DNA of 50,054 nt from Candidatus Odyssella sp. (lineage in GTDB: Bacteria > Pseudomonadota > Alphaproteobacteria > Bin65), in the NCBI GenBank assembly GCA_016792765.1, contig JAEULD010000229.1, forward strand, positions 1 to 50,054, given 5' to 3'. The position numbers and the translations under genes are program-made. The notes below the pieces were generated by a model. The model did not search any database. It had not been told where the DNA came from and saw only the letters and a list, made by a program, of their open reading frames with translations. Below, piece by piece: positions 1 to 50,054 of this stretch (within the stretch, counting starts at the first letter, position 1; each line of letters begins with the position of its first letter).

Positions 1-1
1 C

Positions 2-334
2 GGCACGTTCATCGCGACCGCGGCCAACCGCGACAGCCTGAACCAGATCGTCGCGCGCAAGCTCGGCTTCCCGCCGTTCAAGACGAGCTATCAGCACGTC
101 CGCGAATTCACGGTGGACGAGTTCGCGACGCTGCTGCGAGATCGCGGACTTGCCGTAGCGGACTGCCGCGGCGTCATGCTCTATCCCTATTGGGGCATTC
201 CCGGCATCGACGAAGTGGTGCGGCGCGTCACCGACGACGACGACGAGCTCGTCGAGATCCTGCGCGACATGGGCTCGAGGATCGACCCGCGCCACGCCTA
301 CGGTTTCGCGATGCGGGCGGACAAGCCCGCCTAG
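2..334 (+). CDS. Class I SAM-dependent methyltransferase, C-terminal part (5' truncated by window edge)
   Basis: The reading frame is open from the first bases of the window and ends at a TAG at 332-334, so only the last 110 residues are present. The visible part starts GTFIATAANRDSLNQIVARK and continues with a segment 'EFTVDEFATLLRDRGLAV', which resembles the tail of UbiG-like methyltransferases where the last strands follow the SAM-binding core. The SAM-binding motifs themselves lie outside the window. A GTG at 113 could be read as a start, but the frame continues upstream with equally good coding sequence. Its position before glycosyltransferases suggests a role in methylating a glycan or sugar nucleotide. 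The family call is moderately sure; the substrate is unknown. Confidence 0.6.
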   Translation, partial: GTFIATAANRDSLNQIVARKLGFPPFKTSYQHVREFTVDEFATLLRDRGLAVADCRGVMLYPYWGIPGIDEVVRRVTDDDDELVEILRDMGSRIDPRHAYGFAMRADKPA

Positions 335-474
335 CCATGCGCGCGGGGGCGGCCGGCGCCGCGCTCCCGCCGCGTATTGCGCTTCGGCGCAGGCGGCCTG
401 TAAGTACCGGATGCAGGACCGCGCCGGCTTCGGATTGGAGAGCGGTCCGGCAGCGATGCGGGGGCGCCGCGACG

Positions 475-1947
475 ATGCCGTACAGGATTCTCCAGGACCT
501 CTCGACGGCGATGCTCGGAGCCTCGGGCATTCCCCACGATACGCGGCAGCTGTTCAAGGTTTTCTGCCGCATGCCGTCGGTGGAGATCACCGGCCTCCTC
601 GGCGAGATGGGGCCGGGGCTCACGACCACGATTCCGCTGCGCCGGCGGGCCGGGGAGCCGGACTACTACGCCCTCGCCAGCTTCTTCGCGGCGATCTCCG
701 GCAACCGCCCGACCGAGCCGCGCTTCGGCCGCATCGGCGAGGCGATCGATCTCTGGATCGGCCGGCTGCGGCGCTTCGGCATGGCCGACGTTCCGGGCGA
801 ACTCTTCGGCGACGTCATCTGGCGGCTCTATTTCGCCAAGTCCTTGTCCGCCGCGGACCGGCCTTTCGTCCTGTCGCGGCCGTTCAAGGCGACGAATCTG
901 AACATCCAGGCGGTGCGCGACCGCCTCGCGTTGCCGCCGTTCTGCGCTGCCCGGCTCGACACGCGCGGCTACGACTTTCTCGTCACCTCCGACTCGCGGC
1001 CCATCGCGGTTCCGGCGGGCACGATCAAGCTCATGCGCTACTACGACCCGATCCCGATGCTGCTGCCCGACACGATGGGGCACATCGCGCCGGTGCGGCA
1101 GCACTACATGCTGACCAAGCGGGCCGCGCGCGACGGGCATTTCGTCTGCATCTCCGAAGCGACCGAGCGCGACCTGCTGAGACTGTTTCCGCAAGCGGCG
1201 GGGCGGACGACGACGATTCCCTGCACGCTCGGCGAATTCGATCCCGCCGACACCAAGGGGCCGGCATTGGGCGAGATCGCCCGCGTCCGCTTTTCCGGCT
1301 CTGCCCTGGGGCGGGACCCGCACCAATCGGCGGACATGGGCAAGATCCTGGCAGCGGCGAAACTGACGCCGGAGACGCGCTACATCATGGGCCTCTCGAC
1401 GCTGGAGCCGCGGAAGAACTTCGAGGGGCTGATCAACGCATGGCTGCGCATCCGGCACGCGCACGCGCCGGACCTGAAGCTCGTCATCGTCGGCCGCCCG
1501 GGCTGGCGCTTCGAGAAGGTGCTGGACGCCATCCGCCCGCACATCGGCGACGGCGGGCTGCTGCATTTGCAGGATTTGTCGGTCGCCGAAACCCGCGCGC
1601 TCTATGCGCGCGCGGTTTGCTTCGTCTCGCCGTCGTTCGCGGAGGGATTCGGCTATCCGCCGCTGGAAGCGCTGCAATGCGGAACGCCGCCGGTGCTGTC
1701 CGACATCCCCGCGCACCGCTGGGTCTGCGGCGACGCCGCGCTCTACTGCGACCCCTACGACGTGAACGACATCGCCGACAAGATTCGCCGCCTTGTCGTC
1801 GACGATGGCGGCCCGACGGCGCGCGAGGCGCTTCTGCGCGCGGCCCCGGCGGTGCTGAAGCGCTATGCCGCGGACACGATCGCGGGCCAATGGGACGAAC
1901 TGTTCGGCCGCCTCAAGAGGGGCGAGCGGCTGCCGATGCGCGCCTGA
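475..1947 (+). CDS. GT4-type glycosyltransferase
   Basis: This 490-residue protein has the GT-B architecture of GT4 (glycosyl transferases group 1) enzymes, which transfer a sugar from a nucleotide donor to a growing glycan at the cytoplasmic membrane face. The C-terminal donor-binding domain is clear: 'STLEPRKNFEGLINAW' starts the Rossmann domain, 'LKLVIVGRPGW' follows, and 'SPSFAEGFGYPPLEALQCG' holds the E-x7-E donor-binding signature. The N-terminal 270 residues are poorly conserved, as usual for acceptor domains. The ATG at 475 was chosen because a G-rich stretch lies upstream and homology to the fold begins soon after it; the frame is open further upstream but with no sensible protein. 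The closest pattern is mannosyl- or rhamnosyl-transferases of O-antigen clusters. Donor and acceptor cannot be read from the sequence. Confidence 0.85.
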   Translation: MPYRILQDLSTAMLGASGIPHDTRQLFKVFCRMPSVEITGLLGEMGPGLTTTIPLRRRAGEPDYYALASFFAAISGNRPTEPRFGRIGEAIDLWIGRLRRFGMADVPGELFGDVIWRLYFAKSLSAADRPFVLSRPFKATNLNIQAVRDRLALPPFCAARLDTRGYDFLVTSDSRPIAVPAGTIKLMRYYDPIPMLLPDTMGHIAPVRQHYMLTKRAARDGHFVCISEATERDLLRLFPQAAGRTTTIPCTLGEFDPADTKGPALGEIARVRFSGSALGRDPHQSADMGKILAAAKLTPETRYIMGLSTLEPRKNFEGLINAWLRIRHAHAPDLKLVIVGRPGWRFEKVLDAIRPHIGDGGLLHLQDLSVAETRALYARAVCFVSPSFAEGFGYPPLEALQCGTPPVLSDIPAHRWVCGDAALYCDPYDVNDIADKIRRLVVDDGGPTAREALLRAAPAVLKRYAADTIAGQWDELFGRLKRGERLPMRA

Positions 1948-1959
1948 GGCGCTGCGGAC

Positions 1960-3177
1960 TCAACCGCGCCGCAGATACAGCTCGGACCACGGCCGCGCGA
2001 GCAACTCGCCCTCCGCGCCAGGCGCCACCTCGGCGATGCGGCCATCGGTTTCGATCGTCGCGATCGTGAAGCCCTCGGCGCGCAGCGCATGGAGGATCGA
2101 ACCTGCCTTCTCGCCGCCGCCGTAGAAGGCGGGCGCAAACTCCATCGCGACCTGCAGGTTGCGATTGCTCGCCAGCACGCGGCGGGCGCCGGCGAAGATC
2201 GCGGGCTCGGAGCCCTCCGCATCGATCTTGATGAAATCGAGCCGGAGATCGTCGCCGAGCGCGTCGTCGAGCCGCGCCATCTCCACTTCGACGTCTTGCA
2301 GCTCGTCGCCGTAGGCGGTGGCGTTCGCCGCCTGCGACAGGAACGATGCGCTTGCGAAATGCCTGCGCCAGACGCGCAGCATGCGCCGCCCCGGCTCGGC
2401 ATGCAGCGCCACGCGGTGGCACTTGGAGAAGGCGTGCAGCCCGTTGATCTCCATGCTCCGGTACAGCAGGTCGAACACCGTCGGGCTCGGTTCGAAGCAA
2501 TGGACGAAGCCTTGGGGGCCGACGAGGCGGCCCATCAGCGTCGCGTAGTAGCCGAAGTTCGCGCCGATATCGGCCACGCGCATGCCCGGCTTGACCACCC
2601 GCTTGACGGCGGTGGTTATCCAGGCCTCCCACATGCCATCGAGCAGCAGGTGCGGCGTCAGGCTCACGTCGCGCGTGTCGACGTAGAGCTTCATGCCGTC
2701 CGCCGTGACGGTGAGCGCGACATGGTCTCCGAGATAGACCGCCGGCGCCCGTTCCGATCGCGCCGGCGCCGCGAGATCGGCCGGCGCCGCCGCCGCGGCG
2801 AGATTGTCGTAGAAGCTCGCCATGTGACGGGGACTGGCCTCGGGCGATCCGCGCCGCGACAGGACGACGAAGACTTCGTTGGCGTAGATCGGCCGCATCG
2901 ACCAGAGCGCCGCGCCGAGCAGCCGCGGCGCGATCTCCGGCATCATCCCCTTGTGCACGACGAGGCAGCCGATCTCCTCCGGCGCGCGCGCCGCGCCCTC
3001 CGCGTAGTCGACGCACCCGGGAAAATGGGCGGCGAAGTCGCGCGGCGCGATCACGGCGCCCGCGACCGGCCCGGCCGCGACGACGGCTTTGGCGGCGGCG
3101 CGCCAGGGAGCCTCCGCCGCGGACGCTTCGGACATTCCGGGCAGAAGTGCGGCCGTCCATTTCCGCAGATTGACCAC
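1960..3177 (-). CDS. FkbM family methyltransferase
   Basis: This 405-residue protein carries an FkbM-type SAM methyltransferase domain in its second half. The SAM motif 'GMRVADIGANFGYYATLMG' is followed by 'VHCFEPSPTVFDLL' and the FkbM hallmark 'DFIKIDAEGSEPAIFAGA'. FkbM enzymes usually O-methylate hydroxyls of sugars or polyketides, and they are common in exopolysaccharide and LPS loci. The first 190 residues are an extra N-terminal region with no motif I recognise; it holds a run of Ala/Pro-rich sequence and may be an acceptor-binding domain. It is the only reverse-strand gene among the left-hand glycosyltransferases and lies tail to tail with the GT4 gene (12-base gap), so it is transcribed separately. 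It probably caps or decorates the same glycan. Confidence 0.85.
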   Translation of the reverse strand: MVNLRKWTAALLPGMSEASAAEAPWRAAAKAVVAAGPVAGAVIAPRDFAAHFPGCVDYAEGAARAPEEIGCLVVHKGMMPEIAPRLLGAALWSMRPIYANEVFVVLSRRGSPEASPRHMASFYDNLAAAAAPADLAAPARSERAPAVYLGDHVALTVTADGMKLYVDTRDVSLTPHLLLDGMWEAWITTAVKRVVKPGMRVADIGANFGYYATLMGRLVGPQGFVHCFEPSPTVFDLLYRSMEINGLHAFSKCHRVALHAEPGRRMLRVWRRHFASASFLSQAANATAYGDELQDVEVEMARLDDALGDDLRLDFIKIDAEGSEPAIFAGARRVLASNRNLQVAMEFAPAFYGGGEKAGSILHALRAEGFTIATIETDGRIAEVAPGAEGELLARPWSELYLRRG

Positions 3178-3344
3178 AGCGCGAGCCCCCTCCGTCGTCG
3201 CCGCAGCCTATCAGGTGCCGCCGGCGATCATAAAGGGCGGCGCGAACCGCGCCGCTCGCCTTGTGCGTGCCGGAGACGAACGGCATGATCGCAGCGTGCG
3301 GCGCGCGCCGCGGCCGGCCGCCCCGTTCTCGACCCGAGCCTTTC

Positions 3345-4727
3345 ATGAGCGAAACCCCGTCCGAGGCGGCCCGCCGCCATCTCGCCGCGCTGGCGGCGCT
3401 GCCCTCGACGTTTCCGCACGACCAGAAGATCTGCGACGCGCGCGATTGGTCCGATCCGCGCATCGCCTACGTGATACGGCACGCGCTGCGCTGCGCGCCG
3501 TTCTTCGTCGGCCGCCAGTGGGAATACGCGCAAGCGTTCTCGATCCTCGCGCGGCGCGGCGCGCTGCGGCCCGACAGCGTGGGCATATCGTTCGGCGCGG
3601 GCCGCGAGTTGCTCACCTACGCGGTCGCCAACGCCGCCGGGAAGCTGGTCGCCACGGACCTCTACGACCCGCAGTCGATCTGGGACACCGCGCGATCCAG
3701 CGACCCGTCCGGCCACGTGCTCGCGAACCCGCCGTTTCCGGTCGAGCCCGGCCACCTCGAGGTGCGCAGCATGGACATGCGCGCGATCGACGCCCCCGAC
3801 GGCGCGTTCGATTTCGCCTATTCGATTTCCACGATCGAGCACATCGGCACGGATCCGGATTTCGTCCGCCACTTCGCGGAGGTCCGCCGCGTGCTGAAGC
3901 CCGGCGGCGTCTACGCGATGACGACCGAGCTGTGTCTCGGCCCGCGCAGCAACGCCACCGCGGGCAACTATGCCTTCGCGATCGCGCACCTGCTCGACCT
4001 TTGCCGGCAGGGCGGCCTCGCGCCGGACGCGGATTTCGACGGCACGCAGTCCGACGCCGCGCTCAATTGGCCGACCACCCCGCCGAGCGTGTTCCACCGC
4101 GATCCGCTCTATCCGGTCGAGCTGCTGAAGCTCTGCAACACGCCGGTGCTGGTGCGCGAATACGGCGGCATCGTCTCGGTGCCGTGCTCGCTCGTGCTGC
4201 GGCCGGCGGGAACATCGGACGACGGCGCGTGCCGGATCGCCGGGCTGAACGAAACCGTCGAGCGCGCGCGGCGGCACGCGGCCCTCGTTTCGGAAACGCG
4301 CTTCCGGGACTGGACGCAGCTCAGCCCGGCGGGCCTCTTCATCGACGGACGATATCCCTACGCCGCGGACGAGGCCGGCGCGGCCGGCCGCAAGCCCGCG
4401 GGCGACCTGATGTTCAGCACCGCCTACAACGCGTTCGGCGGGCGGCGCGTCAAGGCGCGCGTCACGCTCGTGGTGGGCGGCGGCCCGCCGCGGACGCTGC
4501 CCGCGCGCGTCGACCTCGTGGTGCACGAGTGGTCGCACGCCGATCTCGCGAAGATCGTGCCCGTCGTCGCGCGGCCGCATTACCTTACTCAGGCCGGCGA
4601 CCGACTGATCGCAGACGAATTCGAGTTCGCCAGCCGCCCTGATCACTGCTATGCGATATTCGGATGGCGGGGCGCGGGCGATCTCCGCCTCGACCACGCC
4701 GATGTGGCGGTGCGGTTCGCCGACTGA
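3345..4727 (+). CDS. SAM-dependent methyltransferase with large C-terminal extension
   Basis: The 460-residue product has a class I methyltransferase core at residues 65-220. 'SFGAGRELLTYAV' is motif I, 'VATDLYD' ends the second strand, 'FDFAYSISTIEHIG' is the post-I acidic/hydrophobic motif and 'VLKPGGVYAMTTE' is motif III. About 240 further residues follow that I do not recognise; they contain predicted beta-rich sequence and could be an acceptor-recognition domain. The ATG at 3345 was preferred over an ORF start at 3261 because MSETPSEAARRH is a credible N-terminus, whereas the upstream extension is Arg/Pro-rich shadow sequence. Its stop codon overlaps the next gene's start by one base (TGATG), which suggests translational coupling to the following glycosyltransferase. 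Confidence 0.75.
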   Translation: MSETPSEAARRHLAALAALPSTFPHDQKICDARDWSDPRIAYVIRHALRCAPFFVGRQWEYAQAFSILARRGALRPDSVGISFGAGRELLTYAVANAAGKLVATDLYDPQSIWDTARSSDPSGHVLANPPFPVEPGHLEVRSMDMRAIDAPDGAFDFAYSISTIEHIGTDPDFVRHFAEVRRVLKPGGVYAMTTELCLGPRSNATAGNYAFAIAHLLDLCRQGGLAPDADFDGTQSDAALNWPTTPPSVFHRDPLYPVELLKLCNTPVLVREYGGIVSVPCSLVLRPAGTSDDGACRIAGLNETVERARRHAALVSETRFRDWTQLSPAGLFIDGRYPYAADEAGAAGRKPAGDLMFSTAYNAFGGRRVKARVTLVVGGGPPRTLPARVDLVVHEWSHADLAKIVPVVARPHYLTQAGDRLIADEFEFASRPDHCYAIFGWRGAGDLRLDHADVAVRFAD

Positions 4728-6448
4728 TGGGGCGGGCCGGCACCGGCGGACAGGGTGCCTTCGAACGTCGCATGCGCGTCGCGCTGCTCAACTGCTACCT
4801 CCAGGGCGGCCACACCGAAAACGCCGAGGTGGAATCGTCGGCACGCTTCGTCGAGGCGGCACAGCGCCTCGGCATCGAGGCCCGCATGTTCGCGCGCAGC
4901 GAAGACCTGGCGGACTTCCAGCCCGATTTCGTCCTCTCGCTCTCCTACAACGACGCCAAGCTCGCCGGCTTCCCGACCTATCTGCTGCTGACTGCGCCGC
5001 CGCGCTGGTTCGACGCGCTGCCGCGCTTCCGGCGCAACGTGCTGACCTACGACGGCTACTGGACGGTTTCGCCGAGCGTCTCGCGCCATGTGGCCGCGCT
5101 CTACGCGAAGGCGGGCAAGCCCGACCTCTGCGCGTTCGCCGCCCTGTCCTGCGCGCGCACCGATTTCGTGCCGCTCGACTTCTCGCGCGCCTGGGCCGCC
5201 TATGTCGGCACGAACTGGGACGGCGGCCGCCACGGCGACCTCTTCCGCGCGCTGGCGGCGGCCGGCGCGGCCCGCTTCTACGGCAAGCGCGAACGCTGGT
5301 CGCACCTGCCGGCGGAGGCGCTGGGCGGCGAAGTGCCGTTCGACGGCCGCTCGGTGCTCGACATCTACCGCAAGGCCGGCATCGGCCTAAGCCTCGGGCA
5401 CGCCGATTTCGACGCCGCAGGCATTCCCACCAGCCGCACTTTCGAGATTCCCGCGGCCAGCGCGGTGATGATCGCCGCGCGCAACGCGCTGATCGAAGAG
5501 GCGTTCGGCGACGCGGCCCTCTACGTCGATGCGGGCAGCGCCCCCGAAGCCGCGGCCGACGCGATCCGCGGCCACGTCGAATGGGTGCGCGCCCGCCCGA
5601 AGCAGGCGCTGGCGATGGCCGAGGCGTGCCATCGCGCGTTCAACGAGCGCTTCGCGCTCGAGACCATGATCGCCAACGCCGTGGACATGCACCGCCGGGC
5701 CTGCCGCGCGCTCGGCTTCGCGCCGCCCGGCGCGGCCGGTTCCGCCGCCGGAGACGGCGCCGGTTTCGCCGCGACCGTGGCGATCGCAGTTCGCGATTCC
5801 TCGCTGCGCCATTTCGGGCGCTGCCTCGATTCGGTGCTGCGCCAGACCCTTCCGGCGCAGCGCATCGTCGTGCTGGATGCGACGTCGCGCGGGCGCGCGT
5901 CGGACGCGGTGCGCGCGCGCGCCGATGCGCGCCATGTGCGGTGCCGGCGCGTGGCACGGTTTCCCGCGGGCTTCGCGGCACAGCTGGCGCGCGCCTGGGA
6001 CGACGTGGCCGGCGACTGGGTGTGCTGCATCTCGGCCGATGACGTGCTTTATCCGAACCACCTGTTCGCGGCCGCCGCCGCGGCACGGCGGCACGGCGCA
6101 CGCGGCGCGCCGCCGGCGATCGTCTATTCGGGCACCGTGCAAGCCTCGGACGGGCACGAGCTGCCCGAACTGCTCCACGACCATTACAACGTACTGCGCA
6201 GCGAGCGCATGCGGCTGGCGCAGTTCGATTTCGAGGGCGCGGGAGCGCCGGCCGCGCGGAGCCCGCTCGATCCCGCGGGCTGCCTGCTGCACGTCCCGGC
6301 GCTGGCCGGATCGGCCGCGCGCCGCCTGGCACGGCTGCGCGCGTTGGCACGGGAAGGCCACATCGCGTTCACTGCCGCCGTCACCTTCGCCACGTCGGAT
6401 GGGCGTCGCCGTGCGGGCGACGGACGGTTCGGGCTGCCGCCCGACTGA
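4727..6448 (+). CDS. Two-domain glycosyltransferase: CgeB-like GT-B plus degenerate GT2 domain
   Basis: The 573-residue protein has two parts. Residues about 15-330 resemble the CgeB/Glyco_trans_1_2 type of GT-B glycosyltransferase: 'RFRRNVLTYDGYW', 'YVGTNWDGGRHGDLF', 'FEIPAASAVMIAA' and 'ETMIANAVDMHRRA' lie in the order seen in that family. Residues about 345-573 resemble a GT2 (GT-A) domain: 'ATVAIAVRDSSLRHFGRCLD' followed by 'ISADDVLYPNHL', which stands where the metal-binding DxD lies. The GT2 part is shorter than in its paralogue at 7763-9775 and ends abruptly in Arg/Gly-rich sequence, so it may be weakened. The start at 4727 is favoured by TGATG coupling; MRVALLN at 4772 is a good alternative. 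The donor is unknown. Confidence 0.7.
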   Translation: MGRAGTGGQGAFERRMRVALLNCYLQGGHTENAEVESSARFVEAAQRLGIEARMFARSEDLADFQPDFVLSLSYNDAKLAGFPTYLLLTAPPRWFDALPRFRRNVLTYDGYWTVSPSVSRHVAALYAKAGKPDLCAFAALSCARTDFVPLDFSRAWAAYVGTNWDGGRHGDLFRALAAAGAARFYGKRERWSHLPAEALGGEVPFDGRSVLDIYRKAGIGLSLGHADFDAAGIPTSRTFEIPAASAVMIAARNALIEEAFGDAALYVDAGSAPEAAADAIRGHVEWVRARPKQALAMAEACHRAFNERFALETMIANAVDMHRRACRALGFAPPGAAGSAAGDGAGFAATVAIAVRDSSLRHFGRCLDSVLRQTLPAQRIVVLDATSRGRASDAVRARADARHVRCRRVARFPAGFAAQLARAWDDVAGDWVCCISADDVLYPNHLFAAAAAARRHGARGAPPAIVYSGTVQASDGHELPELLHDHYNVLRSERMRLAQFDFEGAGAPAARSPLDPAGCLLHVPALAGSAARRLARLRALAREGHIAFTAAVTFATSDGRRRAGDGRFGLPPD

Positions 6449-6549
6449 GCGAGCTGCAACCGGCGGTCGGCGCCGCCGCGTGACTCGCGGAAATTCCTGT
6501 GCCAAGAAACGCACCGTGTCGGGGACCGTGAGGCTTCGGGGGGCCGCGC

Positions 6550-7800
6550 GTGGAGGACGGAGCGCTTCGCACAGACCGGCCCGGTTCGGCGGGCTTCGGG
6601 CGCGTGTTCGCCCTCGATCCGGGCCTGGGGCCGATCCCCGGACACTGGGCGACGTTCGCCCGCAGCCTTTCGGCCGCGTTCCGGGCGCTCGGCCTCGAAG
6701 CCGTGCTGTGCGGCCACCGCCGGCAGGAGCCGCACATTCTCGGCGGCCTCGCGGTCGAGCCGCTGTTTTCGCTGACGCCCTACGAGCGCTACGGCGAGGA
6801 TCCGCACGATCCGCCGTCGGCGCTGGCCGCGTTCCGGGCCCAGACGGCGCGGTTCGCCGACGATCTCGAGAAGCTGGACTCGCACGGGCTTTCGGATCGG
6901 GATCTCCTGATCTTCTTCACGGTCTATCCGCAGATCCTGGGCGGGCTGATCGAATGGGCCCGCCGCCGCCCCGAGCGGCGCCGGCAGCGCGTGGCGCTGC
7001 TCATGCAGTTCGCCGAGGAGGTGAACGTCTACGAGAAGGCGCGCGGCGCGCACGGCGACGTGTTCTATGTCGATTATTACCGGCGCATCATGCCCGCCGG
7101 CGAAGGCCGCGACGCGCATCCGAACTGGCGCTACTTCGCGGCTTCGCCGGGGCTGGGCGACTTGTTCTCGACGCTGCTCGGCAAGGACGTGCGGCCGCTG
7201 CCGCTGCCGGGGAGCGCCGCGTGGCCGCCGTTGCGCCGGCGCGCCGATGGCGGCCCTGTCGCCGTGGCGGTGCTCGGGCATACCTCGATCGCCAAGGGCG
7301 GCTTCCTGCTGCCCGAGATCTTCGAGGCGACGCTCGCGCGATTTCCCCGCGTCCGCTTCAATTTCCACCTCAGCACCAATCCCGACACGCGCGAGCTCGA
7401 CGCGAGGTTCGCCGGAGGCAGCGATCGCCTGCGCATCCTGCGCGGCTACGTTTCCGACGAGGCGATCCAGGGCGTCATCGACGAGTCCGACATCGTGCTG
7501 CTGCCCTATGCGGCGGACAAATACCGGCTGATGCCTTCGGCCATCTTCATCCAGGCGGCGTGTTCGGGCAAAATCGCGGTACTGCCGGCCGGATCGCACA
7601 TGCATCGCGAGCTGCTGCTGCGCGGCGGCGGCGGCACCCTGTTTCGCAAGCACACCGCGGCGGCGATCAACCAGGCCCTCTGGCAGGCCATCGAGGAGGC
7701 GGACCGGCTCTCGCGGCTGGCCGCGGCGGCGGCGCCGGCCCATCGCGAGGTCAACAATCCCCATGCCTATGTCAAACGCATCCTCGCCTCGTTCGGTTGA
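6550..7800 (+). CDS. GT-B glycosyltransferase (GT4-like)
   Basis: This 416-residue protein starts with GTG at 6550. The C-terminal half has a GT4-like donor-binding domain: 'VAVLGHTSIAKGGFLLPEI' opens the second Rossmann fold, 'FHLSTNPDTRELD' and 'GYVSDEAIQGVIDESDIVLLP' follow, and 'SAIFIQAACSGKIAVLP' stands where the donor-binding helix is expected. The N-terminal half begins 'VFALDPGLGPIPGHWATFAR', a glycine-rich loop typical of the acceptor domain. It sits between the two CgeB/GT2 paralogues and its 3' end overlaps the next gene by 38 bases, so the three are probably co-translated as one glycan-assembly unit. The protein is clearly a glycosyltransferase-fold protein; its specificity is not readable. 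Confidence 0.75.
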   Translation: MEDGALRTDRPGSAGFGRVFALDPGLGPIPGHWATFARSLSAAFRALGLEAVLCGHRRQEPHILGGLAVEPLFSLTPYERYGEDPHDPPSALAAFRAQTARFADDLEKLDSHGLSDRDLLIFFTVYPQILGGLIEWARRRPERRRQRVALLMQFAEEVNVYEKARGAHGDVFYVDYYRRIMPAGEGRDAHPNWRYFAASPGLGDLFSTLLGKDVRPLPLPGSAAWPPLRRRADGGPVAVAVLGHTSIAKGGFLLPEIFEATLARFPRVRFNFHLSTNPDTRELDARFAGGSDRLRILRGYVSDEAIQGVIDESDIVLLPYAADKYRLMPSAIFIQAACSGKIAVLPAGSHMHRELLLRGGGGTLFRKHTAAAINQALWQAIEEADRLSRLAAAAAPAHREVNNPHAYVKRILASFG

Positions 7801-9775
7801 TCCGGCGGCGCCGCTCCGGCGCGTCGCGCTGCTCGACCGCCATGGCGAGTGGTGGGATCAGCGCGAACGGATCTCGCGGCTGCGCGTCGCGTTCGCGCGC
7901 ATGGGCATCGAGTTCGCGTCTTTCGCGAAGAGCGAGGAGATCGACGCGTTCGCGCCCGATTGCGTGCTGGTCGCATCGCCGCAGGATCCGAAGCTGACCA
8001 AATTCCCGACCTACGGCCTCGTCGACCGGCCGATGCACGCGTTCCTGAACGTGCCGCGCTTCGTGCGCAACATCCTCACCTATGACGGGCACCTGATCCT
8101 GTCTCCGGTTCTGAGACAGATCGTCGGCGACCTCGCCTTTTCGGCGCGCAAGCTCGATACCGGCGCCGCTTTCTTCGGCATCACGTTCCCGATGACGGTG
8201 CTCGAGCCGCCGGCGCTCGCCGACCCCAAGCTCTGCTACGTGGCGTCGGACCTCACGCGGACGCAGTACGACGTGCTGCTGGAGCGGCTCGCGCGCGAGG
8301 GCGCGCTGCGGCTGCACGGCGCCGAGGGCCGCTGGACCGGGCGGCTCGCAGGCGCCTATGCCGGCCCGCTCGCGACCGACGCCGAGGCCATCTGCGCCGC
8401 ATATCGCGCGGCCGGCGCCGGCCTCTGCCTCGAGGCCTGCGACGACCTCAACAGGCACATCTCGCCCCGGCTGATGGAGATCGTCGCCGGCGGCGCCATC
8501 GCCATCGCCAATCGCAGCGAACATCTCGCCGAAACCTTCGGCGACTCGCTGCTCTATTTCGATACGGCGGCCGGCATCGACGCGGCGCGCGAGCAGATTC
8601 TCGCGCACCTCGCCTGGGTCAAGGACAACCCCGAAGAGGCGCAGCGCAAGATCATCCGCGCCCACCGCGTCTTCGCCGACCGCTTCGCGATCGAGCGCCT
8701 CGTGCCGAATCTCGTCGAGCTGCACCGGAAGACGCTGGTCGCGAAGGGCTACGTTCCCGCGCCCGGCGAGCGGCCCGAGGCCATGCCCTCGGTCAGCATC
8801 ATCACGCGCACCGGCGGGCGCAGCCGCCCGTTCCTCGAGCGCGCGCTCGACAGCCTGGTGGCGCAGAACTACCCCAACCTCCAGGTCGTCTTCGTCCTGC
8901 ACCGGCATTTCGACTGGATGGACGAGCTGATCGCGAAGTACGTGCCGGCGCTGAAATTCAAGATCGTGGAAGCGCTCGGCTCGCTGCGCTCGACGGCGAT
9001 CGTGCGCGGCATGCAGGCGGTCGACACCGACCTGTTCGGGATGCTCGACGACGACGACGAGCTCCTTCCCAACCACCTGCGGACGCTGATCAAGACGCTG
9101 CGCTTCCACGACGGGCGCGACTGGCGCGGGCGCATCCTGGTCGCCTACGCCTCGAGCTACATCGTCAGCGACGGCAAGGTGTATCCGGAGCGGCCGCAAT
9201 GGCGCGACGCGATGTTCGAGGAGCGCGGCGAATTGCGCGTGATCGAGCATTACCGCTTCTGGAACGCCGAGGAGATGGCGCAGCACTTCTTCTACATGAT
9301 GTCGAACAGCTGGCTCGCGCACCGCGACGTGATCGACGAGGAAGTGCTGGCCGATCCCGAGACCGACACCTGCGAAGACCTCTATTTCGAGCTGCAGTTC
9401 GCGCAGCGCTCGCATTTCGCGTTCTCGGGCGAGACGACGGCGATCCACCATTATCATTCGGAAGGCAATTCGACCTTCGTCGACGCGCACCGCCATCAAT
9501 ACGATACGCTGCGCCACGGCCTGCGCACGCACATGCGCACCTTCCCGCGCATGACGCAGTATCGCTCGCACCTGACCGGCCGGCCCGAGCGCAGCGAGCC
9601 GGCGCATCACATTTCGCCGTTCCAGGCGCCGTTGCCGCCCGCGCCCGGCTACGTCAATCCCGGCACGCCGCCCCCGGACCCGACGGGCACCGGCGCGCGG
9701 CCCGCGGGCGGCCTGGCCGGTCGCGCGCGCGCGGCGCTGAAAGGCCTGACGGCGCGGCTCGGCCGGAAAACCTAG
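7763..9775 (+). CDS. Two-domain glycosyltransferase: CgeB-like GT-B plus GT2 domain
   Basis: This 670-residue protein is the longer paralogue of the gene at 4727-6448. Residues 15-320 are CgeB-like, with 'PRFVRNILTYDGHLILSP', 'ISPRLMEIVAGGAIAIANR' and 'FAIERLVPNLVELHRKTL' aligning with the paralogue. Residues 341-560 form a GT2 domain beginning 'MPSVSIITRTGGRSRPFLER' with an intact acidic metal-binding stretch 'LDDDDE' (D429-D432) and a His-rich 'AIHHYHSEGNS' near the end. The last 60 residues are a Pro/Gly-rich tail. Two ATGs are possible, 7763 and 7769; both overlap the previous gene. Two active sites in one chain would allow two successive sugar transfers. Substrates are unknown. Confidence 0.8.
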   Translation: MPMSNASSPRSVDPAAPLRRVALLDRHGEWWDQRERISRLRVAFARMGIEFASFAKSEEIDAFAPDCVLVASPQDPKLTKFPTYGLVDRPMHAFLNVPRFVRNILTYDGHLILSPVLRQIVGDLAFSARKLDTGAAFFGITFPMTVLEPPALADPKLCYVASDLTRTQYDVLLERLAREGALRLHGAEGRWTGRLAGAYAGPLATDAEAICAAYRAAGAGLCLEACDDLNRHISPRLMEIVAGGAIAIANRSEHLAETFGDSLLYFDTAAGIDAAREQILAHLAWVKDNPEEAQRKIIRAHRVFADRFAIERLVPNLVELHRKTLVAKGYVPAPGERPEAMPSVSIITRTGGRSRPFLERALDSLVAQNYPNLQVVFVLHRHFDWMDELIAKYVPALKFKIVEALGSLRSTAIVRGMQAVDTDLFGMLDDDDELLPNHLRTLIKTLRFHDGRDWRGRILVAYASSYIVSDGKVYPERPQWRDAMFEERGELRVIEHYRFWNAEEMAQHFFYMMSNSWLAHRDVIDEEVLADPETDTCEDLYFELQFAQRSHFAFSGETTAIHHYHSEGNSTFVDAHRHQYDTLRHGLRTHMRTFPRMTQYRSHLTGRPERSEPAHHISPFQAPLPPAPGYVNPGTPPPDPTGTGARPAGGLAGRARAALKGLTARLGRKT

Positions 9776-9849
9776 CCGGGCCGCGCCCCGCGCTTGTCAA
9801 TGCGCGGCGCCGCTGTTATGGGGGACGAGAGCGCGCGGCGCGCTTCAAC

Positions 9850-9854
9850 GGAGG
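9850..9854 (+). promoter_or_regulatory. Ribosome binding site fixing the gmhA start
   Basis: GGAGG-type purine run eight bases before a GTG at 9863. It favours that GTG over the upstream ATGs at 9794 and 9818, and the resulting protein length matches the family. Confidence 0.6.
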
Positions 9855-9862
9855 CATCTCGC

Positions 9863-10489
9863 GTGGGCGAATCCCATTTCGGCATCTATCTGGCCGAAGC
9901 GGCCTCGATCTGCCGGCAGATCGACGCGGCGGCGCTGGAGCGTCTCGCGCGCGAATTGCGCGCGCTGCGCGAGCGCGGCGGGCGGCTGTTCATCCTCGGC
10001 GTGGGCGGAAGCGCCGCGAACGCCAGCCACGCCGTCAACGATTTCCGCAAGCTCTGCGGTATCGAGGCCTATGCGCCGACCGACAACGTCTCCGAGCTCA
10101 CCGCGCGCACCAACGACGAGGGCTGGGAGACCGTGTTCGCGGCGTGGCTGCGCACGAGCCGCGCCGCGCCGGCCGACGCGGTGCTCGTGCTCTCGGTGGG
10201 CGGCGGGAGCGCCGAGCGCAACGTGAGCGCGAACCTCGTGCACGCGCTCGACGAGGCGAGGCGCGTCGGCATGCGCATCTTCGGCATCGTCGGCCGCGAC
10301 GGCGGCTACACCAAGAAGGTGGGCCACGAGGTGATCGTGGTGCCGACCGTTTCGCCCGAGCGCATCACGCCGCATACCGAGGCGTTCCAGGCCGTGGTCT
10401 GGCACGGGCTGGTGAGCCATCCCGAGCTGATGGTGCGGGACACCAAGTGGGAAGGCCTCGTCCGCCCGAAGGCAGCGACGCGTGGCTGA
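9863..10489 (+). CDS. gmhA: Phosphoheptose isomerase (sedoheptulose 7-phosphate isomerase)
   Basis: The 208-residue product is a single SIS (sugar isomerase) domain protein of the GmhA type. GmhA converts sedoheptulose 7-phosphate to D-glycero-D-manno-heptose 7-phosphate, the first committed step of heptose supply for LPS, S-layer or capsule. The phosphosugar-binding loop is seen as 'LFILGVGGSAANASHAVNDF', followed by 'AYAPTDNVSELTARTNDEGW' and the second loop 'VLVLSVGGGSAERNVSANL'. The GTG start at 9863 is set by the Shine-Dalgarno sequence just upstream. It opens a forward operon and overlaps gmhB by 8 bases. The linked heptose phosphatase supports the GmhA assignment over other SIS isomerases. 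Confidence 0.88.
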   Translation: MGESHFGIYLAEAASICRQIDAAALERLARELRALRERGGRLFILGVGGSAANASHAVNDFRKLCGIEAYAPTDNVSELTARTNDEGWETVFAAWLRTSRAAPADAVLVLSVGGGSAERNVSANLVHALDEARRVGMRIFGIVGRDGGYTKKVGHEVIVVPTVSPERITPHTEAFQAVVWHGLVSHPELMVRDTKWEGLVRPKAATRG

Positions 10490-11048
10490 TCCCGCCGGCG
10501 CGCCGCCGGGCGCGAAGCGCGCCGTCTTTCTCGATCGCGACGGCGTCCTGAACCACGTCATGATTCGCGACGGCATGCCGTTCGGCCCGATGACGCTCGC
10601 CGAATTCGCGCTCGTCGAGGGCGCCGCGGACGACGTGCGGCGGCTCAAGGACGCCGGCTACGCGGTCATCGTCGCCACCAACCAGCCCGAGCTGGCGCGC
10701 GGCCGGCTGCAGCAATCCGCGCTCGATGCGATGCACGCGAAGCTGCGCGCCGAAGTGCCGGTGGATGCGATCTTCGTCTGTCCGCACGACGACGCCGACC
10801 GCTGCGCCTGTCGCAAGCCGGCGCCCGGTCTGCTACTGTCGGCGGCGCGCGCGCACGGAATCGATCTCGCCCGCAGCTTCATGGTGGGCGACCGCTGGCG
10901 CGACGTCGAGGCCGGCCGCGCGGCGGGCTGCCGGACCGTGCTCGTGGACATGGGCTACCGCGAGTCGCTGCGGTCGCCGCCGGACCATGTCGCGGCCGGG
11001 CTCCGCGCGGCGGTGCGCTGGATCTTGGGCGACCGCGCCGAACGCTAG
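10482..11048 (+). CDS. gmhB: D-glycero-D-manno-heptose 1,7-bisphosphate 7-phosphatase
   Basis: The 188-residue protein is a HAD phosphatase of the histidinol-phosphatase/GmhB subgroup. It removes the 7-phosphate from heptose 1,7-bisphosphate. The nucleophile and acid are D18 and D20 in 'VFLDRDGVLN', motif II is 'VIVATNQPELARG', the zinc loop is 'VCPHDDADRCACRKPAPG', and motif IV is 'SFMVGDRWRDVEAG'. All catalytic and zinc residues are present. The start is GTG at 10482, inside the end of gmhA, which implies translational coupling. It is the intact counterpart of the decayed GmhB-like domain fused to a nucleotidyltransferase at 21186-22313. Confidence 0.92.
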   Translation: MADPAGAPPGAKRAVFLDRDGVLNHVMIRDGMPFGPMTLAEFALVEGAADDVRRLKDAGYAVIVATNQPELARGRLQQSALDAMHAKLRAEVPVDAIFVCPHDDADRCACRKPAPGLLLSAARAHGIDLARSFMVGDRWRDVEAGRAAGCRTVLVDMGYRESLRSPPDHVAAGLRAAVRWILGDRAER

Positions 11049-11067
11049 CCGAGGGGATCGAGAACCG

Positions 11068-11808
11068 ATGACCAAGCCGCCCGAACTCACGATCAAGGTT
11101 TTCGCCGACGGCGCGGAGCTCGACGCGATCGCGAAGCTCGCCGCGTCGCCGCTGATCAAAGGGTTCACGACCAACCCCACGCTGATGCGGAAGGCCGGCG
11201 TCGCCGACTACCGCGCCTTCGCGCAGGCGGTGCTCCGCGCCGTGCCGGACAAGCCGGTGAGCTTCGAGGTGTTCGCCGACGATTTCGAGGGCATGCGCGA
11301 CCAGGCGACCGAGATCGGGCGCTGGGGCCGCAACGTGAACGTCAAGATCCCGGTCACGAACACCGGCGGCGTGTCGTCGGAGCCGCTGATCCGCGAGCTC
11401 TCGCGCCGCGGCGTTTCGCTCAACGTCACCGCGGTGTTCACGCTCGAGCAGGTGCAGGGCATCGCCGCCGCGCTCGACCCCGCGGTGCCGGCGATCGTCT
11501 CGGTGTTCGCGGGGCGCATCGCCGACACCGGCCGCGACCCGATCCCGATCATGCGCGCCTGCAAGGCGGCGCTGCGCGCGCTGCCCAGGGCCGAGCTGCT
11601 CTGGGCCAGCCCGCGCGAGCTGCTGAACGTGTTCCATGCGCAGGAAGCCGGCGCCGACATCATCACGATGACGCCCGACATGCTCGCGAAGCTCAAGGGC
11701 GTCGGCAAGGACCTGACCGAGTTCAGCCGCGAGACCGTGGAAATGTTCTATCGCGACGCGCAGGCGGCCGCCTACACGATCGCGGTGCCGCGGGCGACCG
11801 CGGCCTGA
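11068..11808 (+). CDS. Transaldolase-family protein
   Basis: This 246-residue protein belongs to the short transaldolase/fructose-6-phosphate aldolase family. The Schiff-base lysine is K93 in 'NVNVKIPVTNTGG'. 'IKVFADGAELDAI' gives the conserved Asp14 and 'GFTTNPTLMRKAG' is the family TTNP motif; 'SLNVTAVFTLEQVQ' and 'VSVFAGRIADTGRDP' are also typical. Known members make or cleave sedoheptulose 7-phosphate or fructose 6-phosphate. Its place directly behind gmhA and gmhB suggests it supplies sedoheptulose 7-phosphate for heptose synthesis (inference). It could instead act on a modified sugar. ATG at 11068 with GAGG upstream. Confidence 0.85.
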   Translation: MTKPPELTIKVFADGAELDAIAKLAASPLIKGFTTNPTLMRKAGVADYRAFAQAVLRAVPDKPVSFEVFADDFEGMRDQATEIGRWGRNVNVKIPVTNTGGVSSEPLIRELSRRGVSLNVTAVFTLEQVQGIAAALDPAVPAIVSVFAGRIADTGRDPIPIMRACKAALRALPRAELLWASPRELLNVFHAQEAGADIITMTPDMLAKLKGVGKDLTEFSRETVEMFYRDAQAAAYTIAVPRATAA

Positions 11809-11836
11809 GCGCCGGCGACCGAGAGCGAGGACGGGG

Positions 11837-12796
11837 TTGGCCAGAGCCTTCGTGACCGGCGCCGCCGGCTTCATCGGCAGCACGCTCGTGGACCGCCTGC
11901 TCGCGCGCGGCGACGAGGTCGTGGGCTGGGACGATCTCTCGACCGGCCTCGCCGAGTTCCTCGACGGCGCGCGCGGGAATGCGCGCTTCCGCTTCGTGCG
12001 CGGCGACACGCTCGACCGCGCCGGCATGACGGCGGCAATGGCCGGCTGCGACACGGTCTTCCACATGGCCGCGAACGCCGACGTGCGCTTCGGCACCGAG
12101 CACCCCGAGAAGGACCTCAAGCAGAACACCATCGCGACGTTCAACGTGCTGGAGGCGATGCGCGCGAACGGCATCCGGCGCATCGCGTTCCCCTCCACCG
12201 GATCGGTCTATGGCGAGCACGCGACGATCCCCACGCCGGAGGATGCGGCGTTTCCGGTGCAGACCTCGCTCTACGCCGCCTCGAAGCTCGCCGGCGAGGG
12301 CCTGATCAGCGCCTATTGCGAGGGCTTCGGCTTCGAGGGCTGGATCTTCCGCTTCGTGTCGATCCTCGGCGAGCGCTACACGCACGGGCACGTGTTCGAC
12401 TTCTACAAGAAGCTGCTCGCGAACCCCGGCGTCCTCGACGTGCTCGGCGACGGCACGCAGCGCAAATCCTACCTCTACGTCCAGGATTGCATCGACGCGA
12501 TCTTCCTCGCGATGGAGAAGGCGCGCGGCAAGGTGCAGGTGCTCAATCTCGGGCACGAGAGCTATATCGACGTGAAGCGGTCGGTCGGCTGGATCACCAA
12601 GGCCCTCGGGCTCGCGCCGGAAATCCGCTACGGCGGCGGCGCGCGCGGCTGGATCGGCGACAATCCGTTCATTTTCCTCGACACCGCGCGCATCCGGGCG
12701 CTGGGCTGGCGGCCCAAGGTTTCGATCGAGGACGCCGTGATCAGGACGCTGCGCTGGCTGGAAGCCAACCGCTTCGTGCTCGAGCGGCGGCGCTAG
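11837..12796 (+). CDS. NAD-dependent nucleotide-sugar epimerase/dehydratase (extended SDR)
   Basis: The 319-residue protein is an extended short-chain dehydrogenase close to UDP-glucose 4-epimerase. The cofactor loop is 'FVTGAAGFIGSTLVDRLL', the substrate-site motif is 'VFHMAANADVRFG', and the catalytic triad is set by 'PSTGSVYGEH' (Ser/Thr) and 'SLYAASKLAGEGLI' (Tyr and Lys four apart). The start is a TTG at 11837 after GAGCGAGGACGGGG. Substrate is likely a nucleotide-bound hexose or heptose, given the linked heptose genes, but this cannot be told from sequence. It is 28 bases after the transaldolase and 4 bases before the next gene. Confidence 0.85.
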   Translation: MARAFVTGAAGFIGSTLVDRLLARGDEVVGWDDLSTGLAEFLDGARGNARFRFVRGDTLDRAGMTAAMAGCDTVFHMAANADVRFGTEHPEKDLKQNTIATFNVLEAMRANGIRRIAFPSTGSVYGEHATIPTPEDAAFPVQTSLYAASKLAGEGLISAYCEGFGFEGWIFRFVSILGERYTHGHVFDFYKKLLANPGVLDVLGDGTQRKSYLYVQDCIDAIFLAMEKARGKVQVLNLGHESYIDVKRSVGWITKALGLAPEIRYGGGARGWIGDNPFIFLDTARIRALGWRPKVSIEDAVIRTLRWLEANRFVLERRR

Positions 12797-12800
12797 CGCG

Positions 12801-14093
12801 ATGACGGCGATCTGCGTCTATGGCCTCTGGCACCTCGGCCTCGTGACGGCGGCCTGCCTCGCCGAGGCCGGGTTCGAGGTCGGCGCGTCCGATCCCGATC
12901 CGGCGCGCATGCGCGACCTGCTCGCCGGCACGCTGCCGCTCTACGAGCCCGGGCTCGAGGAGTTGGTCGCCGCCGGCCGGGCCTCCGGCAAGCTGCGCTT
13001 CGCGGCCGACCCCGCCGAGGCCGTGCGCGGCGCCGGGATCGTGTGGATCGCGATCGACACGCCGGTGGACGACGACGACAACGCCGACGCGGCGCATGTG
13101 ACGAACGCGGTGCGCGCGCTGTTTCCGCATCTCGCCGACGGCGCCATCGTGCTCTCGTCGTCGCAACTGCCGGTCGGCAGCGTCGGCGCGCTGGCGGCGG
13201 CGTTCGCGGCGGAGGCGCGGGGGCGCACCGCCGATTTCTGCTGCAGCCCCGAGAATCTCCGCCTCGGCGCCGCGCTCGGCGTCTTCCGCAAGCCGGGCTA
13301 CGTCGTCATCGGCGCCGACAGCGAGCGCCCGCGCGCGCGGCTCGAGGCGGTGTTCCGCCGCTTCACCGACACGATCCTGTTCACCTCGGTACGCTCGGCG
13401 GAGATGGTGAAGCACGCGCTCAATACGTTCCTCGCCACGACGATCGCCTATTCCAACGAGATCGCGCGCCTGTGCGAGCGGACCGGCGCGGATGCGCGCG
13501 ACGTGGAGCGGGCGCTGCGCTGCGATCCGCGCGTCGGCGCCAAGGCCTATGTGCGCGCCGGGCCGGCCTTCGCCGGCGGCACGCTGGCGCGCGACGTCGT
13601 CTATCTCGCGGGCATCGCGGCCGAGACGAGCCTGGACCTGCCGCTGCTCGGCCGCATCGTCGAGAGCAACAACGCGCACCGGCTCTGGACTTATCGGCGC
13701 CTCGTCGAGCTGTTCGGCGCGAGACTCGCGGAGATGAACGTCGCCGTGCTCGGCCTCGCCTACAAGGCGGGCACCAGCGCGCTGCGCCGCTCGCAGGCGC
13801 TGGAACTGATCCGCCGCCTCGCGCCGCACGGAACGGCCATCAGCGCGTTCGATCCCAAGGTGCGCGCGCTCGACGGCGCCGCGTTCGCCCATGTGCGCGT
13901 CTGCGCCGACATCGACGACGCGATCCGCGGCGCCGACGCGATCGCAGTGATGACCGACTGGCCGGAATTCAAGGCGCTCGACGCCGCGCGCGTGAAGCGC
14001 CTGATGCGCAGCCCCTGCGTCGTCGATGCGTTCGGAATGCTCGAGGCCGGCATGGACACGGTGCCGTACTACGCGGTGGGGTTCGCGCGATGA
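12801..14093 (+). CDS. UDP-glucose/GDP-mannose dehydrogenase-like protein lacking the catalytic cysteine
   Basis: The 430-residue protein has all three domains of the UDP-glucose 6-dehydrogenase family: an NAD domain beginning 'ICVYGLWHLGLVTAACLAEA', a central helical domain with 'SPENLRLG' and 'EMVKHALNTFLATT' (K204 and N208 retained), and a C-terminal Rossmann domain 'NVAVLGLAYKAGTSALRRS'. The family's catalytic site GxGxGGSCFPKD reads instead 'GPAFAGGTLARD': the cysteine is Thr261, while the Asp (D265) is kept. A four-electron oxidation to a uronic acid needs that cysteine, so this enzyme probably does not make a uronate. It might carry out a single oxidation, act as an epimerase, or be inactive. 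The C-terminal TDDxR substrate motif is also changed to TSALR. Confidence 0.8.
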   Translation: MTAICVYGLWHLGLVTAACLAEAGFEVGASDPDPARMRDLLAGTLPLYEPGLEELVAAGRASGKLRFAADPAEAVRGAGIVWIAIDTPVDDDDNADAAHVTNAVRALFPHLADGAIVLSSSQLPVGSVGALAAAFAAEARGRTADFCCSPENLRLGAALGVFRKPGYVVIGADSERPRARLEAVFRRFTDTILFTSVRSAEMVKHALNTFLATTIAYSNEIARLCERTGADARDVERALRCDPRVGAKAYVRAGPAFAGGTLARDVVYLAGIAAETSLDLPLLGRIVESNNAHRLWTYRRLVELFGARLAEMNVAVLGLAYKAGTSALRRSQALELIRRLAPHGTAISAFDPKVRALDGAAFAHVRVCADIDDAIRGADAIAVMTDWPEFKALDAARVKRLMRSPCVVDAFGMLEAGMDTVPYYAVGFAR

Positions 14094-14929
14094 AGCTGGC
14101 GGGCAAGCGCGCGATCGTCACCGGCGCGGGCTCGGGCCTCGGCGCCGCGATCGCGGAACGATTCGCCGCCGAGGGCGCGGCGCTCGCGCTCGCGGGCCGG
14201 CGGCGCGCGGCGCTCGAAGCCGTCGCCGGCGCGATCCGCAAGACCGGCGCGAAAGCGACCGTCGTCGTCTGCCCGGCCGATCTCGCGCGCGAGGACGACG
14301 TCGCCCGCCTCGTCGAGACGGCGGCGGGCGCGCTCGGCGGCGTCGACATCGTCGCGAACAGCGCCGGCGTCAACGGGCCGTTCGGCACCGTCGACGAGGT
14401 GGACTGGCCGGCCTGGCGCGCGGCGTTCGAGGTGAACTTCTTCGGCGCGGTGAATCTGTGCCGCCTCGCGCTGCCCCATCTCCGCCGCGCCGCGCGCGGC
14501 AAGATCGTATTGATCTCGGGCGGCGGCGCCACGGCGCCGCTGCCGAAGATCACGGCCTACGGCGCGGCCAAGGCGGCGCTGGTGCGCTATGCCGAATCGC
14601 TGGCGCTGGAGCTGGGCGCCGCCGTCGACGTGAACTGCGTGGCGCCCGGCGCGATGAAGACCCAGCTCACCGACGAGTATCTCGAGAAAGGCAAGGGCGT
14701 GCTGCCGGCCGATTTCCTGGCGCGCATCGAGAAGCTGCTCGCCGACGGCGGCACGCCGCCCGCGCGCGCCGCCGACCTCGCCGTCTGGCTCGCCTCGGCC
14801 GACAGCGACGGGCTCAGCGGCAAGTTGATCTCGGCGGTGTGGGACCCGTGGCCGTTCGGCGCGGCCGAGCGCAAGGCATTGATGGCCGGCGAGGCTTATA
14901 CGCTGCGCCGCGTCGTGCCCAAGGACTGA
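14090..14929 (+). CDS. Classical SDR oxidoreductase
   Basis: This 279-residue classical short-chain dehydrogenase overlaps the previous stop by four bases (ATGA). The cofactor motif is 'AIVTGAGSGLGAAIAERFA', the NNAG equivalent is 'IVANSAGVNGPF', the catalytic Ser lies in 'IVLISGGGATAP' and Tyr-Lys in 'TAYGAAKAALVRY'. It is a normal length with a 40-residue C-terminal extension ('LSGKLISAVWDPWPFG'). In this operon it probably reduces a keto-sugar nucleotide or oxidises a sugar hydroxyl (inference from neighbours). The substrate is not readable. Confidence 0.85.
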   Translation: MKLAGKRAIVTGAGSGLGAAIAERFAAEGAALALAGRRRAALEAVAGAIRKTGAKATVVVCPADLAREDDVARLVETAAGALGGVDIVANSAGVNGPFGTVDEVDWPAWRAAFEVNFFGAVNLCRLALPHLRRAARGKIVLISGGGATAPLPKITAYGAAKAALVRYAESLALELGAAVDVNCVAPGAMKTQLTDEYLEKGKGVLPADFLARIEKLLADGGTPPARAADLAVWLASADSDGLSGKLISAVWDPWPFGAAERKALMAGEAYTLRRVVPKD

Positions 14930-14930
14930 C

Positions 14931-15728
14931 ATGGCGGCGGTGCCGAAGCTGCTCGTCACCGGCACCGCGAGCGGGCTTGGCGCGGCCTTGCACCGCGCGC
15001 TCGGCGGAACGCCGATGACGCGCGCCACGCCATGGACCGAGATCGAAGCCGGCGCACCCTACGACGCGATCCTTCATTGCGCGTTCGGTTCGCAGAAGCG
15101 CGTGACGCCGGCCAGCGCCCACGCCTATCTCGACGACAACGTGCTGCTGACCGAACGGCTCGCGCGCCTGCCGCACGGGAAGTTCGTGTTCGTCTCGTCG
15201 ATCGACGTCTATCCGGCGCCGCGGCAGGGCGCCCGGGAGGACGACGACTACGACCTCGCACGGCTCGCGGGCCCCTACCCGCTCGCGAAGCTGTTCTCCG
15301 ACGCGCTGGTGCGGGCGCGCTGCGCGAACCACCTGATCCTCAGGCCCGCGAGCCTGCTCGGGTCCGCGATGCGCCCGAGCACGACGCTGCGCATGCTGAC
15401 CGAGCGCGCGCCGCGCGTCTTCCTGCATCCCGATTCGCGCTTCAACTTCGTGCTGCACGAGGACATCGCCGCCTTCGTCGCGCGCGCGCTCGCCGAAGAC
15501 ATCCGCGGCGTCTTCAACGTCGCTTCGACGGACTCGGTGCGCCTCGGCGACATGGCCGAACGCCTCGGCCTGGCCGCGACGTTCGGCGAGCACGTCTACG
15601 ACGCCGGCAATGTGGCCAACGCCAAGATCGCCGCGCTCGAGCCCGCGTTCCGGCGCAGCAGCGCCGAGACGCTCAACCGCTTCGTCGACAGTTTGGGCAG
15701 CCGCTTCGTCGGCCGCGGGCGGATGTGA
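14931..15728 (+). CDS. NAD-dependent epimerase/dehydratase-family protein (atypical extended SDR)
   Basis: The 265-residue protein is an extended-SDR relative. The N-terminus 'KLLVTGTASGLGAALHRAL' is the cofactor loop, 'YDAILHCAFGS' stands where the family has xxHLAA, 'KFVFVSSIDVYP' gives the catalytic Ser region and 'GPYPLAKLFSDALV' the Tyr-x3-Lys. It is shorter than usual (about 310) and the segment between the cofactor loop and substrate site is reduced, so NAD may be held differently. It is the last gene of the forward operon, one base behind the SDR before it, and lies tail to tail with the kinase at 15735 (6 bases). Likely a ketoreductase or epimerase on a nucleotide sugar. Confidence 0.75.
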   Translation: MAAVPKLLVTGTASGLGAALHRALGGTPMTRATPWTEIEAGAPYDAILHCAFGSQKRVTPASAHAYLDDNVLLTERLARLPHGKFVFVSSIDVYPAPRQGAREDDDYDLARLAGPYPLAKLFSDALVRARCANHLILRPASLLGSAMRPSTTLRMLTERAPRVFLHPDSRFNFVLHEDIAAFVARALAEDIRGVFNVASTDSVRLGDMAERLGLAATFGEHVYDAGNVANAKIAALEPAFRRSSAETLNRFVDSLGSRFVGRGRM

Positions 15729-15734
15729 CGCCGC

Positions 15735-16724
15735 TCAGGCGTCGGGCTCGTACAGCACGACGCGCGAGCCCGAGCGCTCGAAGCGGAACGGGATCTGGAG
15801 GTATTCGGCGAGCGCCGCCGACACCTGCGCGCGCCGCGCCGGCTCCATGAACAGCAGCATGAAGCCGCCGCCGCCCGCGCCCAGGAGCTTGCCGCCGATG
15901 GCGCCGGCCGCACGCGCGCGGGCGTAAATCGCATCGACCGCCTCCGTCGAAACGGCGTCGGACAGCGAGCGCTTGAGTTGCCAGCTTTCGTCGAGCAATT
16001 CGCCGAAGTCGCGCAGGTCGCGGCCGTTGGCGAGCACCTCGAGGCCCTCGTCCACCAGCGCCTGCATGCGGCGGACGACCGCCTCCTTTCCGGGCAGCGC
16101 GTCGATCTGCTTCTTTGCGACGTCGGACGCATGGCGCACGATGCCGGTGAAGAGCAGGATCATGTGCTCCTCGAGCGCCTGCCGGCGCGCATCGCTCATC
16201 GGCACCGGCTGCACGGCGTAATCGCCGTTCTGGCCGATGTCGACCCGGTTGAGGCCGCCGAACGCGGCGGCGATCTGGTCCTGGATGCCGACGTTCTCCT
16301 TGAGCAGCGTCTGCTCGAGGTGGATCGCCTCGTCGGCGAGGCGGCGCTTGCCGACGACCTCCCCGCGCAGCGTGAACAGAGCGTGGAGCAGGCCGACCGC
16401 GAAAGACGAGCTCGAGCCGAGGCCCGTGCGCGCCGGCAGATCGCCGAAATGATGCACCTCGAGCCCTTCGGTGAAGCCGAGATAGCGCATCGCCTCGCGC
16501 ACCGCGGGGTGCTCGATGCTGTCGGTGTCCTTGGTCGTCTCGATGCGCGACCACACCACGCGGTTCTTGTATTCGAAGAACGGCGGCAGGTTGCGGCACT
16601 GCAGATAGCAGTACTTGTTGATCGTGACCGAGAGCACCGCGCCGCCGTTGCGCCTGAACCAGGCGGGATAGTCGGTGCCGCCGCCGAGGAACGAGATGCG
16701 GAACGGAGTGGCGGTGATGATCAA
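15735..16724 (-). CDS. GHMP kinase, D-glycero-D-manno-heptose 7-phosphate kinase-like (copy 1)
   Basis: The 329-residue protein is a GHMP-family sugar kinase of the HddA type. HddA phosphorylates C1 of heptose 7-phosphate. The N-terminus 'LIITATPFRISFLGGGTDYP' is the family signature, the ATP loop is 'DLPARTGLGSSSSFAVGLL', and the C-terminal motif is 'GGKLLGAGGGGFMLLF'. A TTG start at 16724, preceded by GGAGG five bases upstream, puts the conserved N-terminus at residue 1. It begins 14 bases after the stop of the dehydratase gene and ends the reverse operon. A second HddA-like kinase lies at 23028-24014; the two differ markedly, so they may serve different sugars or anomers. Confidence 0.82.
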   Translation of the reverse strand: MIITATPFRISFLGGGTDYPAWFRRNGGAVLSVTINKYCYLQCRNLPPFFEYKNRVVWSRIETTKDTDSIEHPAVREAMRYLGFTEGLEVHHFGDLPARTGLGSSSSFAVGLLHALFTLRGEVVGKRRLADEAIHLEQTLLKENVGIQDQIAAAFGGLNRVDIGQNGDYAVQPVPMSDARRQALEEHMILLFTGIVRHASDVAKKQIDALPGKEAVVRRMQALVDEGLEVLANGRDLRDFGELLDESWQLKRSLSDAVSTEAVDAIYARARAAGAIGGKLLGAGGGGFMLLFMEPARRAQVSAALAEYLQIPFRFERSGSRVVLYEPDA

Positions 16725-16729
16725 TTCGC

Positions 16730-16734
16730 CCTCC
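16730..16734 (-). promoter_or_regulatory. Ribosome binding site fixing a TTG start
   Basis: GGAGG on the reverse strand, five bases before the TTG at 16724. It supports the TTG start of the GHMP kinase over longer in-frame extensions that run into the upstream gene. Confidence 0.6.
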
Positions 16735-16738
16735 GGCC

Positions 16739-17758
16739 TCAGCGCGTGAGGAAGGCGGCGCCCTTGCGCGCCACCTCCTCGCGCCAATAGGCGAGCAGGT
16801 CGCGCATCGTCTCGGCGAACGGAATCTCGGGCCGCCAGCCGGTGTGCGCCGTGAACTTCGACGTGTCGGGCACCTGGAGATCGGCGTCGATGGGGCGCAG
16901 CCGCGCGGGATCGATCTCGACGCGGATCGCGTCCTTGCGGGGCGAGAGCGCCAGCAGCGCGTCGAGGATCTCGCCGACCGTGCAGCTATGGGTGCCGCCG
17001 ATGTTGTAGTAAGCGCCGGCCACCGGCTTGACCGTCACCAGCATGTGGTAGGCGCGCACCGCGTCGCGCACGTCGGCCACCGTGCGCAGCGAGTCGAGAT
17101 TGCCAACCTTCACCACCGGCGGGATCAGCTCGGCCTCGATCATCGCGATCTGCTTGGCGAAGGTCGATTCGGCGAAGACGTCGCCGCGGCGCGGGCCGGT
17201 GTGCGTGAACATGCGCGTTGTCAGCACCGTCATGCCGTAGGCTTCGGCATAGAAGCGACCGAGCAGATCGGTGCCCACCTTCGAGATCGCGTAGGGCGAG
17301 GCCGGATGGAACGTGCACTCCTCGCCGATCGGAATCTTCTCCTTCGGCACGCGGCCGAACACTTCCGACGACGAGCAGACGTGGACGACCGCCCGCGGCG
17401 CCCAGCGCTTGACGGCATCGAGCACGCGCGCGGTGCCCTGCACGTTGGTTTCGAGCGTGTCGAGCGGCGCGTCGAAGCTGGTGCGCGGGAAGCTCTGTGC
17501 CGCCAGATGGAACACGTAGTCGGGGGCGGCGTGGCGCACCGCTTCGCCGATCGAGAGCTCGTCGCGCAGATCGCCGTAGACGAGGCGGATGCGCTCGCCG
17601 CGATTGATGCGCGGGATATGGGCGCGCAGATTGTCGAGCGGGCTGCGCCAGCGGCAGAGGCCGACGATCTCCCAATCGGTCTTGGCGATCAGGTAGTCGG
17701 CCAGATGCGAGCCGACCATGCCGGTGATGCCGGTGATGAACGCGGTCTTTGCCGCCAT
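16739..17758 (-). CDS. GDP-sugar 4,6-dehydratase (GDP-mannose/GDP-heptose type)
   Basis: The 339-residue protein is an extended SDR of the GDP-mannose 4,6-dehydratase kind. 'AFITGITGMVGSHLADYL' is the cofactor loop, 'DYVFHLAAQSFPRTSFDAPL' the family's conserved segment, 'CSSSEVFG' holds the catalytic Ser and Glu, 'SPYAISKVGTDLLG' the Tyr and Lys, and 'TRMFTHTGPRRG' the GDP-sugar region. These enzymes make a 4-keto-6-deoxy sugar nucleotide. With an HddA/HddC pathway beside it, GDP-D-glycero-D-manno-heptose is a likely substrate, as for DmhA of 6-deoxyheptose pathways, though GDP-mannose cannot be excluded. It is 20 bases downstream of the ColD-like gene, whose substrate it would make. Confidence 0.85.
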   Translation of the reverse strand: MAAKTAFITGITGMVGSHLADYLIAKTDWEIVGLCRWRSPLDNLRAHIPRINRGERIRLVYGDLRDELSIGEAVRHAAPDYVFHLAAQSFPRTSFDAPLDTLETNVQGTARVLDAVKRWAPRAVVHVCSSSEVFGRVPKEKIPIGEECTFHPASPYAISKVGTDLLGRFYAEAYGMTVLTTRMFTHTGPRRGDVFAESTFAKQIAMIEAELIPPVVKVGNLDSLRTVADVRDAVRAYHMLVTVKPVAGAYYNIGGTHSCTVGEILDALLALSPRKDAIRVEIDPARLRPIDADLQVPDTSKFTAHTGWRPEIPFAETMRDLLAYWREEVARKGAAFLTR

Positions 17759-17778
17759 GGCGCCTCCGCAGCCCCCGC

Positions 17779-19062
17779 TCAACCGCGCTCGCTCACGAAC
17801 TTCGCGATGTGCTCGACGACATAGGCGCGCGCGGCGTCGTCGATCGCCTGATGGTTGCCGAACGAGAAGCCGCGCTGCATGACCGACGTCGAATGCCGGA
17901 GGTCGCCGACCGTGCGGTGCGCATAGTGCTTGAGCGCCGGCTGGCGCGCAATGTTGCCGGCGATGATCGGCCGCGTCTCGATGTTCGCGCGCCCGAGCGC
18001 CGCCATCAAGTCGCGCGCGCCGAACTTCGAGCCCTCGCGCACCACGAGGCTGAAGCCGAACCAGGAATGCCGCCCCTTGGGAGTCTCCTCCTGGAATGCG
18101 AAATGGTTGTCGAAGCGCTGCAGGGCCGTGCGGTAGGCCGCCGCCGAGGCGCGGCGCATCTCGACGAAGCGGTCGAGCTTCTTCAACTGCACCGAGCCCA
18201 TGGCGCCCTGCGGCTCGGTGGCGCGGAGATTGTAGCCGACGTTGACGAACAGGAATTTCGGATCGATGTCGGGATACTGCGAAAGCCAGCGCTGCTTGTC
18301 TTCCACCTCGCGCACCCAGCCATGCGCGCGCAGGATCCGCATCGTCTCGGCCAGGTCGCCGTCGTCGGTGACGCAGATGCCGCCCTCGAGCGTCGTGATG
18401 TGGTGCGAGTAGTAGAAGCTGAAGGTCGCGACGCGGCCGAACGTGCCGACCGGCTTGCCGCCGTAGCTGGCGCCGAGCGCTTCGCAGCTGTCTTCGATCA
18501 AGACCAGGTTGCGCCGCCGGCAGATATCGACGATCGCATCCATGTCGCACGGATTGCCGTACACCGGCACGATCATCACGCCGCGCGTCTTGGGGCCGAT
18601 CGCGCGCTCGATCTCGTTGGGATCGATGTTCAGCGTGCGCGGATCGAGATCGGCGATCACCGGCACGAGGCCGAGCTGGATCAGCGGCCACACCGTCGTC
18701 GACCACGACAGCGCGGGCACGATCACCTCGTCGCCGGGCCTGAGGCCGTTCTCGGTCTGCGCGTTGGCGAGGGCGGCCACGGCCAGGAGATTGGCCGACG
18801 AGCCGGAATTGACCATGACGCCGTGGCGCCAGCCGTGCTTGTCGGCGAATTCGCGCTCGAACGCCTTCACCTTCGGACCCATCGTGACATGGGTGGTGAG
18901 CATGCATTCGAGCGCGGCGTTGATCTCCTCCGCGCCGAACGTCGGCTCGTGCAGGCGGACGACGGGCTTCGCCGGATCGAACGCGTAGTTCTGCGTCCCC
19001 GAGCAATAGGCCTCGACGCTCGCGCGCACCGCGCGCATCAGGTCTTCGTGCCGGTTCGTCAA
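17779..19062 (-). CDS. PLP-dependent sugar 3-dehydratase of the ColD/E1 type (DegT/DnrJ/EryC1/StrS fold)
   Basis: The 427-residue protein has the sugar-aminotransferase fold, but the PLP-binding lysine is replaced. Aminotransferases read SFxxxKxxTTGEGG; here the segment is 'FSFYYSHHITTLEGG' with His220 at the lysine position. The cofactor-binding Asp is D191 in 'IEDSCEALGA'. A His here marks ColD (GDP-4-keto-6-deoxymannose 3-dehydratase) and the CDP-sugar E1 enzymes, which remove the C3 hydroxyl instead of adding an amine. The E1 iron-sulfur motif is absent: only Cys193 matches and the CxC pair near 251-253 is missing, so it is closer to ColD in mechanism. The start is TTG at 19062 with AGGGGG upstream. 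It likely makes a 4-keto-3,6-dideoxy sugar nucleotide. Confidence 0.82.
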   Translation of the reverse strand: MTNRHEDLMRAVRASVEAYCSGTQNYAFDPAKPVVRLHEPTFGAEEINAALECMLTTHVTMGPKVKAFEREFADKHGWRHGVMVNSGSSANLLAVAALANAQTENGLRPGDEVIVPALSWSTTVWPLIQLGLVPVIADLDPRTLNIDPNEIERAIGPKTRGVMIVPVYGNPCDMDAIVDICRRRNLVLIEDSCEALGASYGGKPVGTFGRVATFSFYYSHHITTLEGGICVTDDGDLAETMRILRAHGWVREVEDKQRWLSQYPDIDPKFLFVNVGYNLRATEPQGAMGSVQLKKLDRFVEMRRASAAAYRTALQRFDNHFAFQEETPKGRHSWFGFSLVVREGSKFGARDLMAALGRANIETRPIIAGNIARQPALKHYAHRTVGDLRHSTSVMQRGFSFGNHQAIDDAARAYVVEHIAKFVSERG

Positions 19063-19087
19063 CGCATCCCCCTGCTCTGCCGAATTC

Positions 19088-20152
19088 TCAGAACGGCCCC
19101 CGGAACTCCGCGATCTCGCGCGCGACGATGTCGCGCGCCTGCCAGTCGCCGGGCGCGCGGCCGGCGAGCGCGGCCACCTTCGCGGCGATGCTCTTGGCGC
19201 TCGGATAGTACACGTCTTCGAGCGGCCGCGTCGTCGGGCATGGCGTCGGCTCGTAGCCGAGGCGCAGCGCGCTGAATGCCCGCCTGCCCTGCAAGCGCTC
19301 GTGCACGGCGGCGACGATCTCGGCGCCGGCGCCGCAGGCGGCCCAGCTCGTGTCGACGACCGCGAGGCGGCCGGTCTTCGCCACCGACTCCGCGATCGTG
19401 CCGACGTCGAGCGGCGCCAGGCTGACCGGGTCGACGATCTCGGCCGAGAGCCCGATCTCTGCGAGCAAAGGCCGCGCGCGCAACGCCTCCACGACCATGT
19501 GGCTGATGGCGACGATCGTGACGTCGTCGCCTTCGGCCAGCACGCGCGCCTGGCCGAACCGCGCGGCGTAGGGCGCCTCGGGCACGATGCCGCGATTGCC
19601 GTAGAGCATGCGGTGCTCCATGACGATCACCGGATTGTCGTCGCGGATCGCGGCGATCATGCAGCCCTTGGCGTCGTGCGGCGTCGACGGCGCCAGCACC
19701 TTCAGGCCCGGCACGTGCATGAAATAGGAGTGGAACGCCTGGCTGTGCTGGGCGCCCTGCCCCCAGCTGCGCCCGATGATCGCGCGCACGACGAGCGGCA
19801 CGTGCACGGCGCCGTTGCTCATGTAGCTCTGCTTCGCCGCCATGTTGACGAGCTGGTTCATGCAGAGCATGAGAAAATCCATGCGCTGATGCACGTGGAT
19901 CGGGCGCATGCCGGCGATGGCCGCGCCGACGCCGAAGCCGGTCATCGCGTCCTCGGCCAGCGGCGTGTCGAAGCAGCGGTCGGCGCCGAAGACGCGGTGG
20001 AGATCGAGCGTCGTGCCGTACATGCCCTTGGGATCGTCGACGCCGAGGCCGTAGACGAACACGCCGGCGTCGCGCTCCATCTCCTGGCGGATCGCCTCGC
20101 CGATCGCCTGCGCGTAGCTGAGCTCGCGCCCGCCGCGCCTACCTGTAGACAT
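19088..20152 (-). CDS. Thiamine-diphosphate dehydrogenase E1 component, beta subunit
   Basis: The 354-residue protein matches the beta subunit of heterotetrameric 2-oxoacid dehydrogenase/acetoin dehydrogenase E1. 'LSYAQAIGEAIRQEMERDAG' opens the domain, 'CFDTPLAEDAMTGFGVGAA' carries the conserved activating Glu region, 'GRSWGQGAQHSQAFHSYF' is the typical core, and the C-terminal transketolase domain runs through 'VVDTSWAACGAGAEI'. Its start overlaps the alpha subunit by 14 bases. No E2 acyltransferase or E3 gene lies nearby, and all neighbours make nucleotide sugars. A carboligase or decarboxylase role on a sugar is therefore more likely than oxidative decarboxylation (inference). Confidence 0.85.
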   Translation of the reverse strand: MSTGRRGGRELSYAQAIGEAIRQEMERDAGVFVYGLGVDDPKGMYGTTLDLHRVFGADRCFDTPLAEDAMTGFGVGAAIAGMRPIHVHQRMDFLMLCMNQLVNMAAKQSYMSNGAVHVPLVVRAIIGRSWGQGAQHSQAFHSYFMHVPGLKVLAPSTPHDAKGCMIAAIRDDNPVIVMEHRMLYGNRGIVPEAPYAARFGQARVLAEGDDVTIVAISHMVVEALRARPLLAEIGLSAEIVDPVSLAPLDVGTIAESVAKTGRLAVVDTSWAACGAGAEIVAAVHERLQGRRAFSALRLGYEPTPCPTTRPLEDVYYPSAKSIAAKVAALAGRAPGDWQARDIVAREIAEFRGPF

Positions 20153-21089
20153 GGTCGTACATCGTGTGGGCGGCGGGGAACGGGCTCTTCTCGGCGAAAT
20201 CCATCGCGCGCGCGATCTCGGCCTCGACCTCGGCGTCGATGCGCTCGCGCGCGGCGGCGCCGAGCAGGCCGGCGAGCCGCGCGTTCTGATCGCCGGCGCG
20301 CCACGACGCGAGATCGGCCGCCGTGCGGTAGCCGATGTGGAGATCCTCGCCGGGGCCGACATGGTCGCGCCAGCGCTGCGTCTCGCATTCGAGGAAGCGC
20401 GGGCCGCCGCCGGCGCGCACCGCGGCGACCGCCTCCGCCGCGGCGGCCCGGATCGCGAAAATGTCGCCGCCGGCGATGCGCCTGGCCGGGATGCGATAGG
20501 CCTCGGCGCGCTCGCAGAGGTTCACCTCGGGCATGCGGTCCTTCACATGCGAGTAGATGGCATAGCGATTGTTCTCGCACACGAACAGGATCGGAAGTTT
20601 CTTGAGCGCGGCGAAATTCGCCGTCTCGTGGAACACGCCCTCGTCCATGGCGCCTTCGCCGAAGAAGACGCAGACGATCGCCGCCGACCCGCGCCGCCTC
20701 AGCGCGAAGGCGTGGCCGAGCGACAAGGGCAGCGTGGTGCCGACGATGGCGCTGGTGCCGATCATGCCCGCGGCGACGTCGCCGAGATGCATCGAGCCCG
20801 CCTTGCCGGCGGCGAGGCCGTCCTGCTTGCCGTAGAGCTCGGCCATCATGCGGTCGAGGTTGCCGCCTTTCGCGAGATAGATCGCGTGGCCGCGATAGGT
20901 TCCGTAGAGGATGTCGTCCGGGCCGAGATTGTCGCAGACGCCCACCGCCACCGCTTCCTGGCCGATCGAGAGATGCACCGGGCTCTTGATCTTGTCGGTG
21001 GGATAGATGCGGACGATCTCTTCCTCCACGCGCCGGATGCGGCGGAGCTGGCAATACAGCCGCTCGATCGTTGCGGGGTCGTGCGTCAT
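20139..21089 (-). CDS. Thiamine-diphosphate dehydrogenase E1 component, alpha subunit
   Basis: The 316-residue protein is the alpha subunit partner. It has the thiamine-diphosphate motif starting at GEG (144-146) in 'VFFGEGAMDEGVFHETANFA' and ending at NN (173-174) in 'FVCENNRYAIYS'. 'GKAGSMHLGDVAAGMIG' and 'SIGQEAVAVGVCDNL' are typical of pyruvate, acetoin and branched-chain E1 alpha chains. The 'RYAIYSHV' stretch replaces the usual 'YGxS' region, hinting at a different substrate. The phosphorylation-loop region common in pyruvate dehydrogenases is short. It lies 96 bases behind the nucleotidyltransferase fusion and is coupled to the beta gene. The pair is the most unusual part of this sugar operon. 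Confidence 0.85.
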   Translation of the reverse strand: MTHDPATIERLYCQLRRIRRVEEEIVRIYPTDKIKSPVHLSIGQEAVAVGVCDNLGPDDILYGTYRGHAIYLAKGGNLDRMMAELYGKQDGLAAGKAGSMHLGDVAAGMIGTSAIVGTTLPLSLGHAFALRRRGSAAIVCVFFGEGAMDEGVFHETANFAALKKLPILFVCENNRYAIYSHVKDRMPEVNLCERAEAYRIPARRIAGGDIFAIRAAAAEAVAAVRAGGGPRFLECETQRWRDHVGPGEDLHIGYRTAADLASWRAGDQNARLAGLLGAAARERIDAEVEAEIARAMDFAEKSPFPAAHTMYDHVYR

Positions 21090-21185
21090 GCGCGGTCGGG
21101 CCGGTGGGAGGCGGATGCTGCGGAACTCATTGGCGCGGGCCGGGTGTCTCCGGTCAAGACCAAATCTCGCGCGCGCCGAATCGTG

Positions 21186-22313
21186 TCAAGGTTGCGCCGG
21201 CACCGCCGCTGCAACGACCGCGTCGAGATCCCCTTGCGCGCGGAAGACGGCGAGACAAGGCGGCGTTTGCGGAACGATGCGCGGGCCGCCGGTGACGAGC
21301 AGGCCGCCCGCTTCGGCGATCCGCCACTCCGCGCGCGCCGATTCGAGCAGCGCATCGAAGGCCGAGTCCGAACGGGCGGCATAGAGCGCGTCGATATGCG
21401 CGCCCTGCCGCTGCAGCGCGGCGTTGAGGCGGCGGCGCAGCGCGGGCCCCCGTGACACGCCGGGGGCGAGCACGATCGCGTAGTATCCGGCGTCGTTGAG
21501 GCGGCGCAGCGCGCCGGCCGCGCCCTTGCGCCAGCGCGTCCGGGTTGCCGCGCCGCCCGCGGCGGCCAGCGCGCCGAGTTCGACGATCGCACCGGGCCGG
21601 CGATGCCAGGCCGGGAACAGGCCGCGCGCCTCGGCAAGGGAGTCGGGCAGGCCGATATCGATGAAGCGCCCCGCGAACCGCACCGCACGCAGCGCGCCCT
21701 CGGCGGCGAGCGCCGGCAGAACGTCGCGCTCCAGCGAGAGCGGCGGCCGGGCGACCTGCCGCAGCACGCGTTCGCGGTCGAACAGATAGACGCCGGCATT
21801 GACGAGGCCGGGCCCGCCCGCACCCTTCTCGCGGAAGGCCACGATGCGATCGCCCGCGCACGCGATGCGGCCGTAGCGCGCGGCGTCGGGCACCGCGAGC
21901 GCCGCGACGGCGCCGGCCGCCGCGCGGTCTTCGGCCATCGCCGCCGCGAGGCGCAGCAGGTTTCCGTCGAGGATCGAATCGCCGTTCAGCAGGAAGAAGC
22001 GCGGCGCGAGCCGCCGGCGCGCATGCCAGAGCGCGCCCGCGGTGCCGGCGGGCTCGGGCTCGGAGATCAGCGCCAGCCGCGGCGCGGACCGGCGCGCCGG
22101 CCGCAGCGCCCGCGCGAAGGCCGCGCGATGCGGGCCGACCAGCAGCAGGACCTCCTCGACGCCGATGCGGCCGAGTTCGAACAACAGGTGCTCGACGAAC
22201 GGGCGGCCGCCCACGTCGAGCAGCGGCTTCGGCGTGTCCGCCGCGATCGCGCCGAGCCGCGTGCCGCGCCCGCCGGCCACGATCACCGCCTGCCGCACCG
22301 GAGGGGTTCGCAC
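21186..22313 (-). CDS. Sugar-1-phosphate nucleotidyltransferase fused to a degenerate GmhB-like domain
   Basis: The 375-residue protein has two parts. Residues 9-238 form a nucleotidyltransferase: 'AVIVAGGRGTRLGAIA' with 'TPKPLLDVGGRPFVEHLL', 'FFLLNGDSIL' and 'FIDIGLPDSLAEA' as in HddC-type heptose-1-phosphate guanylyltransferases. Residues 239-375 retain the outline of GmhB: 'GAAGALRRLNDAGYYAIVL', 'SRGPALRRRLNAALQRQGAH' and 'IDALYAA' align with that family. The catalytic Asp-x-Asp is replaced ('AIVELGALA'), the TNQ is APG, and the zinc cysteines and VGD loop are gone. Nucleotidyltransferase activity is likely; phosphatase activity is not. Start GTG at 22313 (weak GGGG upstream) or GTG at 22298. 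Confidence 0.8.
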   Translation of the reverse strand: MRTPPVRQAVIVAGGRGTRLGAIAADTPKPLLDVGGRPFVEHLLFELGRIGVEEVLLLVGPHRAAFARALRPARRSAPRLALISEPEPAGTAGALWHARRRLAPRFFLLNGDSILDGNLLRLAAAMAEDRAAAGAVAALAVPDAARYGRIACAGDRIVAFREKGAGGPGLVNAGVYLFDRERVLRQVARPPLSLERDVLPALAAEGALRAVRFAGRFIDIGLPDSLAEARGLFPAWHRRPGAIVELGALAAAGGAATRTRWRKGAAGALRRLNDAGYYAIVLAPGVSRGPALRRRLNAALQRQGAHIDALYAARSDSAFDALLESARAEWRIAEAGGLLVTGGPRIVPQTPPCLAVFRAQGDLDAVVAAAVPAQP

Positions 22314-22323
22314 GGGCGCGCCC

Positions 22324-23031
22324 CTACCCGCGCTGCCCGCGCAGATAGGCCGCGAGGTCGGCGAGGCCCTCGTGCGAGCCGATCTCGTAGAACCGCTCGG
22401 GTACTTCGCACGCCGCGAGGCGGCCGCGCGCAAGCAGGCGCTGGAACACGGCGCTGAGATCGAACTCCGCGCCGTCCGCGAAACCGGCGAAGGCTTCGCG
22501 CGTCAGCACGTTCAGGCCGTAGTCGATGTGCCGCATCGCGGGGTCGCGGTCGGCCTTGTCGTATTTCACGATGATGCCGCCTTCGCAGCGGAGATTGCTG
22601 GCGCCCCAGCGGCCCTCGTTGCGGAACGCCGTCATCAGCCCCTCGGCGCCGGGCACGCTTTCGAACCGCCGCGCGACCGCGCGGTAGTCGCAGGTGAGGT
22701 AGGAATCGCCGTAGAGCACGAAGAACGGGCTTCCCAGCAGCGGCAGCGCCTTCATCACGGCGCCGCCGGTGCCGAGCCGCACGGGACCGTCGTGGCTGTA
22801 GCGGATTTCGACGCCGAAGCGCGCGCCGTCGCCGACCACGGCCTCGATCGCCTCGGCGAGATGGCCGACCGCGAGCACCGCGCGGCGCACGCCGTTGCGC
22901 TTCAGCAGATCGAGCTGCAGGCAGACGAACGGCGTGCCCTCCACCTCGATCAGCGATTTCGGCCGGCGGGCGGTGAGCGGGCCGAGCCGTGTCGCCAGGC
23001 CGCCCGCGAGGATCAGCGCCTCTTCGATCAT
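22324..23031 (-). CDS. HddC-like sugar-1-phosphate nucleotidyltransferase
   Basis: This 235-residue protein is a single-domain nucleotidyltransferase. The signature is 'EALILAGGLATRLGPLTARR' followed by 'PKSLIEVEGTPFVCLQLDLL', 'GPVRLGTGGAVMKAL', 'FFVLYGDSYL' with the catalytic Asp, and 'ERFYEIGSHEGLADLAAYL' at the end. In the HddA/GmhA/GmhB context the best guess is D-glycero-alpha-D-manno-heptose 1-phosphate guanylyltransferase (HddC). Its ATG overlaps the HddA-like kinase stop by four bases (ATGA), as expected for enzymes of consecutive steps. A second nucleotidyltransferase lies just downstream; the pair suggests two activated sugars or a subunit partnership. Confidence 0.82.
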   Translation of the reverse strand: MIEEALILAGGLATRLGPLTARRPKSLIEVEGTPFVCLQLDLLKRNGVRRAVLAVGHLAEAIEAVVGDGARFGVEIRYSHDGPVRLGTGGAVMKALPLLGSPFFVLYGDSYLTCDYRAVARRFESVPGAEGLMTAFRNEGRWGASNLRCEGGIIVKYDKADRDPAMRHIDYGLNVLTREAFAGFADGAEFDLSAVFQRLLARGRLAACEVPERFYEIGSHEGLADLAAYLRGQRG

Positions 23032-24014
23032 GTCTCGAGGATGCGCGTTCCGGACTGATCGAAGCCGAAGCGCAGCTCGCGCAGGCCCTGCCCCTCCATC
23101 GCGCGGCGCAGGCGGTTGGGCTCGGGCGCGTAGAACAGCAGGAACCCGCCGCCGCCCGCGCCGACGAGCTTGCCGCCCGCCGCGCCGTTGGCGCGCGCAT
23201 GGGCATAGATTTCGGCGATGCGCGGATTGGCCATGGATTTCGAGCGCTCCTGCTTCCGCACCCAATGGCGGTGCATGAGCTCGCCGTAGGCCGCGAAATC
23301 CCCGGCCTCGAGCGCCGCGCCGATCTCCTGCCCGATCGTCTTCACCTCGTCGAGATTGGCGAGCATCGCGGCGTCGGCGGCTTCGGTGCGCGATTTCTGC
23401 TCGGCCAGGATATCGCCGGCCGCGCGCGTCTTGCCGGTGAAGAACAGCAGCAGCGAATCCTCGAGCAGCGCGATCTTCTCGCGCGCGATCTTGATCTCCC
23501 GGATCGTCACCGAATCGTCGGGATTGAAGACGTAGCGGCGCAGCCCGCCGAACGTCGCCGCATACTGGTCCTGCTTGCCGATCGGCGCGCCGAGCCGGTC
23601 GATCTCGATCGCGCAGGCCAGCTCGGCGAGCTGCGGACGGTCGAGAAAGCGGTGCCAGTGCGCGGACAGCGCCTGGAGCAGCGCGCAGGTGAAGCTCGAC
23701 GACGAGCCGAGGCCGGTGCCGGCCGGCACGTCGGCGAGCGTCGTGATCTCGATCGCCGGCGTCTCCCCCTGCGGCAGGAACTCGCGCAGCGCCTCGCGCA
23801 GGATGTTGTGCCGCACCTCGTCGACGCGCTCCACCTTCTCCAGCGCCGAATACTTCAGATAGATGCCGGGAAAGAACGGCTCGGTGACGGTGACGTAGAT
23901 GTATTTGTCGATCGCCGCCGCGATCAGATCGCCGCCGTTGCGCCGATAGTAGGAGGGAAGATCGGTGCCGCCGCCGCCGATCGAGATGCGCAACGGGCTA
24001 CAGGCTATGATCAT
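23028..24014 (-). CDS. hddA: GHMP kinase, D-glycero-D-manno-heptose 7-phosphate kinase-like (copy 2)
   Basis: The 328-residue protein is an HddA-type GHMP kinase. 'MIIACSPLRISIGGGGTDLP' is the N-terminal signature, 'DVPAGTGLGSSSSFTCALL' the ATP loop, 'GAPIGKQDQYAATFGGLRRY' the conserved sugar-site segment and 'GGKLVGAGGGGFLLFY' the C-terminal glycine motif. It fits the step between GmhA and GmhB in the GDP-heptose route: C1 phosphorylation of heptose 7-phosphate. The start ATG at 24014 sits 17 bases inside the upstream oxidoreductase gene, and the 3' end overlaps the nucleotidyltransferase start, so the three are translated as a set. Confidence 0.85.
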   Translation of the reverse strand: MIIACSPLRISIGGGGTDLPSYYRRNGGDLIAAAIDKYIYVTVTEPFFPGIYLKYSALEKVERVDEVRHNILREALREFLPQGETPAIEITTLADVPAGTGLGSSSSFTCALLQALSAHWHRFLDRPQLAELACAIEIDRLGAPIGKQDQYAATFGGLRRYVFNPDDSVTIREIKIAREKIALLEDSLLLFFTGKTRAAGDILAEQKSRTEAADAAMLANLDEVKTIGQEIGAALEAGDFAAYGELMHRHWVRKQERSKSMANPRIAEIYAHARANGAAGGKLVGAGGGGFLLFYAPEPNRLRRAMEGQGLRELRFGFDQSGTRILET

Positions 24015-24996
24015 AGTCGCTCTTGGCGCGGACGGATTGGGCGATGGCGAGGGCGGCGGCGGCGTCGGCGAGTCCGGGATCGGGCGCACGACCCAGCCGG
24101 ATATCCTCGGCGAAGGCCGCGAGCTCTTCGTCCCACGAGAGATCGGGGCCGGGAAACTCCCAGCTCTCGATGTCGGGCGGGCCCATTTCGGGCTTCATCT
24201 TGTAGAACGTCAACCGCTCCGTGCCGTAGCTGCCGCCGAGCCCGTCGATCGCGAGCTTGGCGGTGCGCCCGAAGATCTCGAACGAGAAGAGGTTCTTCCA
24301 TTCGGTCCAGCTCGCATGGAGCTGCGCGACCTGCCCGGCTGCCGTGCGCAGCAGGAAGAACGCGTTGTCCTCGACGCTGCCGGGCCAGAAGAACGAGGCG
24401 GCGTGCCCCTCGATCTCCGCGAAATCGCCGAGGAACCAGCGCGCGAGATCGACGAGGTGCGTGCCCTGGTCGATGGCCTCGCCGCCGCCGGAGATTTCCG
24501 GCCGGAAGCGCCATTCCTTCTCGTAGCCGAGCCGCCCGCCATGGCCGTAGCGGCCGCGGACATAGAGCAGGTCTCCGGCGGCGCCGCCCGCGACGAGCGC
24601 GCGCGCCTTCCGTACCGCGGGATGGAAGCGATGGTTGAAACCGACGCGGACGAGGACGCCCCGGGCCCGCGCCGCGTCCGCGAGCGGCGCCAGCTCGCGC
24701 GCATGGCGCGCACCGGGCTTCTCGATCAGCACGTGCCGGCCCGCCGCGATCATGCGCGCGGCGAGCGGCGCCAGCGCGTCGTGCGGCGTCGCCACGACGA
24801 CGAGATCGAGCGGCAGCGCGGCGAGCGCGGCCGGATCGGCGCAGGCCTGGGCACCCATCGCTTGGGCGAGCGCGGCGGCGCGCGCGTCGTCGGGGTCGGA
24901 CACCGCCGCCACCGCGTGGCCGAGCCGTTGCGCCGCGTCGGCGCGCTTCCTGCCGATCAGGCCGCAGCCGATGATGCCGATGCGAAGTGGCGGCAT
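23998..24996 (-). CDS. Gfo/Idh/MocA family oxidoreductase
   Basis: The 332-residue protein has the N-terminal NAD(P) fold 'LRIGIIGCGLIGRKRADAA' and the family's catalytic-lysine motif 'HVLIEKPGARHARELAPLA'. The C-terminal domain follows with 'VGFNHRFHPAVRKARALV', 'GGGEAIDQGTHLVDLARWFL' and 'AQLHASWTEWKNLFSFEIFG'. Members oxidise or reduce sugars and sugar nucleotides, often at C3 or C4. It is the first gene of the reverse operon; GGGGGAC just before the ATG at 24996 is a good ribosome site. In the proposed pathway it could reduce a keto-heptose intermediate (inference). Confidence 0.87.
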   Translation of the reverse strand: MPPLRIGIIGCGLIGRKRADAAQRLGHAVAAVSDPDDARAAALAQAMGAQACADPAALAALPLDLVVVATPHDALAPLAARMIAAGRHVLIEKPGARHARELAPLADAARARGVLVRVGFNHRFHPAVRKARALVAGGAAGDLLYVRGRYGHGGRLGYEKEWRFRPEISGGGEAIDQGTHLVDLARWFLGDFAEIEGHAASFFWPGSVEDNAFFLLRTAAGQVAQLHASWTEWKNLFSFEIFGRTAKLAIDGLGGSYGTERLTFYKMKPEMGPPDIESWEFPGPDLSWDEELAAFAEDIRLGRAPDPGLADAAAALAIAQSVRAKSDYDHSL

Positions 24997-25045
24997 GTCC
25001 CCCGATACGTGATCAGCATCATGCGGCCTGCCGGCCGGCGAAGGC

Positions 25046-25120
25046 TGGTTGGGGCGGTAGGGATCGAACCTACGAATGCCGGAATCAAAATCCGGTGCCT
25101 TACCGCTTGGCGACGCCCCA
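25046..25120 (-). tRNA. tRNA-Gln (anticodon UUG)
   Basis: On the reverse strand the sequence folds into a full cloverleaf: acceptor TGGGGCG pairs with CGCCCCA, the D arm contains AAGCGGTAAGGC, and the anticodon stem CCGGA/TCCGG encloses loop TTTTGAT, giving anticodon TTG (Gln). The T arm is GTAGG with TTCGATC. The discriminator is A and the CCA end is encoded. It lies 49 bases upstream of the reverse glycan operon, and its 3' end points toward that operon. Confidence 0.93.
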
Positions 25121-25203
25121 GCCCGGCCGCGCCGTTGCTCTAACGCCTTCGCGCCCGCCCGGCAACCGGGCCGCGGGCCGCAGGCGAAGCGCATTATTCG
25201 GGA

Positions 25204-25232
25204 TTCATTCGCGAATCGGACTGTAATATAGT
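25204..25232 (+). promoter_or_regulatory. Possible promoter for the ParB-like gene
   Basis: An AT-rich patch in otherwise GC-rich DNA holds TTCATT (25204-25209) and TATAGT (25227-25232) separated by 17 bases. The -10 match is good and the -35 match is weak. It lies 38 bases before the ATG at 25271. Confidence 0.35.
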
Positions 25233-25270
25233 TCGCGCCGGGTCGGCGTCAGGGTCCGCCAGGGGCCGGG

Positions 25271-26953
25271 ATGAACGAAATAAAGTCGTCTTGGAGCTTC
25301 GTCGAGATTTCGCCCGAGGCGCGTGAAGCGGCCGAACGGGCCGCCTCCGCCGCGGGGATGGATCTCGACGCGTGGCTGGCGCAGCTCATCAAATATACGA
25401 GCGCCATGGAGCTGAAAGCGCCGGCGGCTCCCGCCGCCGTCGCCAAGCCGGCGCCGCCGGTGCGCCCGCTGACGCCGCCGCCGCTCGCGCCGCTGCCTGC
25501 GGTCCCGCAGGGCCTTTCCATCGCGCCCTCGGCCGCGCCGCCGGCGTTCGGCGGCTTCGCGGCGACGGCCGGCCGCGCCGGAGCCGACACGCTCGTGGCC
25601 GGCGAGCGCCCGGCCGACACGACGGCCCCGGATGCCGGCGAGCGGCCCGCGGCGCCGCCCTTCTCGCTGCCGCAGCCGCCGCCGCGCCCCACCGTGCTGA
25701 TGCCGCAGCGCCCCGGCGCGCCGGCGCCCGGACTTTCGCTGCGCCCGGCCACCGCGGATCAGATCGCGCCGCTCGCGGCGGCCGTTGCGCCGCTTGCCGC
25801 TTCACCCGCGCCGCGCGCGGCGCTGCGGACGGCGGCGAAAGCCCCCGAGCGGGCGCCCGAACCCGCCGCGCCAGAAGCGTCGGCGGAGCGCGGCGCCGTG
25901 CCGGAGCCCGCGCCGGCCCTGGCCGCAACCGCGTCTGCGCTCCCATCGCCGGCCGGCGAGGCGCCGCGCCTGGTGGCGACCGATTCGCTGCAGCCGTCGC
26001 GCTTCGCGGCGCTGGCCAGCCCCAAGGAAGACGATATCCAGGCGGCGCTCGACAAATGGCGCGCGAGCGGCATGCTCGAGCCGCTGCTGGTGCGCGCCAA
26101 GGCCGGGGCGCAGGGCCAGTTCGAGATCATCAGCGGCATCGACCGCTGGCACGCGGCGCGGCGCGCCTATGTGCGCCAGATCCCGGTGATCCTGCGCGAG
26201 GCCTCGGACCAGGAGGCGCTGGAGCAGGGGCTCGTCGACCAGCTCCGCCGCGGCCCGGTCTCGCCGCTGACCGAGGCGAACGTCTATCTCCGCCTGCTCA
26301 ACGACGCGGGCCTCGACACCGACCGCGCCGCCCGCCTCGCCGGCAAGCCCGCGGCCCATGTCGCGACCATGGTGCGCATCCTCAACCTGCCCAAGGCCGT
26401 GCGCGCGATGCTCGAGAAGGGCGAGATCACCGTCATGCACGCGCGCGCGCTGCTCGACGCGCCCAATCCCGAGGCGATCGCGCGCGACATCGTCGAGAAG
26501 CGGCTCGACATCTATCAGACCGAGCAGCTCGTGCGCGTCTCCGGCCGCGGCGCCGAGATGGTGGACGCCAGCGTGCTGCAGGACGCGCCGACCGACGATT
26601 CGATCGAGGCGCTCGGCACCGCGCCGTTCGCGCGCGAAAGCCGCGCCTTGTCGCTGCCGGCGGCGCCGGCTGCGCAGCGCCTGCAATCCGTCGAGGGCCA
26701 GGCCGAGCCGCCGCGCGCCGAGGAGCCGCGGCCCGCCGCCCCGACCGCGCGCCGGCCGAGCGACCAGCGCGCGCCGCGCGAGACCGACGTGATTTCGACC
26801 GACCTGCTGGAGCGCACCATCGCCAACGCGCTCGGCGTGCGCTGCGCGATCAGCGAGCGCAACGGGGTCGGCGTGATTACGCTGCATTATACGAGTCGTG
26901 AGGAATTGGGCCGTATCCTGGCCCGTATCAATGGCGGCGGCACGGGTGCCTGA
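25271..26953 (+). CDS. ParB-like DNA-binding protein with N-terminal helical motif
   Basis: The 560-residue protein has four parts. Residues 13-42 carry a short amphipathic motif 'EAREAAERAASAAGMDLDAW'. A long Ala/Pro-rich linker runs to about residue 240. Residues 242-400 match the ParB core: a ParB/Srx fold with 'FEIISGIDRWHAARRA' in place of the canonical GERRxRA CTP-binding motif, then the helix-turn-helix 'DTDRAARLAGKPAAHVATMV'. Residues 506-556 resemble the ParB dimerisation domain ('LGRILARI'). No ParA gene or parS-like palindrome is adjacent. It is therefore an orphan paralogue, not the main chromosome partition protein. It may regulate or position something at the pole. The changed CTP motif makes nucleotide use doubtful. 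Confidence 0.75.
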   Translation: MNEIKSSWSFVEISPEAREAAERAASAAGMDLDAWLAQLIKYTSAMELKAPAAPAAVAKPAPPVRPLTPPPLAPLPAVPQGLSIAPSAAPPAFGGFAATAGRAGADTLVAGERPADTTAPDAGERPAAPPFSLPQPPPRPTVLMPQRPGAPAPGLSLRPATADQIAPLAAAVAPLAASPAPRAALRTAAKAPERAPEPAAPEASAERGAVPEPAPALAATASALPSPAGEAPRLVATDSLQPSRFAALASPKEDDIQAALDKWRASGMLEPLLVRAKAGAQGQFEIISGIDRWHAARRAYVRQIPVILREASDQEALEQGLVDQLRRGPVSPLTEANVYLRLLNDAGLDTDRAARLAGKPAAHVATMVRILNLPKAVRAMLEKGEITVMHARALLDAPNPEAIARDIVEKRLDIYQTEQLVRVSGRGAEMVDASVLQDAPTDDSIEALGTAPFARESRALSLPAAPAAQRLQSVEGQAEPPRAEEPRPAAPTARRPSDQRAPRETDVISTDLLERTIANALGVRCAISERNGVGVITLHYTSREELGRILARINGGGTGA

Positions 26954-27021
26954 AACCCGGCAGGCCGCCCGGCGAGGCTCTCGGAATCGGCGGCGCCGCG
27001 GGCCGGTTACACCACAAACGC

Positions 27022-27049
27022 TTGTGTTTCTTGGATTCTTCCCTACAAT
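27022..27049 (+). promoter_or_regulatory. Possible promoter for the Sel1-repeat gene
   Basis: TTGTGT (27022-27027) and TACAAT (27044-27049) are separated by 16 bases in a locally AT-rich stretch, about 49 bases before the ATG at 27098. The -10 is a five-of-six match. Confidence 0.4.
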
Positions 27050-27097
27050 GGCCGGATGTAGGGCCCTCCAAGGTCAGAATCGATACGCGGACAGGCC

Positions 27098-28750
27098 ATG
27101 AACGAAGCCCTGCCGCCCGAGGGGCGGCGCGTGAGCTACAAATCGCTGGATTCCGAGGCCATGGCCGCGGCGCGCCGCGCCGCCGAGGCGGCGGGCATTT
27201 CGCTGCAGGAATGGCTCTCGCGCACGATCCTCGAAAATGCGCGCCGGTCGGGCATCGTCCCCGACGGCCCGTCGCGCGAAATCGTGCCCGGCACCACGGG
27301 CCAGCCCAACGCCGAGGAGGCGGTCCAGGCGATCGCGCGCCATCTCGAACGCGCCAAATCGGCGGCCGATCAGCAGGGGCTTTCGCTGGCGGAGTGGCTG
27401 AGCCGCGCGATCCTCACCAACACCGGCACCGGCGAGACCGCCGTGGCGAGCCGCGCGCCGTCCGCGCCCCCGCTGTCGGCGCCGCCGCTCTCCGCCCCGC
27501 CGTCGGCGGCGCCCGAACCGGCGAGTCCTTCGCGCACGGTTCCGCCGGCGCCGCGCAGCGACGCGCCGCCGCGCTTCCGCGCCCGCATCGGAACGCCTGC
27601 CGCGCCCGAGGCGCCGCCGCCCGAACCGCCGCTGCCCGAGGCGAGCTCGGTGCGCGACGTGCTCGCGCGCGGCAGCAAACCCGGCGACGCCGCGGCGGCG
27701 CCGGCCGCAGCGCCCGCAGGCGCGGCGTCCGTCGCCGTGCGTAAGCGCCGCCGCAGCACCGTGCCGCTCCTGGTCGCACTCGGCGTGCTGACCCTCGTCG
27801 CCGTGGGCATCTGGGCGTTGCCTGAGATTCAGAAGCGCATGGGCGGCCCCGCCGAGACCGCGGCGCCGGCCGCGGAGGCGCCCAAGGCCGACACCGCCGC
27901 GTTGCCCGATGCCGCGCCGCCCAAGCCCGCCGAGCCGGCCAAGCCCGAGACCGCGAAGGCGCCCGATCCCAAGCCGCCCGAGGCCGCCAAGCCCGCGGAC
28001 ATCGCCAAGGCGCCCGACGCCGCGAAGCCGCCCGCCGCGCCGGCGCCGCCGGCCAAGCCCGCCGAGGCGAAGCCCGCCGAGAAATCGCCGCTGCCCGACG
28101 CCGGGCCGGAAACCGATCTCGCGCGCGTGGCGGCGAAAGACATGCCGAAGCCGCCCTCGGCGCATCTCGACTGGTACAGGAAAGCCGCCGAGGCGGATAA
28201 CGCCGAGGCGCAGTACATCCTCGGCGAGCTCTATCTCAAGGGCGACGGCGTGCCGCGCAGCTTCCCGGCCGCGGCGCAGATGTTCCGCCGCGCCGCCGAG
28301 AAGGGCAACCTCGCGCGCGCGCAATATGCGCTCGGCCTGCTCTATCAGCGCGGGCTCGGCGTGCCGAAGAACGAGGTCGAGGCGGTGCTGTGGTGGCAGA
28401 AGGCCGCCGACCAGAATTTCTCGGCCGCCATCACCTATGTCGGCATCGCGCTGCTCGAGGGCAAAGGCATCGCGAAAGACGAAGAGGCCGCGCGCAAGAT
28501 GCTGGAGCGCGCCGCCGAGCTCGACGAGCCCAACGCGCAATACACGCTCTGCCGCGTCTACGAGCGCGGCATCGGCACCCGGAAGGACCAGGTGCTGGCG
28601 ATGAAGTGGTGCATCCTCGCCGCCGAGCAGGCGCATTCGCAGGCGACGCAGAAGGTCGAGGAATTCTCGACCGCGATGCCGCGCGACCAGCAGGAGCGCG
28701 CGACCGAGCTCGTCTCCGAGCATTATCGCCGTTTCCGCAAGCGCGGCTGA
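27098..28750 (+). CDS. Single-pass membrane protein with periplasmic Sel1 repeats
   Basis: The 550-residue protein has two N-terminal copies of an amphipathic motif ('AARRAAEAAGISLQEWLSRT' and 'SAADQQGLSLAEWLSRAIL'), related to that in the preceding ParB-like protein. 'RKRRR' precedes one transmembrane segment (residues 220-241, 'STVPLLVALGVLTLVAVGIW'), which implies a cytoplasmic N-terminus and periplasmic C-terminus. An 85-residue Lys/Pro/Ala linker could cross the cell wall. Four to five Sel1 repeats follow (about 360-530), e.g. 'AQYILGELYLKGDGVPRSF' and 'AQYALGLLYQRGLGVPKN'. This order matches the polar organiser PodJ without its coiled coils. It could localise cell-wall or surface machinery. 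The stop is eight bases from the convergent ispE stop. Confidence 0.8.
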   Translation: MNEALPPEGRRVSYKSLDSEAMAAARRAAEAAGISLQEWLSRTILENARRSGIVPDGPSREIVPGTTGQPNAEEAVQAIARHLERAKSAADQQGLSLAEWLSRAILTNTGTGETAVASRAPSAPPLSAPPLSAPPSAAPEPASPSRTVPPAPRSDAPPRFRARIGTPAAPEAPPPEPPLPEASSVRDVLARGSKPGDAAAAPAAAPAGAASVAVRKRRRSTVPLLVALGVLTLVAVGIWALPEIQKRMGGPAETAAPAAEAPKADTAALPDAAPPKPAEPAKPETAKAPDPKPPEAAKPADIAKAPDAAKPPAAPAPPAKPAEAKPAEKSPLPDAGPETDLARVAAKDMPKPPSAHLDWYRKAAEADNAEAQYILGELYLKGDGVPRSFPAAAQMFRRAAEKGNLARAQYALGLLYQRGLGVPKNEVEAVLWWQKAADQNFSAAITYVGIALLEGKGIAKDEEAARKMLERAAELDEPNAQYTLCRVYERGIGTRKDQVLAMKWCILAAEQAHSQATQKVEEFSTAMPRDQQERATELVSEHYRRFRKRG

Positions 28751-28758
28751 GCCGCCGT

Positions 28759-29655
28759 TCAGCCGGGCTCCGGCGCGAGCCCCGACGCATCGCCGATTAG
28801 GCCGCTCGCTTCCACCCACCAGCCCGGCCTGGCCGCGCGGATCGAAGCGGCCGCGGCGCGCGCCTCGTCGGCGCGCGCGAACAGCGCGAAGCAGGTGGCG
28901 CCGCTGCCCGACATGCGGGCGAGCAGACAGCCCGGCCGCGCTTCGAGCGCCGCGAGGATGTCCTGGATCGCGGGCACGATCCTGCACGCGGCTGCGGTGA
29001 GATCGTTGCGGCGCGCCGCCAGCGCCTCGGCGAGATCGCGCGCGTCGCGCGGCGCGGACGCGAGCGGCGCCGGCTGCGAGAACGGGCCGCTGCGTGCCTT
29101 GAACACCGAAGGCGTCGGCAGCGGCACGAGCGGATTGACGAGCACCAGCGGCGCCGGCGGCAGCGGCGGTGCCGGATCGATCGTTTCGCCGATGCCGCCC
29201 ATCTGTGCCGCACGGCCGGCGAGGCAGACCGGAACGTCGGCGCCGAGCTTCAAGGCGAGCGCGGCGAGCGCAGCGGGCTCCGGCGCGACGCGCCAGAGAT
29301 CGGCCACGGCCAAGAGCGCCGCCGCGGCATCGGCCGAGCCGCCGCCGATCCCCGACGCCACCGGCAGGCGCTTGACGAGGCGCAGCGCAGCGCGGGGCGG
29401 AACGCCCGCGGCGTCGGCCAGCGCCCGCGCCGCGCGCAACACGAGATTGTCGGACTCCGCGCTCAACGCCGCGGCGAACGGCCCCGCGACCGCGAGCGTG
29501 AGTGCATCCGCCTTTTCCGCGACGACCGTGTCGTGCACGGCGGCGAACGCGACGAGGCTGTCGAGCAGGTGATAGCCGTCGGCGCGCCGGCCGACGACGT
29601 GGAGATAGAGATTGATCTTGGCCGGCGCCGCGCGCCGCACCGCCTCCGCGCTCAT
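28759..29655 (-). CDS. ispE: 4-diphosphocytidyl-2-C-methyl-D-erythritol kinase
   Basis: The 298-residue protein is IspE, a GHMP kinase that phosphorylates CDP-ME in the MEP route to isoprenoids. '[20 protein letters not shown]' is the diagnostic N-terminus with the catalytic Lys, '[20 protein letters not shown]' is the ATP loop and '[16 protein letters not shown]' the C-terminal glycine motif; the catalytic Asp lies in '[10 protein letters not shown]'. Length is normal. The ATG overlaps the TPR gene's stop by four bases (ATGA), so it is translated from the ETF-QO/TPR transcript. Confidence 0.96.
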
Positions 29656-31337
29656 GGCTTCGCGGCAGGCAGCCCCTTTTCGAGCTTCTCCTTGATCTTC
29701 GGTACGTCCTCGGGTTCCGGATTGAGCGAGAGCGCGCGGCTCCACTGGAAGCGCGCCTCGGCGCGGCGGCCGACGCGCCAGTAGACGTCGCCCAGGTGAT
29801 CGTTGATCGCCGGATCCTCGGGCGTGAGCTCGACGGCCTTCTCGAGATATTCGAGCGCCTTTTCCATGTTGCCGAGCCGGAAATACGCCCAGCCGACCGA
29901 GTCGACGATCGCGCCGTCCTCGGGCTTCTGGCGCACCGCCTCGTCGAGCATGCGCTTCGCTTCCTCGAGATGCTCGCCGCGATCGACCCAGGTGTAGGCG
30001 AGGTAGTTGAGCACGTAGGGCTCGTTGGGCTTGAGCTCGAGCGCCTTCTTGAAATCGGCCTCGGCGCGCGGCCAGTTCTTGGCGCGCTCGTTCGCGATGC
30101 CGCGCACGTAAAGCAGGTTCCAGTGGCGCTCTTCGAGCTTCGGAATGCGCGCCGCGGCGCGGTCGTAGGCCTCCACCGCCTTGGCGTACTGCTTTTCGGA
30201 GCGCCAGAGGTTGCCGAGCAGCAGCAGGGCGTCCCAGCGGTCGCGGCGCTCGCCGGCCATGTCCTCGAGCAGCCGGGCGGCCTCGTCGACCTTCTTGAGC
30301 TGCGCGAGATTGGCCGCGGCCGCGCGCCGCGCGGACCACGAGAGATCGGAATCGCGCGGGATGCGCCGATATAGCGCCACCGCGTCTTCGTTCTGATCGT
30401 CGCTCTCGAGCAGCCCGGCGATCAGGTTCAGCGTGTCGGCATCGTCGGGGCGGAGATAGTCCGCGAGCCGGGAATAGATCAGCGCCGGAAGCGAGGCGCT
30501 GTCCTGCTGCAGCGCGCCCGCGAGATTGAGCAGCAGCTCGGCCATGCCGTCGGGCGCCTTGGCGGCGATGCGCGCCGGGGTCTTGCCCTCGGCGAGCCGC
30601 TGGCGCGCGTTCTCGGCGACCGAGCTGTCGGGGCTGGAGGCGCGATATTTGTCCCACAGCGCGATCGCGTCGGCGCGCCGGCCGTTGCGCGCGAGGAAGC
30701 TCGCATAGGCCTGGACCACGCGCAGCGGCGCGGCATCGACGCCGCCCACGGCCGAGCCGTAGAAGCGGTCCGCCTCGGCCGTTCGGCCCGCGGCGTCGTG
30801 GATGAGCGCCATGTGCAGCTCGAGGAAGACGCGCAGCCCCTCGACGCCGGCGAGCGCGCGCAGCGCCTCGGCCGCGCCGGCATGATCGTTGAGCCCGAAG
30901 GCGGCCCAGGCGAGGAAGCCCGGCTTCAGCAGGCGGTTGGCGCCGGTTTCGGGCAGCGCCTGGACCAGCCGGCGGGCCCCGGCGAAATCGCCCTTCTTCG
31001 CCGCGGCGGCGGCCAGCACGATGGTGGCGATGTTCGACGATTCGGCGTCGCGCCGGAGCGCCTCGGCCAGCTTCAAGGCCTCGTCGATCCGCCCGGCCGC
31101 GAGATGCGCCTGGAACGCTTGGCCGCGCAGCTCGGCGTTCGCGGGATCGGCTTCGAGCGCATGCGCGTAGTAGCGCGAGGCCGCGCCCATGTCGCGCTCG
31201 GCCGCCGCGATGCGGCCGGCCAGATAGGCGCCGAGCCGCGAGGAGAAGGCGTCCTGCGCCGCGGCGGCGAACGGCAGCGCCGCCGCGATCAGCAGGACCG
31301 GCAGCGCGCGGCGGGCGAAACGGAGCGGCGATGTCAC
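29652..31337 (-). CDS. Secreted TPR-repeat protein
   Basis: The 561-residue protein begins with a signal peptide ('[20 protein letters not shown]' then AQDAF) and consists largely of tetratricopeptide repeats. Early repeats include '[20 protein letters not shown]'; the best ones are at the C-terminus, such as '[20 protein letters not shown]' and '[20 protein letters not shown]'. The GTG at 31337 was chosen because it places the signal peptide at the N-terminus and has GAGG upstream. It lies between ETF-QO (13 bases) and ispE (overlap), an order I know from Rhodospirillales. TPR proteins scaffold protein complexes; the partners here are unknown. Confidence 0.88.
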
Positions 31338-31350
31338 GGGATGGGCCTCG

Positions 31351-33015
31351 TCACATGTTCGGGTAATTGGGTCCGCCGCCCCCTTCGGGCACGACCCAGA
31401 CGATGTTCTGCCTGGGATCCTTGATGTCGCAGGTTTTGCAGTGGACGCAGTTCTGCGCATTGATCTGGAGCCGCGGATTGGCGCCGGCGTCGTCGCGCAC
31501 GATCTCGTAGACGCCGGCCGGGCAATAGCGCTGCTCCGGCGCCGCGTAGAGCGCGAGATTGTGCTCGACCGGAATCGTGGCGTCCTTGAGGCGGAGATGC
31601 GCGGGCTGGTTCTCCTCGTGGTTGGTGTTGGAGATGAACACCGAGGAGAGCTTGTCGAACGCGATCTTCCCGTCCGGCTTCGGATACTCGATCTTCTCGC
31701 ACTCGGCCGCGGGCTTCAGCGTCTCGTTGTCGCGGTGCGCGTGCTTCAGCGTCCACGGCGCCTTGCCGCGGAACACCTTCTGATCGATGCCGGCGTTGAG
31801 CGTGCCGCCGATCAGGCCCCACTTGAAGCCCGGCCGCACGTTGCGCGCCTTCCAGAGATCGTCGCGCACCACCCAGCTCGCATGCAGCGCGTCGGAATAT
31901 TCGGCGAGCGCGTCGTGCGCGCGCCCGGCGCCGAGCGCGCGGAATGCCGCCTCGGCCGCGAGCATGCCCGACTTCATCGCCGTGTGCGTGCCCTTGATCT
32001 TGACCATGTTGAGCGTGCCGGCCTCGCAGCCGATCAGCACGCCGCCGGCGAAGGCGAGCGTCGGCAGGCTCTGCAGGCCGCCCTCGTTCAGCGCGCGCGC
32101 GCCATAGGCGATCCGCCGCCCGCCCTCGAAGAACGGGCGGATCGCCGGATGCGTCTTGAAGCGCTGGAACTCGTCGTAGGGGCTGAGCCAGGGATTCTCG
32201 TAATCGAGCCCGATCACGAAGCCCACGGCCACCTGGTTGTTCTCGAGGTGATAGAGGAACGAGCCGCCATAGGTCTTGCGGTCGAGCGGCCAGCCCGCCG
32301 TGTGCAGTACGAGGCCGGGCTTGTGCCGGGCCGGATCGATCTCCCACAGCTCCTTCAAGCCGATGCCGTAGGTCTGCGGCTGGTTGTGCGCGTCGAGCTT
32401 GAAGCGCTGGAAGAGCTGGCGGCCGAGCGAGCCGCGGCAGCCTTCGGCGAAGAACGTGTATTTCGCGTGCAGCTCCATGCCGGGCTGGAACGACTCCGAT
32501 TTCTCGCCGTCCTTGCCGATGCCCATGTCGCCGGTGGCGACGCCGCGCACCGCGCCCTGCTCGTCGTAGAGAACTTCGGCGGCCGCGAAGCCCGGATAGA
32601 TCTCGACGCCCAGCGCCTCGGCCTGTTTCGCCAGCCAGCGGCAGAGATTGCCGAGGCTGATGATGTAGTTCCCGTGATTGTTCAGCGCCGGCAGATGGAA
32701 CAGGCGCGGGACGGAAAACGAGCCCTTGGCGGTGAGGAACAGGAAGCGGTCTTCGCTGACCGGCGTGTTGAGCGGCGCCTCCTTCTCCCTCCAGTCGGGG
32801 ATCAGCTCGGCGAGCGCGCGCGGCTCGAGCACGGCGCCGGAGAGGATGTGCGCGCCGACCTCCGAGCCCTTCTCGATCACGCAGACGGAGGTTTCGCGCC
32901 CCTCCGCGGCCGCGAGCTGCTTGAGACGTATCGCCGCGGCCAGGCCGGAGGGCCCGGCGCCGACGATGACGACATCGAATTCCATGGCTTCGCGGTCGGT
33001 GCGTTCTCCGCTCAT
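31351..33015 (-). CDS. Electron transfer flavoprotein-ubiquinone oxidoreductase
   Basis: The 554-residue protein is ETF-QO, which passes electrons from reduced ETF (fatty-acid and amino-acid oxidation) to ubiquinone at the membrane. The FAD motif is '[20 protein letters not shown]'; '[20 protein letters not shown]' and '[20 protein letters not shown]' are family signatures. The C-terminal [4Fe-4S] site is 'CPAGVYE' plus '[17 protein letters not shown]'. Length is as in other bacteria. The start is ATG at 33015, with ATG at 32985 as an alternative directly before MEFDVV. It is the first gene of a three-gene operon with the TPR protein and ispE. Confidence 0.96.
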
Positions 33016-33097
33016 CGAACTGGGTCTTGTCGCTGTGCCGGATAAGGCGGGTGAAAGGCGGGGATGGGGCTGCGTATAAGGGAATTAGGCCTCCGGG

Positions 33098-33115
33098 CCG
33101 CTGTATCCACAGCGG
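33098..33115. other. Perfect hairpin upstream of uracil-DNA glycosylase
   Basis: CCGCTGT-ATCC-ACAGCGG forms a 7-bp stem with a 4-base loop in the divergent region 33016-33159. A second short one (CTTGGG at 33123 with CCCAAG at 33139) follows. They could be operator or mRNA structures; nothing in the sequence decides. Confidence 0.4.
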
Positions 33116-33159
33116 GGAGCGCCTTGGGAGAGAAATAGCCCAAGTGCTAAGCTTGCGCC

Positions 33160-34029
33160 ATGCCCGCGCGGGACATGCTGCGAAACGCCTTGCTGCTGCA
33201 AATCGAAGCCGGCGCCGACGAGGCGATTGCCGAGGCGCCGGTGGACCGATTCGCGCAACGGCCGCCGTCCCCCGCACCGGCGGCGCCCGCACCGGCAGCG
33301 GCCGCGCGCCCGGCGCCGCCCGCTGCGGCGCGCCCGGCGCCGACGCCCGTGCGCGTGACGCGGCCGGCCGCGCCCGCGGCGCTGGTGACGGCGGAAACGG
33401 CGCTGGGCGCCGCGCGGGCCGCGGCGCTCGCCGCCCCGACGCTCGCGGATCTGCGCGCCGCGGTCGAGGCGTTCGAGGGCTGCCAGCTCAAGGAGACGGC
33501 GACGCACACGGTGTTCGCGGACGGGGCCGAGGGCGCGCCGGCGATGTTCGTCGGCGAGGCGCCCGGCGCGGACGAAGACCGCATCGGCAAGCCGTTCGTC
33601 GGCGTCAGCGGCCAGCTGCTCGACCGCATGATCGCCACGATCGGGCTTTCACGATCTTTAAACGCCTACATCACCAACATCCTGTTCTGGCGCCCACCGG
33701 GCAATCGCGAGCCGTCGAGCGAGGAGATCGCGCTGTGCCTGCCTTTCGTGATGCGTCATATCGAGCTGGCGCGGCCGAAGGTGCTCGTCTTCCTGGGCGG
33801 GCCCTCGGCCAAGACGCTGCTCGGCCGCGCCGAGGGCATCACGCGGCTGCGCGGCCGGTGGCAGGACTTCCGCACGCAAGGGATGCTGGAGCGCGGCGAG
33901 CCGCCGATCGCGGCGATGGCGATGTTCCATCCCGCGTATCTGTTGCGCACGCCGGGCGCCAAGCGGGAGGCTTGGCGCGATCTTATGGCGATAAGGGCGC
34001 GCTTGGCCGAGGCCGGCGCCCTGGGTTAG
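33160..34029 (+). CDS. Type-4-like uracil-DNA glycosylase lacking two iron-sulfur cysteines
   Basis: The 289-residue protein starts with an 85-residue Ala/Pro-rich arm, then the family 4/5 uracil-DNA glycosylase domain. The catalytic motif is 'MFVGEAPGADEDRIGKPFVG', followed by 'AYITNILFWRPPGNREPSSE' and the end motif 'AMFHPAYLLRTPGAK'. It removes uracil from DNA. Of the four cluster ligands known in family 4, the second (GCQL) and fourth (ALCLPF) remain. The first is a Phe and the third is Trp in 'FWRPPGNR'. It therefore probably does not hold a normal [4Fe-4S] cluster. The lytic transglycosylase follows 108 bases later on the same strand. Confidence 0.88.
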   Translation: MPARDMLRNALLLQIEAGADEAIAEAPVDRFAQRPPSPAPAAPAPAAAARPAPPAAARPAPTPVRVTRPAAPAALVTAETALGAARAAALAAPTLADLRAAVEAFEGCQLKETATHTVFADGAEGAPAMFVGEAPGADEDRIGKPFVGVSGQLLDRMIATIGLSRSLNAYITNILFWRPPGNREPSSEEIALCLPFVMRHIELARPKVLVFLGGPSAKTLLGRAEGITRLRGRWQDFRTQGMLERGEPPIAAMAMFHPAYLLRTPGAKREAWRDLMAIRARLAEAGALG

Positions 34030-34126
34030 AGAAGCCGTGCCTGTCTGCTCCCTCGGCGCGCCTCGGGACGCGCCTTCGCGGGTGAGGGGATCCCGGACGG
34101 ACGCGACGAACCGACGAAACGGATTC

Positions 34127-34132
34127 GGAGGA
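34127..34132 (+). promoter_or_regulatory. Ribosome binding site for a GTG start
   Basis: GGAGGA five bases before the GTG at 34138. It fixes the start of the lytic transglycosylase, and a signal sequence follows. Confidence 0.7.
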
Positions 34133-34137
34133 CGATA

Positions 34138-35970
34138 GTGACGCCCGCCCTGCCCCGCACGATTCGCTTGCCGCGCTTCCTCGCGATGCTGCCGCTCGTG
34201 GCCGCCGCCGCCGTGCCGGCGTGCACGGACCGCGGCGGAATCGATCCCGGCGCCATCGGCAAGCGCGATCCCGCCTATGGCTACGGCAGCTGGCGCCCGG
34301 CGCTGCCCGAAGTGCCGCGCGCGATCGCCGAGAAGGACGCGGACCTCTACCGCCGCATCGCCGCCCATCAGCAGAAGGGCGATTGGGCCGCGGCGGACCG
34401 GCTGATCGCCCAGCTCGAAGACCGCTCGCTGCTCGGCCACGTTCTGGCCGCGCGCTACCTCGACGGCTATCCGGCCAAGCCGGCCGAGATCCGCGACTGG
34501 CTCGCCAAGTATTCCGATCATCCCGACGCGTCGCGCATCGCGCAGCTCGCCCATGGCGGCGAGCCGGCGCGCCGCGGCCGCGCGAAACGCCGGGCCGACG
34601 CCGGCGGCGAAGACGGCGCGATCACCACGACGTCGCGCAAGCCCAGGCCGCAACCCGACTATCGCCGGCACGGCTACACCGCGCGCGGAGTCGGGACGGT
34701 GCAGGGCGCCTACCAGCTCCAGCTGCGGCGCGGCAACTACGAGGGCGCCGAGAGCGTCCTGAACGGCCCGAACGCCGAGCGCGCGCTGGGCGCGGCGCGC
34801 GTCGACACGCTCAAGACCGAGCTCGCGATCTATTATCTCCAGGGCGGACGCTTCGACCGCGCCTACGCGCTGGCCTCGGCGGCGACGCGCTCGCGCGACG
34901 CGGTGCCGAACGCGGCCTGGGTCGCCGGGCTCGCCGGCTGGAAGACCGGCAAGCAGCGCGAAGCGGCGCAGCAGTTCGAGTGGGTCGCGAACATGCAGCG
35001 CGCCAACGAGTGGCCGCAGGCCCGCGCGGCCTATTGGGCGGCGCGCGCCCACGAATCGGCGGGCGATTCCGCGAGCGCGCGGCGCTGGCTCGAGAAGGCG
35101 GCCAACTATCCGCGCACGCTCTACGGCATGATCGCGCGCCACCGCCTCGGCATCCGCCAGGATTTCAACTTCGCCGTCGCGATGCAGGCCGACACCGCGC
35201 ATCTCGCGCGCATCGGCGGCACCACGGAGGGCAAGCGCGCCTTCGGCCTGATCCAGATCGGCATGCATCACCACGCCGGCGAGGAGCTGCTGCGGCTGTA
35301 CAAGAGCCACGGCGAGCAGATGTCGGAAACCTACCTCGCCATCGCCGACCGCGGCGCGCTGCCCGATCTCGCCTATTACGTCAGCGCGCAGATGTTCACC
35401 CGCAGCGGGCGCATGTACGACCCCGGCCTCTATCCGCTGCCGGATTGGAGGCCGCAGGGCGGGTTCCAGCTCGACCGCGCGATCATCTTCGCGATCATGC
35501 GGCAGGAATCGGCGTTCCAGGCGAAGGTCGTGAGCCGCGCGAACGCGCGCGGCCTGATGCAGCTCATCCCGCCGACCGCGAGCACGATGGCCGGGGACAG
35601 CAAGCTGCGGTACCAGCTCGGCCGCCTCTACGCGCCCGAGTTCAACATGGAGCTGGGCCAGCGCTATCTGCGCCACCTGCTCAAGAACGACGCGGGCGGC
35701 AACGTGGCGTTCGCCGCCGCCGCCTACAACGCCGGCGAAGGCGCGCTCGCGAAATGGCAGCTGCGCGACGACGCGCTGCTGTTCATGGCGACGATCCCCT
35801 ACACCGAGACGCGCGAATACGTGGAGCGCGTGCTCTACAACGTCTCGGCCTACCGCCTGCGGCTCGGCCAGACGCCGGCGGAGCTCGACGACCTCGCGCA
35901 GAACCGGTTCCCGGTCTACCGTCCGCAGGACCAGGGCGCCCAGGTCGGCACGGTGGGCACGCGGTGGTGA
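34138..35970 (+). CDS. Soluble lytic murein transglycosylase (Slt70-like)
   Basis: The 610-residue protein has an N-terminal export signal ('FLAMLPLVAAAAVPAC', with a Cys that could be a weak lipobox), a long alpha-helical superhelix, and a C-terminal SLT domain. The catalytic Glu is in 'AIIFAIMRQESAFQAKVVS', followed by 'ARGLMQLIPPTASTM' and 'AFAAAAYNAGEGALAKW'. Slt enzymes cut the MurNAc-GlcNAc bond in the periplasm to form 1,6-anhydro ends. It has the domain order of Slt70. An Arg/Ala-rich segment near residue 145 is unusual and probably a flexible insert. Confidence 0.92.
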   Translation: MTPALPRTIRLPRFLAMLPLVAAAAVPACTDRGGIDPGAIGKRDPAYGYGSWRPALPEVPRAIAEKDADLYRRIAAHQQKGDWAAADRLIAQLEDRSLLGHVLAARYLDGYPAKPAEIRDWLAKYSDHPDASRIAQLAHGGEPARRGRAKRRADAGGEDGAITTTSRKPRPQPDYRRHGYTARGVGTVQGAYQLQLRRGNYEGAESVLNGPNAERALGAARVDTLKTELAIYYLQGGRFDRAYALASAATRSRDAVPNAAWVAGLAGWKTGKQREAAQQFEWVANMQRANEWPQARAAYWAARAHESAGDSASARRWLEKAANYPRTLYGMIARHRLGIRQDFNFAVAMQADTAHLARIGGTTEGKRAFGLIQIGMHHHAGEELLRLYKSHGEQMSETYLAIADRGALPDLAYYVSAQMFTRSGRMYDPGLYPLPDWRPQGGFQLDRAIIFAIMRQESAFQAKVVSRANARGLMQLIPPTASTMAGDSKLRYQLGRLYAPEFNMELGQRYLRHLLKNDAGGNVAFAAAAYNAGEGALAKWQLRDDALLFMATIPYTETREYVERVLYNVSAYRLRLGQTPAELDDLAQNRFPVYRPQDQGAQVGTVGTRW

Positions 35971-36030
35971 GGCCGGCCGCGCGGCGCATCGCCTGATGAC
36001 GGGCGCCCGGCCCGGGGCTAGATTGAACGC

Positions 36031-36579
36031 ATGAGCAAGCTCGACGAGAGCCGCCCGTTCCTGCCGGTGAACATCGCGGTCTTGACCGTGTCGGACACGC
36101 GCGGCCTGGCCGACGACCGCTCCGGCGACACGCTGGCCGAGCGAATCCGCAACGCCGGCCACGTCGTCGCGGAGCGCAAGATCGTGAAGGACGAGCAGGC
36201 TGCGATCACGGCGCAGCTCCTGGCCTGGATCGCCGATCCGCGCATCGACGTCGTGATCTCGACCGGCGGCACCGGCGTGACCGGCCGCGACGTGACGCCC
36301 GAGGCGTTCCACGCGGTCTACGAGAAGGAGATCGTGGGCTTCGGCGAGCTGTTCCGCTGGCTCTCGTATCAGAAGATCAAGACCTCGACGATCCAGTCGC
36401 GCGCGACGGCCGGAGTCGCCGGCGGCACCTATCTGTTCGCTCTGCCGGGCTCACCCGGCGCGGTGAAGGACGCATGGGACGACATCATCGTCCATCAGCT
36501 CGACAACCGGCACCGGCCCTGCAACCTGGTCGAGCTGATGCCGCGCCTGCAAGAGCACCTCGCGAAGAAATCGGCCTGA
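36031..36579 (+). CDS. moaB: Molybdenum cofactor biosynthesis protein B
   Basis: The 182-residue protein is MoaB of the MogA/MoaB family, which adenylates molybdopterin. '[20 protein letters not shown]' and '[20 protein letters not shown]' are the family signatures; '[20 protein letters not shown]' and '[17 protein letters not shown]' complete the fold. The short N-terminal extension is normal for alphaproteobacteria. It is followed by the DUF2927 gene after one base, so the two are probably co-translated. No other molybdenum-cofactor gene is in the window. Confidence 0.95.
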
Positions 36580-36580
36580 A

Positions 36581-37291
36581 ATGCGCGCGCTGGCCATCGC
36601 CGCGGTTCCGCTGCTGCTGCTCGGCGCGGCGCCGCCGGCCGCGGCGGAAGCCAAGCAAGGCTGGCCGACGCCCGAGATCCTGGCGCGACAGTTCGAGCGC
36701 ATCGCCTTCACCAGCGAATATGGCGGCCAATACCGCGCCGGGCGTCTGATCCGCTGGCAGGGGCCGATCCGCGTCCGCATCACCGGGCATTTCCCCGACC
36801 GCTTCCGCATCGAAGTGGAGCGCCAGCTCGCCGAATTGCGCCAGCTCTCCGGACTCGCGATCGACATCGCCCAGAACGAGGGCGAGGCCCAGCCCGCGCC
36901 GATGACGATCGAGTTCTCGACCTCGCGCGGCGGAACCGCGTTCGAGCCCGAAGCGCCGTGCCGGACGCTCATCTGGGAAACGGGCTACGTGATCCGCCGC
37001 GCGCAGATCTACATCACGCCCTATCCCGACGGGCTGCGCCGCCACTGCATCGCCGAGGAGCTGACGCAGGCGCTCGGCCTCGCCGACGATTCCAACATCG
37101 TGCGCGATTCGATCTTCAACGACGCCAGCTCGCGCGCCCGCATCGCGCCCTGGGACGCGCTGATGGTGCGCGTGCTCTACGATCCGCGGCTGCGGCCGGG
37201 CATGCACAAGACCGAAGCCATGCCGATCGTCCGCAGCATCGTCGCCGAGAACTTGCGCACCGGCGCCACCAGCTCGCAGCGGCCGCGTTGA
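36581..37291 (+). CDS. Exported DUF2927 protein
   Basis: This 236-residue protein has a signal peptide ('MRALAIAAVPLLLLGAAPPA') and a DUF2927 domain recognised by 'RRHCIAEELTQALGLADDSN' and 'APWDALMVRVLYDPRLRPGM'. The first segment resembles a metallopeptidase HExxH-like turn but has no HExxH, so no activity is assigned. Members are found in alphaproteobacteria and have no known function that I can name. It is one base behind moaB, and a hairpin at 37300-37320 follows the stop. Confidence 0.8.
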   Translation: MRALAIAAVPLLLLGAAPPAAAEAKQGWPTPEILARQFERIAFTSEYGGQYRAGRLIRWQGPIRVRITGHFPDRFRIEVERQLAELRQLSGLAIDIAQNEGEAQPAPMTIEFSTSRGGTAFEPEAPCRTLIWETGYVIRRAQIYITPYPDGLRRHCIAEELTQALGLADDSNIVRDSIFNDASSRARIAPWDALMVRVLYDPRLRPGMHKTEAMPIVRSIVAENLRTGATSSQRPR

Positions 37292-37299
37292 CGGCTCGC

Positions 37300-37320
37300 G
37301 GGCCGCGCGCCGCGCGGCCC
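37300..37320. terminator. Hairpin between convergent genes
   Basis: A perfect 9-bp stem (GGGCCGCGC / GCGCGGCCC) with a 3-base loop lies between the convergent DUF2927 and SDR genes. It has no T-run, so it may be a weak two-way stop rather than a classical terminator. Confidence 0.4.
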
Positions 37321-37325
37321 CGTCG

Positions 37326-38045
37326 TCATCCGATGTTCAGCTGCGCGCCGTTGAGCGCGAGCACGACGCCGTTGGTGTAGCCGGCGCGGTCGTCGGCAAG
37401 GTAGCGGATCGCGTGCACGATCTCGTCCATCGTGGCGAGGCGGCGCATCGGGATGGCGGCGAGATACTTTTCGAGCTGCGGCGCGCTGAACGCGCGCGCC
37501 ATGCTGCCTTCGATCACCGCCGGCGCGATCGCGTTGCAATAGATGCCGTAGCGCGCGCCAGCGAGCGCGTAGCTCTTCGTGAGCGCGTGCACGCCGGCCT
37601 TGGAGGCGCCGTAGGCGGGATGCGGGCCGACGCCGCCCAACTGCCCCGAGATCGAGCCGGCGTTGACGATGCGCCCGCCGCCGTTCTTCTTCATCGCCGC
37701 GAAAGCCGCGGCGCAGCCGTGGAACGTGCCGGTGAGATTGATGCCGAGGATGCGGTCCCACTCCTCGGGGCTCGCCTGGTCGACCGGCGCGTTGCTGACC
37801 ACGCCGGCGCAGTTGATCCAGACGCGGAGATCGCTCTCGGCCGCGGCGCGTTCGGCGAGCGCGAACACCGCGGCGCGGTCGCGCACGTCGAGCGCCACCG
37901 GAACGGTGTTCGCGGCCGCCGGCGGCGCGCGCAGATCGGCGGCGTAGACGCGGTAGCCGTCGGCGCGGAAGCTGGCCGCGGCCCCGCCGCCCATGTCGCC
38001 GGCCGCGCCGGTGATGACGACGGATTTCGGCTTCGCTGAGCTCAT
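37326..38045 (-). CDS. SDR family oxidoreductase (3-oxoacyl-ACP reductase-like)
   Basis: The 239-residue protein is a classical short-chain dehydrogenase. 'VVITGAAGDMGGGAAASFRA' is the cofactor loop, 'VWINCAGVVSNAPV' the NNAG equivalent, 'GRIVNAGSISGQLGG' holds the catalytic Ser and 'PAYGASKAGVHALTKSYA' the Tyr-Lys. 'YTNGVVLALNGAQLNIG' is the usual C-terminus, with the common Asp-Gly-Gly changed to Asn-Gly-Ala. GAGGAC lies 10 bases upstream of the ATG. No linked pathway gene identifies its substrate. Confidence 0.88.
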   Translation of the reverse strand: MSSAKPKSVVITGAAGDMGGGAAASFRADGYRVYAADLRAPPAAANTVPVALDVRDRAAVFALAERAAAESDLRVWINCAGVVSNAPVDQASPEEWDRILGINLTGTFHGCAAAFAAMKKNGGGRIVNAGSISGQLGGVGPHPAYGASKAGVHALTKSYALAGARYGIYCNAIAPAVIEGSMARAFSAPQLEKYLAAIPMRRLATMDEIVHAIRYLADDRAGYTNGVVLALNGAQLNIG

Positions 38046-38068
38046 CGCTTCGTCCTCCCCGAACGAAT

Positions 38069-38097
38069 CCGGCGCCGCCCTGTGGGAGCGGCGCCGG
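38069..38097. other. Strong inverted repeat upstream of the SDR gene
   Basis: CCGGCGCCGC and GCGGCGCCGG form a 10-bp stem with a 9-base loop, 24 bases upstream of the SDR start. It could be an RNA hairpin in the SDR leader or end transcription from the lipoprotein gene at 38242. The rest of 38046-38241 shows nothing else. Confidence 0.4.
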
Positions 38098-38241
38098 TTT
38101 CACGTCTTGCGTCGATCGGACCGATCGCAGCCGCATCGCTGCTACGGGCGCGGATGGCCCCGCGCCGGCGCCCAACGAACTGCAACCGTGCGGCGCGCGG
38201 CGCGGGCGGGTCGGCGACCCGCCGCGACGGCGCCGGCAACA

Positions 38242-38619
38242 CTAGTCGGTCAGCTCGGCGCGCGGACCGGGGCCGAGGCGCCGGATGCTGTCGACGCGGA
38301 TGACGGTCGAGCCCGGGCAATCCTGGTTGGGATGCAGGACGCCGTCGATCCGCACCTTGGTGCCGCGCGGAATGCCGCGCAGCCCGCCGCGATGCACCGC
38401 GTAGCGAACGCCGTTATCGCCCGCGACGCCGTGGCAGCGCCCGCGCGTATCGACGATCGTGCCGGTGACGGTGAGGCCGCCCGGCGGCGGTGCCGGCGGC
38501 GGCGGCGGCGGCTGGGGCGCGGCCGCGCGCGGCGGCGGCGGCGGCGGCGGCGGTCGATCGTAGGAGCAGGCGGTGACGCCAAGCGCGGCGACCAGCGCGA
38601 TCAGGGCAAAATTCTTCAT
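38242..38619 (-). CDS. Small proline-rich lipoprotein, paralogue 1 (DUF5818-like)
   Basis: The 125-residue protein begins 'MKNFALIALVAALGVTACSY': a lipoprotein signal with lipobox VTAC, so it is probably lipid-anchored. A tract of 8 prolines and then a Pro-rich stretch follow the Cys. The globular part ('LTVTGTIVDTRGRCHGVAGD', 'RGTKVRIDGVLHPNQDCPGS', 'TVIRVDSIRRL') has two cysteines and looks like a small beta-barrel of the DUF5818 kind. It is the last and most divergent of three tandem copies. Function is unknown. The C-terminus is longer than in the other two. Confidence 0.8.
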   Translation of the reverse strand: MKNFALIALVAALGVTACSYDRPPPPPPPPRAAAPQPPPPPPAPPPGGLTVTGTIVDTRGRCHGVAGDNGVRYAVHRGGLRGIPRGTKVRIDGVLHPNQDCPGSTVIRVDSIRRLGPGPRAELTD

Positions 38620-38806
38620 CGTTCGACTCTCCCGAAACAGGCCCGGTTCCCGGCCCCCCGGGTTCCGAGCCGATAACCTGCGCCCCCCGCCCCGTCAACC
38701 TGGCGTTGTCCCGGCCGAGGACCGGCACGGACGCCGAAGGCACGTTGCCACAGAAGCAGCGCGCGCCGCGGCCCCCGAACCGAGGACCGCGGCGCGGCTC
38801 AAGCAC

Positions 38807-39157
38807 TTACTTCGGCACCGTCGTGGCGCCGCGGCGCGGACGCGGCGGCGGCCCGACCAGCGTAACGCCGCCATCGGCGCGGATCAGCGTGCGGCCCGGG
38901 CAATCCTGCGCGGGATCGACGACGCCGACCACGCGGATGCGCGAGCCGACGCGGACATACTGCGGCAGCAGCACGCCGGCGCGCAGCGCGTAGGCCGTGC
39001 CGTTGTCGCCGCGAACCGTGTGGCAGGCGCCGGCCATGTCGGCGACGACGCCGGTGATGTCGATCGGCGGCGGCGGCGGCGGGGGCGGCGGCGGAGCGGG
39101 CTGGCACGCGCCGAGCCCGAGCGCGGCGACCAGCGCCGCGAAGGCGAACTTCTTCAT
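38807..39157 (-). CDS. Small proline-rich lipoprotein, paralogue 2 (DUF5818-like)
   Basis: The 116-residue protein starts 'MKKFAFAALVAALGLGACQP' with lipobox LGAC, followed by about ten consecutive prolines, then the beta-rich domain: 'ITGVVADMAGACHTVRGDNG', 'GSRIRVVGVVDPAQDCPGRT', 'LIRADGGVTLVGPP'. The pattern of two cysteines (ACH and DCPG) is shared with the neighbours. The ATG at 39157 has GAGGGGAC upstream. It most resembles paralogue 3. The three genes point the same way with 160-190-base gaps, so each may have its own promoter. Confidence 0.8.
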   Translation of the reverse strand: MKKFAFAALVAALGLGACQPAPPPPPPPPPPIDITGVVADMAGACHTVRGDNGTAYALRAGVLLPQYVRVGSRIRVVGVVDPAQDCPGRTLIRADGGVTLVGPPPRPRRGATTVPK

Positions 39158-39263
39158 CGTTAGTCCCCTCATTGATGGACCTTCGGTTCCGCCAATCGGA
39201 CCGGAAAGGCCGTTAGAGATTACCCGCTCGTCCGGCCCCTAGCAATCTCCCGCGCGCCAAGCC

Positions 39264-39291
39264 GCGCCGCGCGAAGCGAGCCGCGCGGCGC
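39264..39291. other. Inverted repeat between lipoprotein paralogues
   Basis: GCGCCGCGCG and CGCGCGGCGC make a 10-bp stem with an 8-base loop in the gap 39158-39318. It may end transcription of paralogue 3, but there is no T-run on that strand. Confidence 0.35.
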
Positions 39292-39318
39292 GTTTGGTGA
39301 ATCAAGTACGAACGCGCC

Positions 39319-39672
39319 TTACTTGGGAACGCCCATGTCGCGGCGCACCATGCGGCGCGGCGGCGGCCCGGCTTCGGCTATCACCGTAACGCCGCCGTCG
39401 GCCCGCAGCAGAGTGCGGCCGGGGCAGGACTGGGCCGGATCGATCACGCCGACGACGCGCACGCGCGCGCCCGGCAGGGCGTTCGGCGGCAGCACGCCGG
39501 GTCGGACCGCGAAGGACGCGCCGCTTTCGGCGACGATCACGTGGCAGGCGCCGGAAACGTCCTGCACGACGCCGATCACTTCGGTCGTCTGCGGCGGCGG
39601 CGGGGGCGGATCGGATTGGCATGCCGCCACGCCGAACGCGGGCAGCAGCAACAGCAAGGCGTATCTCTTCAT
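39319..39672 (-). CDS. Small proline-rich lipoprotein, paralogue 3 (DUF5818-like)
   Basis: The 117-residue protein starts 'MKRYALLLLLPAFGVAACQS' with lipobox VAAC and a tract of six prolines. The globular domain reads 'EVIGVVQDVSGACHVIVAES', 'GARVRVVGVIDPAQSCPGRT', 'LLRADGGVTVIAEAG', nearly the same as paralogue 2. The ATG at 39672 was chosen over a longer frame because it begins the signal peptide. It is the first of the three copies in the direction of transcription. The role is unknown, possibly envelope related. Confidence 0.8.
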   Translation of the reverse strand: MKRYALLLLLPAFGVAACQSDPPPPPPQTTEVIGVVQDVSGACHVIVAESGASFAVRPGVLPPNALPGARVRVVGVIDPAQSCPGRTLLRADGGVTVIAEAGPPPRRMVRRDMGVPK

Positions 39673-39813
39673 TGTTTGACTCCCAAGCAGTGGCCGAGGG
39701 GGCGCAGCCGCCGCGGTGGAGGCGGATGCGGGCCGCGCCGGAACCGCGGGGTTCCGGGCAGGTGGGAATATGACGAAACGCCGTGCCATCGGTTCCCGCC
39801 GGCCCGGGCGGCG

Positions 39814-40344
39814 CTAGCGGGGTGCCGGCGCCAGGGCGGCGATCCGCGCGGCGAACGCGGGATAGGCGGCGGCGAGAGACGCCCCATCGCCAATCTCGTA
39901 ATCGGCGTAGTCGAATCCCGGTGCCACCGTGCAGCCGAGCAGCGCGTAGCGCCCGCCCGGCGCGAGCCGCGCGCCTTGCCACACCCCGCGCGGTACCAGC
40001 ACCTGCGGACGCTGGCCCGCCGCCAGCTCGCTGCCGATCGTCGCGATCTCGCCGCGCCCGTCGGGAAACAGGCGCAGCTGTTCGACCGCGTCGCCGGCGT
40101 AGAAGTGAAAGACCTCGTCGCTGGCCAGCCGGTGCAGCGCCGAGTAGGTCGACGGCGTCAACAGATAGTAAATCGCCGTCGCAGCGGCGCGCGGGCCGCC
40201 GTAGCGCGCGGGAAGCGCCGGCGCCGGCAGCGCCTCGCCGGAGCGATAGGTTTCGCGGAACCAGCCGCCCTCCTTGGGGTGCGGCACGAGGCCGAGCGCC
40301 GCGATGATCGCCGCCGCCTCGCCTGTCTCCACCGGGGATTTCAC
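39814..40344 (-). CDS. Cupin-domain DUF985 protein
   Basis: The 176-residue protein is a DUF985 cupin. 'LGLVPHPKEGGWFRETYRSG' is the hallmark N-terminal motif, 'TAIYYLLTPSTYSALHRLAS' and 'DEVFHFYAGDAVEQLRLFPD' give the first cupin block with His residues, and 'VPRGVWQGARLAPGGRYALL' the second. The GTG start at 40344 has GGAGG seven bases upstream. Relatives have been linked to sugar or metal-ligand binding, but no activity can be assigned. Confidence 0.88.
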   Translation of the reverse strand: MKSPVETGEAAAIIAALGLVPHPKEGGWFRETYRSGEALPAPALPARYGGPRAAATAIYYLLTPSTYSALHRLASDEVFHFYAGDAVEQLRLFPDGRGEIATIGSELAAGQRPQVLVPRGVWQGARLAPGGRYALLGCTVAPGFDYADYEIGDGASLAAAYPAFAARIAALAPAPR

Positions 40345-40512
40345 CGCTTCGCCTCCGACTCTGCCGTACAAAAAACAAAGTGTTGCGCGATAGGCCCGTT
40401 TCGCGGGTCGCCAGCGTATATCGATCTCGATGCTGCGCGCATGCGCCGCATCGCAACAAGCAAGAAGGGGGTCTGGCATCTGGGGTGCCGGACCGAACAC
40501 CTGAGGATACCA

Positions 40513-43500
40513 ATGTCGCTCCTCGCGCGCGTCTTCCTGCCTGCCCTCCTCCTCGTTCTCCCGCTCCTCTCGCTCGCCCCGCCGGCGGCCGGCCAGCCCT
40601 ACGACACGCCGCAGATGGCGGCCGCGGCCGGCCGGCTCGAAGCCGAGATCCGGGGCCGCCACCTCAAGCCGGGCGAGCGGCCCAATCCGGTGATCGCCGG
40701 CCAATCGCTGACCGTGGCGATGGGCCTCGTGCGCGAGCGCAAGTTCGCCGAGGCCGTGCCGCTGCTGGAGCGCACCATCGCGCATGGCGGCAGCAATTTC
40801 GACGTCTGGCTCGCCTACTCCAACGCGCTCGGCGCGCAGCGCGCCGCGCAGCACCGCCGCGCGCTCGAAGCCGCGCACGCCGCATGGAAGCTGGCCACGA
40901 ACGCGAAACAGAGCGCGCTCGCGCTGTATTACATCGGCTACTGGCACGAGATCATGCGCGAGCCGGAGCCGGGCATCGCCGCCTACGAGGATTCGCTGAA
41001 GCTCGACGCCAGCCAGACGGTGCGCAACCGCCTGACCGCGATGGTGATGCAGTATCGCCATCAGGTCGTGCAGAGCCGCGCCGACGTCGAGGGCGAGCAG
41101 CCGCGCCTCTGCCTGACCTTCTCGAAGAACCTGCCCGAGCAGGATCCCGCGATCTTCTCGCGCTACGTCACGATCGAGCCGGCGGTGAAGGCCGCGTTCG
41201 ACGCCAAGGAGCGCACGCTGTGCATCTCCGGCGTTTCGTTCAGCCAGAGCTACCGGGTGACGGTACGCCAGGGCCTTCCGTCCACCGGCGCGCTGATCGT
41301 GCCGCGCACCGAGACCTTCGTGATCGCCGTGCCCGACCGGCCGGTGACGCTGGCATTCCGGAGCCGCGCCTACATCCTGCCCAAGGCGAGCCGCCAGGGC
41401 ATCCCGCTTTCGACCGTCAACGTCGAGCGCGCCGAGATCAAGGTGCTGCGCATCAACGACAAGAACCTGATCGGCGAAATCACCGGCGAGCGCATCCGCG
41501 AGCTGCTCTACGAGCACAGCGCGCGCAAGATCGAGGAAAACCAGGGCGAGCTGGTGTGGACCGGCCGCATGCGCATCCAGGGCGAGCGCAACAAGGAGGC
41601 CGTGACCGCGCTGCCGTTCGGCGAGATCGTGAAGGACCCGAAGCCGGGCATCTACGTCGTGCTCGCGCGCTCGGTCGGCAAGAAGAAGGCCGACGACGAC
41701 GAGGAGGGCGACGAATACTCGGAATGGGCGACGCAATGGGTCGTCGTCACCGACATCGGCGTCAGCACCTATAGCGGCGAGGGCGGCCTCACGGTCTTCC
41801 TGCGGTCCTACGAGACCGCGCAGCCGCGCGCCGGCGTGGAAGTGCGCCTCGTGGCGCGCAACAACGAGGTGCTCGGCACCGCGACCAGCGACGCCGACGG
41901 CCGCGTGACCTTCGCACCCGGCCTGCTGCGCGGCCAGGGCGGCAACCGCGCCGCCGCTCTGCTGATGACGGCGGCGGGCGGCGAGTTCGCGTTCATCGAC
42001 CTCATCCGCACCGCGTTCGATCTCACCGATCGCGGCGTGGGCGGCCGCGACGCGCCGGCGGGTGCCGACGCGTTCGTCTATGCCGAGCGCGGAGTCTATC
42101 GCCCCGGCGAGACCGTGCACCTGGCCGCGCTGCTGCGCGACTTGAACGCGCGCGCCTCCGGCGACGCGCCGCTCGTGCTGCGCCTCATCCGCCCGGACGG
42201 AGTCGAGGCCCAGCGCTTCACGCTGCGCCCGCAGGGCGCCGGCGGCTACAGCGTCTCGGTGCCGCTCGCCAGATCGGCCCCGACCGGAAGCTGGCGCGTG
42301 CTCGCGCATGTCGATCCGAAGGGCCCGGCGGTCGGCAGCACCGGCTTCAAGGTCGAGGATTTCGTGCCCGAGCGGCTCGAGATGACGCTTTCGGCCGCGC
42401 CGAAGATGCTGGCGCCGAACGCGCCGGTGAAGATCAGCGTGGTCGGCCGCTTCCTCTACGGCGCGCCGGCGGCCGATCTCGCGGTCGACGGCGAAGCCAC
42501 GCTGCGGCTCGATCCGGCGCCGTTCCCGGCGTTCAAGGATTTCTTCTTCGGCCTGGTGCAGGAGCGCTTCGACGCGAAGCGGAAGGAGATCTCCTCGGCC
42601 AGCACCGACGCCAAGGGCGAGGCCGCGCTCGAGGTGAAGCTCGACGAGAAGCTCGACGCGACGCGGCCGCTACTGGCGGACATCCGCGTGACGCTCAACG
42701 AGGAAGGCGGCCGCGCGATCGAGCGCCGCCTTTCGGTGCCTGTTGCGCACCGGCCCTTGTATCTCGGCCTCAAGCTCGAGGCCGAGGACGGCACCGTGGC
42801 CGAGGGCCAGACCGCGAGGTTCCAGGCCATCGCCGTGGACCGCGACGGCAACCGCAAGGCCGCGGGCAAGCTCAGATTCGAGCTCGTGCGCGAGGTGTTC
42901 GAATACCAGTGGTACAACAGCGACGGGCGCTGGAACTATCGCGGCGTCACGCGCGACGAGCCGGTCCAGAAGGGCGAACTCGACATCGCCGCCGACAAGC
43001 CGGCCGAGCTTTCGTTCGCGCGGCCCGGCGGGCGCTATCGCCTGACGATCGCCGACGCCACGACCGGCGCCGCCGCGAGCTATCGCTTCTCGTTCGGCTG
43101 GACCTACGCCGGCGAATCGGAAGAGGTGCCGGACAAGCTCCAGGTGCGCCTCGACAAGCCGAGCTACAAGGCCGGCGAGACCGCGAAGCTCAGCATCCGC
43201 GCGCCGTTCGCGGGCGTGGTGCACATCGTCGTCGCGTCCGACCGCGTGCTGATGAGCCGGCACGAGACCGTCGCCGAAGGCGGCAGGGTGATCGACATCG
43301 CCGTCGACGAGAGCTGGGGCACGGGCGTCTACGTCCTCGCCACGGCCTATCGCCCGAACGGCAAGGCCGAGCGCCTCGGACCCTCGCGCGCGATCGGCGT
43401 CGCCTATCTCGGCCGCGACACCTCCGAGCGTATGCTGACCGTCAAGCTCGGCGCGCCCGAACTGATGACGCCGCGCAAGAAGCTCGAGGTGAAGGTGGCC

Positions 43501-45765
43501 GTGGACGGCGCGCGCGGCGAGCCCGTGTTCCTGACGCTCGCCGCCGTCGACGAGGGCGTTCTGGCGCTCACCGGCTACCGGACGCCGGCGCCCGACGCGC
43601 ATTTCTACGCCAAGCGCAAGCTGGCGCTGGAACTGCGCGACGATTACGGCCGCCTCATCGATGCCTATGCCGGCCGCCTCGGCGAGATCCGCCAGGGCGG
43701 CGACGGCGAATCGCGCCATTTGGGCGGTCTCGACGTGAGCACGATCCAGGTCGTGTCGCTGTTCTCGGGCATCGTGAAGGCCGACGAGAAGGGCGAGGCC
43801 ACGATTTCGCTCGACGTGCCCGACTTCAACGGGCGCCTGCGCGTGATGGCGGTCGCCTGGACCCAGAACAAGGTCGGCAAGAGCGAGCAGGCCGTGACCG
43901 TGCGCGACCCGGTGGTCAGCACCGTGACGCTGCCCCGTTTCCTGGCGCCCGACGACCGCGGCCGCGTCACCGTCGTCATCCACAACGTGGACGGCACGCC
44001 GGGCGCGTATCGCGTGCGCCTTGCCACCGACAACGCGGTAGCCGTGGCCGGCCAGCCCGAGCAGACCGCGACGCTTGCGAAGGACCAGCGCCAGCGCTTC
44101 GCGTTCACGCTGATCGGCCTGCGCCCCGGCACTGCCGCGATCCGGCTCGAGATTTCCGGGCCCGGCAACTTCGCTCTCGCGCGCAATTGGGACATCGCGG
44201 TCCGGCCGGCGCAGGCCAATGTCGCGAAATACCTCGTGAGCCAGCTCGACAAGAAGGAGGCGTTCACGCTCGGCCAGAAGGAGCTCGGCGAATTCCTGCC
44301 CGGAACCGCCTCGCTCTACCTCACGGTCGGCACCGCGCCCGATCTCGGCATCGCCGACCTGCTCGCCTCGCTCGACCGCTATCCCTATGGCTGCGCCGAG
44401 CAGACGACGAGCCGCGCGCTGCCGCTGCTCTATCTCGCCGACATGGCGCAGGCGATCGGCGTGGCCAAGGACGAACCCACGCTGCGCGCGCGCGTGCAGG
44501 ACGCGATCTACCGCGTGCTCGGCATGCAGGCCCGCGACGGCGGCTTCGGCATGTGGAATTCCTACGACGAAAGCGGCGGCTGGCTGACCGCGTTCATCAT
44601 GGATTTCCTCACGCAGGCGAAGGCCAAAGGCTACGTCGTGCCCGACATCGCGTTCGAACAAGGCATGAAGAAGCTCGACGCGATGACGCGCGACCTGTCC
44701 TACGACTCGCCCGCGCTGCCGGTGCTGACCTACGCGCACTACGTGCTGGCGGCGAACAGCAAGGGCGACGTGGCCTCGCTGCGCTACCTGCACGACACGG
44801 CGCTGAAGTCGCTGCCGACCGCGCTGGCCAAGGCGCAGCTGGCCGCCGCCCTCGCGCTGATGGGCGACGGCGCGCGCGCCAAGTCCGCATTCGACGCCGC
44901 CCGCGAGCACAACGGCCGCCCCGCGCCCGAGGACCGCTACTGGCGCCCGCAGGTGCAGGACTATGGCTCGCTGCTGCGCGACCAGGCCGGCGTTCTGGCG
45001 CTGGCGAGCACCGCGCAGCCGCGCGGCACGACGCTCGAGCAGCTGATCTACGCGGTGCGTCTCGGCCGGCGTCAGAACCAGTATCTCTCGACCCAGGAGC
45101 AGGCCTGGCTGCTGCTCGCCGCGCACGGCCTCGCCACGCCGGGCGCCGAGTGGAAGGCGCGCATCGGCAGCCAGAGCATGGCGGCCACCGGCAAGCCCTT
45201 CGCCGGCCGCTTCGGCAGCCAGGCGCTCGGCCAGAAGTTCGACGTCGTCAACGACGGCGACGACAAGATCTGGGTCGGCGCGACGCTCACCGGCATTCCG
45301 GCCAAGGACCAGCCGGCCGAGAAGAACGGCTTCGAGATCACGCGCGTGTTCTACAATCTGAAGGGCGAGCGCGTGGACCTCGAGAAGGTGCGCCAGAGCG
45401 ACGTGCTGGTGGCCGTGATCAAGGTGAGCGCCTCGGGCTCGCGCCCGCACCAGGCGCTGATCGTCGATCTCCTGCCGGCCGGCTTCGAGATCGAGAATCC
45501 GCGCCTCGACCGCCGCGATCCCGAGCAGATGAAATGGCTGCCGGAGCTCGCGCGGCCGCGCGCCACCGAGCCGCGCGACGACCGCTTCGTCGCCGCGCTC
45601 GATATCTGGAGCAACAAGAAGGACTACTACCTCGCCTATGTCGTGCGCGCGGTGACGCCGGGCACGTTCCGGCTGCCGGCCGCCTTCGTCGAGGACATGT
45701 ATGCCCCGGCGATGTTCGGCCGCGACGCGATGGGCAAGGTGACGATCCTGCCGCGGCAGCCGTGA
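40513..45765 (+). CDS. Bacterial alpha-2-macroglobulin (YfhM-like protease inhibitor)
   Basis: The 1750-residue protein has a Sec signal ('FLPALLLVLPLLSLAPPAAG'), a TPR-like N-terminal segment (about 60-160), then macroglobulin domains ('LMTPRKKLEVKVAVDGARGE' is in this part), and an alpha-2-macroglobulin core. The thioester site is Cys1294 in 'RYPYGCAEQTTSRALP' (CxEQ kept), followed by the alpha/alpha toroid ('DGGFGMWNSYDESGGWLTAF') and the receptor-like end domain. It traps proteases that enter the periplasm. Unlike E. coli YfhM it has no lipobox Cys after the signal, so it is likely soluble. GAGGA lies before the ATG at 40513. The pbpC gene follows four bases later. Confidence 0.93.
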   Translation: MSLLARVFLPALLLVLPLLSLAPPAAGQPYDTPQMAAAAGRLEAEIRGRHLKPGERPNPVIAGQSLTVAMGLVRERKFAEAVPLLERTIAHGGSNFDVWLAYSNALGAQRAAQHRRALEAAHAAWKLATNAKQSALALYYIGYWHEIMREPEPGIAAYEDSLKLDASQTVRNRLTAMVMQYRHQVVQSRADVEGEQPRLCLTFSKNLPEQDPAIFSRYVTIEPAVKAAFDAKERTLCISGVSFSQSYRVTVRQGLPSTGALIVPRTETFVIAVPDRPVTLAFRSRAYILPKASRQGIPLSTVNVERAEIKVLRINDKNLIGEITGERIRELLYEHSARKIEENQGELVWTGRMRIQGERNKEAVTALPFGEIVKDPKPGIYVVLARSVGKKKADDDEEGDEYSEWATQWVVVTDIGVSTYSGEGGLTVFLRSYETAQPRAGVEVRLVARNNEVLGTATSDADGRVTFAPGLLRGQGGNRAAALLMTAAGGEFAFIDLIRTAFDLTDRGVGGRDAPAGADAFVYAERGVYRPGETVHLAALLRDLNARASGDAPLVLRLIRPDGVEAQRFTLRPQGAGGYSVSVPLARSAPTGSWRVLAHVDPKGPAVGSTGFKVEDFVPERLEMTLSAAPKMLAPNAPVKISVVGRFLYGAPAADLAVDGEATLRLDPAPFPAFKDFFFGLVQERFDAKRKEISSASTDAKGEAALEVKLDEKLDATRPLLADIRVTLNEEGGRAIERRLSVPVAHRPLYLGLKLEAEDGTVAEGQTARFQAIAVDRDGNRKAAGKLRFELVREVFEYQWYNSDGRWNYRGVTRDEPVQKGELDIAADKPAELSFARPGGRYRLTIADATTGAAASYRFSFGWTYAGESEEVPDKLQVRLDKPSYKAGETAKLSIRAPFAGVVHIVVASDRVLMSRHETVAEGGRVIDIAVDESWGTGVYVLATAYRPNGKAERLGPSRAIGVAYLGRDTSERMLTVKLGAPELMTPRKKLEVKVAVDGARGEPVFLTLAAVDEGVLALTGYRTPAPDAHFYAKRKLALELRDDYGRLIDAYAGRLGEIRQGGDGESRHLGGLDVSTIQVVSLFSGIVKADEKGEATISLDVPDFNGRLRVMAVAWTQNKVGKSEQAVTVRDPVVSTVTLPRFLAPDDRGRVTVVIHNVDGTPGAYRVRLATDNAVAVAGQPEQTATLAKDQRQRFAFTLIGLRPGTAAIRLEISGPGNFALARNWDIAVRPAQANVAKYLVSQLDKKEAFTLGQKELGEFLPGTASLYLTVGTAPDLGIADLLASLDRYPYGCAEQTTSRALPLLYLADMAQAIGVAKDEPTLRARVQDAIYRVLGMQARDGGFGMWNSYDESGGWLTAFIMDFLTQAKAKGYVVPDIAFEQGMKKLDAMTRDLSYDSPALPVLTYAHYVLAANSKGDVASLRYLHDTALKSLPTALAKAQLAAALALMGDGARAKSAFDAAREHNGRPAPEDRYWRPQVQDYGSLLRDQAGVLALASTAQPRGTTLEQLIYAVRLGRRQNQYLSTQEQAWLLLAAHGLATPGAEWKARIGSQSMAATGKPFAGRFGSQALGQKFDVVNDGDDKIWVGATLTGIPAKDQPAEKNGFEITRVFYNLKGERVDLEKVRQSDVLVAVIKVSASGSRPHQALIVDLLPAGFEIENPRLDRRDPEQMKWLPELARPRATEPRDDRFVAALDIWSNKKDYYLAYVVRAVTPGTFRLPAAFVEDMYAPAMFGRDAMGKVTILPRQP

Positions 45766-45769
45766 CGCC

Positions 45770-47914
45770 GTGACGATCCGCGCCCAGCGCTGGAAACGCC
45801 GGCTCCGACGCGCCGCTCTTGGCGGCGCGCTCGGCGCCGGCGTTCTCGCGGGCGCGTTTGCCGTCCTCGACCGCGTCTATCCGCTCGATCTGTCGCGCGC
45901 GGGCGAGGCTTCGGTCGTCGTCGCCGATCGCGAGGGTCGCATGCTGCGCGCCTTCACGACGCGCGAGGGCACCTGGCGGCTCGCCGCGAAACCGGCGGAG
46001 GTGTCGCCGCTCTACGTGACGATGCTGCTCGCCTACGAGGACCGGCGCTTCCGCAGCCATCCCGGCGTCGATCCGGTCGCCGTCGCGCGCGCCGCGTGGC
46101 AATGGGCGTGGAACGGCCGCATCGTTTCGGGCGGCTCGACCTTGAGCATGCAGGTGGCTCGCCTGCTCGAGCCCGCGCCGCGCAGCCTCGGCACGAAGCT
46201 GCGGCAGGCGTTTCGCGCCGTGCAGATCGAGCTTGCGCTGTCGAAAGACGAGATCCTGGCGCTCTATCTCGCGCGCGCGCCGTATGGCGGCAATCTCGAG
46301 GGCGTGCGTGCCGCGTCGCTCGCCTGGTTCGGCAAGGAGCCGCTGCATCTTACCGCCGGCGAGGCGGCGCTGCTGATCGCGATTCCGCAATCGCCGGCTG
46401 CGACGCGGCCCGACCGCCGCCCCGAGGCTGCGAAGGCGGCGCGCGACAAGATCCTGACCGTGCTCGAGCGGCGCGGCGTGCTCACGCCGGCGGCGGCCGA
46501 GGAGGCGCGCGCCGAGCCGGTGCCGCGCCTGCGCCGCAAGCTGCCGTTCCTGGCGCCGCATGCGACCGCGGCGCTCAAGGAGCGCGCGCCGAAATCGCTG
46601 CTGCGCATCGAGAGCACGCTCGACGCGCGCCTGCAGGAGGCGATGGAGGCGCTGGCGCGCGGCGAGCTGGCGGGCCTGGCGCCCGAGGCGAACGTCGCCA
46701 TCCTCGTCGCCGATCACGCGACCGGCGCGGTGCGCGCCTATGTGGGCTCGGCCGCGTTTTTCGACGCGCAGCGCCACGGCCAGGTGGACATGGCGCGCGC
46801 GATCCGCTCGCCGGGCTCGACCTTGAAGCCGTTCGTCTACGGGCTCGGCTTCGATCTCGGCGTCGTGCAACCGGAGACGATCGTCACCGACGGGCCGACG
46901 CGCTTCGGCGACTATCGCCCCGAGAATTTCCAGCGCCACTACATGGGCGAAGTGAGCGTGCGCGTGGCGCTGCAGCAATCGCTGAACGTGCCGGCCGTGG
47001 CCGTGCTCGACCGCATCGGGCCGGAGCGCTTCACGGGCCTGCTGCGCTCGGCCGGCATGACGCTGCGCTTCGAGAGCGCGGCCGAACGGCCGGGCCTGCC
47101 GGTGGCGCTCGGCGGGGTCGGCACCAGCCTCGCCGATCTCGTGACGATCTACGCCGCGCTCGGCAACCGCGGCGTGGCGCTGCCGCTGCGGCTCGACGCG
47201 GGCTTCACGCCGCCGGCCGAGGGCAGGCGCATCCTTTCGGCCGGCGCCGCGTGGCACCTGGCCCGCATCCTCGAATCGGCGCCGCCGCCGAACGATTCGC
47301 TGCCGCGCGCGTTCCTGAACCGCCCGTTCGACATCGCCTACAAGACCGGGACGTCCTACGGCTTCCGCGATGCCTGGGCGATCGGCTACGACGGCAAGCA
47401 CGTGATCGGCGTGTGGGTCGGGCGCCCCGACGGCACGCCCTCGCCCGACCGCTATGGCCGCGCGACCGCGCTGCCGATCCTGTTCAAGGCCTTCGATCTC
47501 GTGCCCGAGACGCGCGACGGCACGGCCGGGCGCGCGATGCCGGCTCGGCCGGCCGACGCGCACATCGCCTCGAACGAGCGACTGCCGCGCACCCTGCGCC
47601 GGTTCGAATCGCGCGCCGCGCGCCTCGCCGCCGCGCCCGACCGCCCCGCGCCGGCCGCGCTCGCGATCAGCTTCCCGCCGGCCAACGCCACGGTCGGCCT
47701 CGAGAAGAAGGGCGACGGCGATCCGCATCTCTTCCTTGTCGCCGAGGGCGGCGCCAGGCCGCTGCGCTGGATCGTCAACGGCCGGCCGGTCGAGACGGCG
47801 CCCGGCGCAGGCCAAGCCTTCTGGCGCGTCGACGGCGAAGGCTTCATCCGCGTCACCGTCATCGACGCCGACGGCCGCAGCGCCTCGGTGCAGGCGCGGG
47901 TCAAGATCTACTGA
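45770..47914 (+). CDS. pbpC: Penicillin-binding protein 1C
   Basis: The 714-residue bifunctional peptidoglycan synthase has a short cytoplasmic tail, one transmembrane segment ('LGGALGAGVLAGAFAVLDRV'), a GT51 domain ('LLAYEDRRFRSHPGVDPVAV' with the catalytic Glu, 'GGSTLSMQVARLL') and a transpeptidase domain with S350-x-x-K353 ('SPGSTLKPFVYG'), S404-x-N406 ('QQSLNVP') and K525-T-G ('YKTGTSYGF'). The last 90 residues form the PBP1C C-terminal domain. It starts with GTG four bases after the macroglobulin stop; this pairing (YfhM/PbpC) is conserved and links protease defence to wall repair. Confidence 0.95.
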   Translation: MTIRAQRWKRRLRRAALGGALGAGVLAGAFAVLDRVYPLDLSRAGEASVVVADREGRMLRAFTTREGTWRLAAKPAEVSPLYVTMLLAYEDRRFRSHPGVDPVAVARAAWQWAWNGRIVSGGSTLSMQVARLLEPAPRSLGTKLRQAFRAVQIELALSKDEILALYLARAPYGGNLEGVRAASLAWFGKEPLHLTAGEAALLIAIPQSPAATRPDRRPEAAKAARDKILTVLERRGVLTPAAAEEARAEPVPRLRRKLPFLAPHATAALKERAPKSLLRIESTLDARLQEAMEALARGELAGLAPEANVAILVADHATGAVRAYVGSAAFFDAQRHGQVDMARAIRSPGSTLKPFVYGLGFDLGVVQPETIVTDGPTRFGDYRPENFQRHYMGEVSVRVALQQSLNVPAVAVLDRIGPERFTGLLRSAGMTLRFESAAERPGLPVALGGVGTSLADLVTIYAALGNRGVALPLRLDAGFTPPAEGRRILSAGAAWHLARILESAPPPNDSLPRAFLNRPFDIAYKTGTSYGFRDAWAIGYDGKHVIGVWVGRPDGTPSPDRYGRATALPILFKAFDLVPETRDGTAGRAMPARPADAHIASNERLPRTLRRFESRAARLAAAPDRPAPAALAISFPPANATVGLEKKGDGDPHLFLVAEGGARPLRWIVNGRPVETAPGAGQAFWRVDGEGFIRVTVIDADGRSASVQARVKIY

Positions 47915-47933
47915 CGATCCGTCGCTGGCGAGA

Positions 47934-48091
47934 CCCTCACTTCCCATCCGCCGCAAGAGCGGCGGACGGGCCCCTTCTCTCCCGCTGGCGCGGGAGAGAA
48001 AAGAACGAAAGGCACGGCCCCATTCTTCTCTCGCCCACGAAGTGGGAGAGAAGGGGCCCAAATCGCGGCTTCGCGATTTGGGAAGTGAGGG
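47934..48091. repeat. Intergenic palindromic (REP-like) element, 158 bases
   Basis: The element is bounded by perfect 13-base inverted repeats (47934-47946 and 48079-48091). Inside are hairpins at 47947-47966 (8-bp stem), 47975-48000 (11-bp stem), 48025-48053 (bulged) and 48059-48080 (9-bp stem). A 14-base arm at 47968-47981 can also pair with 48046-48059, giving one large cruciform. It fills the gap between the converging pbpC and nitronate monooxygenase genes and could end transcription both ways. Confidence 0.85.
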
Positions 48092-48103
48092 CACGGCGCC
48101 GCC

Positions 48104-49183
48104 TCACGACGCAAGCGCGCGGCGAGACTCCTCGATCTCCTTCACGAGCACGCGCATCAGTTCCGCAGCTTTCATGCGCCGCGCCAAGCGAACGCCTTGC
48201 CCCGCCCACAACGAGAGCCGCTCGACGTCGCCGGCCTTGGCGGCCGCGTTGCGCATCGGGCGCGTGAGCGCGTTCTGCGTCGGGAACGGCGCGATCGCGC
48301 CGCTCGCCTCCGCCTCTTCGAGGAACGCGTTTACGATGCCGCGCGCGGGCCGCCCGGAGAACGCGCGCGTGAGCGTGGTTTCGTCCTCGGCCGCGCGCAG
48401 GATCGCAGTTTTGTAGGCGTCGGGCACGCCGGCTTCCTCGCACACGAGGAACGCGGTGCCGAGCGCCACGGCGGCGGCGCCGAGCGCCTCGGCCGCGACG
48501 ATGCCGCGCCCATCCATGATGCCGCCCGAGGCGATCACCGGAACCTCGACCGCGTCGGCCAGCGCCGGCAGCAATGCCATGAGGCCGATCATCGCGCGTT
48601 CGAACGGCGCCGCGAACGTGCCCCGGTGGCCGCCGGCTTCGGCGCCCTGCGCCTGGATGGCATCGGCGCCGGCGGCGGCGAGGCGCTTGCCTTCTTCGAC
48701 CGTCGTCGCCGTCCCGATCACGAACGTGCCGGCCGCCTTCATGCGCGCGACGATGTCCGGCGCGGGGAAGCCGAACGTGCTGCTGAAGACCGGCACGCGC
48801 GCGGCGAGCAGTGCTTCGAATTGCGCCGGCGCCGGATCGCTTTGCGGCGACGGCGCCTCGGGCGGCGGCAGGCCGAGCGCCGCATGGTGCCGCGCGAGCA
48901 GGGCCAGCATCGCCGGCGCGACGGGCTCGGCCGCGCCGGCGCGCTCGAAGCCGCCGCAGAAGAGGTTCACGCCGAACGGCTTGCGCGTGCGCTTGCGCAC
49001 CTCGGCGACCGCCTCGCCGATCTGCGCGGGCGTGAGATACGCGGCGCCCAGGAAGCCGAGGCCGCCGGCTTCGGAGACTTCGGCCGCCAGCGCCGGCGTG
49101 CTGCCGCCGCCTGCCATCGGCGCCTGGACGATCGGGTGCGCGATGCCGAGGCGCGCGCAGAAGGCACGGGATTTTGCGTTCAT
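48104..49183 (-). CDS. Nitronate monooxygenase
   Basis: The 359-residue protein is an FMN TIM-barrel enzyme of the nitronate monooxygenase (2-nitropropane dioxygenase) family. 'GIAHPIVQAPMAGGGSTPAL' is the N-terminus, 'QAQGAEAGGHRGTF' the conserved His-containing loop, 'VPVIASGGIMDGRGIVAAEA' the phosphate-binding strand and 'GAAAVALGTAFLVCEEAG' the barrel end. It oxidises alkyl nitronates such as propionate 3-nitronate. The gene is divergent from a LysR regulator, which may control it. Confidence 0.9.
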   Translation of the reverse strand: MNAKSRAFCARLGIAHPIVQAPMAGGGSTPALAAEVSEAGGLGFLGAAYLTPAQIGEAVAEVRKRTRKPFGVNLFCGGFERAGAAEPVAPAMLALLARHHAALGLPPPEAPSPQSDPAPAQFEALLAARVPVFSSTFGFPAPDIVARMKAAGTFVIGTATTVEEGKRLAAAGADAIQAQGAEAGGHRGTFAAPFERAMIGLMALLPALADAVEVPVIASGGIMDGRGIVAAEALGAAAVALGTAFLVCEEAGVPDAYKTAILRAAEDETTLTRAFSGRPARGIVNAFLEEAEASGAIAPFPTQNALTRPMRNAAAKAGDVERLSLWAGQGVRLARRMKAAELMRVLVKEIEESRRALAS

Positions 49184-49316
49184 GCGCCGACTCTACGTCT
49201 CCGCCGTATCCTTGAAAACCGATTTGTTCTGAACGAAGCTATCTGAAATCATGATATAAACTCCGCCGTCGCCGCGACCGCGGGGACGGCGGGCAAGAAT
49301 TTCGGGAGATTGAACG
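49184..49316. promoter_or_regulatory. Divergent control region of nitronate monooxygenase and LysR genes
   Basis: This 133-base gap is locally AT-rich around 49223-49260 and contains the palindrome ATCATGAT (49248-49255) and a TATAAA at 49255-49260. LysR proteins usually bind such divergent regions, so the palindrome may be an operator; no complete -35/-10 pair is convincing. Confidence 0.35.
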
Positions 49317-50054
49317 ATGGATGCCGGCGATCTTTCGGTTTTCGCGGCGGTGGCGGGCGCGGGCGGCATCAACCGCGCGGCGCACGCGCTCAACACGGTG
49401 CAGTCGAACGTGACGCAGCGTATCCGCCAGCTCGAGCGCGAGCTGGGCGTGCCGCTGTTCCACCGCCACAGCCGCGGCGTCACGCTGACGCCGGCCGGCG
49501 CGCGGCTTCTGCCTTATGCGCAGCGCATCGGGCACCTGCTCGGCGAGGCCTGGCGCGCGGCGACCGACGGCGCCGAGCCCGCGGGCCGGCTCGCGATCGG
49601 CTCGCTCGAGACGACGGCGGCACGGCGGCTGCCGCCGATCCTGTCGGCCTACGCGGCGGCCCATCCCAAGGTCGACATCGTGCTCGAGACCGGCACCACG
49701 GCCGAGCTCGTCGCCAAGGTCGCCGACCGCCGGCTCGAAGGCGCCTTCGTCGCGGGCCCGCTCGATCATCCGGACCTCGAGTCCGAGCCGATCGTCGAAG
49801 AGGAACTCGTGTTCCTCACCGCGCCGGGCGCGCCGAAGCTCGACGCCTCTCTCCGCGCCGCCGCGCGCGGCGAGGCCGAGATGAAGATCCTCGTGCTGCG
49901 CGCCGGCTGCTCCTATCGCCAGCGGCTCGAGCGGTTCCTGGCCGCGCATGGCGTGAAGGAGCCGCGGCGCCTCGAATTCGGCACCGTGGACGGGATCGTC
50001 GGCTGCGTCGGCGCCGGGATCGGCGTCACCCTGATGCCGCGCGCGATCGTCGAG
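49317..50054 (+). CDS. LysR-family transcriptional regulator (3' truncated by window edge)
   Basis: The first 246 residues of a LysR-type regulator are present. The winged helix-turn-helix is at the N-terminus: 'LSVFAAVAGAGGINRAAHAL', 'NTVQSNVTQRIRQLERELGV', 'PLFHRHSRGVTLTPAGARLL'. The effector domain starts with 'GRLAIGSLETTAARRLPPIL' and runs to 'GVTLMPRAIVE' at the window end. CGGGAGA lies upstream of the ATG at 49317. It is divergent from nitronate monooxygenase and probably regulates it, itself, or both (inference). About 50 residues are missing. Confidence 0.92.
   Translation, partial: MDAGDLSVFAAVAGAGGINRAAHALNTVQSNVTQRIRQLERELGVPLFHRHSRGVTLTPAGARLLPYAQRIGHLLGEAWRAATDGAEPAGRLAIGSLETTAARRLPPILSAYAAAHPKVDIVLETGTTAELVAKVADRRLEGAFVAGPLDHPDLESEPIVEEELVFLTAPGAPKLDASLRAAARGEAEMKILVLRAGCSYRQRLERFLAAHGVKEPRRLEFGTVDGIVGCVGAGIGVTLMPRAIVE

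Follow-up and report, generated by a model that had tools for sequence, protein, structure and literature searches.

A predicted gene module for a C2-branched higher sugar in Candidatus Odyssella sp.

Organization of the locus

The stretch of DNA analysed here (the window, 50,054 nucleotides of a Candidatus Odyssella contig, JAEULD010000229.1) contains 16 sugar genes organized in two convergent operons, at 9,818-15,728 on the plus strand and 15,735-24,996 on the minus strand, which are separated by 6 bases (Table 1). The original prediction for this locus recognized the convergent operons and placed the plus-strand start at 9,863; further upstream in the same frame, an ATG at 9,818 or a TTG at 9,794 can serve as the start. 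Profile searches located every enzyme family named in that prediction where it had been placed, while the transaldolase gene had not been mentioned. By comparison with other loci, the gene set splits into a module A, which includes the transaldolase and an NDP-sugar dehydrogenase, and a module B, which includes the GDP-heptose 4,6-dehydratase-like protein, the ColD-type 3-dehydratase and the E1 pair. The original prediction, which read all of the enzymes as one route, merged two pathways on this evidence.

Table 1. Sugar genes of the window with their module assignments and the matches on which the annotations are based
Feature	Module	Position	Strand	Evidence
SIS-domain sugar-phosphate isomerase, distant from GmhA	A	9818..10489	+	PF13580 39 bits
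GmhB-like HAD phosphatase	A, perhaps shared with B	10482..11048	+	TIGR01656, above cut-off
Transaldolase / fructose-6-phosphate aldolase family	A	11068..11808	+	PF00923 147 bits (score of the longer ORF 10726-11808); VKIP lysine motif
GalE-like NDP-sugar epimerase	A	11837..12796	+	PF01370; PDB 3ehe 271 bits
NDP-sugar 6-dehydrogenase, UGD family	A	12801..14093	+	TIGR03026 295 bits (cut-off 190)
SDR oxidoreductase	A	14090..14929	+	NCBIfam PRK07231 168/215 bits
EPI2, small NAD epimerase/reductase	perhaps B	14931..15728	+	PF01370 50 bits
KIN2, HddA-type GHMP sugar-phosphate kinase	B	15735..16724	-	NF049969 132/600 bits; PDB 3k85, 4n3o
GDP-heptose 4,6-dehydratase-like SDR, DmhA	B	16739..17758	-	PDB 7us5 340 bits
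ColD-type PLP 3-dehydratase, His for Lys	B	17779..19038	-	PDB ColD 2gms 279 bits
E1 beta, predicted ThDP carboligase subunit	B	19088..20152	-	PF02779 + PF02780; AQHSQ motif
E1 alpha, HVGP-loop type	B	20139..21089	-	PF00676 194 bits; loop RWRDHVGPGED
NTP2, HddC-type nucleotidyltransferase + degenerate HAD	B	21186..22313	-	PF00483 84 bits
NTP1, sugar-1-phosphate nucleotidyltransferase	A	22324..23031	-	PF00483 56 bits
KIN1, HddA-type GHMP kinase	A	23028..24014	-	HddA 152/600 bits; PDB 4usm, 3k85
Gfo/Idh/MocA oxidoreductase	A	23998..24996	-	PF01408 + PF22725

Several of the activation enzymes are more distant from their namesakes than had been proposed. The protein designated GmhA does possess a SIS domain but is only a distant relative (56 bits against a cut-off of 209 bits for the GmhA model TIGR00441); its best PDB match has an E value of 1e-10, and relatives of 56-75% lie beside transaldolase genes in other genomes. 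The GmhB-like phosphatase scores 138/178 bits with the GmhB model PRK08942 and has an intact DRDG motif. HddA (NF049969) is the top-scoring model for both kinases, in keeping with the HddA-type label given to them, but both fall far below its cut-off of 600 bits. The second HddC-type protein, NTP2, is a fusion of an HddC-type domain with a HAD half. In an alignment with the loci L014 (Skermanella aerolata), L041 and L086 (Azospirillum lipoferum 4B, of the wider E1-ColD family), the DRDG motif is missing from the HAD half of NTP2 and is intact in L041 and L086.

Module B and its counterparts in other genomes

The window dehydratase retains the SSE and YxxxK motifs. Its best match in the PDB is the GDP-heptose 4,6-dehydratase 7us5 (the next match has 187 bits), whereas the best solved GDP-mannose dehydratase, E. 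coli GMD, scores 134 bits. By this measure the protein is far nearer to the solved heptose enzyme than to GMD, and GDP-heptose would be its substrate. ColD is the nearest PDB match of the 3-dehydratase, and RfbH is its best NCBIfam model (359/423 bits). No Cys occurs past the EGGIC motif in the 3-dehydratase sequence, which is taken here to mean that an RfbH-type Fe-S motif is lacking. The replacement of the PLP-binding Lys by His that had been predicted for this protein is real (motif YSHHITTLEGG), and the 3-dehydratase of the yersiniose pathway is also of the His type. EPI2 could serve module B as the ketoreductase for the branch or for C4. A PDB search with EPI2 gave a single match at chance level; a 37% relative is present in locus L006, 2 kb past the dehydratase start, and relatives of 38-42% are present in L008, L023 and L049, these four being the only ones among the best 80 of at least 505 E1 loci.

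E1 alpha and E1 beta are encoded together and retain GEG...ENN and AQHSQ, respectively, which presumably are catalytic (ThDP) features. The E1 pair is present as originally assigned, but its scores lie under the NCBIfam cut-offs for pyruvate dehydrogenase (PDH; 275/394 bits for alpha, 282/321 and 268/454 bits for beta). The HSMSDP loop of canonical PDH is replaced by RWRDHVGPGED in E1 alpha. Elsewhere in the same genome, on another contig, lies an E1 alpha/beta of PDH type together with E2; the only two E2-family matches of the genome are both off the window contig, one of them adjoining that PDH-type pair. For a phylogenetic tree, 111 E1 alpha rows were reduced by 13 duplicate or short-flank loci and by one row of <280 residues, and rows of >400 residues were trimmed to 340. 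In this tree 92 of the 97 rows, including the window, are set apart from the PDH of the same genome (99/89, with the bootstrap not settled). By sequence, the window pair is a non-PDH type of E1. The loci nearest to the window in the tree (L005, L006, L014, L018, L035, L045 and L062) all have both a dehydratase of 73-78% and a ColD relative of 61-73%.

The companions of E1 were surveyed in 80 loci chosen on E1 alpha similarity alone, these being the best 80 of at least 505 confirmed matches, with each companion scored by its best tblastn match at 1e-8. Among these best 80 of at least 505 loci, E1 beta was found in 78, a ColD-family match in 64, KIN2 in 44 and DmhA in 27 (by hand count, at >=43% in 20 and >=70% in 8 of the 27). 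Of the 64 loci that matched ColD, 57 had their DegT open reading frame read, and His replaces Lys in 56 of these, the exception being L073 with Lys; the His of L056 lies within a diverged motif, and the L020 sequence is cut at the motif. Records in which an E1 pair occurs together with a gene for a ColD-type deoxygenating enzyme come from at least 10 bacterial phyla. Relatives of GmhB, NTP2, SIS and KIN2 lie beside E1 in L032 and L064, which is the gene company that heptose activation would need. As a control, 20 of 29 new loci were taken from a list that ranked canonical E1 first; all 20 have the HSMSDP loop, and ColD, KIN2 and DmhA were found in none of them.

The composition of the set varies. 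A ColD match is absent from the flanks examined in 9 of the 69 loci with room downstream (within the best 80 of at least 505), and L150 and L041 have E1 with a dehydratase of 70-73% and no ColD in the stretches read, indicating that 3-deoxygenation is not always part of the set. Since a close DmhA is missing from most of the best 80 of at least 505 loci, the substrates of many E1 pairs are likely to be other sugars. The E1 family is patchy in its distribution, as a close E1 alpha (E 1e-80) occurs in 5 of 397 Pseudomonadota genomes, the window's own included (at most 5 candidates were scored per genome), and E1 alpha at 1e-60 occurs in 9 of 61 relatives. A plasmid search for E1 alpha relatives at 1e-70 gave three Azospirillum plasmids only. 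The HVGP loop does not by itself establish a sugar acceptor, because it is also found in E1 alphas of two Streptomyces plasmids, one of which has ketosynthase and carrier-protein genes as its neighbours instead of sugar genes.

Module A as a probable second pathway

Of 289 genomes of the class, 28 contain transaldolase relatives at E 1e-40, one of them being the window's own; the neighbourhoods were examined in 20 of the remaining 27. Module A is found again as a block in a single further genome (L146), where the GalE-like epimerase has a 66% relative and the SDR a 52% relative. L146 and L148 both have relatives of NTP1 (53-55%), KIN1 (53-54%) and Gfo (55-58%), along with SIS. A single pathway for all 16 genes was rejected because the transaldolase and NDP-sugar dehydrogenase occur in none of the best 80 of at least 505 E1 loci, within the flanks examined, many of which are short, and because no E1 is found in the 20 kb around module A in L146. 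A divergent E1 alpha (41-45%) does occur in 5 of the 20 transaldolase loci; three of these have E1 beta, and the locus ends in the other two.

Based on a comparison of enzyme classes with the available part of a published account of lincosamide octose biosynthesis (PMC4351081), all classes in that pathway (LmbR, N, P, K, O, L, M and Z) have a counterpart in module A, namely transaldolase, isomerase, kinase, phosphatase, guanylyltransferase, dehydrogenase, epimerase and oxidoreductase. The lincosamide pathway differs in using an LmbS-type aminotransferase with Lys, whereas the only DegT protein of the window is His-type. The probable product of module A is another activated higher sugar, an octose or a heptose.

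Proposed route and its alternatives

The DmhA-like dehydratase, the ColD-type enzyme and the E1 pair, acting in that order, may convert GDP-heptose to a C2-branched nine-carbon sugar, a reading to which a probability of about 0.6 is given and in which each step is assigned from family membership. KIN2 and NTP2, with the isomerase and GmhB, would supply a GDP-activated heptose, the presumed substrate. The dehydratase would form the 4-keto-6-deoxy sugar, from which the PLP enzyme would take off O3 to give GDP-3,6-dideoxy-4-keto-heptose. The ThDP of the E1 pair would then decarboxylate pyruvate and add the hydroxyethyl carbanion to the C4 ketone, leaving a tertiary alcohol with an acetyl branch; attachment at C4 and pyruvate as the C2 donor are suggested by analogy. 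Reduction of the branch ketone by EPI2 or another SDR would yield a heptose homologue of yersiniose, destined for a probable surface glycan. The order of 4,6-dehydration, 3-deoxygenation and C-branching in the original prediction is supported by the dehydratase scores, by ColD as the nearest match of the 3-dehydratase, and by the widespread pairing of E1 with a His-type ColD that is absent from the controls.

It is conceivable, though unlikely, that the same branching takes place on a hexose, with GDP-mannose being dehydrated to give eventually a GDP-linked yersiniose-like octose and the heptose-type genes serving module A only. Such a route would resemble that of the E. coli O55:H7 and Y. pseudotuberculosis IVA enzymes, which use GDP-6-deoxy-4-keto-mannose according to the available part of the source (PMC10440746), and KIN2 matches HddA weakly. 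The dehydratase scores favor the heptose enzyme over GMD, however, and KIN2 accompanies E1 in over half (44) of the best 80 of at least 505 loci, where an HddA-type kinase would be needless for GDP-mannose. It is very unlikely that the E1 pair has an ordinary metabolic role, whether as a dehydrogenase of the pyruvate, acetoin or branched-chain type or as a transketolase that provides sugar phosphates, and simply happens to lie here. The pair does share its fold family and ThDP motifs with PDH E1, but PDH identity was rejected given its scores, the absence of E2 nearby and the lack of an HSMSDP loop; its clade is also different, and ColD and KIN2 are often beside it.

Alternatively, modules A and B could act in series, with a transaldolase-route octose undergoing dehydration and C2 branching to a ten-carbon sugar. 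The lincosamide-like enzyme classes of module A (PMC4351081, available part) and the transaldolase loci with a divergent E1 alpha are consistent with this arrangement, and contigs of equal size (50,027 and 27,060) listed for both E1 and transaldolase relatives hint that the modules lie together in near relatives. This arrangement is nevertheless quite improbable, as the two modules occur apart in the loci described above and each has its own kinase and nucleotidyltransferase.

The first steps of the favored heptose-branching route have counterparts in the GDP-3,6-dideoxyheptose pathway of C. jejuni, where 4,6-dehydration and PLP-dependent C3-dehydration of GDP-heptose have been shown with enzymes of HS:5 and HS:11, following activation by GmhA, HddA, GmhB and a guanylyltransferase (PMC10440746, available part). 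A C5-epimerase and a C4-reductase act next in that pathway, whereas in the window the 4-keto sugar would pass to the E1 pair; the word 'thiamin' is absent from the main text of a 2023 overview (PMC10680097). Sugar branching by an alpha/beta E1, which the original prediction considered new on a heptose, has precedents in kind, as E1-type (alpha-KADH2) enzymes of antibiotic clusters are known to carry out, or have been proposed to carry out, C2 branching (PMC12247030, PMC4753412). Novelty would be confined to the heptose and to the location in a glycan locus. By description, KbDH of kibdelomycin, AviB1/AviB2 and Pau11/Pau12 are likewise E1 alpha/beta pairs that add a C2 branch to a keto sugar. 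Among known E1-type enzymes the branch is placed at C3 or C4, and KbDH is reported to carry out C2 branching in vitro with ketones (PMC12247030). These enzymes belong mainly to specialised natural products (PMC12247030), whereas the window type is accompanied by ColD, a dehydratase of the heptose type and glycosyltransferase genes, in many phyla. The yersiniose pathway also has ThDP-dependent C2 branching of a 3,6-dideoxy-4-keto sugar (PMC12247030), but YerE is a single decarboxylase-superfamily flavoprotein acting on a CDP-hexose; the window pair is of the two-gene E1 type, and not a single AHAS-like polypeptide.

According to a 2025 review, E1-type branching enzymes are mostly those of antibiotic clusters, and enzymes of the YerE type belong to cell-surface structures (PMC12247030). 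Judging from the gene pairs described here, cell-surface sugars may be a further product of the E1 type, made in many phyla and with a heptose as the substrate, in what may be a widespread and overlooked way of making branched sugars. More tentative, and somewhat short of an even chance, is the generalization that the HVGP-type E1 and the His-type 3-dehydratase form an unrecognised general machine for C2-branched higher sugars in the envelopes of at least 10 phyla, with a nine-carbon 4-C-branched 3,6-dideoxyheptose made here beside a lincosamide-like octose pathway. This last combination was not found among the papers listed in the literature search, nor was a paper on the transaldolase-heptose glycan gene set or on an E1-made branched heptose, most subscription journals being outside the search. 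Caryose and caryophyllose were also considered, and no link was drawn, since the review ties caryophyllose to a YerE-like enzyme (PMC12247030).

The HVGP loop motif helps in finding such E1 pairs, and the proposed route to nine-carbon branched sugars is testable. Considered by description, bradyrhizose, which has ten carbons, is a lead only as the window product. In Bradyrhizobium it forms part of the O-antigen as a bicyclic sugar, for which the available part of the source describes a presumed cluster of 11 genes with a putative 4,6-dehydratase (PMC4743980).

Gene content and layout of the locus

The window is the entire contig C128 (50,054 bases) of an assembly of 4.6 Mb in 376 contigs that is 92.8% complete. 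Its two sugar operons, in which genes were called from third-position GC and Pfam, are convergent and lie tail-to-tail with 6 bases separating their ends. Genes for glycosyltransferases and methyltransferases are found upstream of the operons, and the region is therefore likely a glycan assembly locus. Inserted gene blocks are often bounded by tRNA genes, and a tRNA gene is present here as well.

Features of the window (KIN1 and KIN2, HddA-type kinases; NTP1 and NTP2, nucleotidyltransferases; EPI2, small NAD epimerase/reductase)
Feature	Coordinates	Strand	Content
Upstream genes	190-9,775		glycosyltransferases, methyltransferases
416-residue ORF	6550-7800		between glycosyltransferase genes; no Pfam or NCBIfam match
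Plus-strand operon	9,818-15,728	+	SIS isomerase, GmhB-like phosphatase, transaldolase, GalE-like epimerase, NDP-sugar 6-dehydrogenase, SDR, EPI2
Minus-strand operon	24,996-15,735	-	Gfo/Idh/MocA, KIN1, NTP1, NTP2, E1 alpha, E1 beta, ColD-like, 4,6-dehydratase, KIN2
NTP2	21186-22313	-	nucleotidyltransferase fused to HAD phosphatase domain
tRNA-Gln (ttg)	25046-25120		immediately upstream of minus-strand operon

The best solved relative of the 4,6-dehydratase (DmhA) is GDP-D-glycero-D-manno-heptose 4,6-dehydratase (7us5, 340 bits), with whose SSE and YxxxK residues it aligns. The next solved relative is a GDP-6-deoxy-hexulose reductase (187 bits), and the score against E. coli GDP-mannose 4,6-dehydratase is 134 bits. 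The DegT-family protein is nearest to ColD among solved structures (279 bits), and its top NCBIfam model, RfbH, is under cut-off (359 of 423 bits). Its PLP-lysine position is occupied by His, and as read from the sequence it has no cysteine past the motif. RfbH-type 3-dehydratases possess an iron-sulfur cysteine motif, and the window protein differs from them in this respect. The E1 pair has E1 alpha and E1 beta domains that do not reach the NCBIfam cut-offs for pyruvate dehydrogenase (PDH), and contig C222 of the same genome encodes a PDH-type E1 alpha/beta with E2.

Both KIN1 and KIN2 are HddA-like with scores far under the HddA cut-off, and the SIS protein is a distant relative of GmhA. A 63-residue fragment of a protein more GmhA-like than the window SIS lies at the contig end of C182, and HldD, above its cut-off, is on C118. 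Since both are outside the window, the genome likely has a separate core ADP-heptose route. In the HAD half of NTP2, the DRDG motif is intact in Magnetococcales (L041) and Azospirillum lipoferum 4B (L086) and lost in the window and Skermanella (L014), where the domain is degenerate, as it might be if a separate GmhB had assumed its role.

The E1 pair and its neighbors across genomes

Genome contigs were searched with an E1 alpha alignment, and the best 80 of 505 confirmed E1 loci were taken. Neighbors were counted by the best non-overlapping tblastn match at 1e-8, with partial contigs included. Among these 80 loci, E1 beta is present in 78, the ColD family in 64, KIN2 in 44, NTP2 in 31, DmhA in 27, GmhB in 9 and SIS in 7. 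By hand count, 20 of the 27 DmhA matches have at least 43% identity (8 have at least 70%), and the other 7 are distant SDRs. Where at least 3.5 kb extend past the E1 alpha start (69 of the 80), a ColD-family match lies within 6 kb on either strand in 56 loci and is absent in 9. His occupies the PLP-lysine position in 56 of the 57 DegT ORFs read in the 80 loci and Lys in one (L073); the DegT of L056 is a diverged case and that of L020 ends at the motif. Among the loci listed, the His type occurs in Pseudomonadota, Nitrospirota, Cyanobacteriota, Chloroflexota, Planctomycetota, Myxococcota, Poribacteria, Verrucomicrobiota, Levyibacteriota and Omnitrophota. Relatives of GmhB, NTP2, SIS and KIN2 adjoin E1 in L032 and L064, gene company that is consistent with heptose-type activation.

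As a control, 20 stretches (6.6-13 kb) around the top PF00676 matches in 20 Alphaproteobacteria were taken from 29 new loci, and none of the 20 has a ColD, KIN2 or DmhA match. The control E1 alphas all have an R[YF]RGHSMSDP loop and none has an HVGP loop. Across the 97 rows of the E1 alpha alignment, the loop is HVGP in 86, HCGP in 3, HVGS, HVGI or HVGT in a single row apiece, and a different sequence in 5. The 92 rows with HVGP or these variants group together (99/89), apart from the PDH E1 alpha of the same genome, in a midpoint-rooted tree whose bootstrap had yet to converge and in which a number of long branches are uncertain. Nearest to the window E1 alpha, whose named close relatives are Alphaproteobacteria, are L005, L006, L014, L018, L035, L045 and L062 (L018 joining at just 91/88), and all seven carry the dehydratase (73-78%) and ColD (61-73%). 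The HVGP loop also occurs in E1 alphas of two Streptomyces plasmids (L216 and L217; about 51%, with 73% of the query covered), and in Streptomyces griseofuscus pSGRIFU1 (L216:14920-16966) the E1 pair lies inside a ketosynthase/carrier-protein cluster with butyrolactone regulators. The loop is therefore a mark of a carboligase-like E1 family and is by itself no sign of a sugar acceptor.

A B12-radical-SAM family occurs in 33 of the best 80 of 505 E1 loci (e.g., L054:13177-14239, L008, L015 and L032), its identity having been tested in L054 alone by the cobalamin-binding PF02310 and by PF04055. This protein may modify the branched sugar further; none was found among the window genes scanned with Pfam. 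Four Azospirillum plasmids (L085, L086, L218 and L219) have an E1 pair with a DegT gene following it, and on three of the four these genes lie within or close to glycan-type genes. The three DegT proteins read, from A. lipoferum 4B, A. ramasamyi and A. thermophilum, are His-type; the fourth plasmid is from A. oryzae.

Predicted route and its precedents

The original prediction proposed a route of dehydration, 3-deoxygenation and carbon branching, which is well supported as a hypothesis, each half having a known precedent. The module B dehydratase would convert GDP-heptose to the 4-keto-6-deoxy sugar, and the ColD-type enzyme would convert this to 3,6-dideoxy-4-keto-heptose. Both steps are described for C. 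jejuni, with a 4,6-dehydratase and a PLP C3-dehydratase, respectively (PMC10440746, PMC10680097). Addition of a C2 unit by the E1 pair would then give GDP-3,6-dideoxy-4-C-acetyl-heptose and subsequently its 1-hydroxyethyl form, a product of seven plus two carbons. E1-type (alpha-KADH2) enzymes are described as adding C2 from pyruvate in the aldgamycin, kibdelomycin and related pathways, with C2 addition to ketones demonstrated in vitro for KbDH; the same source places alpha-KADH2 enzymes mainly in specialized products and YerE-like ones in cell structures such as LPS (PMC12247030). AviB1/AviB2 and Pau11/Pau12 were proposed as E1-type branching enzymes (PMC4753412).

The gene families, residues, gene order and co-occurrence are observed, and for module B we infer the substrate, donor, branch position, step order and glycan destination. 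The GDP-heptose dideoxygenation steps and E1-type C2 branching were already known, each separately, and are predicted jointly here. Within the literature searched, the new element is the predicted combination of both halves for a heptose inside a glycan locus, together with the range of phyla over which this combination extends.

Two modules and the transaldolase comparison

That all the genes serve a single pathway, as first proposed, is unsupported. The transaldolase and NDP-sugar dehydrogenase of module A were found in none of the best 80 of 505 E1 loci within the flanks examined. Of the 289 genomes of the class, 28 have transaldolase relatives at E 1e-40, that of the window included; stretches were taken from 20 of the remaining 27, and matches in them were counted by hand. 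The window SIS has a match in 13 of these 20 stretches, GmhB in 12 of them, Gfo in 16 and the NDP-sugar dehydrogenase in 14 (many of the last two at 25-35% identity), and KIN1 relatives are present in 2. One stretch (L146) has relatives of the transaldolase, SIS, NTP1, KIN1, Gfo, SDR, dehydrogenase and epimerase on one strand (52-66%), with an adjoining GmhB match (41%) on the opposite strand, and L148 has six of the nine module A relatives. Given these blocks and the lack of transaldolase or dehydrogenase in the examined flanks of the 80 E1 loci, modules A and B appear to be two distinct units that came together in the window. At the level of enzyme class, module A may correspond to the lincosamide octose set: the classes that PMC4351081 tabulates for lmbR, N, K, P, O, L, M and Z are represented in it.

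A point against a clean split of the modules is that 5 of the 20 transaldolase loci (L130, L131, L134, L143 and L147) have a divergent E1 alpha (41-45%), with E1 beta seen in L130, L131 and L143. Transaldolase-built sugars may thus also be branched in other lineages. The transaldolase clusters with divergent E1 alpha also have a kinase/nucleotidyltransferase fusion of HldE-like type, identified by visual reading in L134. In three further loci, L133, L136 and L145, there is no E1 pair within 20 kb and a two-gene transketolase is present, identified by visual reading in L133. ThDP enzymes seem to swap among these transaldolase/higher-sugar clusters.
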